DNA of 47,648 nucleotides from a virus. This document shows positions 1-47,648 of the stretch, piece by piece. The DNA is taken from IMG/VR virus record IMGVR_UViG_3300018428_003808, positions 1 through 47,648 of that record. The stretch is one strand, 5' to 3'. The notes under the pieces were generated by a model. The model worked only from the letters and a program-made list of their open reading frames with translations, was not told the DNA's origin and did not search any database. Position 1 is the stretch's first letter; each line of letters starts with the position of its first letter. The translations under genes were made by a program, and so were the position numbers.

Positions 1-660
1 AATATCTACACAACTTGGATCAATATCAAAACTGCGAATTTTATCTACCTTCATACCGCTTTCAAAAAGCATTGTAGCAAGTGTAGCATACCAACCTGCA
101 CACAAATACACTGTGCCTAGATCTACTTTACATTTTTTAAGTTCGTTGATTAACCATAGTTTACTTTGTATTTGTCCTCGACTAAAACAGTCGTTCCATA
201 TTTCAACATCGTTTACAAAGAAACTTTTAAATGCTGCAATAAATTGTGTATTAACATAACGTTCTAAAACAGGCCATAACTTCCAAGTATTATCTTCTAA
301 TACAAGTTTACGCAAATCATCATCGTTAAGTAATCTAAATACACTGTGTAAATTATCTTCTGTTACTGCCTTACGTAAATCTTCATGATCCACTAATCTA
401 AAAATACTATGTAAGTTTTGTTCAATTACTGCTTTGCGTAAATCATCTACAGTACCAAATGCTCCAGGTTCTTCTGGTAATAGTCTAAAAATACTGTGCA
501 GATTTTTTTCTAAAATTGCTTTTCGTAATTCTTCATCAGCATCGACCAATCTAAATAAACTACTTAAATCATTATCAATGTAAGTTCTACGCAAGTCTGC
601 TAACTTTGTATTTGTCGGATACAATAATTCAAATCTATCTAATAATTCAAATGTTTGCAT
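1..660 (-). CDS. Repeat-bearing methyltransferase-like protein (3'-truncated by window edge)
   Basis: The reading frame opens with ATG at 660 and stays open to base 1, giving 220 residues with the C-terminus outside the window. Residues 20-130 hold five degenerate helical repeats of about 21 residues around a D-L-R-K-A-V-x-E-x-N-L-H-S-I-F-R-L core. After them (about 150-220) comes a Rossmann-like start with a GQxxSKxWLI helix, a CAGW loop and an FDIDPS strand end. That second part matches the protein at 15461-16069, which carries GGW and IDIDES at equivalent places, so a class I SAM-dependent methyltransferase fold is likely. The start overlaps the stop of the upstream gene by 14 nt, so the two are probably co-translated. 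The substrate is unknown and the canonical GxGxG loop is replaced. Confidence 0.75.
   Translation of the reverse strand, partial: MQTFELLDRFELLYPTNTKLADLRRTYIDNDLSSLFRLVDADEELRKAILEKNLHSIFRLLPEEPGAFGTVDDLRKAVIEQNLHSIFRLVDHEDLRKAVTEDNLHSVFRLLNDDDLRKLVLEDNTWKLWPVLERYVNTQFIAAFKSFFVNDVEIWNDCFSRGQIQSKLWLINELKKCKVDLGTVYLCAGWYATLATMLFESGMKVDKIRSFDIDPSCVDI
271..603 (-). repeat. Coding tandem repeat, five ~21-residue units
   Basis: These units lie inside the gene at 1-660. The best copies share the core LRKAV-x-E-x-NLHS-(I/V)-FRL. One unit carries an insertion (PEEPGAFG region), and the last ends in TWKLWPV. The pattern suggests short helical hairpins that could act as a protein-binding arm. Confidence 0.75.
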
Positions 661-1963
661 TTTCAAATTGCTCCTGTAGCCAATCAAAGTCGTTGATTTT
701 TTTCAATGCTTGTAAATCTCCTTGGTGCAACATACCATACGCTGCACCTGCTTTTGCTCCTGCAATAGCATACTTACCGTATTGTCTATCGCTGCCTATT
801 GTACACCATTTGCGCAAGCGTTCATTTGTTTCATCGTCTTTTTGTCTATCAATAACTTTCGAACTTAATTTACAGCATTCTCTAAATCCACTTTTAAAAC
901 TGTTAAATGCATCTGTGTTAAATGCTGTAATGTTGCTAATGTCATGCACTGCTTTAAACTTGCTGCTGATACTGGTTGTCATATCAGGCTTTGTAGTGTC
1001 CATATTGATTGTTAGTTCTGTTGGAAATAATTTTACACCGCCATAACCATATACCATATCATTGATCGGATTCTGACTGCGCCATACATGCACAGTTTCT
1101 TTATCCCAACGTGCTACTTGATAATCAAAGTTAAAATCATCTACAATGATTGCATCACCGTCAACAATCCAAAACATATCTGTGTTACACAATTTAGCAC
1201 CTTCGATATGTGCTTGGTGGATGCCTTTTACACCGTGTACACGTTTGCAGTCTGGAAAACGTTGCAGTATACGTTCATAATTTTCATCAGCATTTGGCTC
1301 TTGGTAACTGATAAACACCATGTCATAGGGTTTAGGTGTGCTTACAATAATATCTATTTCTTTTTTGTTTGCAATAAATTTGTAATCAAATTCACGTCTA
1401 CTGAATTTTGCTTTTTTACTGCACAACACAATACCGTCATGATATTTGCCATTCAAATAAGCATAGTTTGTATTACGTCCAAGATGGCTAAAGTAACTGT
1501 CAAACTTAAAATGCCTTGCAGGATTAACATAATCTGGTACAATCCAAAACATATCATATTTGCTTGTTTCCAAAGCATCAAGATAATCTTCGTATGTTAA
1601 AGTTTCAAAAACTTCAAACTTGCAAGGTTTACTAGCCTGTATTTCTACTTTCTTATTTGACACAAAAAATCTATGATCGATTTCTTTTTGTGTAATATCC
1701 ATAGACTTTGGAACCAAACAAATGCCGTCATAATGCTCTCCATTTAAAAACAAATGGATAACGTTTTGACTCCACGCATCGGGCACGTAGTCAAAGTTAA
1801 AATCATCTTGCACTACAACATCATCCCAAACAAGCCAAAGAAACTTTGTTAAACTTATACGCTGTGCTTGTTTAACATCAAGTGCCTTTTTGGCTAGTGG
1901 AAATCGTTTTTTTAGTAGGTCAAAGTTTTCTGTGTTTTTGCCAATAAAGACTATATCATACAT
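647..1963 (-). CDS. Triplicated GT-A-like glycosyltransferase-family protein
   Basis: This 438-aa protein contains three diverged copies of one domain, at about residues 1-105, 118-208 and 212-320. Each has an aromatic-rich strand, an acidic turn, an F-x-F-D-Y segment and a GxxxxDGI/GYGGVKL-type strand. Only copy three has a clear D-G-D metal-binding motif (268-270); copy one has W-D-D and copy two P-D-Y. Copy three aligns with the separate gene at 31374-32315 (SYxEPNAxENY, KRVHGVKG, D-G-D), which supports a shared nucleotide-sugar transferase fold. The donor is unknown. The start is ATG at 1963, placed exactly at the predicted transcription start of a perfect sigma70-type promoter. It reads divergently from the repeat protein at 2008. 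Confidence 0.7.
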   Translation of the reverse strand: MYDIVFIGKNTENFDLLKKRFPLAKKALDVKQAQRISLTKFLWLVWDDVVVQDDFNFDYVPDAWSQNVIHLFLNGEHYDGICLVPKSMDITQKEIDHRFFVSNKKVEIQASKPCKFEVFETLTYEDYLDALETSKYDMFWIVPDYVNPARHFKFDSYFSHLGRNTNYAYLNGKYHDGIVLCSKKAKFSRREFDYKFIANKKEIDIIVSTPKPYDMVFISYQEPNADENYERILQRFPDCKRVHGVKGIHQAHIEGAKLCNTDMFWIVDGDAIIVDDFNFDYQVARWDKETVHVWRSQNPINDMVYGYGGVKLFPTELTINMDTTKPDMTTSISSKFKAVHDISNITAFNTDAFNSFKSGFRECCKLSSKVIDRQKDDETNERLRKWCTIGSDRQYGKYAIAGAKAGAAYGMLHQGDLQALKKINDFDWLQEQFENANI

Positions 1964-1969
1964 ATCACT

Positions 1970-1998
1970 ATTATATATACTACTAGCAAAGTTGTCAA
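1970..1998 (-). promoter_or_regulatory. Perfect sigma70-type promoter for the gene at 647-1963
   Basis: On the minus strand TTGACA (1998-1993) and TATAAT (1975-1970) are separated by 17 nt, so both hexamers match the bacterial housekeeping consensus exactly. The expected transcription start falls on base 1963, the A of the ATG, so the message would be leaderless. This is the type of promoter expected for expression by unmodified host RNA polymerase. Confidence 0.8.
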
Positions 1999-2002
1999 GG
2001 AG
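1972..2002 (+). promoter_or_regulatory. Late-type box and SD for the gene at 2008
   Basis: TATATATA at 1972-1979 is one mismatch from the T4-like late box TATAAATA and overlaps the -10 element of the opposite-strand promoter. AAGGAG at 1997-2002 sits 5 nt before the ATG at 2008, a strong SD site that fixes the start. Confidence 0.5.
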
Positions 2003-2007
2003 ATTTT

Positions 2008-3579
2008 ATGGAACTTTACGAAGGTGCTCCGTATAGGATTAATATTGTAGGTGCAGACAGCACCATGATGATTGATAGTTACAATCGCACAGTGATGGCT
2101 AACATTGTAAACAGTGATGGCGAACTGCTTATCGATCAAGATCTAGGAGAGTATCTAGGTAATGTTAAAGGTCATGTACTAGGTGTGCATGGTAAAAAAA
2201 TCATTGACATCGAAACTTATCATATTGATGCTAATACAATTCGTGCTAATATTGTAAACGAAAAAGGCGATATTGTATACGATACAGATACCAACATTAT
2301 AAAATGTGACGTAGTCGGAGACATATACAATAACAATGGAGATATTTTAACAGATATTTCCAATAACACTTGGCTAGGAAATGTCAAAGGCAGTATCCTT
2401 GACCGTGAAGGAAATGTAGTTTTTGATAACGAAATTGGTGCAATCAAAAAAGACGTAATTGGTAATGTATACACCAGTGACGGATTGCTATCTTATGATC
2501 ACAACACAGGTGTATTTACAGGTAAATTTGTGGGCGACTTTACTGACAGAAATGGCGAAACAGTTTACAATGCAGAAACAAACACATTCCAAGGTACATT
2601 TTTTGGTAACTTGTTAGGTAACATTGTTGACAGTACAGGCAACGTTTTTATCGATGTTGAACACAAAACTATAGACAGTTTACAAGGTGACTTTACAGGA
2701 TCGTTTTACGGTGACATTCTAAACAAAATTGGCAATAGCATGTACAATTTAGATAACGACGAATTGTCAGTTTCAGTTGTATCAGCAGACGAAGTTGTTG
2801 CAAAAAAGATTTCAGGGGTATTTGCAGGTGATATTTGTGATCCAACTACAAACGAATTATTGTTTGATAGTGAACAACGAATGCTACACAATGTAGATCT
2901 CAAAGGTAATATCTATAACGACAACGGAATAGAAATATACAATGCTAAGTCAAATAGTATCAGTGTTTCTAATTTGTTTACAGAACAATTAAGTGGCGAA
3001 TGCTTAGAACTGCCAAACGCAAATTTTGATCACAACGGTTTAAAAATAGAAATAGATAAAGTATTCAGCGAACCAGCAATTGAGTTAAGATACTTTAGAG
3101 AATTTGAGCCTCCTGTACGTGATTGGCTACAAATAGGTATGGAACTTTGCTTGTCGGGTGGTACACAAACAGATCCAGTTCCTGTTAAACCAGGACAAAA
3201 ATTACCTGGATTGGTTTATAGTGCAATCATTGACACAAATGCTAATCCAAACGACAGCACTGCAATACACATGGGCGGAGATTTGTTTAAAACTAAATCA
3301 TACGTTGCAGCAATTTATGCAAGAATACCCGAAGATGCAGACGTTAGACCTGACTTGAAAGAAGCAGGGTGCCCTGGAGATTTGTATTTTGTAACAGGTG
3401 GCTACGAAGAACAAGCAAACTATATGATTTACGACAATCATGGCAAGTTGCATGTTACATTAGCAGAAATTAATACAGACGGAGAAACAGGCGTAGAACC
3501 TTCAAATACAACTGCCCCTGACAGTTGGTTACAAATTACTGTAAACGGTGAACCAAAGTTCTTGCCTTTATATAGTTAA
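2008..3579 (+). CDS. Fibre-like repeat protein
   Basis: The 523-aa protein has about ten repeats of 26-30 residues between residues 30 and 315. Each follows a loose pattern: G-(N/D)-(I/V) strand, a D/N-x-x-G turn, then (Y/F)-(D/N) and a hydrophobic strand. Such periodic short strands and Gly/Asn turns suggest a beta-solenoid or trimeric fibre shaft. The C-terminal part (about 350-523) is a non-repetitive domain with several Trp and Gly-rich turns. No catalytic motif is visible. It is probably a virion or surface fibre, but it sits among enzymes and not with the tail genes at 34943-47648, so it may instead be a scaffold or substrate for them. Its stop overlaps the next start as TAATG (3577-3581), implying translational coupling with the pseudokinase-like gene. 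Confidence 0.65.
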   Translation: MELYEGAPYRINIVGADSTMMIDSYNRTVMANIVNSDGELLIDQDLGEYLGNVKGHVLGVHGKKIIDIETYHIDANTIRANIVNEKGDIVYDTDTNIIKCDVVGDIYNNNGDILTDISNNTWLGNVKGSILDREGNVVFDNEIGAIKKDVIGNVYTSDGLLSYDHNTGVFTGKFVGDFTDRNGETVYNAETNTFQGTFFGNLLGNIVDSTGNVFIDVEHKTIDSLQGDFTGSFYGDILNKIGNSMYNLDNDELSVSVVSADEVVAKKISGVFAGDICDPTTNELLFDSEQRMLHNVDLKGNIYNDNGIEIYNAKSNSISVSNLFTEQLSGECLELPNANFDHNGLKIEIDKVFSEPAIELRYFREFEPPVRDWLQIGMELCLSGGTQTDPVPVKPGQKLPGLVYSAIIDTNANPNDSTAIHMGGDLFKTKSYVAAIYARIPEDADVRPDLKEAGCPGDLYFVTGGYEEQANYMIYDNHGKLHVTLAEINTDGETGVEPSNTTAPDSWLQITVNGEPKFLPLYS

Positions 3580-4259
3580 TGATTGAATACTATTACAACA
3601 ATGTACCTGGTGTAGGACTTTGCAGAAACAATCTAGTTTATACAAGTTTTGTTGACAAAACTACCAAATTGTTTACTTGTCATTATACCACTGACCAAAA
3701 ATATCACAATGGGCAATGTTTACCCGAAGCAAAACTAAAAGAAAAATGGGAAAGAGATTTTAAGTTTAGTTTGTTGTTTTTTGGCAAATACGAAAACTTA
3801 ATGCCTAAACTAAGACACATTGATGATGTAGAACGCAAACTGGTTTTTGAATACCAAGATGTAGATTTTTGGCAACAAGCAAAATGCAATAAAGAAAATT
3901 ATGATTCTGTACTTCCTGATTGGCAGGAACAAATGTTAAACATTTTACAAGCATACAGAAACAGTAAAATTTGGAAGTTTAGTTTACATCCTAGCAGTTA
4001 CTTTATAATAGACGGCACTTTACGCAGTATAAATCATTTCTTTTGTTATAGAGACAATGAACAAGAAATAACTATATCTCAGGTACTGGATCATATTAGC
4101 GAAAGCAGACAAGAAAAGTTATTAGCATATTGTAAAGAAAATGATATTAATATAAATGCCACATACCCATTTGAATTTTACGGGCAATTAACTCTTGAAA
4201 GTTTTAGAGGAGATTATCCTGACGAATTTATCGATAAGGCTAAACTGATATACACTTAA
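3579..4259 (+). CDS. Pseudokinase-like protein
   Basis: The 226-aa protein has a run resembling the C-lobe of small-molecule or RIO/ABC1-type kinases. A hinge-like L-V-F-E-Y segment (88-92) is followed by a helix (115-128) and then F-S-L-H-P-S-S-Y-F-I-I-D-G (134-146), which lines up with the usual D-L-H-P-x-N-I-x-x-D-G catalytic loop. The catalytic Asp is Ser135, the metal-binding Asn is Ser140, and the DFG equivalent reads N-H-F (152-154). If the alignment is right the protein cannot phosphorylate and is a binding or regulatory pseudokinase. It is coupled by TAATG overlap to the fibre-like gene, so a chaperone or partner role for that protein is plausible. Its end overlaps the convergent gene at 4240 by 20 nt. 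Confidence 0.5.
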   Translation: MIEYYYNNVPGVGLCRNNLVYTSFVDKTTKLFTCHYTTDQKYHNGQCLPEAKLKEKWERDFKFSLLFFGKYENLMPKLRHIDDVERKLVFEYQDVDFWQQAKCNKENYDSVLPDWQEQMLNILQAYRNSKIWKFSLHPSSYFIIDGTLRSINHFFCYRDNEQEITISQVLDHISESRQEKLLAYCKENDININATYPFEFYGQLTLESFRGDYPDEFIDKAKLIYT

Positions 4260-4893
4260 ATTCAGTTGGAACTGATTCTTTTAATTTTTCAAACCAATAC
4301 TTTGTTGTTTTTAATCGAACGCCAGTTTCTAATACTTGAAAATTGCCAAGTATTCTACGCTTGTTCATATCATTTAACAACGGACTAACATACTTGTCAA
4401 ATGCAAATCTCGGATTTTCACCTCCGGCATGTATTTCAACTGTGGTGTCTGTCCATGTTACATTTTCTAATAGTTTTCTTATTACCAACTGATATCTAGT
4501 GTGTTCTCCAAAGTTTGCTGCACTGTGTGTTGTACCAGCATTCATTACATAAACTTTTTGATCAGGATATAAAAAATAGTTTTTGTTTTTGGTAATGTCA
4601 ATAAGTGCAGCACAGTCGCCACTTAAATTTAAATGATATCTGTCATCAATGTCACTGTGACTAAAATAACAAGTGCCGCTTTCTTGTCGTATAATACGTG
4701 CTTCGCCAATATCAGGTAATTGTGATAAAAACTGTTCAACAGGTGTATCTCGATATTCTGGTAACACTTCCCACGGATCATAAAAGAAATCACCAGTAGG
4801 TTTGTTTAACACCATTTTGTTTTCGGTACTGCATATACTTTTTAAGTATTCAAACTGTTCTGTTGTTGCAGTGTATTCAGTTGACGCTATCAT
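4240..4893 (-). CDS. 2OG-Fe(II) oxygenase-like protein (Asp/Asn hydroxylase type)
   Basis: The 217-aa protein shows the double-stranded beta-helix metal triad spacing: H79-x-D81 (in FSHSD), H123 (in GTTHSA), and R133 (in TRYQLVI) as the candidate 2-oxoglutarate ligand. This suits a cupin-fold hydroxylase that oxidises a C-H bond of a protein, sugar or small molecule using 2-oxoglutarate and oxygen. It is one of three such proteins here (also 4920 and 10285) and is divergent from the second one across a 26-bp gap. The start ATG at 4893 lies directly downstream of a late-type box with no SD. The substrate cannot be predicted. Confidence 0.65.
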   Translation of the reverse strand: MIASTEYTATTEQFEYLKSICSTENKMVLNKPTGDFFYDPWEVLPEYRDTPVEQFLSQLPDIGEARIIRQESGTCYFSHSDIDDRYHLNLSGDCAALIDITKNKNYFLYPDQKVYVMNAGTTHSAANFGEHTRYQLVIRKLLENVTWTDTTVEIHAGGENPRFAFDKYVSPLLNDMNKRRILGNFQVLETGVRLKTTKYWFEKLKESVPTEFKCISV

Positions 4894-4897
4894 GCAG

Positions 4898-4905
4898 TAT
4901 TTACT
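4898..4905 (-). promoter_or_regulatory. Late-type box directly before the ATG at 4893
   Basis: The minus strand reads AGTAAATA, then CTGC, then ATG. The box is one mismatch from NATAAATA. The predicted transcription start, about 6 nt after the box, falls within 1 nt of the A of the ATG; no SD is present. Confidence 0.5.
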
Positions 4906-4906
4906 G

Positions 4907-4914
4907 GATAAGTA
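4907..4914 (+). promoter_or_regulatory. Late-type box directly before the ATG at 4920
   Basis: GATAAGTA is one mismatch from NATAAATA and is followed by TTTGC and the ATG at 4920. The predicted transcription start is the A of that ATG, so the message would be leaderless. Confidence 0.5.
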
Positions 4915-4919
4915 TTTGC

Positions 4920-5726
4920 ATGATTAGAGGATTTGAGAACAAACCATATATCGACCTTGATCCATTTCTTGATATTGAAGGATTTAAGAGTTTAAATGCA
5001 GAGATATGCAAAGGCATGGCACTTGCAAGAGACTATGCAAAAGAAGGCACATGGATGACGCCTGGGTTTGATTTTAAAGACATGAGTTACATTTGTAATT
5101 GGAAACCTATATACCGTGCATTTGAAGAATACAAAGCACTTGACGAAAACGATCCAATTAAACTAAACGGTAACACTATTTTTCCAAAAGACTTTACAGA
5201 TTATAAACAACGCAACTTGTTTGTAAGATATTTAAAAAGTGCTATGGGTGCGCACGATCCTTACATTTATTATGTGCTACAAGAAGAAGGCACTAACATG
5301 AAAGATAGAGGTAGTGTTGCAAGACAACCAACTCCAGAAAGTGAATTCTTTCCTGGTGTTATGGCATGGGTAGATGCACTCAAAGAAAAAAACATTGTAG
5401 AACACACTGGCAGAGTGATGTTCTTTGTAAGTGAAAGCAGTAGCAAGCCGTTTGAGCATAGAGACTTGGATGCAGATACACACGATTATACCGACCACAA
5501 CATTGAGTTTATACACATACGTCCAAATACACAAAGAGGTTTTTATATTTGGGATCCAGAATATAAACGCAAACATTATGTAAATTCACATGCCTGCTTT
5601 TTTAACGATCAAGACTGGCATGGCGGTGAATACAGTATGCAGCAAGAATATGGATTGCGTATTGACTGTAAGTTTACACAAGAATTTAAAGAACGCATAG
5701 GAATAGGACACTTGACACATTACTGA
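4920..5726 (+). CDS. 2OG-Fe(II) oxygenase-like protein
   Basis: I take the ATG at 4920 rather than an in-frame upstream ATG at 4863, because the longer form would run back through the divergent gene start and its promoter box. The 268-aa product carries H180-x-D182 (in FEHRD), H234 (in DWHGG) and R247 (in GLRIDC), the metal and 2-oxoglutarate ligand pattern of jelly-roll oxygenases. It is longer at the N-terminus than its neighbour at 4240 and only distantly similar to it. A perfect-consensus promoter for the next gene overlaps its 3' end. Confidence 0.65.
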   Translation: MIRGFENKPYIDLDPFLDIEGFKSLNAEICKGMALARDYAKEGTWMTPGFDFKDMSYICNWKPIYRAFEEYKALDENDPIKLNGNTIFPKDFTDYKQRNLFVRYLKSAMGAHDPYIYYVLQEEGTNMKDRGSVARQPTPESEFFPGVMAWVDALKEKNIVEHTGRVMFFVSESSSKPFEHRDLDADTHDYTDHNIEFIHIRPNTQRGFYIWDPEYKRKHYVNSHACFFNDQDWHGGEYSMQQEYGLRIDCKFTQEFKERIGIGHLTHY

Positions 5727-5739
5727 TGTGTGTTATAAT
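5712..5739 (+). promoter_or_regulatory. Consensus sigma70-type promoter with extended -10
   Basis: TTGACA at 5712-5717 and TATAAT at 5734-5739 are separated by 16 nt, and TGT at 5731-5733 makes an extended -10. The predicted start is about 5746, next to the ATG at 5745, so the transcript would be leaderless or nearly so. It would drive the plus-strand run from 5745. Confidence 0.75.
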
Positions 5740-5744
5740 AGAGT

Positions 5745-6440
5745 ATGAAAGTCGACGGAATTTACATCCCAATAAAAAAAGAATGGAAACGCATAGGCAT
5801 CAGTTTAAGTGGTGGCGCAGATAGTGCGTTACTAGCATATCTTATATTAAGTAACACTACTGCCGATATTTACTTTACTACACAGGTGCGTATGTGGAAA
5901 ACACGCCCGTGGCAACGTTGGATTGCCAAAGACGTTGTTAGTTGGTTTCGAGAAAAGTTTAGTAATCGTATTGAACATATCGAAGGGTTTATACCTCCTG
6001 AAATGGAAGAGCCCAATACAACATACATCACTGACGAGTATGGTGAAAACAAGTCAGGCAATAGAATTATACTACGAGCGCACAACGAATATGTTGCACA
6101 CTTGCACAATTTAGATGCATGGTATGCAGGTGTAACACTAAATCCAACTGAAAAATTTGAAGGCAGTTTAGATGATAGAGATTATGCTAGATTGCCAGTT
6201 GAAACAGAACACATGGGTGTAACAGTTTGTCATCCGTTTACCAATGTACGTAAAGACTGGATTATCAAACAATATATGGATAACCATATAGGAGAACTGC
6301 TCGAAATTACTCGCAGTTGTGAAGGCGAATTTGCAGACTTAGATTATACAAATTATAAACCTTATCAACGTGTGCCGTTGTGCGGTGAATGTTTTTGGTG
6401 CAAGGAAAGAGAATGGGGTATACAACATGCGTATTCTTAG
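5745..6440 (+). CDS. QueC-like PP-loop ATPase
   Basis: The 231-aa protein has the PP-loop S-G-G-A-D-S at 22-27, which adenylates a carboxylate or carbonyl substrate. A C-terminal cysteine set (C192, C213, C216, C219, in RSC and CGECFWC) matches the zinc site of 7-cyano-7-deazaguanine synthase QueC. No QueD, QueE or FolE is visible in the window, so it may serve queuosine or 7-deazaguanine DNA modification with genes elsewhere, or may have been recruited to make a different nitrile or amide. It begins a plus-strand operon continuing to the SGNH and radical SAM genes. Confidence 0.7.
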   Translation: MKVDGIYIPIKKEWKRIGISLSGGADSALLAYLILSNTTADIYFTTQVRMWKTRPWQRWIAKDVVSWFREKFSNRIEHIEGFIPPEMEEPNTTYITDEYGENKSGNRIILRAHNEYVAHLHNLDAWYAGVTLNPTEKFEGSLDDRDYARLPVETEHMGVTVCHPFTNVRKDWIIKQYMDNHIGELLEITRSCEGEFADLDYTNYKPYQRVPLCGECFWCKEREWGIQHAYS

Positions 6441-7089
6441 CGTAGGCGATAGTTGGGCGGCCGGTATTTGGGATATTCGCGGTGGTAAACACGTAAATAC
6501 TGGACCAGGTTATGTAAAACAATTAAACAAAATTGCTGAAGTAGATGTTATGTGGGGATGGAACAATCAAGAAGCCCTGTTTAATATTGCAAAGCATCAT
6601 CATGATTACGATGTAGTGTTATTCTTTGTAACAGATCCTTTTAGAGATATAACGAATCCCAAGAAACATTATAGTTTTTATGTAAACGACTTTTTAACTG
6701 CCGACGAACTAATAAAAGCAAACGAAACATTATTAGAATCAACAATACAATCAGCAAATTCTTTCGAAGCAAACATAAAACTTATAGGCGGATGTCATAG
6801 TTTAAAACACAGAAACGATAGTAACATAATTATTCACAGTGTTAGTGAATTAGTAAGTGATGGAAAATACAATCATCCTAGATTGTGGGATAGTGGATGG
6901 GGTGGTATGCTTAACTTTGATAATTGTAGTAAAGACATGTCACGTGTTTGGCTAGAAAACAGAGAACAACAATTAAAAATGGAATCAGAACCATTTCAGG
7001 AGTACTTTTGGCCTGACGGATATCATCCAAATGCATACAGTAATAAAATTTTAGGTAAAGAACTTGTCAAAATCCTTACATCCAAGTAA
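6427..7089 (+). CDS. SGNH/GDSL hydrolase-family protein
   Basis: The ATG at 6427 is chosen because it overlaps the upstream stop by 14 nt, as is usual here, and places the nucleophile block at the N-terminus. The 220-aa product has G-D-S-W at 7-10 (block I) and D197-G-Y-H200-P (block V), the expected Ser and Asp-x-x-His of the SGNH fold. This is the only one of seven family members in the window with a standard GDS. Such enzymes add or remove acyl groups on sugars or lipids. It has no signal peptide, so it would act in the cytoplasm. Confidence 0.65.
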   Translation: MRILSVGDSWAAGIWDIRGGKHVNTGPGYVKQLNKIAEVDVMWGWNNQEALFNIAKHHHDYDVVLFFVTDPFRDITNPKKHYSFYVNDFLTADELIKANETLLESTIQSANSFEANIKLIGGCHSLKHRNDSNIIIHSVSELVSDGKYNHPRLWDSGWGGMLNFDNCSKDMSRVWLENREQQLKMESEPFQEYFWPDGYHPNAYSNKILGKELVKILTSK

Positions 7090-8335
7090 AACATTTTGTT
7101 TACATCCGTTTACAGGACTTGCTACACGAGAAGATGGCGCAGTAAAAGCCTGTTGTCGTAGTTTGCCTGTTGGCTGGATACAAAATAACAGTTTAGAGGA
7201 AATTTGGAACAACGGTACAATGCGTGAAATACGCAGACAAGTGTTGTGTGGTGAACGTCCGGCTGCATGTGAACCTTGTTTTAACTTGGAAGACCAAGGT
7301 GTTGAAAGTTTAAGACAACGTCACATACGAGATAGTTTTCCAGATGCACGTTGCAACCTGTATCCTAACGCATTAGACAGTTTGCGTGATGATTACAGTA
7401 TGCCATTTGAATTTCCTACAATAGAAATCAAAATAAACAACTTGTGTAACCTCAAATGTCGTATGTGTAACCCACTAGATAGTACACAATGGAAAGACTG
7501 GCAAGAAGTTGAACAGTTTTACAAAGACGAAGGAAACTATCTAGTAGATGCTGTAAAAAAACTCAACCTAATGCAGCACCCATATGTAGGCTTGTTTGAA
7601 GAACGTGATGACTTTTGGGATAATTTAGAAAAACTTATTCCATATTTTAGACGTATTGAATTTGCTGGTGGCGAACCATTAATGGATCCAATGCATTATA
7701 AAATTTTAGATATGATGGCACCTTACGGCAAAAACATAGAACTAAAATATGCAACCAACGGAACTACACTGGGCATTAAAGGACGTAGTATACACGATTA
7801 CTGGCCTAAGTTCAAACGTGTAGTTGTAAATGTTAGCATTGACGGTATTGGTGATGTATATGAATACATAAGAGGCAATGGATCTTTTGAAGAAGTCGAA
7901 GAAAATATAAAAGTATTCAAAAGTTTTAGTAACGTAGACTACATTGTTGGAGCATTTACTGTACAAGCAAACAATATTTTACAACTACCTAGATGTATTG
8001 ATTATTTCTTAAATAACATGGGTATTGTGTTTTATTCACACAGAGTAACATATCCAAGAGCACTCAGTGCTCAAGTAATACCTCAACCGTTAAAGGAGAA
8101 AGTTATTGGAGAACTACAAACCATACAAAAAACCTTCCGTGATTATCCAATTGTACGAAGTAATCCTGCTCTTATATCTGTTACTGAGAGGCAAATATCC
8201 GACAACATTAACTTTTTAGAAGCAAAAGATTTGAGTCAGTATTGGAATGATTGTGTAAATTTTAACCGTGCATTAGATAAGACACGCAATCAAAACTTTT
8301 TAAATGTAAATCCGGAGTTTGTTCAATATGTATAG
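7064..8335 (+). CDS. Radical SAM protein with N-terminal twitch/SPASM-like domain
   Basis: TTG at 7064 gives 423 aa and a 26-nt overlap with the preceding gene. The N-terminal domain has C12, C30-C31, C62, C69 and C72 in an F-C-x-x-P-F / D-G-x-V-x-x-C-C / S-L-E-E-I-W-N pattern, typical of auxiliary iron-sulfur (twitch/SPASM) domains but placed ahead of the core. The core has C128-x3-C132-x2-C135 for the SAM-binding 4Fe-4S cluster and an A-G-G-E-P motif further on. Proteins of this layout are known as N-terminal-twitch radical SAM proteins; substrates are undefined. The genes at 14082, 27531 and 28792 share the layout. Confidence 0.85.
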   Translation: MSKSLHPSKTFCLHPFTGLATREDGAVKACCRSLPVGWIQNNSLEEIWNNGTMREIRRQVLCGERPAACEPCFNLEDQGVESLRQRHIRDSFPDARCNLYPNALDSLRDDYSMPFEFPTIEIKINNLCNLKCRMCNPLDSTQWKDWQEVEQFYKDEGNYLVDAVKKLNLMQHPYVGLFEERDDFWDNLEKLIPYFRRIEFAGGEPLMDPMHYKILDMMAPYGKNIELKYATNGTTLGIKGRSIHDYWPKFKRVVVNVSIDGIGDVYEYIRGNGSFEEVEENIKVFKSFSNVDYIVGAFTVQANNILQLPRCIDYFLNNMGIVFYSHRVTYPRALSAQVIPQPLKEKVIGELQTIQKTFRDYPIVRSNPALISVTERQISDNINFLEAKDLSQYWNDCVNFNRALDKTRNQNFLNVNPEFVQYV

Positions 8336-9224
8336 AGTTGAAAATCGCTGGAACCATTACGCAGATAGTGTAAAAATTGAATGGAATTTGGGTAAACGCT
8401 GTAACTTAGATTGCACATATTGTCCTGCAGAAATACATGATAATTTTTCACCGCATACAAGACTAGACAAATTAATGCACACAGTTGATAAACTTGCAAA
8501 TCTTAAAAATGCAAGAATTAGTTTCACAGGAGGAGAACCATGTGTTCATCCTGCAATAGAAGATTTGCTAGAATATGCAAGACCCAAAATTAAATGGCTA
8601 AGTGTTACAACTAATGCAACACGAACATCAGATTTTTATGAAAGAATACCTGTAAATTATATTGTTTTTAGTTTACACTTGGAAGATGAAAACTGGAAAC
8701 GTAGTTTAACTAATATTATTGGGTTTGCTTCAGGCGAAGAAAGTATTAAATTTCCTAAAGACTACCATGTTGCTATAATGGCACACCACGATCACATGGA
8801 TAAAGTAAAATATGCAGCAAGTTTTTTAACAGGACATAATATATCTTATACAATAAGACGTATACGTTGGACAGAAAAACATGATTGGTTTGATGATTTA
8901 CGTTATAACGGACAAGATTTAGAATGGATATTAAATAACACTGCAACTGCACAGCCTAATACACTAGTTGACGACTTTGAATTAGTACATGCTAACGATT
9001 TAATAAAAGAACATAGAAATCAATTCAAAGGCTGGAATTGTAATGCAGGATTAGAAAGTTTAATGATTAACTGGAACGGCGATGTACACAGAGCCACTTG
9101 TAGAGTAGGTGGCAGTTTAGGAAATATATACGACGATACATTTGAACTACCTGAAGAGCCAATTACATGCACCCGAGAATGGTGTACTTGTGCAGCAGAT
9201 GTGAATATTACAAAATGGAAGTAG
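8328..9224 (+). CDS. Radical SAM protein with C-terminal auxiliary Cys cluster
   Basis: ATG at 8328 is preferred over a TTG at 8319, since GGAG at 8313-8316 is properly spaced only for the ATG. The 298-aa product has C25-x3-C29-x2-C32, a T-G-G-E-P motif, and a C-terminal region with F-K-G-W-x-C, a G-N-I-Y turn and a final C-x4-C-x-C, an arrangement like SPASM/twitch auxiliary clusters. It is closest in layout to the products at 13168 and 25980. It overlaps both neighbours and forms a block of three consecutive radical SAM genes. Confidence 0.85.
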   Translation: MYRVENRWNHYADSVKIEWNLGKRCNLDCTYCPAEIHDNFSPHTRLDKLMHTVDKLANLKNARISFTGGEPCVHPAIEDLLEYARPKIKWLSVTTNATRTSDFYERIPVNYIVFSLHLEDENWKRSLTNIIGFASGEESIKFPKDYHVAIMAHHDHMDKVKYAASFLTGHNISYTIRRIRWTEKHDWFDDLRYNGQDLEWILNNTATAQPNTLVDDFELVHANDLIKEHRNQFKGWNCNAGLESLMINWNGDVHRATCRVGGSLGNIYDDTFELPEEPITCTREWCTCAADVNITKWK

Positions 9225-10261
9225 ATGCAATTAAATTAACCAAACCAGAACCTATGATGGTAACTTGGGATATTGGACGTAGGTGTAACTTTGATTGCAC
9301 TTATTGCGAAAGTACTCGACACAATACATATAGTCCACCTACAAGTTGGAATGAATTGTGTGACACTCTTGATTTTATTAAACAATACACTCAATTATAC
9401 AATCAACCCAATGCTAACATAGGATTTACAGGAGGCGAACCTACGGTAAATCCAGACTTTTGGCGTTTTGTGGAAAAAATACGTAACGAAACTGATTTCC
9501 AAATTGGAATGACCAGCAACGGAACATGGCCAGAAAAACATATTGACTTTATTAAAGACAACTTTGTAGGTATTACTTTAAGTTATCATGCTGAAGCAAA
9601 CTTGTTTAGTAAAGAAAGAACAATACGCAATGCAGAATTAGTACACAATGCAGGAATTTGGTTAACAGTTAATGTAATGATGCACACAGACCATTGGGCA
9701 GAATGTGTTGAAGTGCATGAAAAATTAAAAGCATTGGGCATTGACAGCAAACCTACAATGATAGGCGACGGTAATTTTGGTTTTACAGAATGGTTTGACG
9801 ACAGCGAAGGTGTAAAACGTAGAACAAGTCATCCATATACAGTAGAACAGCAACAATGGTATCTTACTGAAAAAGGATTACCTACAGACATTGTAGATAA
9901 AATAGCAAATGGCACTGAATTACCACGGGGTTGTTGTGGTGCTAGAAGTATAGAAGGCAGTTGCAACGGCTGTTGGCAAAAAATAGAAGCAGTAAATACC
10001 AACTTTAAAGGATGGTATTGTGCTGTTAACAAGTATTTCTTACACATTGATCAACACACTGGAAAAGTATATCATCATCAAACTTGTCAAACTAGTTTTA
10101 GTGGAAGAGTAGGACCAATTGGTAGACTATCAAATACAGAAGGTATATTAAATTATGCATTTGAAAATAGAAATAGAATAATCAAATGTCCAAAACAGCG
10201 TTGTGGATGTGGAATGTGTGTTCCAAAAGCAAAAAGTTTGTCCGTGTTTAAGACATTATAA
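9215..10261 (+). CDS. Radical SAM protein with extended C-terminal Cys cluster
   Basis: I use ATG at 9215 (348 aa, 10-nt overlap), since the upstream ATG at 9167 would add residues with no counterpart in relatives. C24-x3-C28-x2-C31 binds the SAM cluster and T-G-G-E-P follows. Later come a C-C-G and C-N-G-C group, then F-K-G-W-x-C, a V-G-P-I-G turn and a terminal C-x4-C-x-C-x2-C. The product at 12123-13181 has the same order, so the two are paralogues on opposite strands. The extra cysteines suggest one or two auxiliary clusters, as in peptide- or sugar-modifying enzymes. Confidence 0.85.
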   Translation: MEVDAIKLTKPEPMMVTWDIGRRCNFDCTYCESTRHNTYSPPTSWNELCDTLDFIKQYTQLYNQPNANIGFTGGEPTVNPDFWRFVEKIRNETDFQIGMTSNGTWPEKHIDFIKDNFVGITLSYHAEANLFSKERTIRNAELVHNAGIWLTVNVMMHTDHWAECVEVHEKLKALGIDSKPTMIGDGNFGFTEWFDDSEGVKRRTSHPYTVEQQQWYLTEKGLPTDIVDKIANGTELPRGCCGARSIEGSCNGCWQKIEAVNTNFKGWYCAVNKYFLHIDQHTGKVYHHQTCQTSFSGRVGPIGRLSNTEGILNYAFENRNRIIKCPKQRCGCGMCVPKAKSLSVFKTL

Positions 10262-10272
10262 ACTGCGCACTT

Positions 10273-10280
10273 AATAAATA
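10273..10280 (+). promoter_or_regulatory. Late-type box directly before the ATG at 10285
   Basis: AATAAATA matches NATAAATA fully. It is followed by CAGC and the ATG, with the predicted transcription start within 1 nt of the A. No SD is seen. The 10262-10284 gap is the only intergenic gap in the 5745-12163 plus-strand run. Confidence 0.6.
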
Positions 10281-10284
10281 CAGC

Positions 10285-11031
10285 ATGAACGCTCATAATT
10301 TTTATTTAGATCACAAAGATCATCCTGTAACACCTAAGCCATTGCCTGACTACGATGTTATCGATCAAGCAAAATGGATATTATGTGGCAACGGATATCA
10401 GTGGGTCGAACTAGATACTATTTTTAATGTTCATGCATGGCAAGAAGATTCTAAGTTTGCCGAATACCAATATGTTTCACATAGAGATATTCATATAGGT
10501 GAAGGAACACATGTTGGTTGGGAAAGTTGCACACTTCACGGTATTGATGTTGACAAAACAAATGTATGGCAAACCTATGGTTATGAAAAAGAACCAGAGT
10601 ATATTTGGACTTCACTAGGCAAAAAATGTAAAAATATAAAGAATTTTTTTAAAAATGTTTTTCCAAGTGAAAGTTATGCACGTATTAGATTTATGCGATT
10701 AGCACAACTCGGAAGTGTTAGTCCTCACAATGATTTTAGTCCAGTAATCGATATGGAAAATATATTAGATGCTCCGTTGCCAATAAACGTAGCAATTGAT
10801 CATCCAAAAGATTGTTATATGACACTAAAAGATTCAGGTTGTGTGCCTTTTGCTACTGGAAAAATGTTTATGGTTAACATTTTTAAAGATCATAGTGTAG
10901 TTAACTTGAGTAGACAAAGTCGCACACACTTGATTGCACATTGTCATTTAGGTAACAGGAAACAAGACTTCTGTGAAATGCTAGTTAGAAGTTACGAAAA
11001 ACAACATGAACGTATATCAAGCCAAATTTAA
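10285..11031 (+). CDS. 2OG-Fe(II) oxygenase-like protein (Asp/Asn hydroxylase type)
   Basis: This 248-aa protein has H148-x-D150 (in SPHND), H203 (in KDHSVVN) and R213 (in RTHLIAH), consistent with the iron and 2-oxoglutarate ligands of an aspartyl/asparaginyl-hydroxylase-like jelly roll. An R-I-R-F strand precedes the first ligand, as is usual in that family. It follows three radical SAM genes and has its own late-type box, so it may be expressed separately from them. The substrate is unknown. Confidence 0.65.
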   Translation: MNAHNFYLDHKDHPVTPKPLPDYDVIDQAKWILCGNGYQWVELDTIFNVHAWQEDSKFAEYQYVSHRDIHIGEGTHVGWESCTLHGIDVDKTNVWQTYGYEKEPEYIWTSLGKKCKNIKNFFKNVFPSESYARIRFMRLAQLGSVSPHNDFSPVIDMENILDAPLPINVAIDHPKDCYMTLKDSGCVPFATGKMFMVNIFKDHSVVNLSRQSRTHLIAHCHLGNRKQDFCEMLVRSYEKQHERISSQI

Positions 11032-12163
11032 AAGTAAAAAATGGTGTGTCTGTATTGTAGATGACACAGACAAGTATAAAGGCATGGCAAAAGAAATTGT
11101 CAAAAATCGTGCTGACTACACTATTACCAATCTAACCGGCATGGGTTATGATGTTTATGTTGATAAAAATGAAGACAAAATGCTTCGGTTAGTAGCAGAC
11201 AAGTATACATATGCAGTAGTATCAAGTGCTGCTAATGAATTTACCAACGGTGACAGTTTTTTTGCAAACCATCCTACGTTTGATGGTATAATAGGTCATA
11301 TTTTAGATGGCGGTGATGCATACTTTGGTTTACACTATCAATGTTACAGTATAAACTTAGAGAACTATAAAAAAATAGGATGTCCTAAAGTTGGTGAAGA
11401 TCAACCATTATCACCGCACAGTCAGATTGCTCCTTTTAGAAGTCACACAAATGTACACGATGATTATTTGCCTACATGGTTAAACATGGGCACAAAACAA
11501 TTATTGTATAAACATAAAATTCACGGTTGGAATTTAATTAGTGCATTCTTATCTATTGATTTGCCAATTGAAGCATATGATACAATTTGTAGATCTAACA
11601 AACACTACATTTACAGAGAAGAAATCGATCCTTACGTATTTCAAAAATACAATTACTGCTTAACACAACATGTTCATACGCAAGCAACTGGCGAAGCAGA
11701 GAAGTATCCAAGAAAATACAACACTCCGATTAGACATTTAGTTACTATTGCTAATGCCGATGCAGCAAAAAAACGTTTACACGGACACGAAGCAGAAATT
11801 ATTTACTATGATTATAATCAACGTGCATTAGATAATGTAGGCGGTGGATATTTATTAGATCCTTTGCACGAACCTGAAAAGTTTATTCAAATTATTCCTA
11901 CTGAAGATCAACATGCAACCGTAATCGATATGAGTAATATATTTGCATACGAAGGTACTGTTGCTTTTTTACCTTTAGAATATAGATTAAAACAAGAAAA
12001 TAAATTAATTAAACTTTTAAAAGACAACTTGCCTCATGCTACTGTTATTTTTGATAAACGTGCAGCAGAAGGTATAGAAAAATGGAAACCCGAAACAGGA
12101 TGTGTTAAAGATTTAACTTATACTAACTGGGAAGATCTTGACTTGCCTTCATGGCATCAATAA
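11006..12163 (+). CDS. Unrecognised 385-aa protein
   Basis: I do not recognise a catalytic family. The start ATG at 11006 overlaps the upstream gene by 26 nt, and the end overlaps the convergent radical SAM gene by 41 nt. The first half has alternating strands and a GGDAYFGLHYQC segment with neighbouring Tyr and Asn residues. The second half (from about 240) has repeated hydrophobic strands ending in D/N, resembling a Rossmann-like fold. Given its neighbours a glycosyltransferase or nucleotide-sugar enzyme is possible, but no DxD or glycine-rich loop is clear. It has no signal peptide or membrane segment. Confidence 0.6.
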   Translation: MNVYQAKFKSKKWCVCIVDDTDKYKGMAKEIVKNRADYTITNLTGMGYDVYVDKNEDKMLRLVADKYTYAVVSSAANEFTNGDSFFANHPTFDGIIGHILDGGDAYFGLHYQCYSINLENYKKIGCPKVGEDQPLSPHSQIAPFRSHTNVHDDYLPTWLNMGTKQLLYKHKIHGWNLISAFLSIDLPIEAYDTICRSNKHYIYREEIDPYVFQKYNYCLTQHVHTQATGEAEKYPRKYNTPIRHLVTIANADAAKKRLHGHEAEIIYYDYNQRALDNVGGGYLLDPLHEPEKFIQIIPTEDQHATVIDMSNIFAYEGTVAFLPLEYRLKQENKLIKLLKDNLPHATVIFDKRAAEGIEKWKPETGCVKDLTYTNWEDLDLPSWHQ

Positions 12164-13181
12164 ACAATTCTTTATTACGTGCCTTTGGCGCACATAATCC
12201 GCACCAACAACTAGATTTTTTACAAACTACACCGTTGTTATGCATATTTTCTAAAATACTATTAGTATCATACAAATAACCAATTGGTCCAACATTGCCA
12301 TTGTAATTCATTTTACAATCTTTGTTAGTGAATACTTCTCCAGTTACTTGTCTAATATACAAAAAGTAATCTGCTACACTGCAATGCCAGTTTTTAAAAT
12401 TGTTGCCTTCTACATAGTTTGTCTCACATCCACCAGCACACAACGTATTACCGCCGCAACATGCTCTACCTGTTTTACTTAGATTAAGTCCTTTTGCTAA
12501 ACCATATAAAATTTTATCTTTTGTTGTAACTTTACGTCCAATTAGGTATTCACTTTGTTCAGCGTTGTAATTAAAACGCATGTCTAACCAATGATGATCA
12601 ATCTGTCTAGCATTGTATTTTATATCATGCTGTTTGCACCATTCAATAAATTCAATACAATCATCCCAATGTTTAGGGTGCATCATTACACTAACATGAA
12701 ATGTTTTTTGTTTGTCTATAAGATATAAAATATTGTTTTTTACAAGTTCTTTGCTTTTAGCAGGTGCCTCTGGATGATAACTTATTGTAAAATAATCTAT
12801 ATATTCAACTACCCTATTCCATAAGTTAGGACCAATAACAGCGTTTGTAATAGTTGCTACACCCATATACCAATTGTAGTTTTTACGCTTTTCGTTTACA
12901 TACTTTAGTATATCTAAAATTCTTGGATGAAAAATACTTTCTCCGCCTTGTATATTTAAATTTGCAAAACGCTGTGATTCTGGACGCTGCTGCATTTTTA
13001 CATCAACATACTTGTAAATAAAATCTACAGTATCTAAACATTCTGCAAATGCAGGATGCTCTGTTTTATTGTCATGACCGTCGCCGCAATAACTGCAATC
13101 TAAATTACACTTGAGTGTACTTTCCCAAGCAATTTGAAAACTTATTCTTTTTGCCGGTATTAATGTATCAAAAGTAGTCAT
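12123..13181 (-). CDS. Radical SAM protein with extended C-terminal Cys cluster
   Basis: The 352-aa protein has C25-x3-C29-x2-C32, a Q-G-G-E-S variant of the GGE motif, a C-C-G-G and C-A-G-G-C group, F-K-N-W-x-C, a V-G-P-I-G turn and a terminal C-x4-C-x-C-x2-C. This is the same order as the plus-strand gene at 9215, so the two are a duplicated pair. It is last in a minus-strand run from 19107 and overlaps the upstream radical SAM gene by 14 nt. Confidence 0.85.
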   Translation of the reverse strand: MTTFDTLIPAKRISFQIAWESTLKCNLDCSYCGDGHDNKTEHPAFAECLDTVDFIYKYVDVKMQQRPESQRFANLNIQGGESIFHPRILDILKYVNEKRKNYNWYMGVATITNAVIGPNLWNRVVEYIDYFTISYHPEAPAKSKELVKNNILYLIDKQKTFHVSVMMHPKHWDDCIEFIEWCKQHDIKYNARQIDHHWLDMRFNYNAEQSEYLIGRKVTTKDKILYGLAKGLNLSKTGRACCGGNTLCAGGCETNYVEGNNFKNWHCSVADYFLYIRQVTGEVFTNKDCKMNYNGNVGPIGYLYDTNSILENMHNNGVVCKKSSCWCGLCAPKARNKELFIDAMKASQDLPS

Positions 13182-14085
13182 TGCATTTCCATTTGGTTAC
13201 AATAGTTTCGCCGGCACACGGACACGTTTCTTGTTCACATATAACTGGGTTAATTTCAAAACCTTTTAGATTGTATATATTTAAATTTAAATCTTGTCCA
13301 CAGTTACCTTTTACATTACCATAAGAATCAATTTTTACAAGGTCAACACCCAAATTACATTTCCATCCTTTAAAATGATTTAAATTGTTATTAATTAAAT
13401 AACTGTTGTTGGTTTCAAGATTGCCATCTATCATATATTGTGTGTGCGGACGTCTTAATACTTTATTATACCAAACTAAATCAGGATAACGTTTTATAAA
13501 AGTTTCCATGTATTCCAATTGTTCACTGTTATACATATGATTGCCATTATATACTACTGTCTTTGCAATAATAGGAAACAAATTGTTACTTGTTTTACAT
13601 TGTTCAACAATGTCTTTACACTTTTCAAAGTGTGCCGGATCCATTAATACATCAATGTTAACTTCAACACCGTTTTCATACAACATGTCGGCAACGTCAA
13701 TACAATGCTGTATATTGCTAAATTCGTGATGCACACTGATGTTAACTACATCAAAACTGCTCCAATATTTTTTCCACCAATTCATTTTTTTACTTGCATT
13801 TGTACTGATGTTGATTGTTACATCATGTGCCATTTTAATGTTGGTGCAAAATCTTGGCAGGTGTTTCCACAGTGTCGGCTCACCGCCAATTAAATAAAGT
13901 CTTGTTTTTCTGCCATGACGTTTTATATATGTTAACAATGCTTTGTCAACTGTTTCAATGTCTGGCCATAAACGATTGCCTTCGTTACTACCAGGAAAGC
14001 AATAGTTACATTTGAAATTACAAACGTTGCCCAATTCAAATTCAATTGTAAAATCTGTATCTAAATTTTGTATACTGTGTATCAT
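13168..14085 (-). CDS. Radical SAM protein with C-terminal auxiliary Cys cluster
   Basis: The 305-aa protein has C22-x3-C26-x2-C29, an I-G-G-E-P motif, and near the end F-K-G-W-x-C, an N-I-Y turn and a C-x4-C-x-C group. It belongs with the products at 8328 and 25980. Its start overlaps the stop of the preceding gene as ATGA. It lies between a twitch-type and an extended-type radical SAM gene, so all three architectures occur in one operon and may act on one substrate in sequence. Confidence 0.85.
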   Translation of the reverse strand: MIHSIQNLDTDFTIEFELGNVCNFKCNYCFPGSNEGNRLWPDIETVDKALLTYIKRHGRKTRLYLIGGEPTLWKHLPRFCTNIKMAHDVTINISTNASKKMNWWKKYWSSFDVVNISVHHEFSNIQHCIDVADMLYENGVEVNIDVLMDPAHFEKCKDIVEQCKTSNNLFPIIAKTVVYNGNHMYNSEQLEYMETFIKRYPDLVWYNKVLRRPHTQYMIDGNLETNNSYLINNNLNHFKGWKCNLGVDLVKIDSYGNVKGNCGQDLNLNIYNLKGFEINPVICEQETCPCAGETIVTKWKCNDYF

Positions 14086-15464
14086 AATAAATGTGCAAGT
14101 TCAGGAAACACTGTTTTAGCACTCACACCCCTAATTGCGTCTAACTTGTTTACATATTCTTTAAAGCCTGGTAACAAATGACTGTTATCAGCACTGTCCA
14201 TATGATTTAATATTGCTTCCCAACGTTTCCATCCGTAAGGATTAGTAGTAAAGAAACTGTTGTCATTTAAATGTACTTGTTCAAGCCAACCTTTAAAACT
14301 GTAAAACAATTCACGTATTTCTTTTTTATCTTCTTCTGGTAAAATTTGTATACTTAGAAATGTTGGAATATAAAGCAGATGCATATTCATTAAACCGCCG
14401 CCTGCCATAATACCACGTACTTCTTCGGTGTTAACTTTTCTAAATTCACTGCTTATTTTCCAGTGTACAAAATCTGGCAAATGTTTTATATTAAAAATTT
14501 GTAATGCAGTTGCAATACTAGGACGAATATTATCCGGTGTATTGTCTAGCATGTGCAAGTTGCTTTCTACAGTTTCCCAATTGGTAGGATAACGAATATA
14601 ATTGTTTCTCGGACCAGCAGCATCCATACTGATTCCAACTTTAACTAATTCAAAATTTTTCCACAAATCAATAAGTTCTTCATCTACAAGTATACCATTT
14701 GTGTTATATCGTAATCTAATATGTTTGTTATGTCCACTGCGAACAATTTCTTCAATAAACTTCTTATGTTCAGCAATCATAAGAGGTTCGCCGCCAGCAA
14801 AGTAAACTTCTTCTAAATAAGGTATTTGTTTATACAGTTGATCCCAAAAGATTTCATTTTCATGCCACTTGTTGTCAAATGCATTTTTATCCCATTGCAT
14901 TTGTCGTTTTACTTCAGGATCTTCTAACTGTGGTTCAAGTACTTTCCAATCTTTGACCCACTTACTACTATCATGCGGTGAACACATCACACATTTAATA
15001 TTACAAGTATGCCCTAAACGTAAATCTAAATATTTAATTTGCTCTCGCACTTTACCATCTTCGGTAGTATTGTTGAGCAAGTCTTCGACTTTTACACCAC
15101 GCTCAATCCATGTGCTGGTTTCCCACAAGCGTTTACTAACTACACCTTTGCTTTCTTCTGCAAAACATTTTGTACAACTTGCAGGAACTTCTCCTGCCAT
15201 CATAGTGCGTCTTGTTTCGCACATATAATCACTGTTCCATGCATCCATAGGTGTTGTAGATGCAAAATTTACAACTTGTCCTTGATTTTTTACAAGTCCT
15301 ACTGTGTGATCTGTACCAGCGCCGCTTGCGTTAGCACTGCAACACAACCGCATATCTCCGTTAGGTCGTGTTGCCATATGAATCCACGGTAAGACACAAA
15401 AACTTTTTGTTGTACGGTCTTCTAAACCAGTTTTAAATAATTCAATAAAATTTTGTGTGCTCAT
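14082..15464 (-). CDS. Radical SAM protein with N-terminal twitch/SPASM-like domain
   Basis: The 460-aa protein has an N-terminal domain with C23 in F-C-V-L-P-W-I-H, C41-C42 after N-G-D-M-R-L, and C97-x2-C100. The core has C154-x3-C158-x2-C161 and A-G-G-E-P. It is longer than the relatives at 7064, 27531 and 28792 because of an insertion between the two cysteine sets. The start ATG overlaps the upstream methyltransferase-like stop by 4 nt, suggesting coupled translation. Confidence 0.85.
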   Translation of the reverse strand: MSTQNFIELFKTGLEDRTTKSFCVLPWIHMATRPNGDMRLCCSANASGAGTDHTVGLVKNQGQVVNFASTTPMDAWNSDYMCETRRTMMAGEVPASCTKCFAEESKGVVSKRLWETSTWIERGVKVEDLLNNTTEDGKVREQIKYLDLRLGHTCNIKCVMCSPHDSSKWVKDWKVLEPQLEDPEVKRQMQWDKNAFDNKWHENEIFWDQLYKQIPYLEEVYFAGGEPLMIAEHKKFIEEIVRSGHNKHIRLRYNTNGILVDEELIDLWKNFELVKVGISMDAAGPRNNYIRYPTNWETVESNLHMLDNTPDNIRPSIATALQIFNIKHLPDFVHWKISSEFRKVNTEEVRGIMAGGGLMNMHLLYIPTFLSIQILPEEDKKEIRELFYSFKGWLEQVHLNDNSFFTTNPYGWKRWEAILNHMDSADNSHLLPGFKEYVNKLDAIRGVSAKTVFPELAHLL

Positions 15465-16069
15465 TTGCGTCCTATTAGCAAGAATCTATTGTACAGCGGC
15501 AGTTCTAATGTTTCTTGCTTAATTATATATGACAATCCACTGTGGGCAGCAAAATCTTCAACTGTGTCAAAACAGCGTATATGCTCAGGCAAATCATAAT
15601 AATTGTTGCTTTGCAATACTACAAGACTGTTGTCAGGAACACGCTCAAGCCAAATATCATATTGTTCTTGCGAGATATGTTCTGTACTGGTATTGATTAC
15701 AATTTCGGGATCAAACTCGTATTCGTAAGTACACATATCAGCAGTAACAGCACGAAAGTTGCCAATCATTTCTTGACGTTTGCAAATCATGTTTGCTATT
15801 TCTTCGCAACTTTCGTCAATATCAATACTGCGAACAAATCCAGTGTTAATACTGCTGTTAAAAAACATACATGCTAATACACCATTCCAACCGCCGTGAA
15901 TAACAATGTTCTGTGGTACGCTTTCGTCTACGCAAGAAAACAAACTGTTTATAAGCCACTCTTTGCTTTTAAGTTGTCCTTTCCAGAAACTTTCTAGTAC
16001 ACTATAAGGATTTTCACTGTTGCGTACAGCGTCCATCCAAAATGCCACATCATCTAGTTCTACAAGCAT
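15461..16069 (-). CDS. Divergent class I methyltransferase-like protein
   Basis: This 202-aa protein matches the C-terminal part of the protein at 1-660: a K-G-Q-L-K-S-K-E-W-L-I helix, an H-G-G-W-N-G loop at the SAM-binding position, and I-D-I-D-E at the end of the next strand. A later E-I-V-I-N-T-S-T-E-H segment corresponds to the strand carrying the usual motif IV. It lacks the N-terminal repeats of the other copy. The glycine loop is unusual, so methyl transfer is inferred from the fold only. Confidence 0.6.
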   Translation of the reverse strand: MLVELDDVAFWMDAVRNSENPYSVLESFWKGQLKSKEWLINSLFSCVDESVPQNIVIHGGWNGVLACMFFNSSINTGFVRSIDIDESCEEIANMICKRQEMIGNFRAVTADMCTYEYEFDPEIVINTSTEHISQEQYDIWLERVPDNSLVVLQSNNYYDLPEHIRCFDTVEDFAAHSGLSYIIKQETLELPLYNRFLLIGRK

Positions 16070-17121
16070 GTTGTTACTTTCTCGTCTATGTTTACACCTG
16101 CTAGGTAAAGTTCTTTATTCTTAATTCTACGTTGTTTGGTTTTATCACTAAACCATTTTATATCTCGTTTTTGTAATGTTTTTAAATTATCAATTGCTGC
16201 AAAAAGCCTATCGCTGTCTTCCATATTATCATAACTGTGATCAATAATATCGTCAAACATATCAAAACCGTAACTGCGTAATTTTTCAACAATACCCTTT
16301 GGTCCTATTATAACAGGAATTTGATATGCTGTAAAGGCTTTATATGTTTTTTCAGTAATAAACATTTCGCTTACATGGTTATTTGTTTTTTCATGATAAA
16401 ATGTTTCGCTAACCAAATTAATTAAAGTATCATTGTATATTTTTGGATTTAAATCGTTAGGATAACACTTGTCACCTGTGCCACCTATATCAACAACCAA
16501 AGGTAAAATTTTATCAGTAAAATCTTTTTGTGTTGTTAAATCAGCATTGTATAAATTACAGTCTAAATTGAGATTAAAATTTGCACTAACAATACCATCA
16601 TTGAGTAAATTTTGTTGATGTAAATATATTGTAGTGGCTTGCCTGTGTTCACGTCCTCTATTTTGCATACAACAATACAGTTTTGTTTTGTCAACTGACA
16701 CTTCGTTGCCGCAATCTATTGTCCAATCTCTATGACGCCAATACCAATTGTTCATTACATAAACATTGTAAATTTTGTCATTGTAAGCAAGCCAATTTTC
16801 GTATTCGCGATTACCATCGAGATGTCCAGTTGCATATATTACACGATTTTCTAACTTGTATTGCCTAACTAAATTGTATACTTTTTTAAAACTTCTATAA
16901 CTATATGCTTCAAGTGTATCATCTAGCAAAATGTAAACATTATCATAATTTGCAAACTTTAATTCTTTTGAATTAAAATTATATCTATAATCTATTGCAT
17001 ACAGGTAAATGCCGCTCTTGTTGGACACCCATTCCTTGAACGGCATTCGTTGTAACCCAAGCATTTCTACATCATTGCAAGGATCCCAATTTGTGTATAC
17101 TATTTGAGTTTTTGCTTCCAA
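16060..17121 (-). CDS. GT10-like glycosyltransferase
   Basis: TTG at 17121 gives 353 aa and a 22-nt overlap with the epimerase gene; the next in-frame ATG would remove a strand. A N-R-G-R-E-H-R motif (154-160) and, near 252-273, E-M-F-I-T-E-K-T-Y-K-A-F followed by I-P-V-I-I-G resemble the donor-binding signature of fucosyltransferase-like (GT10) and related GT-B enzymes. The genes at 17989 and 23954 share it. It sits directly downstream of the epimerase, which could supply its sugar donor. Confidence 0.65.
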   Translation of the reverse strand: MEAKTQIVYTNWDPCNDVEMLGLQRMPFKEWVSNKSGIYLYAIDYRYNFNSKELKFANYDNVYILLDDTLEAYSYRSFKKVYNLVRQYKLENRVIYATGHLDGNREYENWLAYNDKIYNVYVMNNWYWRHRDWTIDCGNEVSVDKTKLYCCMQNRGREHRQATTIYLHQQNLLNDGIVSANFNLNLDCNLYNADLTTQKDFTDKILPLVVDIGGTGDKCYPNDLNPKIYNDTLINLVSETFYHEKTNNHVSEMFITEKTYKAFTAYQIPVIIGPKGIVEKLRSYGFDMFDDIIDHSYDNMEDSDRLFAAIDNLKTLQKRDIKWFSDKTKQRRIKNKELYLAGVNIDEKVTTCL

Positions 17122-18011
17122 TGTGCAATAGTCCTTGCTATGCCTTCTTCATAAGACACTTTAGGCTTCCAACCTGTTTTTTCAGTAAGCAAGTTGTGGT
17201 TGCTGTTTAACCAAAAGATTTCACCAAATCTTGGTGCTTTTGTGTCCCAATTGATTGTTCCATGCCAATCCAATTGTTCAGCAATATAGTTTGCACAGTC
17301 ACGAATTTTACGTGGTTCGTCTGGACCAATTGTAAAAATATGTCCTTTACAACTTTCTCTATTTTCAATAACAGCCATCCATGCATCTAACAAATCGTCA
17401 ATGTAAATAAAATTACGATAAGGTTCTGCATAACCTAAATTACATTCGTCACTTTTGAGCATTTGACTAATAATCTGTTCTGTTACAAAGTAATCGTTAT
17501 CTTTGCGTCCATAACTGTTTGTCTGACGGAAACTTGCCCACTCTAATCCATATGCACGTTCTGCATACTCAAGGTATTTTTCACAACCATATTTTGCAAC
17601 TGCATAAGGTGCGTTTGGATGCGGCTCTGTGTGTTCATCAAATGCAACACTGTTAACATATGTTCCAGTCTCTTCAACTTCGTCACTGATTGGTTGCCAT
17701 CCATAAACTTCCATTGTACTAGCAAACACAAAGTAAGGCATAGGGTCAAGTTGTCTACACGCTTCAATTAGGTTTACTGTGCCAACATAGTTTACTTCGC
17801 TAAATTCAATTTGTTCGTAAAAACTTTCTTGAACTTCTGTACGTGCAGCAAGGTGTACAATAATGTCGGGCTCTACAAATGCAATTTCTTCTTTTACTGC
17901 ATAATGCTGTTTTAAGTCGCTTTGAAGTTCATGTACTTCGCCGATTGCTTGTAGTCTAGGCATTAGGTGTTGACCTATAAATCCACTACTACCTGTTATT
18001 AGAATTTTCAT
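17100..18011 (-). CDS. NAD-dependent nucleotide-sugar epimerase/dehydratase (extended SDR)
   Basis: ATG at 18011 is chosen so that the protein begins M-K-I-L-I-T-G-S-S-G-F-I-G, the standard Rossmann NAD-binding start. The 303-aa product has the G-x-x-G-x-x-G loop at 7-13, a catalytic Ser region (F-A-S-T-M-E-V-Y-G) and the Y136-x3-K140 dyad. This is the extended SDR family that interconverts or dehydrates UDP-, GDP- or dTDP-sugars. Its place between two GT10-like genes suggests it makes their donor. The exact sugar cannot be read from sequence. Confidence 0.85.
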   Translation of the reverse strand: MKILITGSSGFIGQHLMPRLQAIGEVHELQSDLKQHYAVKEEIAFVEPDIIVHLAARTEVQESFYEQIEFSEVNYVGTVNLIEACRQLDPMPYFVFASTMEVYGWQPISDEVEETGTYVNSVAFDEHTEPHPNAPYAVAKYGCEKYLEYAERAYGLEWASFRQTNSYGRKDNDYFVTEQIISQMLKSDECNLGYAEPYRNFIYIDDLLDAWMAVIENRESCKGHIFTIGPDEPRKIRDCANYIAEQLDWHGTINWDTKAPRFGEIFWLNSNHNLLTEKTGWKPKVSYEEGIARTIAHWKQKLK

Positions 18012-19107
18012 ATTTTTGTTTCCATTCAATATACTGTTCGTCTTTGCCAATATTAAGTATGTTATAGTAATTAGACAAGTACTGATGTTCTTTACAGTTG
18101 GTTGTTATCTGATTCCATGTATCGCTTACATACTCTTTGTTTTCAACTATTTCAATCATACGATTATAATTGTGCTGCACTCTTGCATGGGTAGACTCTA
18201 CAATTTCATTATACTGCATATCTTTGAGTTTTGCAACCTCTTTAAAATATGCTTGACATCTTTCAGTATCATCAAGTATGCTGTCAAAACTGTAATCAAT
18301 TATATTTTCAAATATTTCAAAACCCATGTTTTTTAAATATGTATTTGCGTATGGAGCACCATAAATTACAAAAGGCCTTTGATGAAAAATAGGCACAAAA
18401 GTTTTTTCGGTATAGAACAAACATTTTGTATTGCTTTCACTGATTAAACTAATTGCACTGGTTTTAAATTCGTTTGGCGGCAAAAACAAATCTTTCATTC
18501 CATCAGATCTATTCCAGTTGATATCAAAGTTAATTATACGTGGCGTCCAATGTTTCCATTCATAAGCATAGTCTGGAAAGTGTTCGTCCTTGTCTAACTC
18601 ATGCCAACTTACATATCCTTCATCAAACATACCATGTTCATACATTGTATCAACAAATTCACACCGCCAACGATGAGGACGTCCGTTTAAACTAGTAAAC
18701 AACTTTTGTATTTTTTTAGTTTTTATACCATATGGTTGTACACCATTTGTTACTGCATGATATATTATTGCATGTGCAAAATACGTAGGATGATTTTCAA
18801 AAGGTTTTTCACCTGCATATGCATAATTAGGGTTAAATTTTTTGTCGTTTACAGCGCCAGCAATAATTTTAAAATCAATGTTGTGTTCTTTAACATAACT
18901 TTTAAATGATTCGTAATGCATCGGATCACTGAACAACATAACAGGTTCCCATTCTTCAGGTCCTACAACATAAAATCCTTTTGGCTTTTTTTGATTTTTC
19001 ATCATGTCATAAACATGTTCAGGAAAACTTGTACCCCACAAAAAGTAATAAAAATTTCCATCTTTGTAAATCTTCGAAATATCTGTCTCGGCTTCAAATA
19101 ACAACAT
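17989..19107 (-). CDS. GT10-like glycosyltransferase
   Basis: ATG at 19107 is preferred over the longer start at 19128, because the latter would extend through the divergent gene's start codon and the palindrome. The 372-aa product has an L-N-G-R-P-H-R motif and, at about 233-250, Y-T-E-K-T-F followed by R-P-F-V-I-Y-G, as in the genes at 16060 and 23954. The region after it (G-F-E-I-F-E-N-I-I-D) is also shared. It starts a minus-strand operon running to 12123. Confidence 0.65.
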   Translation of the reverse strand: MLLFEAETDISKIYKDGNFYYFLWGTSFPEHVYDMMKNQKKPKGFYVVGPEEWEPVMLFSDPMHYESFKSYVKEHNIDFKIIAGAVNDKKFNPNYAYAGEKPFENHPTYFAHAIIYHAVTNGVQPYGIKTKKIQKLFTSLNGRPHRWRCEFVDTMYEHGMFDEGYVSWHELDKDEHFPDYAYEWKHWTPRIINFDINWNRSDGMKDLFLPPNEFKTSAISLISESNTKCLFYTEKTFVPIFHQRPFVIYGAPYANTYLKNMGFEIFENIIDYSFDSILDDTERCQAYFKEVAKLKDMQYNEIVESTHARVQHNYNRMIEIVENKEYVSDTWNQITTNCKEHQYLSNYYNILNIGKDEQYIEWKQKYENSNNR

Positions 19108-19122
19108 AAGTATACTTATGTT
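19103..19122. promoter_or_regulatory. 20-bp perfect palindrome forming two divergent starts
   Basis: AACATAAGTATACTTATGTT is its own reverse complement and contains both start codons (minus ATG at 19107, plus ATG at 19118). Each strand reads CATAAGTA, one mismatch from the late box NATAAATA, with the predicted transcription start exactly on the A of its ATG. It could be a symmetric bidirectional leaderless promoter or a repressor operator. Confidence 0.6.
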
Positions 19123-19705
19123 CCACATAGTAGATGAATTTGAAAAAGCGATTGCTGAATTTTTTGGTGCACCTTATGCAGTGAGCACAGATTGCTGTAC
19201 ACATGCAATAGAACTGTGTTTAAGACACACACAAAGTAAAACAGCAAAAAGTCCTCAACACACATATTTAAGTGTGCCTATGACTTTTGAAAAACTAGGC
19301 ATTGATTGGCAGTTTGTTGACGATAAATGGACCGAGTATTATTACATTACAGACAACATTATTGATGCTGCAACCATGTGGAGACAAAATAGTTATATAC
19401 CGGGTACATATACTTGTTTAAGTTTTCAATTTCGCAAACATTTAAAACTAGGCAGAGGCGGCATAATACTTTGTGACAACAAACAAGATAGAGATGCACT
19501 TATCAAACTAGGTTATGACGGGCGTCATAGAAATGCACCGTGGGCAGATCAAGATATTTCTTCAATAGGGTATCATTATTACATGACACCAGAAACTGCA
19601 CAAGTAGGATTGGATAAATTGCCTGATGCTATTGCTACACAACCTGAAATTTGGAGTTGGCAAAACTACCCCGACGTTTCTTCAATGTTATCTAACAAAC
19701 TTTGA
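19118..19705 (+). CDS. Miniature DegT/DnrJ/EryC1-type aminotransferase
   Basis: At 195 aa this is about half the usual length of the family (roughly 370-400). It begins with the typical F-E-K-A-I-A-E-F-F-G-A helix and a S-T-D-C-C-T-H-A phosphate-binding-like turn. It keeps I-I-D-A-A (D83, the PLP-ring Asp position) and S-F-Q-F-R-K107 followed by L-G-R-G-G, where the Lys would form the Schiff base. The C-terminal small domain is missing; the end overlaps the convergent SGNH gene by 40 nt. It may aminate a keto-sugar made by the epimerase, or be a non-catalytic remnant. Confidence 0.65.
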   Translation: MFHIVDEFEKAIAEFFGAPYAVSTDCCTHAIELCLRHTQSKTAKSPQHTYLSVPMTFEKLGIDWQFVDDKWTEYYYITDNIIDAATMWRQNSYIPGTYTCLSFQFRKHLKLGRGGIILCDNKQDRDALIKLGYDGRHRNAPWADQDISSIGYHYYMTPETAQVGLDKLPDAIATQPEIWSWQNYPDVSSMLSNKL

Positions 19706-20490
19706 ATATCTTGATATTCCATTAATTGAGGAAATTGTTTGATTAAAATTCCGTTTACAATTGGTATTGCATCTTCAAACTTTGTAATTTGTTTTTTAGT
19801 AAAAATGTTGTAGATGTATTGTTGTAAACTTTCATATTCGCGATGTGTTTCTTCTCGTAATTCTAATCCAAGTGCAGGATATATCCAAGTTTTAACAATT
19901 TCCATGTGTTCAACTACATCAGGATGACTGTCACCAAAACAATCAAAAGCAAGTTTGTCTTGTTCTAAAATTCTATATTCAATATCGGGCAATGCTTGTC
20001 TATACAGTTTAGTAATTAATTTAATTGCGTATTCTTCAGTTAACGACTTTGTATATTCTGCTCGATGACTATCAATTTCACTGGTATAAGGTTTACTACT
20101 GTGTCCTTGCCATTGAATATAGTTGCCGTACATGTTGTTTACAATATGAATTGCAGAAATATTTTTTACAATATCGTTTTCCATACTCCAATTTTCTTTT
20201 AGCCATCGAAACGAATGTTCGTGATTAAAAATACTACCTTTACCCTGATAATGATTATCAATAATTTTGTCTTCTCTGCTCCAACTGGTCCACATAATCA
20301 TTATCTTGTCTTCAGACGTAAATTTATATTTTAAATCTGCTTCTAATACTCGTTGCATAATACCAACATTACCCATTCCTGCAACAGCAAAGTTTTTTAA
20401 TTCTAATTGTTGATCAAATGCAATAATGTTTGCCCAAGTAGGCCACATGTAATTTGTAAAACTACAACCAAATGTAAATAATCTTGCCAT
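19666..20490 (-). CDS. SGNH-hydrolase-like protein (tandem copy 3)
   Basis: The 274-aa protein has F-G-C-S-F-T at 7-12 in place of GDS, the shared W-P-T-W-A-N-I-I-A and G-M-G-N-V-G-I segments, M-W-T-S-W-S-R-E-D, and a late D-S-H-P-D that supplies the Asp/His pair. It is one of three adjacent paralogues (with 20492 and 21307). ATG at 20490 follows the upstream stop by 1 nt. It may act as an esterase or O-acyltransferase on a sugar; the exact reaction is unknown. Confidence 0.65.
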   Translation of the reverse strand: MARLFTFGCSFTNYMWPTWANIIAFDQQLELKNFAVAGMGNVGIMQRVLEADLKYKFTSEDKIMIMWTSWSREDKIIDNHYQGKGSIFNHEHSFRWLKENWSMENDIVKNISAIHIVNNMYGNYIQWQGHSSKPYTSEIDSHRAEYTKSLTEEYAIKLITKLYRQALPDIEYRILEQDKLAFDCFGDSHPDVVEHMEIVKTWIYPALGLELREETHREYESLQQYIYNIFTKKQITKFEDAIPIVNGILIKQFPQLMEYQDIQSLLDNIEETSG

Positions 20491-20491
20491 T

Positions 20492-21310
20492 TTAATGTCC
20501 TATTACACTAGTACCATCTGCTAAATCCCAATCACTTCGATCTAACATTTTTCTAACTTCAGGCCAATACTTGTCTAAAAACTCTAAACTTCTTTGAGGC
20601 TCTGATTCAGGATCATTAAAAAACGTTTTTGCATCTTCATAACTTTTTTGTACTTGCATGAATAAATCTAATGTTTCTTGACGCAACGTCTTACCAAGTG
20701 CAGGATAAATTACATCATGTACAAGTTGTAAATGTTTTTTAATATCAGGATGTGCATCTGCTAGGTGATGAAAACTGTGCCTATCTTCTGCATTTAACCA
20801 GTGATAAACTTCTGGCATTAAATGTCCATATGTTTTGATCATTGCTTGTGCATGTTCATCTAATCCTGCTGGTGTTTCATCAAAAAATGTGTCGTTACGA
20901 TAATAATCAAAACCCGAACCTTGCCATGTTAAACGTTTACCGTATAATCTGTTAACACTGTGAATCCAAAACACATTTTTCATTATTTTATCACTGTCGT
21001 CGTAGTATTTTTTTAACCACTTTATACCGTATGTTTCGTCGTTTGAAAAAACGCTGCCTTCACCACGCCATTGTTTTTCTTTTAATCGATCTTCTCTATC
21101 CCAACTGCTCCACAGCACCATTAGCATGTCGTCTTTGTCAACACCGATACGTTCATTTACTTCTAGTATTCTATTAGCGATACCAAAGTTACCCATTCCA
21201 ACTTGTCCATAGTTTTTAAGAGTCATATTTAAATCATATGCAATAATGTTTGCCCATGTAGGCCAATGATATTGCGTAAAACTACAACCAAATGTATATA
21301 AAGTGTTCAT
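20492..21310 (-). CDS. SGNH-hydrolase-like protein (tandem copy 2)
   Basis: The 272-aa protein follows the same plan as its two neighbours: F-G-C-S-F-T near the N-terminus, W-P-T-W-A-N-I-I-A, G-M-G-N-F-G-I, L-W-S-S-W-D-R-E-D and A-D-A-H-P-D. The central region and C-terminus differ clearly, so the three copies are old duplicates rather than recent ones. Its start overlaps the upstream stop by 4 nt. Confidence 0.65.
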   Translation of the reverse strand: MNTLYTFGCSFTQYHWPTWANIIAYDLNMTLKNYGQVGMGNFGIANRILEVNERIGVDKDDMLMVLWSSWDREDRLKEKQWRGEGSVFSNDETYGIKWLKKYYDDSDKIMKNVFWIHSVNRLYGKRLTWQGSGFDYYRNDTFFDETPAGLDEHAQAMIKTYGHLMPEVYHWLNAEDRHSFHHLADAHPDIKKHLQLVHDVIYPALGKTLRQETLDLFMQVQKSYEDAKTFFNDPESEPQRSLEFLDKYWPEVRKMLDRSDWDLADGTSVIGH

Positions 21311-22095
21311 ACTATTCCCCTTGTGAGTGTATTATGTCTGATTTTATGAAATTCTAGATACTGACTCTTGATAATTTTATCAATTATAGGCATAGCATCA
21401 TCGATGTTTTTACAGTTTTGCCGTCCTAACATGTGTTTTACATTGTTATGAAGTTCTGTAGTTATATCAATTGTAGATTGCTTTAATGTACAAATATCTT
21501 GCTGTACAATATTTAAATGATCAAGAATATCAGGGTGACCGTCATGCAATATATCAAAACTTTTTTTAGCGCCACTTTCTTTAAAACCAATTCGATTGAT
21601 GTTTGGCATTTTTTTTGAATACATTTGTTTTAATCTTTCAAAAAATATAGGTTCTTTGTCTAATAAAAAATCTCCAGACTTTGATCCACTTTCAAGCCAT
21701 TCTTGGTCAAACGCTGTGCCTTGCCAGTTTATATTGTAAACACTATTTGTGTAAATTATTGCATTATGATTTTTTACAAGTGTGTCTCCGTAATCATAAT
21801 GTTTTTGCAAATGCTTGATCGAATATTTAGAAAAAACACTTCCTGCTGCTTCATAACCGAGTCCTTTTATTAAATCTTCTCGGCACCAACTGGTCCACAT
21901 AATCATTATTTGATCTTCTGGTGTAAAGTTATATTTGCAATCTGCTTCAAGAACACGTTGATTAATTCCAACATTTCCTAAACCTGCAATACCAAAGTTA
22001 TATAAATCAAGGTTTCTATCTACTGCTATAATGTCTGCCCAAGTAGGCCATGCATAGTAAGTATAACTGCAACCAAAAGTGAATAATCTACCCAT
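21307..22095 (-). CDS. SGNH-hydrolase-like protein (tandem copy 1)
   Basis: This 262-aa protein heads the tandem triplet and has F-G-C-S-Y-T, W-P-T-W-A-D-I-I-A, G-L-G-N-V-G-I, M-W-T-S-W-C-R-E-D and D-G-H-P-D. AAGGA at 22105-22101, 5 nt before the ATG at 22095, is a good SD, unlike many starts in this island. It is divergent from the amidinotransferase across 19 bp. Confidence 0.65.
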   Translation of the reverse strand: MGRLFTFGCSYTYYAWPTWADIIAVDRNLDLYNFGIAGLGNVGINQRVLEADCKYNFTPEDQIMIMWTSWCREDLIKGLGYEAAGSVFSKYSIKHLQKHYDYGDTLVKNHNAIIYTNSVYNINWQGTAFDQEWLESGSKSGDFLLDKEPIFFERLKQMYSKKMPNINRIGFKESGAKKSFDILHDGHPDILDHLNIVQQDICTLKQSTIDITTELHNNVKHMLGRQNCKNIDDAMPIIDKIIKSQYLEFHKIRHNTLTRGIV

Positions 22096-22102
22096 ATAAT
22101 TC

Positions 22103-22110
22103 CTTAAATA
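22103..22110 (+). promoter_or_regulatory. Late-type box directly before the ATG at 22115
   Basis: CTTAAATA is one mismatch from NATAAATA and is followed by TAGT and the ATG. The predicted transcription start is within 1 nt of the A. No SD is present on this strand. Confidence 0.45.
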
Positions 22111-22114
22111 TAGT

Positions 22115-23122
22115 ATGAATATTTATAGCACAAACGAGTGGGATCCACTAAAAAAGGTTGTAGTCGGAGTTGCTGATTATTGCCGTATTCCAGAAATGGA
22201 TAAAAGTTTAAGATGTATTAATTATGCAGACAAAAAAGACGTTAGCGATGTTGTCTCAGGATTATACCCAGATCAAGTTGTTGAAGAAAGCAACGAAGAT
22301 CTTGAAACTTTTGTTAAATTTTTAGAAGGAGAGGGTGTAGAGGTTGTAAGACCTAAACGCACTCCGGAAGTTGAATATTACAACTACTGTCCACGTGATA
22401 CTGTGTTTGTTCATGGAAAAAAACTCCTTGCGGCTCCAATGAGTCTTACTGCAAGAGACAAAGAGTTTCATCATATGCTACCGCATATAGCAGGTGTTAA
22501 TGCGCCCCCACGTATTGATCGCACCGACCTATACGATGAAACATGTGTAGGCGACCCAGACCGTCTTGCACTAACTGAAGTAGCACCATGCTTTGACGCT
22601 GCTAATGCTATCCGGGCTAACGATGACATATTATATTTGGTTAGTAATAGTGGAAACAAAGCAGGTGCTGCTTATTTACAAGAATGGGTAAATGCACCAG
22701 ACCGTAGTTATCAAGAATCAACCACTGATTACCGAGTACACACATTAGAAAATGTATATAGTTACATGCATATTGACAGCACTATTGCATTTTTAAGAGA
22801 AGGACTACTTCTTGCTAATCCAAGTAGAATTAAAAGCAAAGATGTACTACCAGGTCCTTTTAAAGATTGGGATGTTATTTGGGCACCTGATCCTGTAGAT
22901 GCTGGACATTATCCAGGATTATGTAACAGCAGTATTTGGACTTGGAATGTTAACTTGTTTAGTGTTAATCCTAATCTAGTTGTATTAGAAGAACATCAAG
23001 AACCGACTCGTAAAGCACTAGAAGCACACGGTATTGAATGTGCTATGTTGCCATTGCGTCACGCACGTACATTAGGTGGGTGCTTCCATTGCTGTACACT
23101 AGACTTGGTTAGAACACCTTAA
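22115..23122 (+). CDS. Glycine-amidinotransferase-like enzyme
   Basis: The 335-aa protein has the N-E-W-D-P-L-K start, C-P-R-D (D95), F-D-A-A-N (D161), M-H-I-D-S-T (H219) and a C-terminal G-C-F-H-C-C-T, in which C326 aligns with the nucleophile of L-arginine:glycine amidinotransferase. All residues needed for amidino transfer from arginine appear to be kept. In secondary metabolism relatives amidinate aminocyclitols or amines, so here it may put an amidino group on an amino-sugar or peptide. It has its own box-ATG start and is flanked by SGNH genes on the opposite strand. Confidence 0.85.
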   Translation: MNIYSTNEWDPLKKVVVGVADYCRIPEMDKSLRCINYADKKDVSDVVSGLYPDQVVEESNEDLETFVKFLEGEGVEVVRPKRTPEVEYYNYCPRDTVFVHGKKLLAAPMSLTARDKEFHHMLPHIAGVNAPPRIDRTDLYDETCVGDPDRLALTEVAPCFDAANAIRANDDILYLVSNSGNKAGAAYLQEWVNAPDRSYQESTTDYRVHTLENVYSYMHIDSTIAFLREGLLLANPSRIKSKDVLPGPFKDWDVIWAPDPVDAGHYPGLCNSSIWTWNVNLFSVNPNLVVLEEHQEPTRKALEAHGIECAMLPLRHARTLGGCFHCCTLDLVRTP

Positions 23123-23915
23123 GATCAAATAATTTTTCTACTGTTAGATCATGAAATTCTGGTGCATCGTGACAACAATCTCTTGCTTGTGTGCTACCTA
23201 CTCCTTCAGGATCAATAAAATGACACGGAGTTTTACTATACTGTAATTCTTCTACTAAGTCTAATTCCCAACTAAAGTTTACCACAGGAACGCCCAAACT
23301 TTCCCAAGTGTTATTAAATGAATGGTACCATGTTAACACATTTATCATCATACAGCCAGGATCTTGAATGTAACGTTTAGTCCACCATTTACCATCTACA
23401 CTGTTTTCATAACTTCTATCCCAAAGTTCAACACTGTTCATTTTTCTATTTAGATAACCAAAACTATATCTAAACATTTGCGGCCATTGCACTACAACCA
23501 ATTTAGGCAATTTTAATCCACTGTTTTTGTACAATATTGCATTATAGGCTTGTATATCCATGCCGCTTGATTGTTTTGCTAGATTAACATAATCCATTCC
23601 TAATCTACGTGCAACTTTAGGTAACCAAACGTCTTGTTCATGAATGCCTACACCTTCAGTATAACTACAACCAAACCCTATCATAAAGTTATCGTCAACA
23701 TCATCTATTTCTTTTGATCTATAACCCATGCTGTTGAATTTGTATTCAATGTCGACATTTTCCCAACGCCAGTTAGGACCATTTTCTTTTATATGTCTTG
23801 GATATATGTCTTCTGTATCTGTACTATACCATTTTAGTGTTGCATTTCTATACTCTAAATCAACCATCAACGGATATTTCTTATTAAAAACAAAAGCCAA
23901 AATTCTATACTCCAA
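23109..23915 (-). CDS. SGNH-hydrolase-like protein with N-terminal extension
   Basis: TTG at 23915 gives 268 aa; no in-frame ATG precedes the conserved part. A beta-rich extension of about 80 residues comes before I-G-F-G-C-S-Y-T-E-G, then N-L-A-K-Q-S-S-G-M-D and V-V-V-Q-W-P-Q. The late D/H pair is weak (R-D-C-C-H-D-A-P-E-F-H). The start is within about 10 nt of a late-type box on this strand. It overlaps the amidinotransferase end by 14 nt. Confidence 0.6.
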   Translation of the reverse strand: MEYRILAFVFNKKYPLMVDLEYRNATLKWYSTDTEDIYPRHIKENGPNWRWENVDIEYKFNSMGYRSKEIDDVDDNFMIGFGCSYTEGVGIHEQDVWLPKVARRLGMDYVNLAKQSSGMDIQAYNAILYKNSGLKLPKLVVVQWPQMFRYSFGYLNRKMNSVELWDRSYENSVDGKWWTKRYIQDPGCMMINVLTWYHSFNNTWESLGVPVVNFSWELDLVEELQYSKTPCHFIDPEGVGSTQARDCCHDAPEFHDLTVEKLFDLKVF

Positions 23916-23946
23916 TAAATATATGGGTATTTAATGAACTTAGGAG
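23914..23946 (+). promoter_or_regulatory. Late-type box and SD for the gene at 23954
   Basis: AATAAATA at 23914-23921 matches NATAAATA. AGGAG at 23942-23946 lies 7 nt before a TTG at 23954 and decides that non-ATG start. The leader would be about 27 nt. Confidence 0.6.
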
Positions 23947-23953
23947 AACACTT

Positions 23954-25282
23954 TTGCAAGACTGGTTTAGCGGGCTATACTTTTTACCTAGAAATAAATT
24001 GTTACCGGAATTAATAAAACATGACGGAAGCAGAACACCGTTAAATCATATGAACAAAATTGAAAGCCTAATGGATCTTGTAAAAGAAAGTTTTATTTAC
24101 GATAATCCAAATCCTACAATCATTTACAACGGCACACATTATATTCCTAATTTAGAAAAACTGTTTATTACTCCTGCACATAAAAAAGTATTACAAGAAA
24201 ACACAGTTGACTTTTTGTTTGTTGAAGTACTAACACACTACATTCCAAATGATAGAGGAGTGTTAGAACCGCATATTTTAAAAATAGACAACGACGATGA
24301 TGATATGGAAAAAATTCGTTGTTACGAATTAGACAGTCTTGATGCTTGGGCAGCAGAACATGGATTAAACATTCATGTACATTGTACAGATTTTATGTGT
24401 ACCGAACATTATAAAAAAATATACAAAAACGTAACACTTAAAAATACAGATTTGTTTATTGCATGGTGCAGTGATAGATTTAAAATACAAGAAGATTTTA
24501 ATGAACGAGGTTGCGGACCAAATGACGAATATCCGCCAATAAGTCATTTAGCAGAAAAGATTGAATACAAATTTTTTAGTGCAGCATGGAGATATGATCC
24601 AAGTCGTCATTTTATTACCAGTCATTTAGCAGCAAAAAATTTGTTAAAAGAAAGCAAAGCAAGTTTTTACTTTGATGTACAACGTGAAGATATGAAACAA
24701 CGTATGTGGTTTGATTGGAATAAATTTGAACAAAAATATCCTCAAGTTGCAAATTCATTATTAGAAGGCAATGAAAAACTTAGACAAGTAGTACCTTTGA
24801 GTTTTGAAGTTAAAAATCCACAAGCATGTAGGGCAAGAGAATCAGATCCTGATTACGATACACCTGTACAATTTAATAAACGAAAAACACAAGATCCTTT
24901 AGATACATATGAACAATGTTTTTGTGTAATTGTAAATGAAAGTAGAGTTACACAACCTTGGCCAAACATGAGTGAAAAAACTTTTAATGCTATTAAAAGT
25001 ATACGTCCATTTATCGAAGTTGCTGCGCCTGGAACAATAAAAATGTTACATCAAATGGGTTTTAAAACTTTTGAAAAATATTGGCCTGAGGATTATGATA
25101 ACATTGTAAAAAACACTGATAGATTAGTTCGTATTACAGAAGTTATTGATTACATAAGCGAATTTAGTTTAGACGAAATGCGTGAAATGTATAAAGAAAT
25201 GTTACCCGATTTAATGCACAATTATCATAACTTGAAAAGATTAAGAAAATTTTATGGCAAATTAAACAAAAGAGTCAATTAA
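23954..25282 (+). CDS. GT10-like glycosyltransferase (long form)
   Basis: The start is TTG at 23954, supported by a well-spaced AGGAG; upstream ATGs are out of frame. The 442-aa product ends with a N-M-S-E-K-T-F-N-A-I region, R-P-F-I-E-V, and G-F-K-T-F-E-K-Y, the same order as in the products at 16060 and 17989. The N-terminal half is longer and not recognisable. I infer a GT-B transferase that uses a nucleotide sugar. It overlaps the convergent SGNH gene by 21 nt. Confidence 0.55.
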   Translation: MQDWFSGLYFLPRNKLLPELIKHDGSRTPLNHMNKIESLMDLVKESFIYDNPNPTIIYNGTHYIPNLEKLFITPAHKKVLQENTVDFLFVEVLTHYIPNDRGVLEPHILKIDNDDDDMEKIRCYELDSLDAWAAEHGLNIHVHCTDFMCTEHYKKIYKNVTLKNTDLFIAWCSDRFKIQEDFNERGCGPNDEYPPISHLAEKIEYKFFSAAWRYDPSRHFITSHLAAKNLLKESKASFYFDVQREDMKQRMWFDWNKFEQKYPQVANSLLEGNEKLRQVVPLSFEVKNPQACRARESDPDYDTPVQFNKRKTQDPLDTYEQCFCVIVNESRVTQPWPNMSEKTFNAIKSIRPFIEVAAPGTIKMLHQMGFKTFEKYWPEDYDNIVKNTDRLVRITEVIDYISEFSLDEMREMYKEMLPDLMHNYHNLKRLRKFYGKLNKRVN

Positions 25283-25987
25283 TTTTTTTGCCCAATATGT
25301 GTGTGCATCTAATTTATGATGCCAATACTGTTGTCCTTCAACATCGTATCCCATGTTAATACAATGATCGTAAAAACTTTCTTCTGCATTATCCCAATGC
25401 AAAAAATTATCTTTATCTAACTTATCAATATAATATTTGTATCGTGGTCTGTTTTCACAACACTGAAATGCATTTCTAAAAACATATTTGTATCCGTTGC
25501 TTTTTAAAAACTCTTGCGTTTGTATAATGTTATTATATCTATTAATATCCCATTGCGTATGATTAAGAAATAGTTGGTTACTTAATATGTCTAAGTTTTT
25601 TGTCCATTGCTTAGGTGCCCAATCAGGATAGTGTTGAGGATGTAGGTGTGTTACATTAGTATCAGGCTTAAATGGAATAAAATCAAAGGCGCTGGTTTTG
25701 CCTTCATCATAAAAATATTCGGTTCTATCGGTGCCTGTCCAGTGTATTAAAAACAATGTGCGTTTTGCTAGTTCTTTATTGTCTAATATCCAATACAGCG
25801 TTGTACGTGCAATGTAGTCGTTACTAGCACCAGGATAAGCAATGTTTGTGTAACTACAATTTAAAGCCTTTGCAAACTGTGCACCAAAACTATTTTCTCT
25901 ATTGTAATTGCCTTCGCCAATGCCGCTGCCTTCAATTTCGCTACCAGCACTGTGACTACAACCATTTATTAATACATGATCAAACAT
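25262..25987 (-). CDS. SGNH-hydrolase-like protein
   Basis: The 241-aa protein has L-I-N-G-C-S-H-S-A-G-S near the N-terminus, N-I-A-Y-P-G-A-S-N (block II-like), L-I-H-W-T-G-T-D-R and a C-terminal D-A-H-T-Y-W-A-K-K-L. It is last in the minus-strand operon that starts at 34897, and overlaps the radical SAM gene by 8 nt. Confidence 0.65.
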   Translation of the reverse strand: MFDHVLINGCSHSAGSEIEGSGIGEGNYNRENSFGAQFAKALNCSYTNIAYPGASNDYIARTTLYWILDNKELAKRTLFLIHWTGTDRTEYFYDEGKTSAFDFIPFKPDTNVTHLHPQHYPDWAPKQWTKNLDILSNQLFLNHTQWDINRYNNIIQTQEFLKSNGYKYVFRNAFQCCENRPRYKYYIDKLDKDNFLHWDNAEESFYDHCINMGYDVEGQQYWHHKLDAHTYWAKKLIDSFV

Positions 25988-26945
25988 TTACAGGCTCTTT
26001 AGGAATAATTATATCTGTACCACAATGACAATGTTGTTTGTTACATATAACAGGTTTTAAATCAAAAGTCAAGTCAGTGTCTGTGATATTTCCGTGTGTT
26101 TGTCCTACCCCGCAACTAGCACCGCTTATGTCACCACGTGGATTAATAAACAATGCATCATCAACTTGACATTTCCAACCTGTAAAAAAGTTTTGTCGTG
26201 CAGCAATAATTTTGTTGCTGTTTACAGGTTCGATGCCTGTATCGTAATGCGCCATACTTACAGCGTAATTTTCTCTATAAGGTTTGTCAATACGCTGTAC
26301 AGTTTCAAACTGTGCGTTTTCCAAAAAGTTTTGTTTTACAGGATCTTTGTATTCCCAAGGACCTGCATTTACACTCATTTCATCAAACAACGGCGTCCAT
26401 TCTAAATTGTAATTTGGTACTTCTTTACGAACACGTTCTCCAAACTCAACTACTTCCCAAAAACGTTCATCGTGCATTAACATCTTTGTACACAAATAAT
26501 CTACTTTGTTGCACAGAAACTTTGCGTTTTCAATATATCTGTCTTGCTTGGCAAATTCAATATGAAAACTAGCAACAATATCATCAAACAAATTGTAGTG
26601 TTCTTGCCAATATTTTAACGGGCGTGACAAATTTGTGTTTACAGCAACAGTAATGTTTGGTATTTGTTCTTTTAAATGTGTTACAAGTGGAATAAAGTTT
26701 TCCCAATGTGTTGGTTCGCCGCCACTGAAGAATATTTTAAAATGTTTGTATCCACGCTGTTTGTAAGTGTTGAAAATTTTCATTGTATTATCAATATACA
26801 ATTGTAAATTTCCGTTGTTACGGTTATCTCCTGCCCAATTGCCTGGATTACAATAACTACACTGAAAGTTGCAAAAGTTGTTTACTTGCCAAGTAAGACA
26901 AGCATACGGTTCTGCCATTGGAGTTATTTTAAGTAATGTACTCAT
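25980..26945 (-). CDS. Radical SAM protein with C-terminal auxiliary Cys cluster
   Basis: The 321-aa protein has C25-x3-C29-x2-C32, S-G-G-E-P, then F-T-G-W-x-C, a G-N-I turn and a terminal C-x4-C-x-C. It pairs with the products at 8328 and 13168. It overlaps the SGNH gene at 26942 as ATGA, and an SGNH gene also follows it, so the radical SAM and SGNH functions are interleaved. Confidence 0.85.
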   Translation of the reverse strand: MSTLLKITPMAEPYACLTWQVNNFCNFQCSYCNPGNWAGDNRNNGNLQLYIDNTMKIFNTYKQRGYKHFKIFFSGGEPTHWENFIPLVTHLKEQIPNITVAVNTNLSRPLKYWQEHYNLFDDIVASFHIEFAKQDRYIENAKFLCNKVDYLCTKMLMHDERFWEVVEFGERVRKEVPNYNLEWTPLFDEMSVNAGPWEYKDPVKQNFLENAQFETVQRIDKPYRENYAVSMAHYDTGIEPVNSNKIIAARQNFFTGWKCQVDDALFINPRGDISGASCGVGQTHGNITDTDLTFDLKPVICNKQHCHCGTDIIIPKEPVNV

Positions 26946-27538
26946 AATAGTTCTAATATTCTTTCTGCAAACACTTGATGAGATTTTTCGTCAGGGTGTC
27001 CGTCACCGGGTATAGGTTGATAATAAAATTTTTTAGTTTTAAAAATTAAATCAATACGCACTGTGTTCCATTTTTCTGTTGCTTCTAATATATTATTATC
27101 TCGACGATTTAAACAATTAATAACTTTTCTACATCGAATTTGTTTTTTTAAATATAAATTTGCTAAATTCATATACATTAATGTATCTAATGTATCATCT
27201 GTTTCGGTGTGGTACTTGTTATAAAATCTTAGCCAAGTATTATCATTTGTCCAACTTGCTAATTGATTCCACATATGTCCGTTGTATATACCTCTACGTG
27301 TAGCATCTGTCCAATTTATAATTACAATATCGTTAGTTTTAATGTCTGTTTGTAAAACAGTTGCAGCAATTTGTTTTTGAGATGCTCCGCCGTCGGCTTT
27401 GTTTAGCACTTCTTTGTTTATTGCATTGGCTACTAAAGACGGAAATGCATACTTACTAGGCAAATCATCTTGTTCTTTACAGTCAGGTAATCCGTACCCA
27501 TATGTATAACTACAACCAAATGCAACTATTCTAGACAT
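26942..27538 (-). CDS. SGNH-hydrolase-like protein (short form)
   Basis: The 198-aa protein has I-V-A-F-G-C-S-Y-T-Y-G-Y-G, D-G-G-A-S-Q (block II-like), I-I-N-W-T-D-A-T-R-R and G-D-G-H-P-D near the end. It is the shortest of the family here and close to a minimal SGNH domain. It overlaps the upstream gene by 8 nt. Confidence 0.65.
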   Translation of the reverse strand: MSRIVAFGCSYTYGYGLPDCKEQDDLPSKYAFPSLVANAINKEVLNKADGGASQKQIAATVLQTDIKTNDIVIINWTDATRRGIYNGHMWNQLASWTNDNTWLRFYNKYHTETDDTLDTLMYMNLANLYLKKQIRCRKVINCLNRRDNNILEATEKWNTVRIDLIFKTKKFYYQPIPGDGHPDEKSHQVFAERILELL

Positions 27539-28799
27539 GTTTTCTTAACCATCCTAGTTCAGGAAATACTGCCCAAAAATCTTCTTTGCGATGCACATCT
27601 AATGTGTGATTTTTTTGAAAGAATTGATTTAATTTTTCTTGGTTGTATTCACCCATGTTCATAAATTGTAACACACTGTCAATATGCCCTAATACTTCAC
27701 GTACCATGTTTTCATCTTTGCATTTTTCGTATGCCCATTTCTTATAATCAATATACTTGGCACGTAGTTCACGCTTGTATTCTTCTGGTATATAATCAAT
27801 ACGCATAAAGTCAGGACCAGTTAACACGTTGAGTCTGCACTTGTCAATGTCTACAAGTCCACGCTCTACCCAATCCATATGAAAGTCTGGAAAATTCCAA
27901 ACATTGTACAAACTAATAGTTGGTGTAATTTCAAAATGTACATGAGGTACACGCTCTAACATTTCGATACGATTTTGTTCGATTTGTTGCCAGTCTGTTC
28001 CGTGGCGCATAAATTCTGCTCTAGCACCATTTGCATCTAAACTTGCACTAACTTGTACATCATCAAACTGTTCCCAATAACTGTAAATGCTTTTGCTTTT
28101 ATAACGCATGTTACTAAAGTTTGTTGTATAACGCAATCTTACATCTGTTTTACCATTAGCAATCCATTCGTCAAGAATTTTGTAATGTTCATTTGTAATA
28201 AGCGGCTCACCGCCTGCCCAATACACTTCTTCTACATCAGGCAAATACTTTTGTAAATTTTCCCAATAGTTGTTTTCTTTTGCAATGTTTACAACAGTAC
28301 TACCATTGTTTTTTAACATGTTGGCTATTTCATGTTTACCATATAATTCACCATGTTCTTGTGCATGTAAACTACTAAGTTCAGGACCGCAACTACGGCA
28401 CTTCATATTACAAATATTACTAAAACGCACATCCATATATGCCATACGCATATCAGTAAGTGTGCCGTCCTCTTTGGTTTTTTCTACCAAGTCAAAATGC
28501 TTGTCACCAAACCATTCGTTGCTGTTTTTACGCAGTGTCCAAATCCATGTGCTGTTTTCAAGTTCATAGCAACGTTTACAAGTATCTAATTGTTTACCGT
28601 TGAGCATGGCAACACGCAACTCTTTGTAACGTTCACTATTCCACACTTCCTCAATAGTGTTTTCTTTCAAGTTACCAAAAGGTTGATCACTATCTGCAAT
28701 ACAACAAGGCAAAGCACGACCGTCCGGCCAGGCATGCATGTGTATCCAAGGCAGTATGCAAAAGGCACCGTCTTCTTTTAATAATTTTTGTTTATCCAT
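27531..28799 (-). CDS. Radical SAM protein with N-terminal twitch/SPASM-like domain
   Basis: The 422-aa protein has C14 in F-C-I-L-P-W-I-H, C32-C33 after D-G-R-A-L-P, E-E-V-W-N-S, and C74-x2-C77. The core has C130-x3-C134-x2-C137 and A-G-G-E-P. Together with the upstream gene (28792), which has the same plan, it forms an adjacent duplicated pair that overlaps by 8 nt. Confidence 0.85.
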   Translation of the reverse strand: MDKQKLLKEDGAFCILPWIHMHAWPDGRALPCCIADSDQPFGNLKENTIEEVWNSERYKELRVAMLNGKQLDTCKRCYELENSTWIWTLRKNSNEWFGDKHFDLVEKTKEDGTLTDMRMAYMDVRFSNICNMKCRSCGPELSSLHAQEHGELYGKHEIANMLKNNGSTVVNIAKENNYWENLQKYLPDVEEVYWAGGEPLITNEHYKILDEWIANGKTDVRLRYTTNFSNMRYKSKSIYSYWEQFDDVQVSASLDANGARAEFMRHGTDWQQIEQNRIEMLERVPHVHFEITPTISLYNVWNFPDFHMDWVERGLVDIDKCRLNVLTGPDFMRIDYIPEEYKRELRAKYIDYKKWAYEKCKDENMVREVLGHIDSVLQFMNMGEYNQEKLNQFFQKNHTLDVHRKEDFWAVFPELGWLRKHV

Positions 28800-30012
28800 T
28801 TAGCATACTCGATAGTTCTGGAAATACTGCTGTAAAATCTTCATTGCGTATTTTATCTCGTCTTACAGTATTATGTATAAATTCTTCACCGTGATCATTC
28901 CAAATATTGGCACTGTTTGCAAACTGCATTGCATTTTCAATATGTTGTACACACCAATATTCGTCTTTGATTTGATCTATTAAGTTTTGCAGTCTTGTAT
29001 TGCCTTTGTCTTTTAAATGCTGTGGCAAATTTTGCGCACTGTAAAAACTAGGATTCAACAAATGATAAATGCTAATGTAATCGTGTTTGCGTAACAAGTC
29101 ATTGTCTATCATGTATTCAAAAAAATCAGCAAGTGTAACATAGTTCAAGTTGCTCAATACACAATTAAATTGATAGTCGATATATTCAACATCACGTATT
29201 TTTCGCAAATTGTTTTCTACAGTTTTCCAATCCGTGCCATGTCTAATATATTCTGCTTTTGCACCATAATGATCTAAACTGCTGCTTACTTCAACTGCTT
29301 TGAAATTGCTCCACATATCTAGCACATCATATTTTTTGTATTTGAAGTTGCTCATGTTTGTATTATAGCGCAATGTAATATCTTTACAACTACCGTTAGC
29401 AATCATTTCTTCAAGTATAACATAATGTTCGTCTGTGATAAGTGGTTCGCCTCCTGCAAAATATGCAAGTTCGATATTGGGTATTTGTTCAATAACTTGA
29501 TCCAGCAAACTGCCACTTGCATCTGCATGTTGTATTACACGAAAACCTGGAGGCGGTGCGTCATGTTCTTTGTGTTCTTGTGCCCACTTACTACTAAATT
29601 CACTACCACAAGTTCTACATTTAAAGTTACAAATATTACTAAAACGCACATCATAATACGCCATTGTAAACTTATCTAAACTACCATCTGCATTTGTATA
29701 AGGTACAAGTTCATCATATTTGTGTGCAAATTTTTCAATACTGTATTTTCTAAAACTGTAAGGAGAACTCAGTTCGTGTTTATAACAAAAAGTGCAGGCT
29801 TCGTTTTCACGTCCTGCTAACATATCTAAACGCAATTGACGCATCTTGTCATTGTTAAATGCTTGCTCAAGTGTAGTGTCTTTTGTGTTTGCAAAAGGCT
29901 CAACGTAATCACTGCTACAACAAGGATATATGTTTCCTTTTGGTGTTACATTTAAATGCAACCAAGGAAACATACAAAACGTTTTGCTTTTTGTTAAATG
30001 TTCATCTTTCAT
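28792..30012 (-). CDS. Radical SAM protein with N-terminal twitch/SPASM-like domain
   Basis: ATG at 30012 (406 aa) is chosen because it overlaps the upstream stop by 11 nt and matches the length of relatives; a longer frame to 30066 adds unrelated residues. C13 is in F-C-M-F-P-W-L-H, C31-C32 follow K-G-N-I-Y-P, and C73-x2-C76 follow. The core has C128-x3-C132-x2-C135 and A-G-G-E-P. Its paralogue at 27531 shares S-N-I-C-N-x-K-C-R. Confidence 0.85.
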   Translation of the reverse strand: MKDEHLTKSKTFCMFPWLHLNVTPKGNIYPCCSSDYVEPFANTKDTTLEQAFNNDKMRQLRLDMLAGRENEACTFCYKHELSSPYSFRKYSIEKFAHKYDELVPYTNADGSLDKFTMAYYDVRFSNICNFKCRTCGSEFSSKWAQEHKEHDAPPPGFRVIQHADASGSLLDQVIEQIPNIELAYFAGGEPLITDEHYVILEEMIANGSCKDITLRYNTNMSNFKYKKYDVLDMWSNFKAVEVSSSLDHYGAKAEYIRHGTDWKTVENNLRKIRDVEYIDYQFNCVLSNLNYVTLADFFEYMIDNDLLRKHDYISIYHLLNPSFYSAQNLPQHLKDKGNTRLQNLIDQIKDEYWCVQHIENAMQFANSANIWNDHGEEFIHNTVRRDKIRNEDFTAVFPELSSMLNG

Positions 30013-31384
30013 TTGCTTCCTTACACAGCGCAAAAAAGTCTGCCATTTCAGGAAATGCTGCTTCAAAATCTACATTACGTCTACGATCTTGTTCTTTAAA
30101 GAAGTTCCAAAAGTCTTTTCGTCCTTCTTGTATTTTTTGCTCGTCATACTCAGTTGTTTTCATATAACTCACAACACGTCTAAACTTTTCATATTCCATG
30201 CTGCTAAATCCAGTCTTATAACCTTCTGCAACATTTTCTTCAATAAACTTTAAATGACTTTCCATATAAGGCATATAAGTTTCTTTAGGTAGAATGTTTA
30301 TATCGTACTGCAATGGCTCTTTTAAATATGGTGTATCAAAATGAATACGCTGCCAACGTCCGCTGTTTACATCATTGTATTTGGCACGCCATTCCAAGAT
30401 TTTTTCTAGCAGTGTTTGAAATGTTGTAACACTAAACAAATTAAACGTAATCATAAACGTTACAGGTGCAGTTGTATTTGTTAAGAAGTAATCTAAATTA
30501 CGTTCAAATACTTCTAAATCTAAACCGTCACGAATATATTCTGCACGTTTATCCCAAGTGTCAATACTTGTAAACAATTTAAATGCTTTGATTTTATTTT
30601 GACTAAGCAAACTGTTTACGTTATCTGTAAATTTTGCAAGTTGACGTTCTTTACCGCCTAAGTTACTGTTTACATTTAGTTCAAGATGCGGCTTAGGATC
30701 ATTTTCAAGTTCTTCAAACAATCTGTATGTGCTTTTTTGAATAGTAGGTTCGCCGCCTGTAACACGCAAAATGTTTAGCGTTTTACTAACTTCAGGCCAC
30801 CACTTCCACCATGCACGTACATACGGATTGCTATCTTCTTCATATACTTTAAACCAATCAACATCGCATCTATGATTTTTTACCATATCATAAGGACCGT
30901 GCTGACGTATTTCTTGATGGTATCTACTGCTGGCTTTTGGATGACAATAACCACAACGGAAGTTACATTCATTGCCAAACGAAATCTCAATGTACTCAGG
31001 GTTTACATCAAAGTCCCAAGGGTTCAACTTAACTTCGTTTAGTCTTTCTTCGTTGTAAATGCTGCCACTGCGAATATGTCTGTCACTGATAAAATCAGGA
31101 CCCATGTTTTCTACATTCCAACAATACTGACATCCTGCACACTGCTTGCCTTCTAACATCTCTTTGCGTTCTTGCTTTTTGTGCTTTGTGTTATGCAACG
31201 CACTTGGATTGGTTAGTAGTTCATCTACGTCAATTTGATGTGGCGCAGGATGATAACAACTGTGTGTTTCACCAGTTTGCAAATAAATTGTAGTGTGATA
31301 CCATTTAGCAAAGCAAAACGTAGGCGAAAAGTGCCTTTTTGTAATGTCGTTAATATATTTTGCTTTATCTGTTTCAAATGACAT
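30002..31384 (-). CDS. Radical SAM protein with divergent N-terminal Cys domain
   Basis: The 460-aa protein has C24, C43, C82, C85 and C88 ahead of the core, without the C-C pair of the other N-terminal twitch members. The core has C140-x3-C144-x2-C147 and T-G-G-E-P. It probably belongs to the same N-terminal-auxiliary group but binds its extra cluster differently. It overlaps the glycosyltransferase-like gene upstream by 11 nt and the next radical SAM gene downstream by 11 nt. Confidence 0.8.
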   Translation of the reverse strand: MSFETDKAKYINDITKRHFSPTFCFAKWYHTTIYLQTGETHSCYHPAPHQIDVDELLTNPSALHNTKHKKQERKEMLEGKQCAGCQYCWNVENMGPDFISDRHIRSGSIYNEERLNEVKLNPWDFDVNPEYIEISFGNECNFRCGYCHPKASSRYHQEIRQHGPYDMVKNHRCDVDWFKVYEEDSNPYVRAWWKWWPEVSKTLNILRVTGGEPTIQKSTYRLFEELENDPKPHLELNVNSNLGGKERQLAKFTDNVNSLLSQNKIKAFKLFTSIDTWDKRAEYIRDGLDLEVFERNLDYFLTNTTAPVTFMITFNLFSVTTFQTLLEKILEWRAKYNDVNSGRWQRIHFDTPYLKEPLQYDINILPKETYMPYMESHLKFIEENVAEGYKTGFSSMEYEKFRRVVSYMKTTEYDEQKIQEGRKDFWNFFKEQDRRRNVDFEAAFPEMADFFALCKEANER

Positions 31385-32315
31385 TTAATTTCCTTTTAGG
31401 AATACGAGAAGGATTAGTATATACAGTTTTAAAGAACAAACTTTGATTGCCGTTGAGAGGTTCAGCAGCAATAGGCAAGTCAAGTTCTTCAATTAACTTA
31501 TAACCATAGTCAAGTGTTTCTTCTTCCATTTGATCTTCATTAATGTCTTTGCTGTTCCAATAATCGTTGAGCCAATCAAAGTCACGCACATTTACAAAGT
31601 CCCAATCTGTACACATAGTTTTGTACAAACCTTCTCTTGCTCCGTAAATAGCCCAGCGTCCATTTTCTACATCTGCACCAACCATTAGCCACACATACAA
31701 ACGATGCAAGTTTTTCCAATGATTTTTGTGGAAGTCATCTACGCTAACACGCATACCACGATCCAGTGCCATTTTTACACCTTCACGAAATCCGGCTCGC
31801 CATGCTTGTTGTGCAGATCCATTGTTGCGTATTTCACTGTAGCAAGTGTTCATTTGAATATATTCAATATCCCAACAAAAGTCTACTTGTGCATGTGGAT
31901 TGTTAGGGTCAGCATTTTCATGTGTACGCATGTCCAACACTTTTTGCTTAGGCCAACACTTGATGCCGCCATTGCCGTATTCTAATCCGTTGATTGTGTT
32001 TTTAGCACTCCAACTAATAACACAATCATCTAGTTTTACTTCTTTGTTCCAGTGTGCATCTTCGTGATTGTCTAAATCAAATTCTTTACCTAGGAACTCT
32101 TTTAAAATAATGTTGTCGCCATCAATAGTAATAAATCTATCGCTTTCGCTAATTTCGGCGCAGGCTTTGTGTGCTGCATCGCTGCCCTTTACTCCGTGTA
32201 CACGTTTGGCCCACGGAATCTTGCTGCACAAGTCAGCGTAATTTTCTTCTGCATTAGGTTCGTCATATGACAGATAAATGATGTCATAGTCTAAAACTCT
32301 AAACTTGTTGCTCAT
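31374..32315 (-). CDS. GT-A-like glycosyltransferase-family protein
   Basis: The 313-aa protein has a single copy of the domain found three times at 647-1963: S-Y-D-E-P-N-A-E-E-N-Y, K-R-V-H-G-V-K-G, T-I-D-G-D (65-67) and Y-G-N-G-G-I-K. D-G-D is a plausible metal and nucleotide-sugar site. A W-R-A-G-F-R-E-G segment also matches the other gene. It lies between radical SAM genes and the two GT8-like genes. Confidence 0.65.
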   Translation of the reverse strand: MSNKFRVLDYDIIYLSYDEPNAEENYADLCSKIPWAKRVHGVKGSDAAHKACAEISESDRFITIDGDNIILKEFLGKEFDLDNHEDAHWNKEVKLDDCVISWSAKNTINGLEYGNGGIKCWPKQKVLDMRTHENADPNNPHAQVDFCWDIEYIQMNTCYSEIRNNGSAQQAWRAGFREGVKMALDRGMRVSVDDFHKNHWKNLHRLYVWLMVGADVENGRWAIYGAREGLYKTMCTDWDFVNVRDFDWLNDYWNSKDINEDQMEEETLDYGYKLIEELDLPIAAEPLNGNQSLFFKTVYTNPSRIPKRKLNVI

Positions 32316-32896
32316 TGAAGTACCTCGTGATAGTATGTTTCAAGTCTCTTTGTAGTATATACGCTTAATGCATTGGCGTCAAGTTCGATCTGGCTTGTGA
32401 ACGGAACTTCAAATCCATTTTCGTCTAATTCTGATAAATCAATCACAAAACTGTTGTGCAAATGATGTGGATCATTTTTCTTTGTAATACTGATATTTAA
32501 AGCACTTGTAAATTTTAAACTTTTTTGTTTCAAGTTATATTGCAGTGTTTCATCTAGTATTAAACGCCAAACTTTATTTGGAATATCTTGTTGAATAGTA
32601 AAATCTGGACGATTGGGTTTTATAGTCGGTAACTGATATATTTGACTGTTAATGTCAAATTGAATTTCTTCTTCAATGTATCTTGAACGCAATACATTTT
32701 GTTTAGTAACAGTATCAAACAGTACTACATATTTTTCCATACCCTCAGCACCTGTAATCATACTCATTACATCGTCAAGTTGTACAGTAATATAATTGCC
32801 TTCTATGTTATCTTTGTTAGAAATCCTAATCAAATTTCCTGTATCATCAAAATAAACATAACGTTCGTTTGATACATATAATTTTGGTTTATCCAT
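32312..32896 (-). CDS. Unrecognised 194-aa protein
   Basis: ATG at 32896 is preferred to a TTG two codons upstream. The sequence is rich in beta-strand-forming residues, with no cysteine cluster, nucleotide-binding loop or membrane segment. It overlaps both neighbours in the operon. No function is assigned; its position next to glycosyltransferases is the only clue, and a structural role is equally possible. Confidence 0.65.
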   Translation of the reverse strand: MDKPKLYVSNERYVYFDDTGNLIRISNKDNIEGNYITVQLDDVMSMITGAEGMEKYVVLFDTVTKQNVLRSRYIEEEIQFDINSQIYQLPTIKPNRPDFTIQQDIPNKVWRLILDETLQYNLKQKSLKFTSALNISITKKNDPHHLHNSFVIDLSELDENGFEVPFTSQIELDANALSVYTTKRLETYYHEVLQ

Positions 32897-33737
32897 TTGC
32901 AATTCCTAACTTGTTTTCATATGTTTGAATAACTTGGTCTGAACAAAAACTTTTTTCAGTGTAATGAAAAATACCTGTTTGTCTAAAGTTTCCTATTTTT
33001 AAATTGCAATCGTTGTCTAAATATGTTCCTACTTGCTCTTGCCAGTTTTCTACATAAATTTTATCCCAGCCTTGACTTTTTAATTTCATATGAGTAAATG
33101 TAGGATAAGTTGTATTGCTGGTTATTTTATCTTCAATTTGTAATATTTTACAAACAATAGCACTGCTTACGTCGATGCTCGGAAACTGTTGAAAATACTT
33201 GCCGCCGGCATATTGTCCATAAAACAGTTCCCAATTGTTCATTACCAGTTCTAACCACTTGTAAAAGTTATGCGAAAATTCACAACGTTTAAACCAATGG
33301 AACCCTGCATACAAATTGGGCAAGTTGTGATTACGAAAACTTTTTCTGTAATATGTGTTATCAGCCCACTCGCCTCTGTATGTTTGTACTTTGTTTACAT
33401 AAAACAAATCATGTTTGTCTAATGCACTTTGCCAGTGATCAAGATTGTCTAAAACCAACATGTCACTGTCAATTACAGCAGTTTCTTCAAACGGCGTTGC
33501 ATGATATATTTTCCAACGATTTTCAATTTTCCATGTACTGTTTTTACTTTTATCGCCAAAAGGAATTGGTACTACATGATCAAATAAATCTTGATATTTG
33601 TTTGGAACAGCATCGTTGGTAATTAGACAAATCTTACTTTGTGGATTGGTTAGTTTAATACTCATAGCAGCAACACATGCTTGCTGTACATAATCATATG
33701 TGCTATTTTGGGCAAATATTGTAAAGTTAATGCTCAT
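32889..33737 (-). CDS. GT8-like glycosyltransferase
   Basis: The 282-aa protein has an N-terminal Rossmann-like half and A-V-I-D-S-D-M-L-V-L (D90-x-D92), the DxD metal-binding motif of GT-A retaining transferases. Its closest relative in the window is the next gene upstream (33727), with L-L-M-D-T-D-V-I-V-G at the same place. The donor and acceptor are unknown. No signal or transmembrane segment is visible. Confidence 0.7.
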   Translation of the reverse strand: MSINFTIFAQNSTYDYVQQACVAAMSIKLTNPQSKICLITNDAVPNKYQDLFDHVVPIPFGDKSKNSTWKIENRWKIYHATPFEETAVIDSDMLVLDNLDHWQSALDKHDLFYVNKVQTYRGEWADNTYYRKSFRNHNLPNLYAGFHWFKRCEFSHNFYKWLELVMNNWELFYGQYAGGKYFQQFPSIDVSSAIVCKILQIEDKITSNTTYPTFTHMKLKSQGWDKIYVENWQEQVGTYLDNDCNLKIGNFRQTGIFHYTEKSFCSDQVIQTYENKLGIANG

Positions 33738-34557
33738 CTATTACCCTATTCAAACTAAATTTATTCATAATATGCACTGTGCTGTTTTTTATCGATGTTG
33801 GAAAATATCCTGTTCCATCTGATTTTTCAATTAAAAATTTGTATTTGTTTTTGTCTATATCATGACAGATATCTCTATCAAGTGTATAATACAGTGTACC
33901 AGGCATCTTACCTACAAATTTATTGGTTGTATATCCGCTCATTATGTGTACTGCAATACTGAATGCAAAATCATTCCTAAATGTAACGTTTTTAATTTGA
34001 TATAGTGTTTTATAATGTTGCCAGTTTTCTTTAATATGTGTGATTAAATTAAAAAACGTTTCGGTAAGTTTGCTTTTTCTAAAAAATACAACAGTAGCCC
34101 AATAAAAGTCAATTGTGTTAGGACTAACACGATCAAACTCAAACAAGTCTCGCCAATTGGATAATTCAAAGGCATCCTTGTATAGCAAAAGATCATTTTG
34201 CTGTGCAAATACAGATTTCATATGATCGTTACCTACAATAACATCAGTATCCATTAACAGTGTTTCGTTGTATGGACTTAATGTATAAGCATCAGATCTT
34301 GCTGTATTTTTAAATTCTAAATTTTTTCTATCATACATTCCATCTTTGTAACTTTTGTGATGATAGTCAATTGTATTAGGAATTTCAATTATTTTGTCAA
34401 ACGAATGCTCAAACTTATCTAAATAACTTTTATTATCAGTTATTAAACTCACTGGTATATCTAAATGTTCTTGTATTTTTTTTGCACAAAATATTGCTTG
34501 TTTTACATAGTCAATCTGTGAATTATTACGTGCAATTAATAATGCACCTTTACTCAT
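33727..34557 (-). CDS. GT8-like glycosyltransferase (paralogue)
   Basis: The 276-aa protein has D103-x-D105 in a L-L-M-D-T-D-V-I-V-G strand and the S-L-I-T-D strand end shared with the gene at 32889. Tandem duplication is likely. Overlaps of 11 nt downstream and 8 nt upstream suggest coupled translation of the series. Confidence 0.7.
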   Translation of the reverse strand: MSKGALLIARNNSQIDYVKQAIFCAKKIQEHLDIPVSLITDNKSYLDKFEHSFDKIIEIPNTIDYHHKSYKDGMYDRKNLEFKNTARSDAYTLSPYNETLLMDTDVIVGNDHMKSVFAQQNDLLLYKDAFELSNWRDLFEFDRVSPNTIDFYWATVVFFRKSKLTETFFNLITHIKENWQHYKTLYQIKNVTFRNDFAFSIAVHIMSGYTTNKFVGKMPGTLYYTLDRDICHDIDKNKYKFLIEKSDGTGYFPTSIKNSTVHIMNKFSLNRVIDEH

Positions 34558-34897
34558 TAAAGATTCCCTCTACAGTTCGATTGACTTTTAATTTATTGTA
34601 TTCTGTAAGATATGTATTAGTTGCCTCAAAATACTTTGAAATTATTGTGCTTGTAAATTCTTGTAAATCTTGCACTTCAACTGGAAAATCGTTGTCGTCT
34701 ACTAAGATTGTTTGTTCTTGTTGTAACGATAATAAACTTTGACAAAAACTTACTAGTTCTTTTGTTACAGTAAATCTGCCGCCATTATAATAACAAATTA
34801 AATTGTCTTGGTATTGTTCTTTTAAAATACGCTTTGCATTATCTAGCGTTATCATATAATTGCTAAAATCTAACGCCTGTTCTAGTCGTTGGTCCAT
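34550..34897 (-). CDS. Small hypothetical protein, first gene of the operon
   Basis: The 115-aa protein is predicted to be mostly helical with two strands (L-I-C-Y-Y-N-G-G-R-F-T-V), and has no recognisable motif. It is the first gene behind a perfect sigma70-type promoter with AAGGAG before the ATG at 34897. Being first, it could be a regulator or adaptor, but there is no direct evidence. Confidence 0.65.
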   Translation of the reverse strand: MDQRLEQALDFSNYMITLDNAKRILKEQYQDNLICYYNGGRFTVTKELVSFCQSLLSLQQEQTILVDDNDFPVEVQDLQEFTSTIISKYFEATNTYLTEYNKLKVNRTVEGIFNE

Positions 34898-34903
34898 ACA
34901 TTA

Positions 34904-34946
34904 CTCCTTGTAATGTTATTATAAACTAAAAATAACTAATTGTCAA
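34904..34946 (-). promoter_or_regulatory. Perfect sigma70-type promoter and SD for the 34897-25262 operon
   Basis: On the minus strand TTGACA (34946-34941) and TATAAT (34923-34918) are 17 nt apart. The predicted start is near 34911 and an AGGAG (34908-34904) precedes the ATG by 6 nt. The -35 hexamer overlaps the end of the upstream virion gene, leaving no room for a terminator between the tail block and this operon. Confidence 0.8.
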
Positions 34947-35983
34947 CTTGGTTTTGAAGTTAAATTAGTAGCCAATGAGGTGTTTTGAGTTTGTGACGGT
35001 GCAGGTAAAACACATGCATCGTATGTTACACTCTCATAAACAAAACTACTATCAGGTGATAGTGAAATTGCAGTGCTTGTCATGTCTGCTGTTACAGGTT
35101 CGTCAATAGGAGTTCCGGTGCCTGGACCACCTAAGTCACCTGTACCTGTATCGCCGTCATTCATCGAAATAAGAACTTTTACTGTTCTATTGTCAACATT
35201 TCTTGCTTCTAAACGCCAATAGTTATCAGCATAAAAACCTGAACCTGTTTTTGTCCATATTGTTTGATAACTAGATGTTAAATTTTGAATACCAATAGTA
35301 CCGCCAGTACCGCTTGCCGCAGATGCACCTAATTTGTCAAATCTACAAACACCTAATGCACTAAGCAAATCAGCCCAATCTTGGTTTTTACTTTGACTTG
35401 CACCTGTGCCAATGTTTGAAGCACTACCTGTAAATGTTAATTGTCCGCCAGCATTTAACCAATAGTTTTTTGCTGCGTTACTTGTCCATTGGTAGGTAAT
35501 AGCATGGTAAATTATAGTAGGAGTAGCAGCGCCCCATGTACCTGTTCTGCTAGATGTAACACTAGAACTGTTGACAAAGTTGCCCGACGGCCAACCATTG
35601 TGTGTAGGAGTATAGTTACTATTTGTAGTTGCAACACTTATATAATCATTTATACCCATCAATGTGCCGCCTGTGACAGCAACGTCTGCACCTGTACTTT
35701 GGTTATAACCTGTACTTTGATCTGCGCCGATTACATAGCCTGTTTGCGGACGAACAAGACTACCGCTTGTACTACCAGATTGATGTACTCTTACTGCTTG
35801 AACATCTAAAAATAACAATCTATGTTGTTCTGCGGTAACAGTATCACTTACACCCGGCGTACTACCACCAACAACATCTGAAGATCTCATGCTCTGTCCC
35901 CATAAGGACACATAAATAGCAGATGTATTAGATCTTATGCCATTGTATATTTCATTTTCGATTGGATCGCCAACTGCAACCAT
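34943..35983 (-). CDS. Virion structural protein, paralogue of 36030-36947
   Basis: The 346-aa protein shares with the next gene an N-A-G-G-x-L turn, a downstream D-W-x-x-L-x-S-x-L segment, then Y-Q-T-I-W-T-K-T-G-S-G and a V-D-N-R-T-V-K-V strand. The middle is Gly/Ser/Thr-rich, as in phage fibres. It has no enzyme motif and is placed at the end of the tail block. A small-tail, head-decoration or fibre-accessory role is likely. The C-terminal 40 residues are low in complexity. Confidence 0.6.
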   Translation of the reverse strand: MVAVGDPIENEIYNGIRSNTSAIYVSLWGQSMRSSDVVGGSTPGVSDTVTAEQHRLLFLDVQAVRVHQSGSTSGSLVRPQTGYVIGADQSTGYNQSTGADVAVTGGTLMGINDYISVATTNSNYTPTHNGWPSGNFVNSSSVTSSRTGTWGAATPTIIYHAITYQWTSNAAKNYWLNAGGQLTFTGSASNIGTGASQSKNQDWADLLSALGVCRFDKLGASAASGTGGTIGIQNLTSSYQTIWTKTGSGFYADNYWRLEARNVDNRTVKVLISMNDGDTGTGDLGGPGTGTPIDEPVTADMTSTAISLSPDSSFVYESVTYDACVLPAPSQTQNTSLATNLTSKPS

Positions 35984-35989
35984 ACAAAT

Positions 35990-36003
35990 CTCCTATTTTT
36001 ATA
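35990..36003 (-). promoter_or_regulatory. Possible late box and SD before 35983
   Basis: The minus strand carries TATAAAAATA (36003-35994), an imperfect late-type box, followed by GGAG (35993-35990), 6 nt before the ATG at 35983. Confidence 0.35.
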
Positions 36004-36029
36004 GATTGTAACACAACATTATGTAAAAA

Positions 36030-36947
36030 TCAACCTATAGTTTTTAAATTCCTATAAGTAGGAGTTGGTACTTCAACATTTTGTCCAGTTGCACGTTGCT
36101 GTTCGATTATGCTGTTAAGTTCACCATTTACACGTTCGTCAATTCCTGTTGTTCCCGGTGTAATGCCGGGTTTAGGATCTCCGTCATGATATTCTATCTT
36201 AACATATAATTTGTTATCAACTACCCTAGCACTGTATGTAATAAGGTTATCATCATACACTCCTGAACCTGCTTTTGTCCATAAAGTCTGATAAGTGTTT
36301 GTAAGGTCAAATGCTCCTACTGCAAAACTTGTTCCGCTGCTGCCTGTGCTGTTTAAATAATTTAATGTTAAAACATTCAAACTAGATATCATAGATTTCC
36401 AGTCGTTATATTTTGCTCCAGAACCGCCAGTTAATGTGGCTCTCATGCGAATTTCGCCGCCACTATTAAAAAAGTGTCTAAAATGGTCATTACTATTAAA
36501 AGTAATTTCAACTTCATGCACAAGTGTTTGCGGCATATCTGCTGATGCGCCAGCAGATGGTTCTCTACCACCCCAGTCGGTTCTACGTAAACTTGTAATA
36601 CCGCGTTCTGGTGCTGTCATTTGTGTTACATTGTACTTAAATCTATTGTTGTAAACATTATCAATAATATTAATGTATTCTGCGTAAACAGCATCAGTAA
36701 TGTCATCAGAAATACTAACATCTGTAATGCCTGTTGCAACGTTGTTTTGATGGAAGTAAACTTTGTCTACATCAGTTTTTAGTCGATCCATATGCACTGC
36801 TTCGACAGTTGATGTGTTTTTTGTGACTTGTGAACTTGCTAATGCTTGACCATAACCGAAATCACCGCTGCCGTTTCCTAAAACAAGAGCAAGTTTGCTT
36901 TGCATTTCATTATATCTTGCAGCGGTAATAATTTCATTTACAGCCAT
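36030..36947 (-). CDS. Virion structural protein
   Basis: The 305-aa protein has an N-terminal helical part (about 1-70) followed by a beta-rich domain with F-F-N-S-G-G-E-I-R-M-R, N-D-W-K-S-M-I-S-S-L, Y-Q-T-L-W-T-K-A-G-S-G and V-D-N-K-L-Y-V-K. The same domain is found in the 34943 gene. A late-type promoter with SD precedes it. Confidence 0.6.
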   Translation of the reverse strand: MAVNEIITAARYNEMQSKLALVLGNGSGDFGYGQALASSQVTKNTSTVEAVHMDRLKTDVDKVYFHQNNVATGITDVSISDDITDAVYAEYINIIDNVYNNRFKYNVTQMTAPERGITSLRRTDWGGREPSAGASADMPQTLVHEVEITFNSNDHFRHFFNSGGEIRMRATLTGGSGAKYNDWKSMISSLNVLTLNYLNSTGSSGTSFAVGAFDLTNTYQTLWTKAGSGVYDDNLITYSARVVDNKLYVKIEYHDGDPKPGITPGTTGIDERVNGELNSIIEQQRATGQNVEVPTPTYRNLKTIG

Positions 36948-36953
36948 ATGTGT

Positions 36954-36978
36954 CTCCCATTATATACTACTATTTATA
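36954..36978 (-). promoter_or_regulatory. Exact late box and SD before 36947
   Basis: On the minus strand TATAAATA (36978-36971) exactly matches the T4 late consensus and overlaps the stop of the upstream fibre gene. GGGAG (36958-36954) is the SD, 6 nt before the ATG. Confidence 0.7.
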
Positions 36979-38470
36979 CTTTGAGTACACACTCAACTAA
37001 TTTTTCCTCAGTACTGTTGTTAGTCTCTAATGCAACACCAACTAGGCAACCACCGTTTACTGAAGTACTAGCACATCCGTTGTTGTCTACGTATACACAA
37101 TCACCTTTTTTAACAGCACCAATTACACGAACAGGAACACGACCTTTTAAACCAATATATTGGCCTTCTGCCTCACTATTCATCATAATTGCAGGATCAG
37201 TTGATACAACACCAATTGCTATATCGCCAACATTAACAGGTTCTACTTCATGATCTTCATGTGCGCAAACTTTAACAACTGTACCGTATGGCAATTCTTC
37301 ACCTGTGGTATATTTTTCAGCAAGGTCAGCATAACGTGCTTTTGTTGCAGTACCTTCGAATAATCTTGCAACTAAATCTCCATCGCTGTCTCTAACTGCA
37401 ATTGTATCTGGTGTTGCTGTTCTGTCTGCTTGTCTGTATGAAGTAGATTGTACTTCGTAAAGAGTATTTGCTTGTGTTGCAGTACCTGTAAACGTTGTAG
37501 CATACATATTATTAAATTTACGTGTACTAGTACCAACAGTTTTTGTATTATCTAACGACGGATAAAATGCATTATTTGTCATAATGTAAATATTATCACC
37601 ATTGCCATCCGTATAACTCATATAATTTGATGCTAATTGTGTATTAGGTTGATTACCACTTCTTACAGTATAAACAATATCGTCATCATCACCCAATGTA
37701 AAACCGCCATCACCAAATTTGGTAATTGTACTTAAAAGGTTTAAACTAGCACCTGCTTGTAAAAAGTCAGTTGCATCATAGTTGTTTGTGCCGTCGGTTA
37801 ATTTAAATGCAGCACTTGCAGTTCCCCAATAAATGCTTGTTTGTGTATCGGCTGCTGGTTGACTTGTGCCATTAGCATCAACATTGCGCAAAGTAATACC
37901 TGCTTTAATTACAGGAAAATCACTTGATGCCCAACCTTCAACATCTTGAGTTGCTGCTGGAATAAATTCTTCTTTACTTTGAATGGCTACAATAACTTCG
38001 TTAATAATTGTTGCAATAACAGCATATAGTGTAGTACCATCGGTTAGTTCAACACTTTTCATCTCTGTTGTACCTTGGCCGGCACGTTGTGGACCAACAA
38101 GTATCCATTCAGAGTCTGCACTTAACGCTTTAAGTTGATTAGTAGTAGAATCCCACCAAAGGTCACCTTCTGCTAATCCTGATGGACTAGTAGCAGACAC
38201 TTCAGCACCGCCGGTGGTTTTAAATTTAGCACCGTCATATACTTTAATTTTTTCACTTACAGAATCATACCAAATCATACCTGTAATCGGTTTTCCTGGT
38301 TCTGCTTCGCCTTGGAAACTTTCTAACAAATGTAAAAAGTTTTCATTTTGTGCTTCGCCATATCCTGTATAATTTTTACCAACTAACTTTAGGTCAGTTG
38401 TTGAATCTATTGTCCCGTCTTCTACGGTGATAAACGGAATACCGTTATATCTGTTTATTGTATATGCCAT
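36974..38470 (-). CDS. Tail-fibre protein with C-terminal LKGRVPV-type domain
   Basis: The 498-aa protein begins with the module shared by the next two genes: N-G-I-P-F, L-V-G-K-N-Y-T-G-Y-G, N-E-N-F-L-H-L-L-E-S-F and M-I-W-Y-D-S, then E-G-D-L-W-W-D-S and L-V-G-P. The C-terminal 120 residues (A-E-K-Y, Y-G-T-V-V-K-V, G-V-V-S-T-D-P-A, L-K-G-R-V-P-V-R-V-I-G, K-K-G-D) resemble the C-terminal domain of many phage fibres that follows a shaft. Host recognition is the likely role. Confidence 0.8.
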   Translation of the reverse strand: MAYTINRYNGIPFITVEDGTIDSTTDLKLVGKNYTGYGEAQNENFLHLLESFQGEAEPGKPITGMIWYDSVSEKIKVYDGAKFKTTGGAEVSATSPSGLAEGDLWWDSTTNQLKALSADSEWILVGPQRAGQGTTEMKSVELTDGTTLYAVIATIINEVIVAIQSKEEFIPAATQDVEGWASSDFPVIKAGITLRNVDANGTSQPAADTQTSIYWGTASAAFKLTDGTNNYDATDFLQAGASLNLLSTITKFGDGGFTLGDDDDIVYTVRSGNQPNTQLASNYMSYTDGNGDNIYIMTNNAFYPSLDNTKTVGTSTRKFNNMYATTFTGTATQANTLYEVQSTSYRQADRTATPDTIAVRDSDGDLVARLFEGTATKARYADLAEKYTTGEELPYGTVVKVCAHEDHEVEPVNVGDIAIGVVSTDPAIMMNSEAEGQYIGLKGRVPVRVIGAVKKGDCVYVDNNGCASTSVNGGCLVGVALETNNSTEEKLVECVLKV

Positions 38471-38480
38471 TTATATTCTA

Positions 38481-38505
38481 CCTTGTTGCAACATATGTAT
38501 TTACC
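38481..38505 (-). promoter_or_regulatory. Late-type box and SD before 38470
   Basis: The minus strand reads GGTAAATA (38505-38498), one mismatch from NATAAATA, directly after the upstream stop. AAGG (38484-38481) is a weak SD 10 nt before the ATG. Confidence 0.5.
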
Positions 38506-40443
38506 TTAAACACTAGATACTAAATCTCCGTCAAATTCCCATTCTTGAGCAGTGTTTACTATGAATTGTTTTAGTGAACGTGTGACGGTTAATGCTACTG
38601 TTTCTGTTTGATCGCTAAATCCAACATTAGCAAGAACTGTAGCATTTTGAACACCGTTACTGTCAACGTTAATAAACGATTTTGCTATTGTGTCGCCTGC
38701 ATTAAGTGTTGTAGTACCTGAATACAATGTGCAATGTACTTTACAAATAGTGCCAACACGTTTTGTTGTAGCAGGAACAAGATCATTAATAATATCAGCA
38801 ATATTATTATCAGACATGCCAGTAATATCTAAACTTAACCAAATAGGCTGAAACTCAGGTTGTTCGTCAACATATATTTTTGTAGCAACATCGTTGTCAT
38901 CAGTTGGTTCAGCAACATTTTTAATTTGACTTACTGGTGTAACTGAGTTAATGCTTGCAAAAATATTACCATTAACATTAAATCTTAAATCACTAGCAAC
39001 CGCTACTGTGTTACCGTTGATACTTACATCATCTACTGTTAATGCATTAAGTGTACCAATGCTGGTTAAGCCATTAGCAGATGTAACACTTGTACCAAGT
39101 TCTGTAGATGTTAAGATATCAACACCATTAATTTTATAAGAATGATTGGCTGGAATATCTATGTTTGTACTTGCTGTCCAACTGTTTGTAGCATTTTTCC
39201 ATGTCCAATAAATTGCTTGCTCAGTGTGTCCTGCTGGACCACCAACAATCATAATACCAGCATCATCTAATGCTGCTGCATCTAATAGTGTACTGTCACC
39301 TTCGTCATTTATTTCTGTAACAGCAAGTTGAATTTGTTTGTCTTCAACTTGCAAATTGGTTGTTGATAATTCTGTAGTTGCGCCAGCAACAATTAAATCA
39401 CCTGAAATCCTTACAGTGCCGTTGACGTCTAATTCGTATGCAGGAGTACTATCGTTTATACCTACATATGCTGTACCATCAATTGTAGTATCTATTGTAA
39501 TGGCATCTGTAGTTGTCGGTGTTGTACCGTCCATCCAAGTTGTTCTAACTTTAATTTTTTCTTCTGGAATATTTTGTACAATTACAACAGGGTTTGCGCC
39601 AACTTGACTATTGTCTACATAAAATCTTGCATCACTGTTTATACCAATAGTTAATCCTGCATCCTCAACAATGTGTAATGACCAGTTTGTTGTTTGTGGT
39701 GATGTAGTAGATGTTTCACTAGGATCAGCAGGAGCATATTGTCTTTTAACAAAACTTTCTGATGAATAAATGTCCAAGTTGCTGTCAATTAAGTTGAAAG
39801 CACTTTCTGCAGGACCATGCCAATAAAATGTATTTAAATTGGTTGTTAAGTTAACACCTTGATTAATTTGTAAGTCAAAGTTAAAAGTGCTGGTTTGCAT
39901 TTTTTGCACGTTTTCGTCAATGTTTGCAGCAATAAAACTTTCTTTACTAATCAACGCAACAGTAACACCGCCAACACTCCATCTTCCAACAGTTTTTTCT
40001 CTACCTGATGTATCAGTAAGTGTGATTGCATCCATATCAGTTTTTAACTGATCGTTGCTGTACATCGGACCGACTAGATATTTTTGCACACCATCGCTGA
40101 AATACATTTGTTTATTTCTACTGTCAATCCAAATATCGCCTTCTAACAAATCAGGTTCTACACTTGAATATCCTGTTGTATCAGTGCTTCTAAATAATTC
40201 ACCATCAAAAACTTTTAATCTACCGTCACTGGTATCGTACCAAACTTGCCCGCGAATTGGATTATCTGGTTGGCTAGTACTTGCAAAACTTTCTAATAAC
40301 CTTACAAAGTTTTCGTTAAATGCTTCGCCGTAGCCTGTATAGTTCCTACCTACAAGTGTTAGATCTGTACTGGTTGTGTCAATCTTACCATCAATAAGAT
40401 CAACCAACAATTCTCCATTAGTTCTATTAATTTTATAACTCAT
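38506..40443 (-). CDS. Tail-fibre protein (paralogue)
   Basis: The 645-aa protein has the shared N-terminal module (L-V-G-R-N-Y-T-G-Y-G, N-E-N-F-V-R-L-L-E-S-F, G-Q-V-W-Y-D-T, L-V-G-P). A D-V-N-G-T-V-R-I-S-G-D-L segment near residue 340 is typical of phage fibre shafts, and another beta-rich repeat section follows. The C-terminus (from about 550) is unique and likely forms the tip. It overlaps the upstream fibre gene as ATGA. Confidence 0.75.
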   Translation of the reverse strand: MSYKINRTNGELLVDLIDGKIDTTSTDLTLVGRNYTGYGEAFNENFVRLLESFASTSQPDNPIRGQVWYDTSDGRLKVFDGELFRSTDTTGYSSVEPDLLEGDIWIDSRNKQMYFSDGVQKYLVGPMYSNDQLKTDMDAITLTDTSGREKTVGRWSVGGVTVALISKESFIAANIDENVQKMQTSTFNFDLQINQGVNLTTNLNTFYWHGPAESAFNLIDSNLDIYSSESFVKRQYAPADPSETSTTSPQTTNWSLHIVEDAGLTIGINSDARFYVDNSQVGANPVVIVQNIPEEKIKVRTTWMDGTTPTTTDAITIDTTIDGTAYVGINDSTPAYELDVNGTVRISGDLIVAGATTELSTTNLQVEDKQIQLAVTEINDEGDSTLLDAAALDDAGIMIVGGPAGHTEQAIYWTWKNATNSWTASTNIDIPANHSYKINGVDILTSTELGTSVTSANGLTSIGTLNALTVDDVSINGNTVAVASDLRFNVNGNIFASINSVTPVSQIKNVAEPTDDNDVATKIYVDEQPEFQPIWLSLDITGMSDNNIADIINDLVPATTKRVGTICKVHCTLYSGTTTLNAGDTIAKSFINVDSNGVQNATVLANVGFSDQTETVALTVTRSLKQFIVNTAQEWEFDGDLVSSV

Positions 40444-42566
40444 AGTGGATGGGCTCCTGTGTAAATAATAAATTCAATTGTAACAAAGGGTGGCACAGTA
40501 TTTAACGGGTCATTTGTGCTGTTTACCAAGTCACCTGTTCGATTAATTTGTGTTCCAGGATTAGTTCCAACCAAGTTTGAAGATTGTGATCCGGTGTCAG
40601 TTCCTCCTGTTACTGTTGTAGTTGCATAAAATTGTGTGCCAGCATCGCCTTCTAATGTGTGTGCGTGATCTGGCAAGTTAGATTCTAAAATAGTTTGTGT
40701 TTCTGATCCACCTAGTGTACCAACTCCGTTGTTTGGTCCGGTTGTTACACGGTTTGTACCAGTGTATGTTCCAGTTAAATTACCAATTGGGAATCGTCCT
40801 CTAAAATCTGGTAGTAACGGATCAGTAACACTGCCACCATAATTGTTCTGTATAACAAGTCTAAATTCTTCTAAATCTGCAACACCAAAATCAGTTACAA
40901 CAGAACTATAAGATTGGCCATGACAGAATACCCACCCGCTCGGTGCAACAGTACCAGCAAATGGTAAAATTGTACCAATTGGACAAATAGGCCCAACAAT
41001 GTTATAAACCTTGTTGTTGTTTTGGTTTTGGTACATCTGTTCAATAATTTTTCTGTGTGTTGTTTTGTACAACACTCCGTTGCGATTAACTAAAAATTCA
41101 TCATCTTCTGACTCTGCAACAACTTCAGTTTTTCCTTCAATAAAATCATCGTTTAATTCTAAGTTCCATTGTGCAACTGATCCAGTACCATCAAAAATTA
41201 CTGTGTTTGTAGAAACAACATCGCCAGTTGGATCAAAACTAAATGTTGTTGGCGTTGTAAGTTGATTTGCTCTATCAGCAGTACCTGTTACGTTGCCTAC
41301 TAATGTACCTCTAAATGTGCCACCGTTATAAGTATTTGCATATACATTATTGTACAACAACGATGCAGTACCTAAGTTTCTAGTTCCTGTTTCATCTGGT
41401 ACAATGTTTGCTGCTGTTAAACTTGGATCTGCACTTGGGTTTGAACCTGTAATAAAAACATCGCCGCCAATACGCAAATCTCTTTGAATGCCAACACCAC
41501 CAACAACTGTAAGCGCACCATCTGTTACAGCAATTGTATTAACGTTACTGCCAATTTCAACTTTACCATCAGTTACAGCATCTCCGCTGGTTTTAATAAC
41601 AGTTCCGCTGCCTTTAACATCTAGTGCAGCCTGCGGTGCTAATTGGTTAATACCAACATTACCTTGAGGTGTGATACGCAATGCAGTTGTGTTAATACCG
41701 TTGTCATTGACTTTGATATCTACGTTGCCGTCTGGTGAAAATTGTCTGATAATTGCTGTGCTACCACTTACACTAAATTGTAAAAGGTCGTTTTCACCAA
41801 TGCTTAGTCCAGAGTCTCTTTTAATTCTAATTTTTTCTGCAAAGTCATTTGTAGTGCTTTTACGAGCAAAATCTGAACTATCAACAACTGTTGATCCTAT
41901 AACAAGTTTTTCTGCTTTTTCTGATGTGCCATAATATTTTGCAACTACACCTCCGAATGCACTTTCAGTAGGAACATTTACTCCTGGCTTTATTGTATAA
42001 CCAGTTGGAAATCCTGTTATCTTTACTTTAGGTGTAAATGTTTGACTTGCATAAAGAGCAACAATTTTATCATTTACAAAATTGGCTAGTGCAACATAAT
42101 TGTTGTTATCTGTTGCTTCATATGTTATTACTCTTGTGCCTGTAGCAGCACCTTCGCTATAATCAGGTCCTACTAGTAACCATGCAGCACCAGTGTACAA
42201 ATACAATTGTTTTGTACTTGTGTTAACCCATAAATCACCACTGTTACTTTCGGCTGCTTCAGGTTCACTAAGTGCTTTTTTAATATTACCTGCTGCTACC
42301 CAGTTTGTGCCATCATAAACTTTTAATTGATCACTACCGTCGGTAGTATCATACCATAGTTGTCCTTCAACAGGATTTGATGGAGCAGACGAATTTGCAA
42401 AATTTTCTAATAAATGTAAAAAGTTTTCGTTTACAAATTGACCATAGTTTGACAACCCTAAACCAGGAAGTGTTAGGCTAGTATCTTCTGTGTTAGCGGA
42501 ATTTTGTTCAACTGTAATACTACCTTTGTTTACGCTATCAGTAAAATTTACATTATAGTCTGTCAT
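40440..42566 (-). CDS. Tail-fibre protein with Tail Collar domain
   Basis: The 708-aa protein has the shared N-terminal module (L-S-N-Y-G-Q-F-V-N-E-N-F, G-Q-L-W-Y-D-T). Shaft elements follow, including V-D-G-K-V-E-I and the A-L-D-V-K-G-S-G and G-I-Q-R-D-L-R-I-G-G-D-V segments. The last 180 residues carry a phage Tail Collar pattern: G-T-I-L-P-F-A-G, G-W-V-F-C-H-G-Q-S-Y, L-P-D-F-R-G-R-F-P-I-G and L-P-D-H-A-H. It is the first of three fibre genes and probably the main or short fibre. Confidence 0.85.
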   Translation of the reverse strand: MTDYNVNFTDSVNKGSITVEQNSANTEDTSLTLPGLGLSNYGQFVNENFLHLLENFANSSAPSNPVEGQLWYDTTDGSDQLKVYDGTNWVAAGNIKKALSEPEAAESNSGDLWVNTSTKQLYLYTGAAWLLVGPDYSEGAATGTRVITYEATDNNNYVALANFVNDKIVALYASQTFTPKVKITGFPTGYTIKPGVNVPTESAFGGVVAKYYGTSEKAEKLVIGSTVVDSSDFARKSTTNDFAEKIRIKRDSGLSIGENDLLQFSVSGSTAIIRQFSPDGNVDIKVNDNGINTTALRITPQGNVGINQLAPQAALDVKGSGTVIKTSGDAVTDGKVEIGSNVNTIAVTDGALTVVGGVGIQRDLRIGGDVFITGSNPSADPSLTAANIVPDETGTRNLGTASLLYNNVYANTYNGGTFRGTLVGNVTGTADRANQLTTPTTFSFDPTGDVVSTNTVIFDGTGSVAQWNLELNDDFIEGKTEVVAESEDDEFLVNRNGVLYKTTHRKIIEQMYQNQNNNKVYNIVGPICPIGTILPFAGTVAPSGWVFCHGQSYSSVVTDFGVADLEEFRLVIQNNYGGSVTDPLLPDFRGRFPIGNLTGTYTGTNRVTTGPNNGVGTLGGSETQTILESNLPDHAHTLEGDAGTQFYATTTVTGGTDTGSQSSNLVGTNPGTQINRTGDLVNSTNDPLNTVPPFVTIEFIIYTGAHPL

Positions 42567-42569
42567 TTA

Positions 42570-43184
42570 TTACCCCTCAGAAATTCCACTTAAACTTTGA
42601 ATTCTTACTGTATAATCAACTTGAATTAATCTGTTTAGTGATTTTTGTACAGGATGGAAGATAACATGTGTAATTAATCTACCACTGCTACCGTCTGCTG
42701 CGTAACTTCTTAACCCTAATTCATCAAATACATATAAGTTTTCGCTGTTTGCTGCTGTGTCAAACGCATCTTGCCCATCCGGTTCGCCATAGTCTAACAA
42801 ACATCTTACAAGAATATCAGTATAATTTGTACCGCTAACATGACGAATTTCGGTTTTGTTTCTTGTTGGATCAGTGTTTCCTACTGCTAATTCATCAACA
42901 ACTTTTGCATAAGTTTCGTTATACAGACTTGCATTTGTACCAGTACTGTTTGGTGTTAAGTATGTAATAATACCTGTTGGATCAACACTAGTGCCGCCGT
43001 TACCAAAACTGATTTGATATATAAATCCTTGTCCTTGGTTTGCTAAACTTTCTGCAAGTGCAATACTCATGTTTTCATAGTGAATAGCATTTCGCTGATT
43101 CACTATAACTTCACCAGTAGAAGGATCTGAAATTTTAATATGACCCTCTACGTGTATTCCATTTAAATCTTTAATTTCTGTCAT
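42570..43184 (-). CDS. Virion structural protein (~200 aa), likely fibre-base component
   Basis: The 204-aa protein has an N-terminal strand pair (G-H-I-K-I, E-V-I-V-N-Q), a helix (I-A-L-A-E-S-L-A) and S-F-G-N-G-G, then strands with R-L-I-T-H-V-I-F and the closing V-D-Y-T-V-R-I. It is located between the large structural gene and the fibres, so a baseplate or fibre-attachment role is likely. I recognise no named family. Confidence 0.6.
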   Translation of the reverse strand: MTEIKDLNGIHVEGHIKISDPSTGEVIVNQRNAIHYENMSIALAESLANQGQGFIYQISFGNGGTSVDPTGIITYLTPNSTGTNASLYNETYAKVVDELAVGNTDPTRNKTEIRHVSGTNYTDILVRCLLDYGEPDGQDAFDTAANSENLYVFDELGLRSYAADGSSGRLITHVIFHPVQKSLNRLIQVDYTVRIQSLSGISEG

Positions 43185-43192
43185 GTTATGTA

Positions 43193-43210
43193 CCTTATAC
43201 TGTATTTATC
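43193..43210 (-). promoter_or_regulatory. Late-type box and SD before 43184
   Basis: GATAAATA on the minus strand (43210-43203) matches NATAAATA and overlaps the upstream stop. AAGG (43196-43193) is a weak SD 8 nt before the ATG. Confidence 0.65.
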
Positions 43211-46200
43211 GGGGTAACTTAATAGTTGCTTCTTGTAAGAATTTACCGATAGGTCTTTCTGATTCTTCTAGTCCTACACCATCTTCTGTCCAAACTCTAC
43301 CAGTTTTCTTTACAACTTTTATTTCAACACCAGTTGCAGGTATAGTTGTTAAATCAATAATACCATTATTAAGTGTAAATTCTGCTGCTATAGTTTCATC
43401 ACCTGCTGGTGAATCTTGATCAAGTGCAGGGTTAAATTTGCTAATTGCGTTCTTTCTTAATCTACGTCCGCCTACAAAAACTTCTACTTGGTTTATATTA
43501 TCAACTGTAAATTCCATGTCTACAATTTGTGACGAACCATCTGCTTTTGTAGTGTGTGTAGTAATTGTGTCATTGTATTGAATTGTTTCATCTGGGCCTT
43601 GCCCTAACACATAAGAACCAGCAGCATGGAATTCAGGTATACCTGTACCTAATGTACCTCTGCGTAGTTGTGTTAGAATGTTGCCTGACTTGTTAAAGAA
43701 CTCAATTCTTTCTCCATCAATCCAAATAATACCTGGCAGATTTCTCAACGGATCTGGATCCATTATATTACTTGCATCTGTTAGCACAATTCTAGTATCG
43801 TAGTAATATAGATCTTCTTCTAATTCATATGAGTTTCTATCATTAATACGTTTATAATGTGTACGTCCAGTAATATCTCTAAATATTCTGTAACCAATTT
43901 CTTTTGTTGCTACATTGTTTGAGAATTGCAAAATGTCAATGCGATCATCTTCTAGTGGCAATTCTTTTAAACGTACTGCACCAAATCTTTCATCTACAAT
44001 ATAATCTTTGTTTGGTGATAAGAATTCTCCATTTTGGAATACCCATACATAGTTGTTACCTATAATTTCACCATCAAGTTTTATTAAACCATGTGTTAGT
44101 AGATTTCTACGTGCAACACCATCAGTTGTACCTAGAGAATATGTTGTTGACATAACATCAAATGTATAACGTTTAAAGTCATTGATATCATGATTACTAA
44201 ATTGTATAATTTCAATGTCTCTAATTTCGTCTTGATTAATAGTAATATTATCACTCAAGATATATTCAATATTTTGAACTGTTACTAATGTACTATCAGT
44301 TTCTAATACATCAACAATGAATTCTTCATCTGCTAAGAATTCATCTAACAACTGGTTATTTCTACTTTGCACTATTAATGTAGTTGGCGTTACTTCTTCA
44401 ACATTTAATGTATAGAATGTGCTTGTGTTATTGCTTTTAAATCTAATTTCTTGATTTGGTAAAACAATATCCGTTAAATCTACGCCTGTATCTTCAATAG
44501 TAATTTTTGTATCAACTGTATAATATTCAGCATTTGTTAAAATGTAAATGTCAATAATGCTACCTGGAAGTGCAATGTCATTTCTCAAGATTCTAATTTG
44601 TTCTTGAACAGGATCCCAAAGCCACAAATCATTTGCAAGTTGTACATTATCAACAAACACCATCAAGTCAACTGATGGAATTAATCTTACATTATCAAAC
44701 TGCCAGCCGTCAACTTGATAGGTTCTTCTTGTTGACGCAATGTATTGTCTGCTATACCCAGGACTTAAAATTTTATCTCCCGATTTAACAATAATACGTG
44801 GTGCAATTGGCAAATCATTAAATGGTACAGGAACATTACCTGTAAATTTGTGATAATTTGTTTGACTACTATCTGCATTAAATGATTTATCTACAATAAT
44901 TTGACTGTATGATTTAATTTCGCTATCATATACAGTGTATTGAATTTTTGATCCAATGTTAATATCTCTAATTAAATCAATTTGTGCTTTGCCAACATTG
45001 TTTGATATTGAATAATCAACATTGTTTTCTAAAATAAATCCATCTAGCACAACAATAATTGTTTTTGCATCATCAAATTTTGCAAGTGTTTTAATACTGT
45101 TTGTGCTATCACCTAAATATTCTACAACATTCGAGTCGATAATATCTGAACCATTTACACCCATTGTAATAATACAAAGTTTTGCGTTTGCTCGACTACT
45201 GCTATCTTCAAACATCAATGTATTATTTGGGTAATCAACTGAGTATAGTGTACTGTCAATAATTGCACCATCAAGTATTACAATAATATTGTCAAATGTT
45301 GCAGGTTGTGCAGGCAATTCGTAACTGGTTTGATAGTCGTTTGTTGTGTAATTTACAACTCCTATTTCGCCAATACCATCAGTTGTTCTGTGATAAATTG
45401 TCATATCAAGTGTTTCGTGTATTGCGCCAGGAACAAGTTCTTCAGGACCTGCACTGTTAGTTGGACTTATAAAGTCGTCGCCATCAACTATCATTTCATC
45501 TGCAAGTACACCTAGTGCTGTAGTATTACCGCCGTTGGTAAATGCACCGCCGCCTAATGCTGTATCATATGCTGTTGCAATTGGAGTATAACTTCCGTCA
45601 CTACCGGCTTTTCGAATGATAATAATATCGCCTGCTTGAGTTTGTAGTACTTCTTCGTCTATGTCTAAATAGTCAATTATACCGTCGCCGACTAATGGTT
45701 CATAAATTGCATCTGCTGGATTTAGAACTGTACTACCGTCAACATCGTAACGTTTGTCAATGCGTGTTCCGTTAAAGTAAATGTTGTATGTTACATTTAA
45801 TTCAAACGGTTTACTTGCATAAACTCTATTTGTACTACCATCAAGTTCAATAATTTCGTCTTCGTAAACATTAATCATTGTATCCCAAGGCACTTCACCA
45901 AATCCAGTAACGCCAAATCCTTGTTCGCTTCCAAAATCTATGCTGTCATAAATCGGACCTTCATATTCAACACCTTTCATTAATGAAGAAAGACTGTTGT
46001 TTTCGTTTATACCTGGCATACCTGTTGTTGGTGAATATTCTTCAAATATTCTATCTGCTGCTTGTAACATTGACACATCTTTTTTGTATGTAACTGTTAC
46101 AACTGAATCAAGTGCTGGAGCATCTACAAAGTTTACTTTGCCTAAATATCTAGTATATGTTGCATTAGTATCCAATGCATTTTCTACACTAAATGTATTA

Positions 46201-47648
46201 CTTAGTTTTTTGTCTCCATCAACATATACAGCATAAGAATCTGTACGTAAATTCAAAGGCCATTTAAGTGTAAATGTTTCTTTTGATCCAGACGCTGTAA
46301 ATGTTTCAGTAACATCTATAGTTTCAACAAAACGCTTGCCACTTACTCTGTCAAATTTAACAACCATGTGTGCGCTACGCACATTTGAATTGCCTAAAAT
46401 TGCAACTGCTTTTGCAAGTCTGTCGTGCTCTCCGACAATTGTTACTGTTGGTGCAGAATAATATTTGCCGCCTGTTGAAGTTATTTCAATAGCCTTTACA
46501 CTACCCTTTGAAACAAACGCTTGTGCAGTAGTACCGTTATCGCCAGAAACTATTACTTCTGGTGTGGCTTTATAGCCTGCACCGCCGTCAGCAATGTCAA
46601 TTCTAATTACTTCGTATCCATTGTTGTCAACCCAACTTTTGAAAGGATAGTTGTAATACTTTGGATCAATATCTACAATTTCACCGTTTACAAAACTAGC
46701 AAAACTCGGAGTGATTTTACCATCAATATAACTAGGTGGTAAATCAAAATCAGTAATTAAACTGTTAGTAGGCTCTACTCTAGTGTATGCACTGATATAT
46801 TCTCTAATTTTTGTTTTGTAAGGTTTTACTTCGTCAATATAATCTTGATAGTTTTCAAGATTATCATTTTGATATGTAATTTTTTGTGACAGATCGCCAA
46901 CATTGTGTTTTGCTCTTACAAAACTTGTTTTAAATGCCCAATCAACATTTGACTGTTCGTTAAATGCATAACGCAATCCTGCAAAGAATAGTTCATTATA
47001 TTCAACTGTTAAGTCTGCAACAAAGATATCATTTTTAATTGCATTAATGATATTTCTCATTTCATAAACAGGTTCTTTGTCATAAAAACTTATATCATAA
47101 ACAGTAACATCGTAACCCGAAGAGTCTGTGCTATACAAATAAAGTTGTCTACTTAATTGTATTGTACCATTCTGTCTACCAATTGTTTCGTAATTAACAG
47201 TATAATCTTCTGTGTCTTGAGTATCTATTTTCTTTAACAACAACCAGCCACCTGTGCCAATTGTGTTAATTTTAACAATGTCGCCTATATTATCTTCTAA
47301 CGCATACAACTCATAACTTTGATCTATAACAAAATTAATTTCTGTATTTTCAGTATAACCTGTTGCATACCAATCTGTATAATACCAATATGCTGTTGTA
47401 TCATATTGTTGGTTAATAGTGCGTTGCCATTCAGACAATTCTCTATTGTATTCATAGATACTCCAAATACCGCCTACACTACTGTCTGATTTAACTAGAA
47501 CACTGTATGCTCTAACTTTTACTTTAGCATCAGGTGAATAGTTTGTACCACCATTTCTAATGTCTAAAGATGTAATTTTTCCTAAGTTGTTGATAGTTGC
47601 ATTAATAATAGCACCAGTACCGTAGCCATCTTCAACTTCAATACGAGG
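43206..47648 (-). CDS. Very large virion structural protein (5'-truncated by window edge)
   Basis: The minus-strand frame is open from the window end to a stop at 43206, so at least 1480 residues are present; a TTG at 47438 is internal, since the upstream coding sequence continues in frame and shares the repeat style. Early repeats contain N-G-G-T-N-Y-S-P, G-G-A-G-Y-K-A-T-P-E-V and T-G-G-K-Y-Y-S-A-P-T-V. Later units of about 80-100 residues each have V-(F/L)-(L/V)-(D/N)-G then D-Y and an I-x-(L/F) strand. Such multi-domain beta proteins form baseplate, neck or whisker-like parts in marine T4-like phages. There is no enzymatic motif. Confidence 0.75.
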   Translation of the reverse strand, partial: PRIEVEDGYGTGAIINATINNLGKITSLDIRNGGTNYSPDAKVKVRAYSVLVKSDSSVGGIWSIYEYNRELSEWQRTINQQYDTTAYWYYTDWYATGYTENTEINFVIDQSYELYALEDNIGDIVKINTIGTGGWLLLKKIDTQDTEDYTVNYETIGRQNGTIQLSRQLYLYSTDSSGYDVTVYDISFYDKEPVYEMRNIINAIKNDIFVADLTVEYNELFFAGLRYAFNEQSNVDWAFKTSFVRAKHNVGDLSQKITYQNDNLENYQDYIDEVKPYKTKIREYISAYTRVEPTNSLITDFDLPPSYIDGKITPSFASFVNGEIVDIDPKYYNYPFKSWVDNNGYEVIRIDIADGGAGYKATPEVIVSGDNGTTAQAFVSKGSVKAIEITSTGGKYYSAPTVTIVGEHDRLAKAVAILGNSNVRSAHMVVKFDRVSGKRFVETIDVTETFTASGSKETFTLKWPLNLRTDSYAVYVDGDKKLSNTFSVENALDTNATYTRYLGKVNFVDAPALDSVVTVTYKKDVSMLQAADRIFEEYSPTTGMPGINENNSLSSLMKGVEYEGPIYDSIDFGSEQGFGVTGFGEVPWDTMINVYEDEIIELDGSTNRVYASKPFELNVTYNIYFNGTRIDKRYDVDGSTVLNPADAIYEPLVGDGIIDYLDIDEEVLQTQAGDIIIIRKAGSDGSYTPIATAYDTALGGGAFTNGGNTTALGVLADEMIVDGDDFISPTNSAGPEELVPGAIHETLDMTIYHRTTDGIGEIGVVNYTTNDYQTSYELPAQPATFDNIIVILDGAIIDSTLYSVDYPNNTLMFEDSSSRANAKLCIITMGVNGSDIIDSNVVEYLGDSTNSIKTLAKFDDAKTIIVVLDGFILENNVDYSISNNVGKAQIDLIRDINIGSKIQYTVYDSEIKSYSQIIVDKSFNADSSQTNYHKFTGNVPVPFNDLPIAPRIIVKSGDKILSPGYSRQYIASTRRTYQVDGWQFDNVRLIPSVDLMVFVDNVQLANDLWLWDPVQEQIRILRNDIALPGSIIDIYILTNAEYYTVDTKITIEDTGVDLTDIVLPNQEIRFKSNNTSTFYTLNVEEVTPTTLIVQSRNNQLLDEFLADEEFIVDVLETDSTLVTVQNIEYILSDNITINQDEIRDIEIIQFSNHDINDFKRYTFDVMSTTYSLGTTDGVARRNLLTHGLIKLDGEIIGNNYVWVFQNGEFLSPNKDYIVDERFGAVRLKELPLEDDRIDILQFSNNVATKEIGYRIFRDITGRTHYKRINDRNSYELEEDLYYYDTRIVLTDASNIMDPDPLRNLPGIIWIDGERIEFFNKSGNILTQLRRGTLGTGIPEFHAAGSYVLGQGPDETIQYNDTITTHTTKADGSSQIVDMEFTVDNINQVEVFVGGRRLRKNAISKFNPALDQDSPAGDETIAAEFTLNNGIIDLTTIPATGVEIKVVKKTGRVWTEDGVGLEESERPIGKFLQEATIKLPR

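Follow-up and report, generated by a model that had tools for sequence, protein, structure and literature searches.

What would a phage do with ten radical SAM (rSAM) genes set among putative sugar-modifying enzymes? The question is raised by the window analysed here, a viral fragment of 47,648 bases, in which this block borders the tail-fibre genes (Table 1). Genes are named below by their first coordinate.

Radical SAM genes of the window

The ten genes with a CxxxCxxC motif listed in a sequence-only reading of the window are all present, each with one canonical motif; two of the starts that it gave, 8328 and 9215, fall on ATGs inside reading frames that open at 8319 and 9167. The motif occurs in 10 of the 45 predicted proteins, whereas shuffling of these proteins gave a mean of 0.15 and a maximum of 2 motif-bearing genes (500 shuffles), which rules out a chance origin. 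Profile searches bear out the rSAM identity, with Pfam PF04055 matching all ten genes, seven of them above the curated cut-off (12123, 27531 and 30002 lie under it), and the motif cysteines and the SAM-binding GGE are invariant in the rSAM alignments. A six-frame search of the record found exactly ten rSAM places. This number is a lower bound because the record is a fragment; within 39.9 kb, the near-identical contig G001 gives eleven PF04055 matches, and it extends beyond the left end of the window, with further rSAM matches there.

The ten proteins form two deep lineages. Five score 306–392 bits against NCBIfam NF033640 (N-terminal twitch; whole-protein cut-off, 170 bits), a model that names a domain layout and not a reaction, while the other five, of the C-type lineage (8319, 9167, 12123, 13168 and 25980), fail it with 27–39 bits. 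The eight extra invariant cysteines of 9167 would provide room for two more Fe-S clusters. C-type proteins also give weak QueE-like matches. No functional (equivalog) NCBIfam model is matched at its cut-off by any of the ten, and a viperin-type antiviral rSAM is ruled out (18–47 bits against a cut-off of 180).

The N-twitch family carries an auxiliary Fe-S domain. The nearest folds of the N-twitch structural model include both peptide-modifying enzymes (anSME, Z 11.8; SkfB, Z 10.7) and sugar-nucleotide enzymes (BlsE, Z 11.0; DesII, Z 10.2). The N-twitch domain also weakly matches the auxiliary twitch domain of the aminocyclitol rSAM BtrN (E 1.7e-5), which to our knowledge is one of few twitch proteins with a solved structure.

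Table 1. Features of the rSAM block and its border in the window
Coordinates	Strand	Assignment
647–1963	-	putative glycosyltransferase, paralogue of 31374
4240–4893	-	Asp/Asn hydroxylase-like cupin, sub-threshold
5745–6440	+	QueC-like N-type ATP pyrophosphatase; Pfam sub-threshold, phrog_1550; invariant zinc-type Cys
7064–8335	+	rSAM, N-terminal twitch (NF033640); trio 1, first member; motif CNLKCRMC; PF04055
8319–9224	+	rSAM, short C-type, ~300 aa, C-terminal Cys cluster; trio 1
9167–10261	+	rSAM, long C-type, 8 further invariant Cys; trio 1
10285–11031	+	Asp/Asn beta-hydroxylase-fold 2OG oxygenase; PF05118, 30.2 bits (cut-off 22.6)
12123–13181	-	rSAM, long C-type, sister paralogue of 9167; trio 2
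13168–14085	-	rSAM, short C-type; trio 2
14082–15464	-	rSAM, N-terminal twitch type; NF033640, 392 bits; trio 2
15461–16069	-	putative methyltransferase-like protein; no Pfam match, function by eye
16060–17121	-	GT10-like putative glycosyltransferase; Pfam match under cut-off
17100–18050	-	NDP-sugar epimerase/dehydratase (SDR), invariant Tyr149/Lys153
19118–19705	+	mini DegT/DnrJ/EryC1/StrS aminotransferase, 195 aa, invariant Lys107
19666–22095	-	three paralogous SGNH-like hydrolases (19666–20490, 20492–21310, 21307–22095); GCS motif only, no Pfam match
22115–23122	+	putative amidinotransferase; closest in PDB, StrB1 inosamine-phosphate amidinotransferase
25262–25987	-	DUF6071 SGNH-like protein; PF19547, 44.7 bits
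25980–26945	-	rSAM, short C-type
27531–28799	-	rSAM, N-terminal twitch type; NF033640, 386 bits
28792–30066	-	rSAM, N-terminal twitch type; modelled structure, pLDDT 87.8
30002–31384	-	rSAM, N-terminal twitch type
31374–32315	-	GT-A-fold putative glycosyltransferase, DGDN motif
32889–34557	-	two putative glycosyltransferases (32889–33737, 33727–34557); DxD-like motifs by eye, no Pfam match
34943–47648	-	tail-fibre and baseplate region bordering the cluster (36974, 38506, 40440, 42570, 43206)

Neighbouring enzymes and conservation of the block

To judge from its sequence, 22115 has the features of a StrB1-type enzyme, namely full-length homology (1bwd, 195.9 bits over residues 6–334) and the Asp-His-Cys triad (D161/H219/C326), which is invariant in 15 sequences; HsvA (138 bits) and AGAT (101 bits), whose substrates differ from that of StrB1, follow as the next matches. 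The GT-A fold of 31374 has SunS/ThuS as top matches, and also matches the PBCV-1 capsid glycosyltransferase; 5745 has no match in the PDB. Several of the glycosyltransferase labels, and every SGNH label other than DUF6071, are sub-threshold or assigned by eye. The largest intergenic gap in the block is 46 bases, too short to accommodate a separate gene for a precursor peptide. No transmembrane segment is predicted in positions 1–34,897; thus there is no sign of a flippase, a polymerase or an initiating enzyme of the lipid-linked kind. A cyclitol synthase, kinase or phosphatase was not identified in the window, nor were genes for 2-deoxy-scyllo-inosose or myo-inositol-derived cyclitols found among the Pfam matches; such genes could lie outside this partial contig, or the host could contribute the enzymes.

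By its own terms the sequence-only reading would fall if homologues occurred singly in most related phages, and the comparison shows the opposite. All 116 related viral loci contain at least two rSAM genes and none a lone copy, which rules out lone auxiliary rSAM genes; whole contigs hold up to 25. Across 11 contigs the genes keep almost the same order, and the comparison of related loci thus supports a clustered, co-inherited multi-enzyme phage system. Each gene of trio 1 (7064, 8319 and 9167), as well as 4240, is found in all 54 large relatives, both trios are found in 37 of them, and 15461 is linked to trio 2 (51/54 relatives). Median identity per gene to the window is 56–85% for the rSAM genes, 30002 being the most conserved (85%) and 25980 reaching 80% in 12 contigs, against about 44–53% for most tail-fibre genes. 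With dN/dS values of 0.05–0.08, the rSAM genes are, on this sequence measure, under purifying selection. The divergent contig G031 retains 30002, 28792, 27531, 25980 and DegT, but shows neither of the two trios and no close amidinotransferase. Other genes added in relatives are CTP_transf_3, sulfotransferase, FkbM, GNAT and nitroreductase.

Phage kinship and comparable systems

The source is a T4-superfamily jumbo-type phage from water, kin of Agrobacterium phage Atu_ph07 and RaK2. The window itself has no capsid gene; a gp23-type capsid (PF07068) is encoded by three related contigs (G031, G021 and G010), and 42570 is 50–53% identical to proteins of Atu_ph07 and Phosso. Wherever a contig extends to the fibre genes, the rSAM block adjoins them. 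Atu_ph07 and Phosso, both cultured rhizobial phages, have rSAM genes of other subfamilies beside their fibre genes, alternating with uncharacterised proteins and with no annotated glycosyltransferase between them. Among sequenced phages the right half of the window has no relatives at the DNA level, and tblastn searches against phages gave no match for 9167 or 31374 and, for 28792, only Vibrio phages K566/K567 (23%). No paper on N-twitch rSAM proteins in phages was found in the literature.

The number of rSAM genes, which the sequence-only reading set against the one or few often carried by marine phages, has a precedent in Campylobacter phages CP220 and CPt10, which encode 11 and 12 rSAM proteins (PMC2853527). 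A smaller version of such a cluster has already been reported in these T4-like phages, in which five rSAM genes, an amidinotransferase and sugar transferases (one and two, respectively, in CP220) form an exchangeable cluster (PMC2853527). However, their rSAM proteins are only distantly similar to those of the window, no DegT is annotated beside them, the CP220 rSAM proteins compared include no clear N-twitch member (best A3 score, 13 bits), and the CP220 amidinotransferase is 24% identical to 22115. Pelagimyophages and cyanomyophages have a variable host recognition cluster by their tail fibres, with glycosyltransferases and rSAM cassettes (PMC7029224); in the pelagimyophage type it is bounded by VrlC and gp14. 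The window also has tail fibres and glycosyltransferase-like genes, but there the rSAM genes are mentioned as added cassettes, whereas here ten ancient paralogues make up the conserved backbone. The operon SSCSM2R_301-310 of cyanophage S-SCSM2R (PQ898602) shares the amidinotransferase (64.7%) and the mini-DegT (52.9%), alongside five glycosyltransferases and, in contrast to the ten of the window, one rSAM gene of another subfamily. The pathways to aminocyclitol antibiotics (StrB1/StsC of streptomycin, BtrN of butirosin) have in common with the block an inosamine-phosphate-type amidinotransferase, a DegT/StrS enzyme and a twitch-bearing rSAM; they differ in their cyclitol synthase, kinase and phosphatase, none of which was identified in the window, and the rSAM core of the window is not orthologous to BtrN.

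Missed by the sequence-only reading, arrays of the same rSAM subfamilies are located on chromosomes of Bdellovibrionota, a phylum known for bacterial predators. Relatives of 14082 are found there at 40–45% identity, and one cassette combines relatives of 14082 (up to 45%), 9167 (37%), 25980, 647 and 15461. Carriers of N-twitch rSAM genes account for 74 of 241 Bdellovibrionota genomes, compared with 1 or 2 in each of three other sampled groups of about 190 genomes. Unlike the phage block, these arrays are chromosomal and lie near genes for membrane proteins; those examined showed neither a DegT nor an amidinotransferase. The Rickettsiales bin MED657 was rejected as a cellular carrier because tail-fibre homologues are present on its contig, which is taken as phage. 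The gammaproteobacterial bin MED685 at first looked like a cellular carrier and was left as ambiguous.

A possible pathway and its alternatives

The best reading, plausible though short of probable, is that the block encodes a soluble pathway that builds a guanidino- or amino-sugar and attaches the product to a virion protein. It builds on enzyme families, catalytic residues, conservation, co-inheritance and position, from which the product, step order, acceptor and benefit would be as follows. The SDR epimerase, the mini DegT/StrS aminotransferase and the StrB1-like amidinotransferase may yield an aminated, guanidino-bearing sugar or cyclitol, on which rSAM enzymes, acting in sets of one N-twitch and two C-type members, could perform several C-H oxidations, epimerisations or couplings. 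The 2OG hydroxylases, methyltransferase-like and SGNH-like proteins would trim the product, and the GT-A and GT10-like glycosyltransferases would, while still in the cytoplasm, transfer it to a protein of the virion, in all likelihood a tail fibre, thereby altering receptor binding or shielding the virion. The phage would thus encode this biosynthetic pathway within its host-recognition region. The multi-step modification pathway suggested by the sequence-only reading holds as far as a real clustered multi-enzyme system is concerned; that all ten rSAM enzymes act in one linear pathway would be a further supposition. As to its proposal that a glycan or peptide is edited, sugar chemistry is favoured because of the sugar-enzyme neighbours and the recurrence in S-SCSM2R, and the target of these putative sugar-acting enzymes may be the phage itself, the surface of its host, DNA or else a free compound.

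Several observations count against a guanidino-sugar: the lack of equivalog matches, the weakness of the BtrN match, the glycosyltransferase and SGNH labels that are sub-threshold or by eye, the gene content of G031, the peptide-modifying enzymes among the nearest folds of the model, the rSAM genes of Atu_ph07 and Phosso with no annotated glycosyltransferase between them, and the Bdellovibrionota arrays examined, in which many such rSAM enzymes therefore work without DegT or amidinotransferase. The resemblance of the model to anSME and sactipeptide maturases, the auxiliary Fe-S domain, and the location of the Atu_ph07 and Phosso genes right beside the fibre genes would suit rSAM enzymes that act directly on the side chains of amino acids in virion proteins, whether of the tail fibre or others (epimerisation, cross-links or C-methylation), with the sugar genes forming a separate module of the same variable region. 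This is rather unlikely, given the lack of space for a precursor peptide, the absence of PqqD/RRE domains from the ten rSAM proteins (Pfam), and the fact that in the cyanophage, too, rSAM and glycosyltransferase genes are accompanied by the amidinotransferase and mini-DegT. On the first two grounds a RiPP cluster with its own precursor is rejected, although a peptide that overlaps other genes or lies at a distance could still serve. Alteration of host-surface glycans has been proposed for pelagimyophage glycosyltransferases (PMC7029224), and the genomic region resembles their host recognition cluster; still, an action of the block on O-antigen or capsule, resulting in a superinfection block or receptor change, is unlikely, since the search found no membrane protein in it and no family of flippases, polymerases or ligases; it could act only peripherally, by transfer to lipid-linked glycans that already exist.

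It is very unlikely that phage and Bdellovibrionota alike make a diffusible small molecule, be it a signal, a cofactor or an antibiotic of the aminoglycoside type: neither an exporter nor a resistance gene is seen in the block, which lies beside tail fibres in every contig reaching them, even though aminocyclitol antibiotics are made with StrB1-like, DegT/StrS and BtrN-like parts and similar rSAM arrays exist in Bdellovibrionota. Least probable is the synthesis of a hypermodified DNA base, such as 7-deazaguanine or a guanidino-type nucleotide. It would account for 5745 and the QueE-like matches, but the latter are far under cut-off, QueD/PTPS (PF01242) is absent from nine related contigs (fragments of up to 170 kb), and the glycosyltransferases, SGNH-like proteins and DegT are left unexplained. 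The 7-deazaguanine modification was rejected, as QueD is absent from these incomplete contigs and, of the QueD/QueC/QueE set, only the QueC-like protein is seen.

It is doubtful, taken as a whole, that an uncultivated aquatic jumbo-type phage clade devotes tens of kilobases to a 10–25-enzyme rSAM pathway, with lineages common to Bdellovibrionota, and displays a new radical-tailored guanidino-glycan on its virion. If true, phages would be carriers and diversifiers of natural-product-grade radical chemistry that is also used by Bdellovibrionota. The strong association of N-twitch rSAM enzymes with this phylum suggests that it has a biosynthetic system still to be explored. Phages seldom retain tens of kilobases of enzymes without a payoff, and ten ancient rSAM paralogues under purifying selection lie beside fast-changing fibres; therefore the chemistry, and not the fibre, is the constant part. 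The question is testable, since the gene set recurs in a cultured cyanophage and cultured rhizobial phages carry rSAM genes at the same site. If virions are decorated in this way, the block would add a new layer to phage–host recognition and offer a wealth of radical enzymes yet to be characterised.

Two lineages of radical SAM genes in the window

The sequence-only reading of ten clustered radical SAM genes proved right: the CxxxCxxC motif is present in ten ORFs between 7064 and 31384 (a mean of 0.15 such genes is expected from shuffled proteins), all ten match PF04055 in the Pfam search, and profile searching of the whole record in six frames located exactly ten radical SAM places. Five belong to the N-terminal twitch family NF033640 (306-392 bits; cut-off 170 bits); the remaining five (C-type) score 27-39 bits against this model and group with phrog_13987/1802. 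The N-twitch and C-type lineages are split in a tree of 466 viral sequences, with five window members in each, and 9167 and 12123, as well as 27531 and 28792, are sister paralogues. Two sets, 7064/8319/9167 (trio 1) and 14082/13168/12123 (trio 2), are identical in make-up, namely, one N-twitch, one short C-type and one long C-type gene. Four N-terminal cysteines are invariant in the N-twitch proteins. In the long C-type, eight cysteines besides the three of the SAM cluster are invariant, a number that would be enough for two more Fe-S clusters.

Related contigs contain gp23-type capsid genes, and a long structural protein of the window matches RaK2/121Q-like phages. The neighbour protein 42570 has counterparts at 50-53% identity in two phages of 470-490 kb, Agrobacterium phage Atu_ph07 and Sinorhizobium phage Phosso. 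Like the window, both phages carry radical SAM genes at the same site beside a fibre gene, although these belong to other subfamilies. The repeat-rich protein of window 2008-3579 (26-37% identity), fast-evolving in conserved surroundings, is a possible fibre and might serve as the acceptor. Window 1-687 encodes repeats of about 17 residues (LRKAVxExNLHSIFRLL) followed by a methyltransferase-like part akin to 15461. An extracellular solute-binding protein gene at the end of a related phage contig (L154:1674-2756, G013) might be a clue to the host.

Co-inheritance and Bdellovibrionota kin

Scans of IMG/VR yielded 36 and 80 loci (116 in total). Homologues occurring singly, named beforehand as the case against the cluster, were looked for and none was found, all 116 viral loci carrying at least two radical SAM genes. 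Whole contigs have up to 25 matches (77 kb), with 21-22 on others (64-170 kb). Between the fibre genes and the putative Asp/Asn hydroxylase-like cupin gene 4240, or the contig end, gene order is almost constant in 11 block-bearing contigs, the exceptions being local insertions and losses; a twelfth (G031) is divergent. All 54 large loci carry trio 1, and 37 of them carry both trios. Compared with the window, the radical SAM proteins show a median identity of 56-85%, the amidinotransferase 85% and the epimerase 82%; the values are about 44-53% in most fibre genes, and 33-43% in two GT10-like and most SGNH-like genes. The radical SAM dN/dS is 0.05-0.08 for the pairs with usable synonymous distances.

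Among sequenced genomes, full-length relatives of 9167 were found only in Bdellovibrionota bins. One, on a 937-kb contig that also has prfB-, murA- and serS-like genes (named by eye from sequence), shares its cassette with N-twitch and C-type genes as well as 647-like and 15461-like ones. NF033640 exceeded its cut-off in 74 of 241 Bdellovibrionota genomes, 2 of 185 Gammaproteobacteria (class of G038), 1 of 190 Alphaproteobacteria (class of G037), where the contigs concerned are phage-like, and 1 of 198 Bacteroidota (phylum of G652). Phage and Bdellovibrionota proteins are interleaved in a joint tree (at least 42 label switches; 77 cellular sequences), which points to repeated exchange of these genes between the two, in one or both directions.

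G035, G036, G041 and further Bdellovibrionota genomes have chromosomal arrays of N-twitch genes with 5745-like ATP pyrophosphatases (L258-L264, L269-L275), with 13 (G035) and 18 (G041) N-twitch genes over the family cut-off per genome; the L258 gene starting ILGLSCFYHDSAAALIKDGH is carbamoyltransferase-like (by eye). On a contig of a Rickettsiales MED657 bin (L267, L268), homologues of the tail-fibre genes 36974, 36030 and 34550 adjoin many radical SAM genes, and this is apparently a phage contig placed in a bacterial genome bin.

Sugar-type neighbour genes and possible products

Sugar-type genes of the window and their assignments
Gene	Assignment	Evidence
22115	amidinotransferase	StrB1 (inosamine-phosphate amidinotransferase) 196 bits, HsvA 138, arginine:glycine amidinotransferase 101
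19118-19705	DegT/StrS-family protein, 195 residues	invariant lysine
17100	SDR, NDP-sugar epimerase type	
31374 and paralogue 647	predicted GT-A folds	pLDDT 86
16060	GT10-like	below threshold
10285	oxygenase, Asp/Asn-hydroxylase type	

The Asp-His-Cys triad of 22115, catalytic in this enzyme family, is invariant. The DegT/StrS aminotransferase is about half the usual length, with 56-73% identity throughout the clade, and is also kept in a cyanophage. Structural matches of 31374/647 are SunS/ThuS and a PBCV-1 glycosyltransferase, at low Foldseek TM-scores (about 0.3). Relatives have additional genes for cytidylyltransferase, sulfotransferase, FkbM methyltransferase, GNAT, nitroreductase and more hydroxylases. 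G010 has, apart from its main block, a second set of epimerase-like, radical SAM and amidinotransferase-like (35%) genes at about 37,000-42,000 (L118, L119).

The nearest folds to an N-twitch model (pLDDT 87.8) are anSME, BlsE, SkfB and DesII (Z 10-12). Since some of these act on peptides and others on sugar nucleotides, the fold alone is not decisive; the N-terminal domain weakly matches the auxiliary twitch domain of the aminocyclitol enzyme BtrN. We favour a reading in which a guanidino- or amino-sugar would be made in the cytoplasm and then transferred to a virion protein, because the enzymes are soluble only (no transmembrane-like segments in any protein of window 1-34,897), there is no space for a precursor peptide, and amidinotransferase, DegT and glycosyltransferase genes recur in company. 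Direct modification of a peptide may be the next best explanation, but the block genes overlap or abut with gaps of at most 46 bases, which leaves a separate precursor-peptide gene no room. Behind it, in descending order, the product may be a changed host glycan, a free small molecule or modified DNA. The multi-step C-H modification of a glycan or peptide proposed earlier is a plausible role for these clustered, co-inherited radical SAM genes.

Recurrence in other phages

Among sequenced phages, a 65%-identical amidinotransferase was found only in cyanophage S-SCSM2R, whose operon combines it with a mini-DegT of equal length (53% to 19118), five annotated glycosyltransferases and one radical SAM gene. 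CP220 has consecutive genes for five radical SAM proteins, a distantly related amidinotransferase and two sugar transferases. The association of radical SAM, amidinotransferase and sugar-transferase genes therefore recurs in three phage groups: the window clade, S-SCSM2R and CP220/CPt10. The jumbo Vibrio phages K566, K567 and VS1 (OZ196521, OZ196593, OK905446) have one to three distant N-twitch-like genes.

An exchangeable radical SAM module was described in 2010, with 11 radical SAM proteins in CP220 and 12 in CPt10 (PMC2853527), and host recognition clusters of pelagimyophages contain glycosyltransferases and radical SAM cassettes (PMC7029224). Thus, the system of the window has precedent in CP220 and the pelagimyophages, and is larger and better conserved than those described there.
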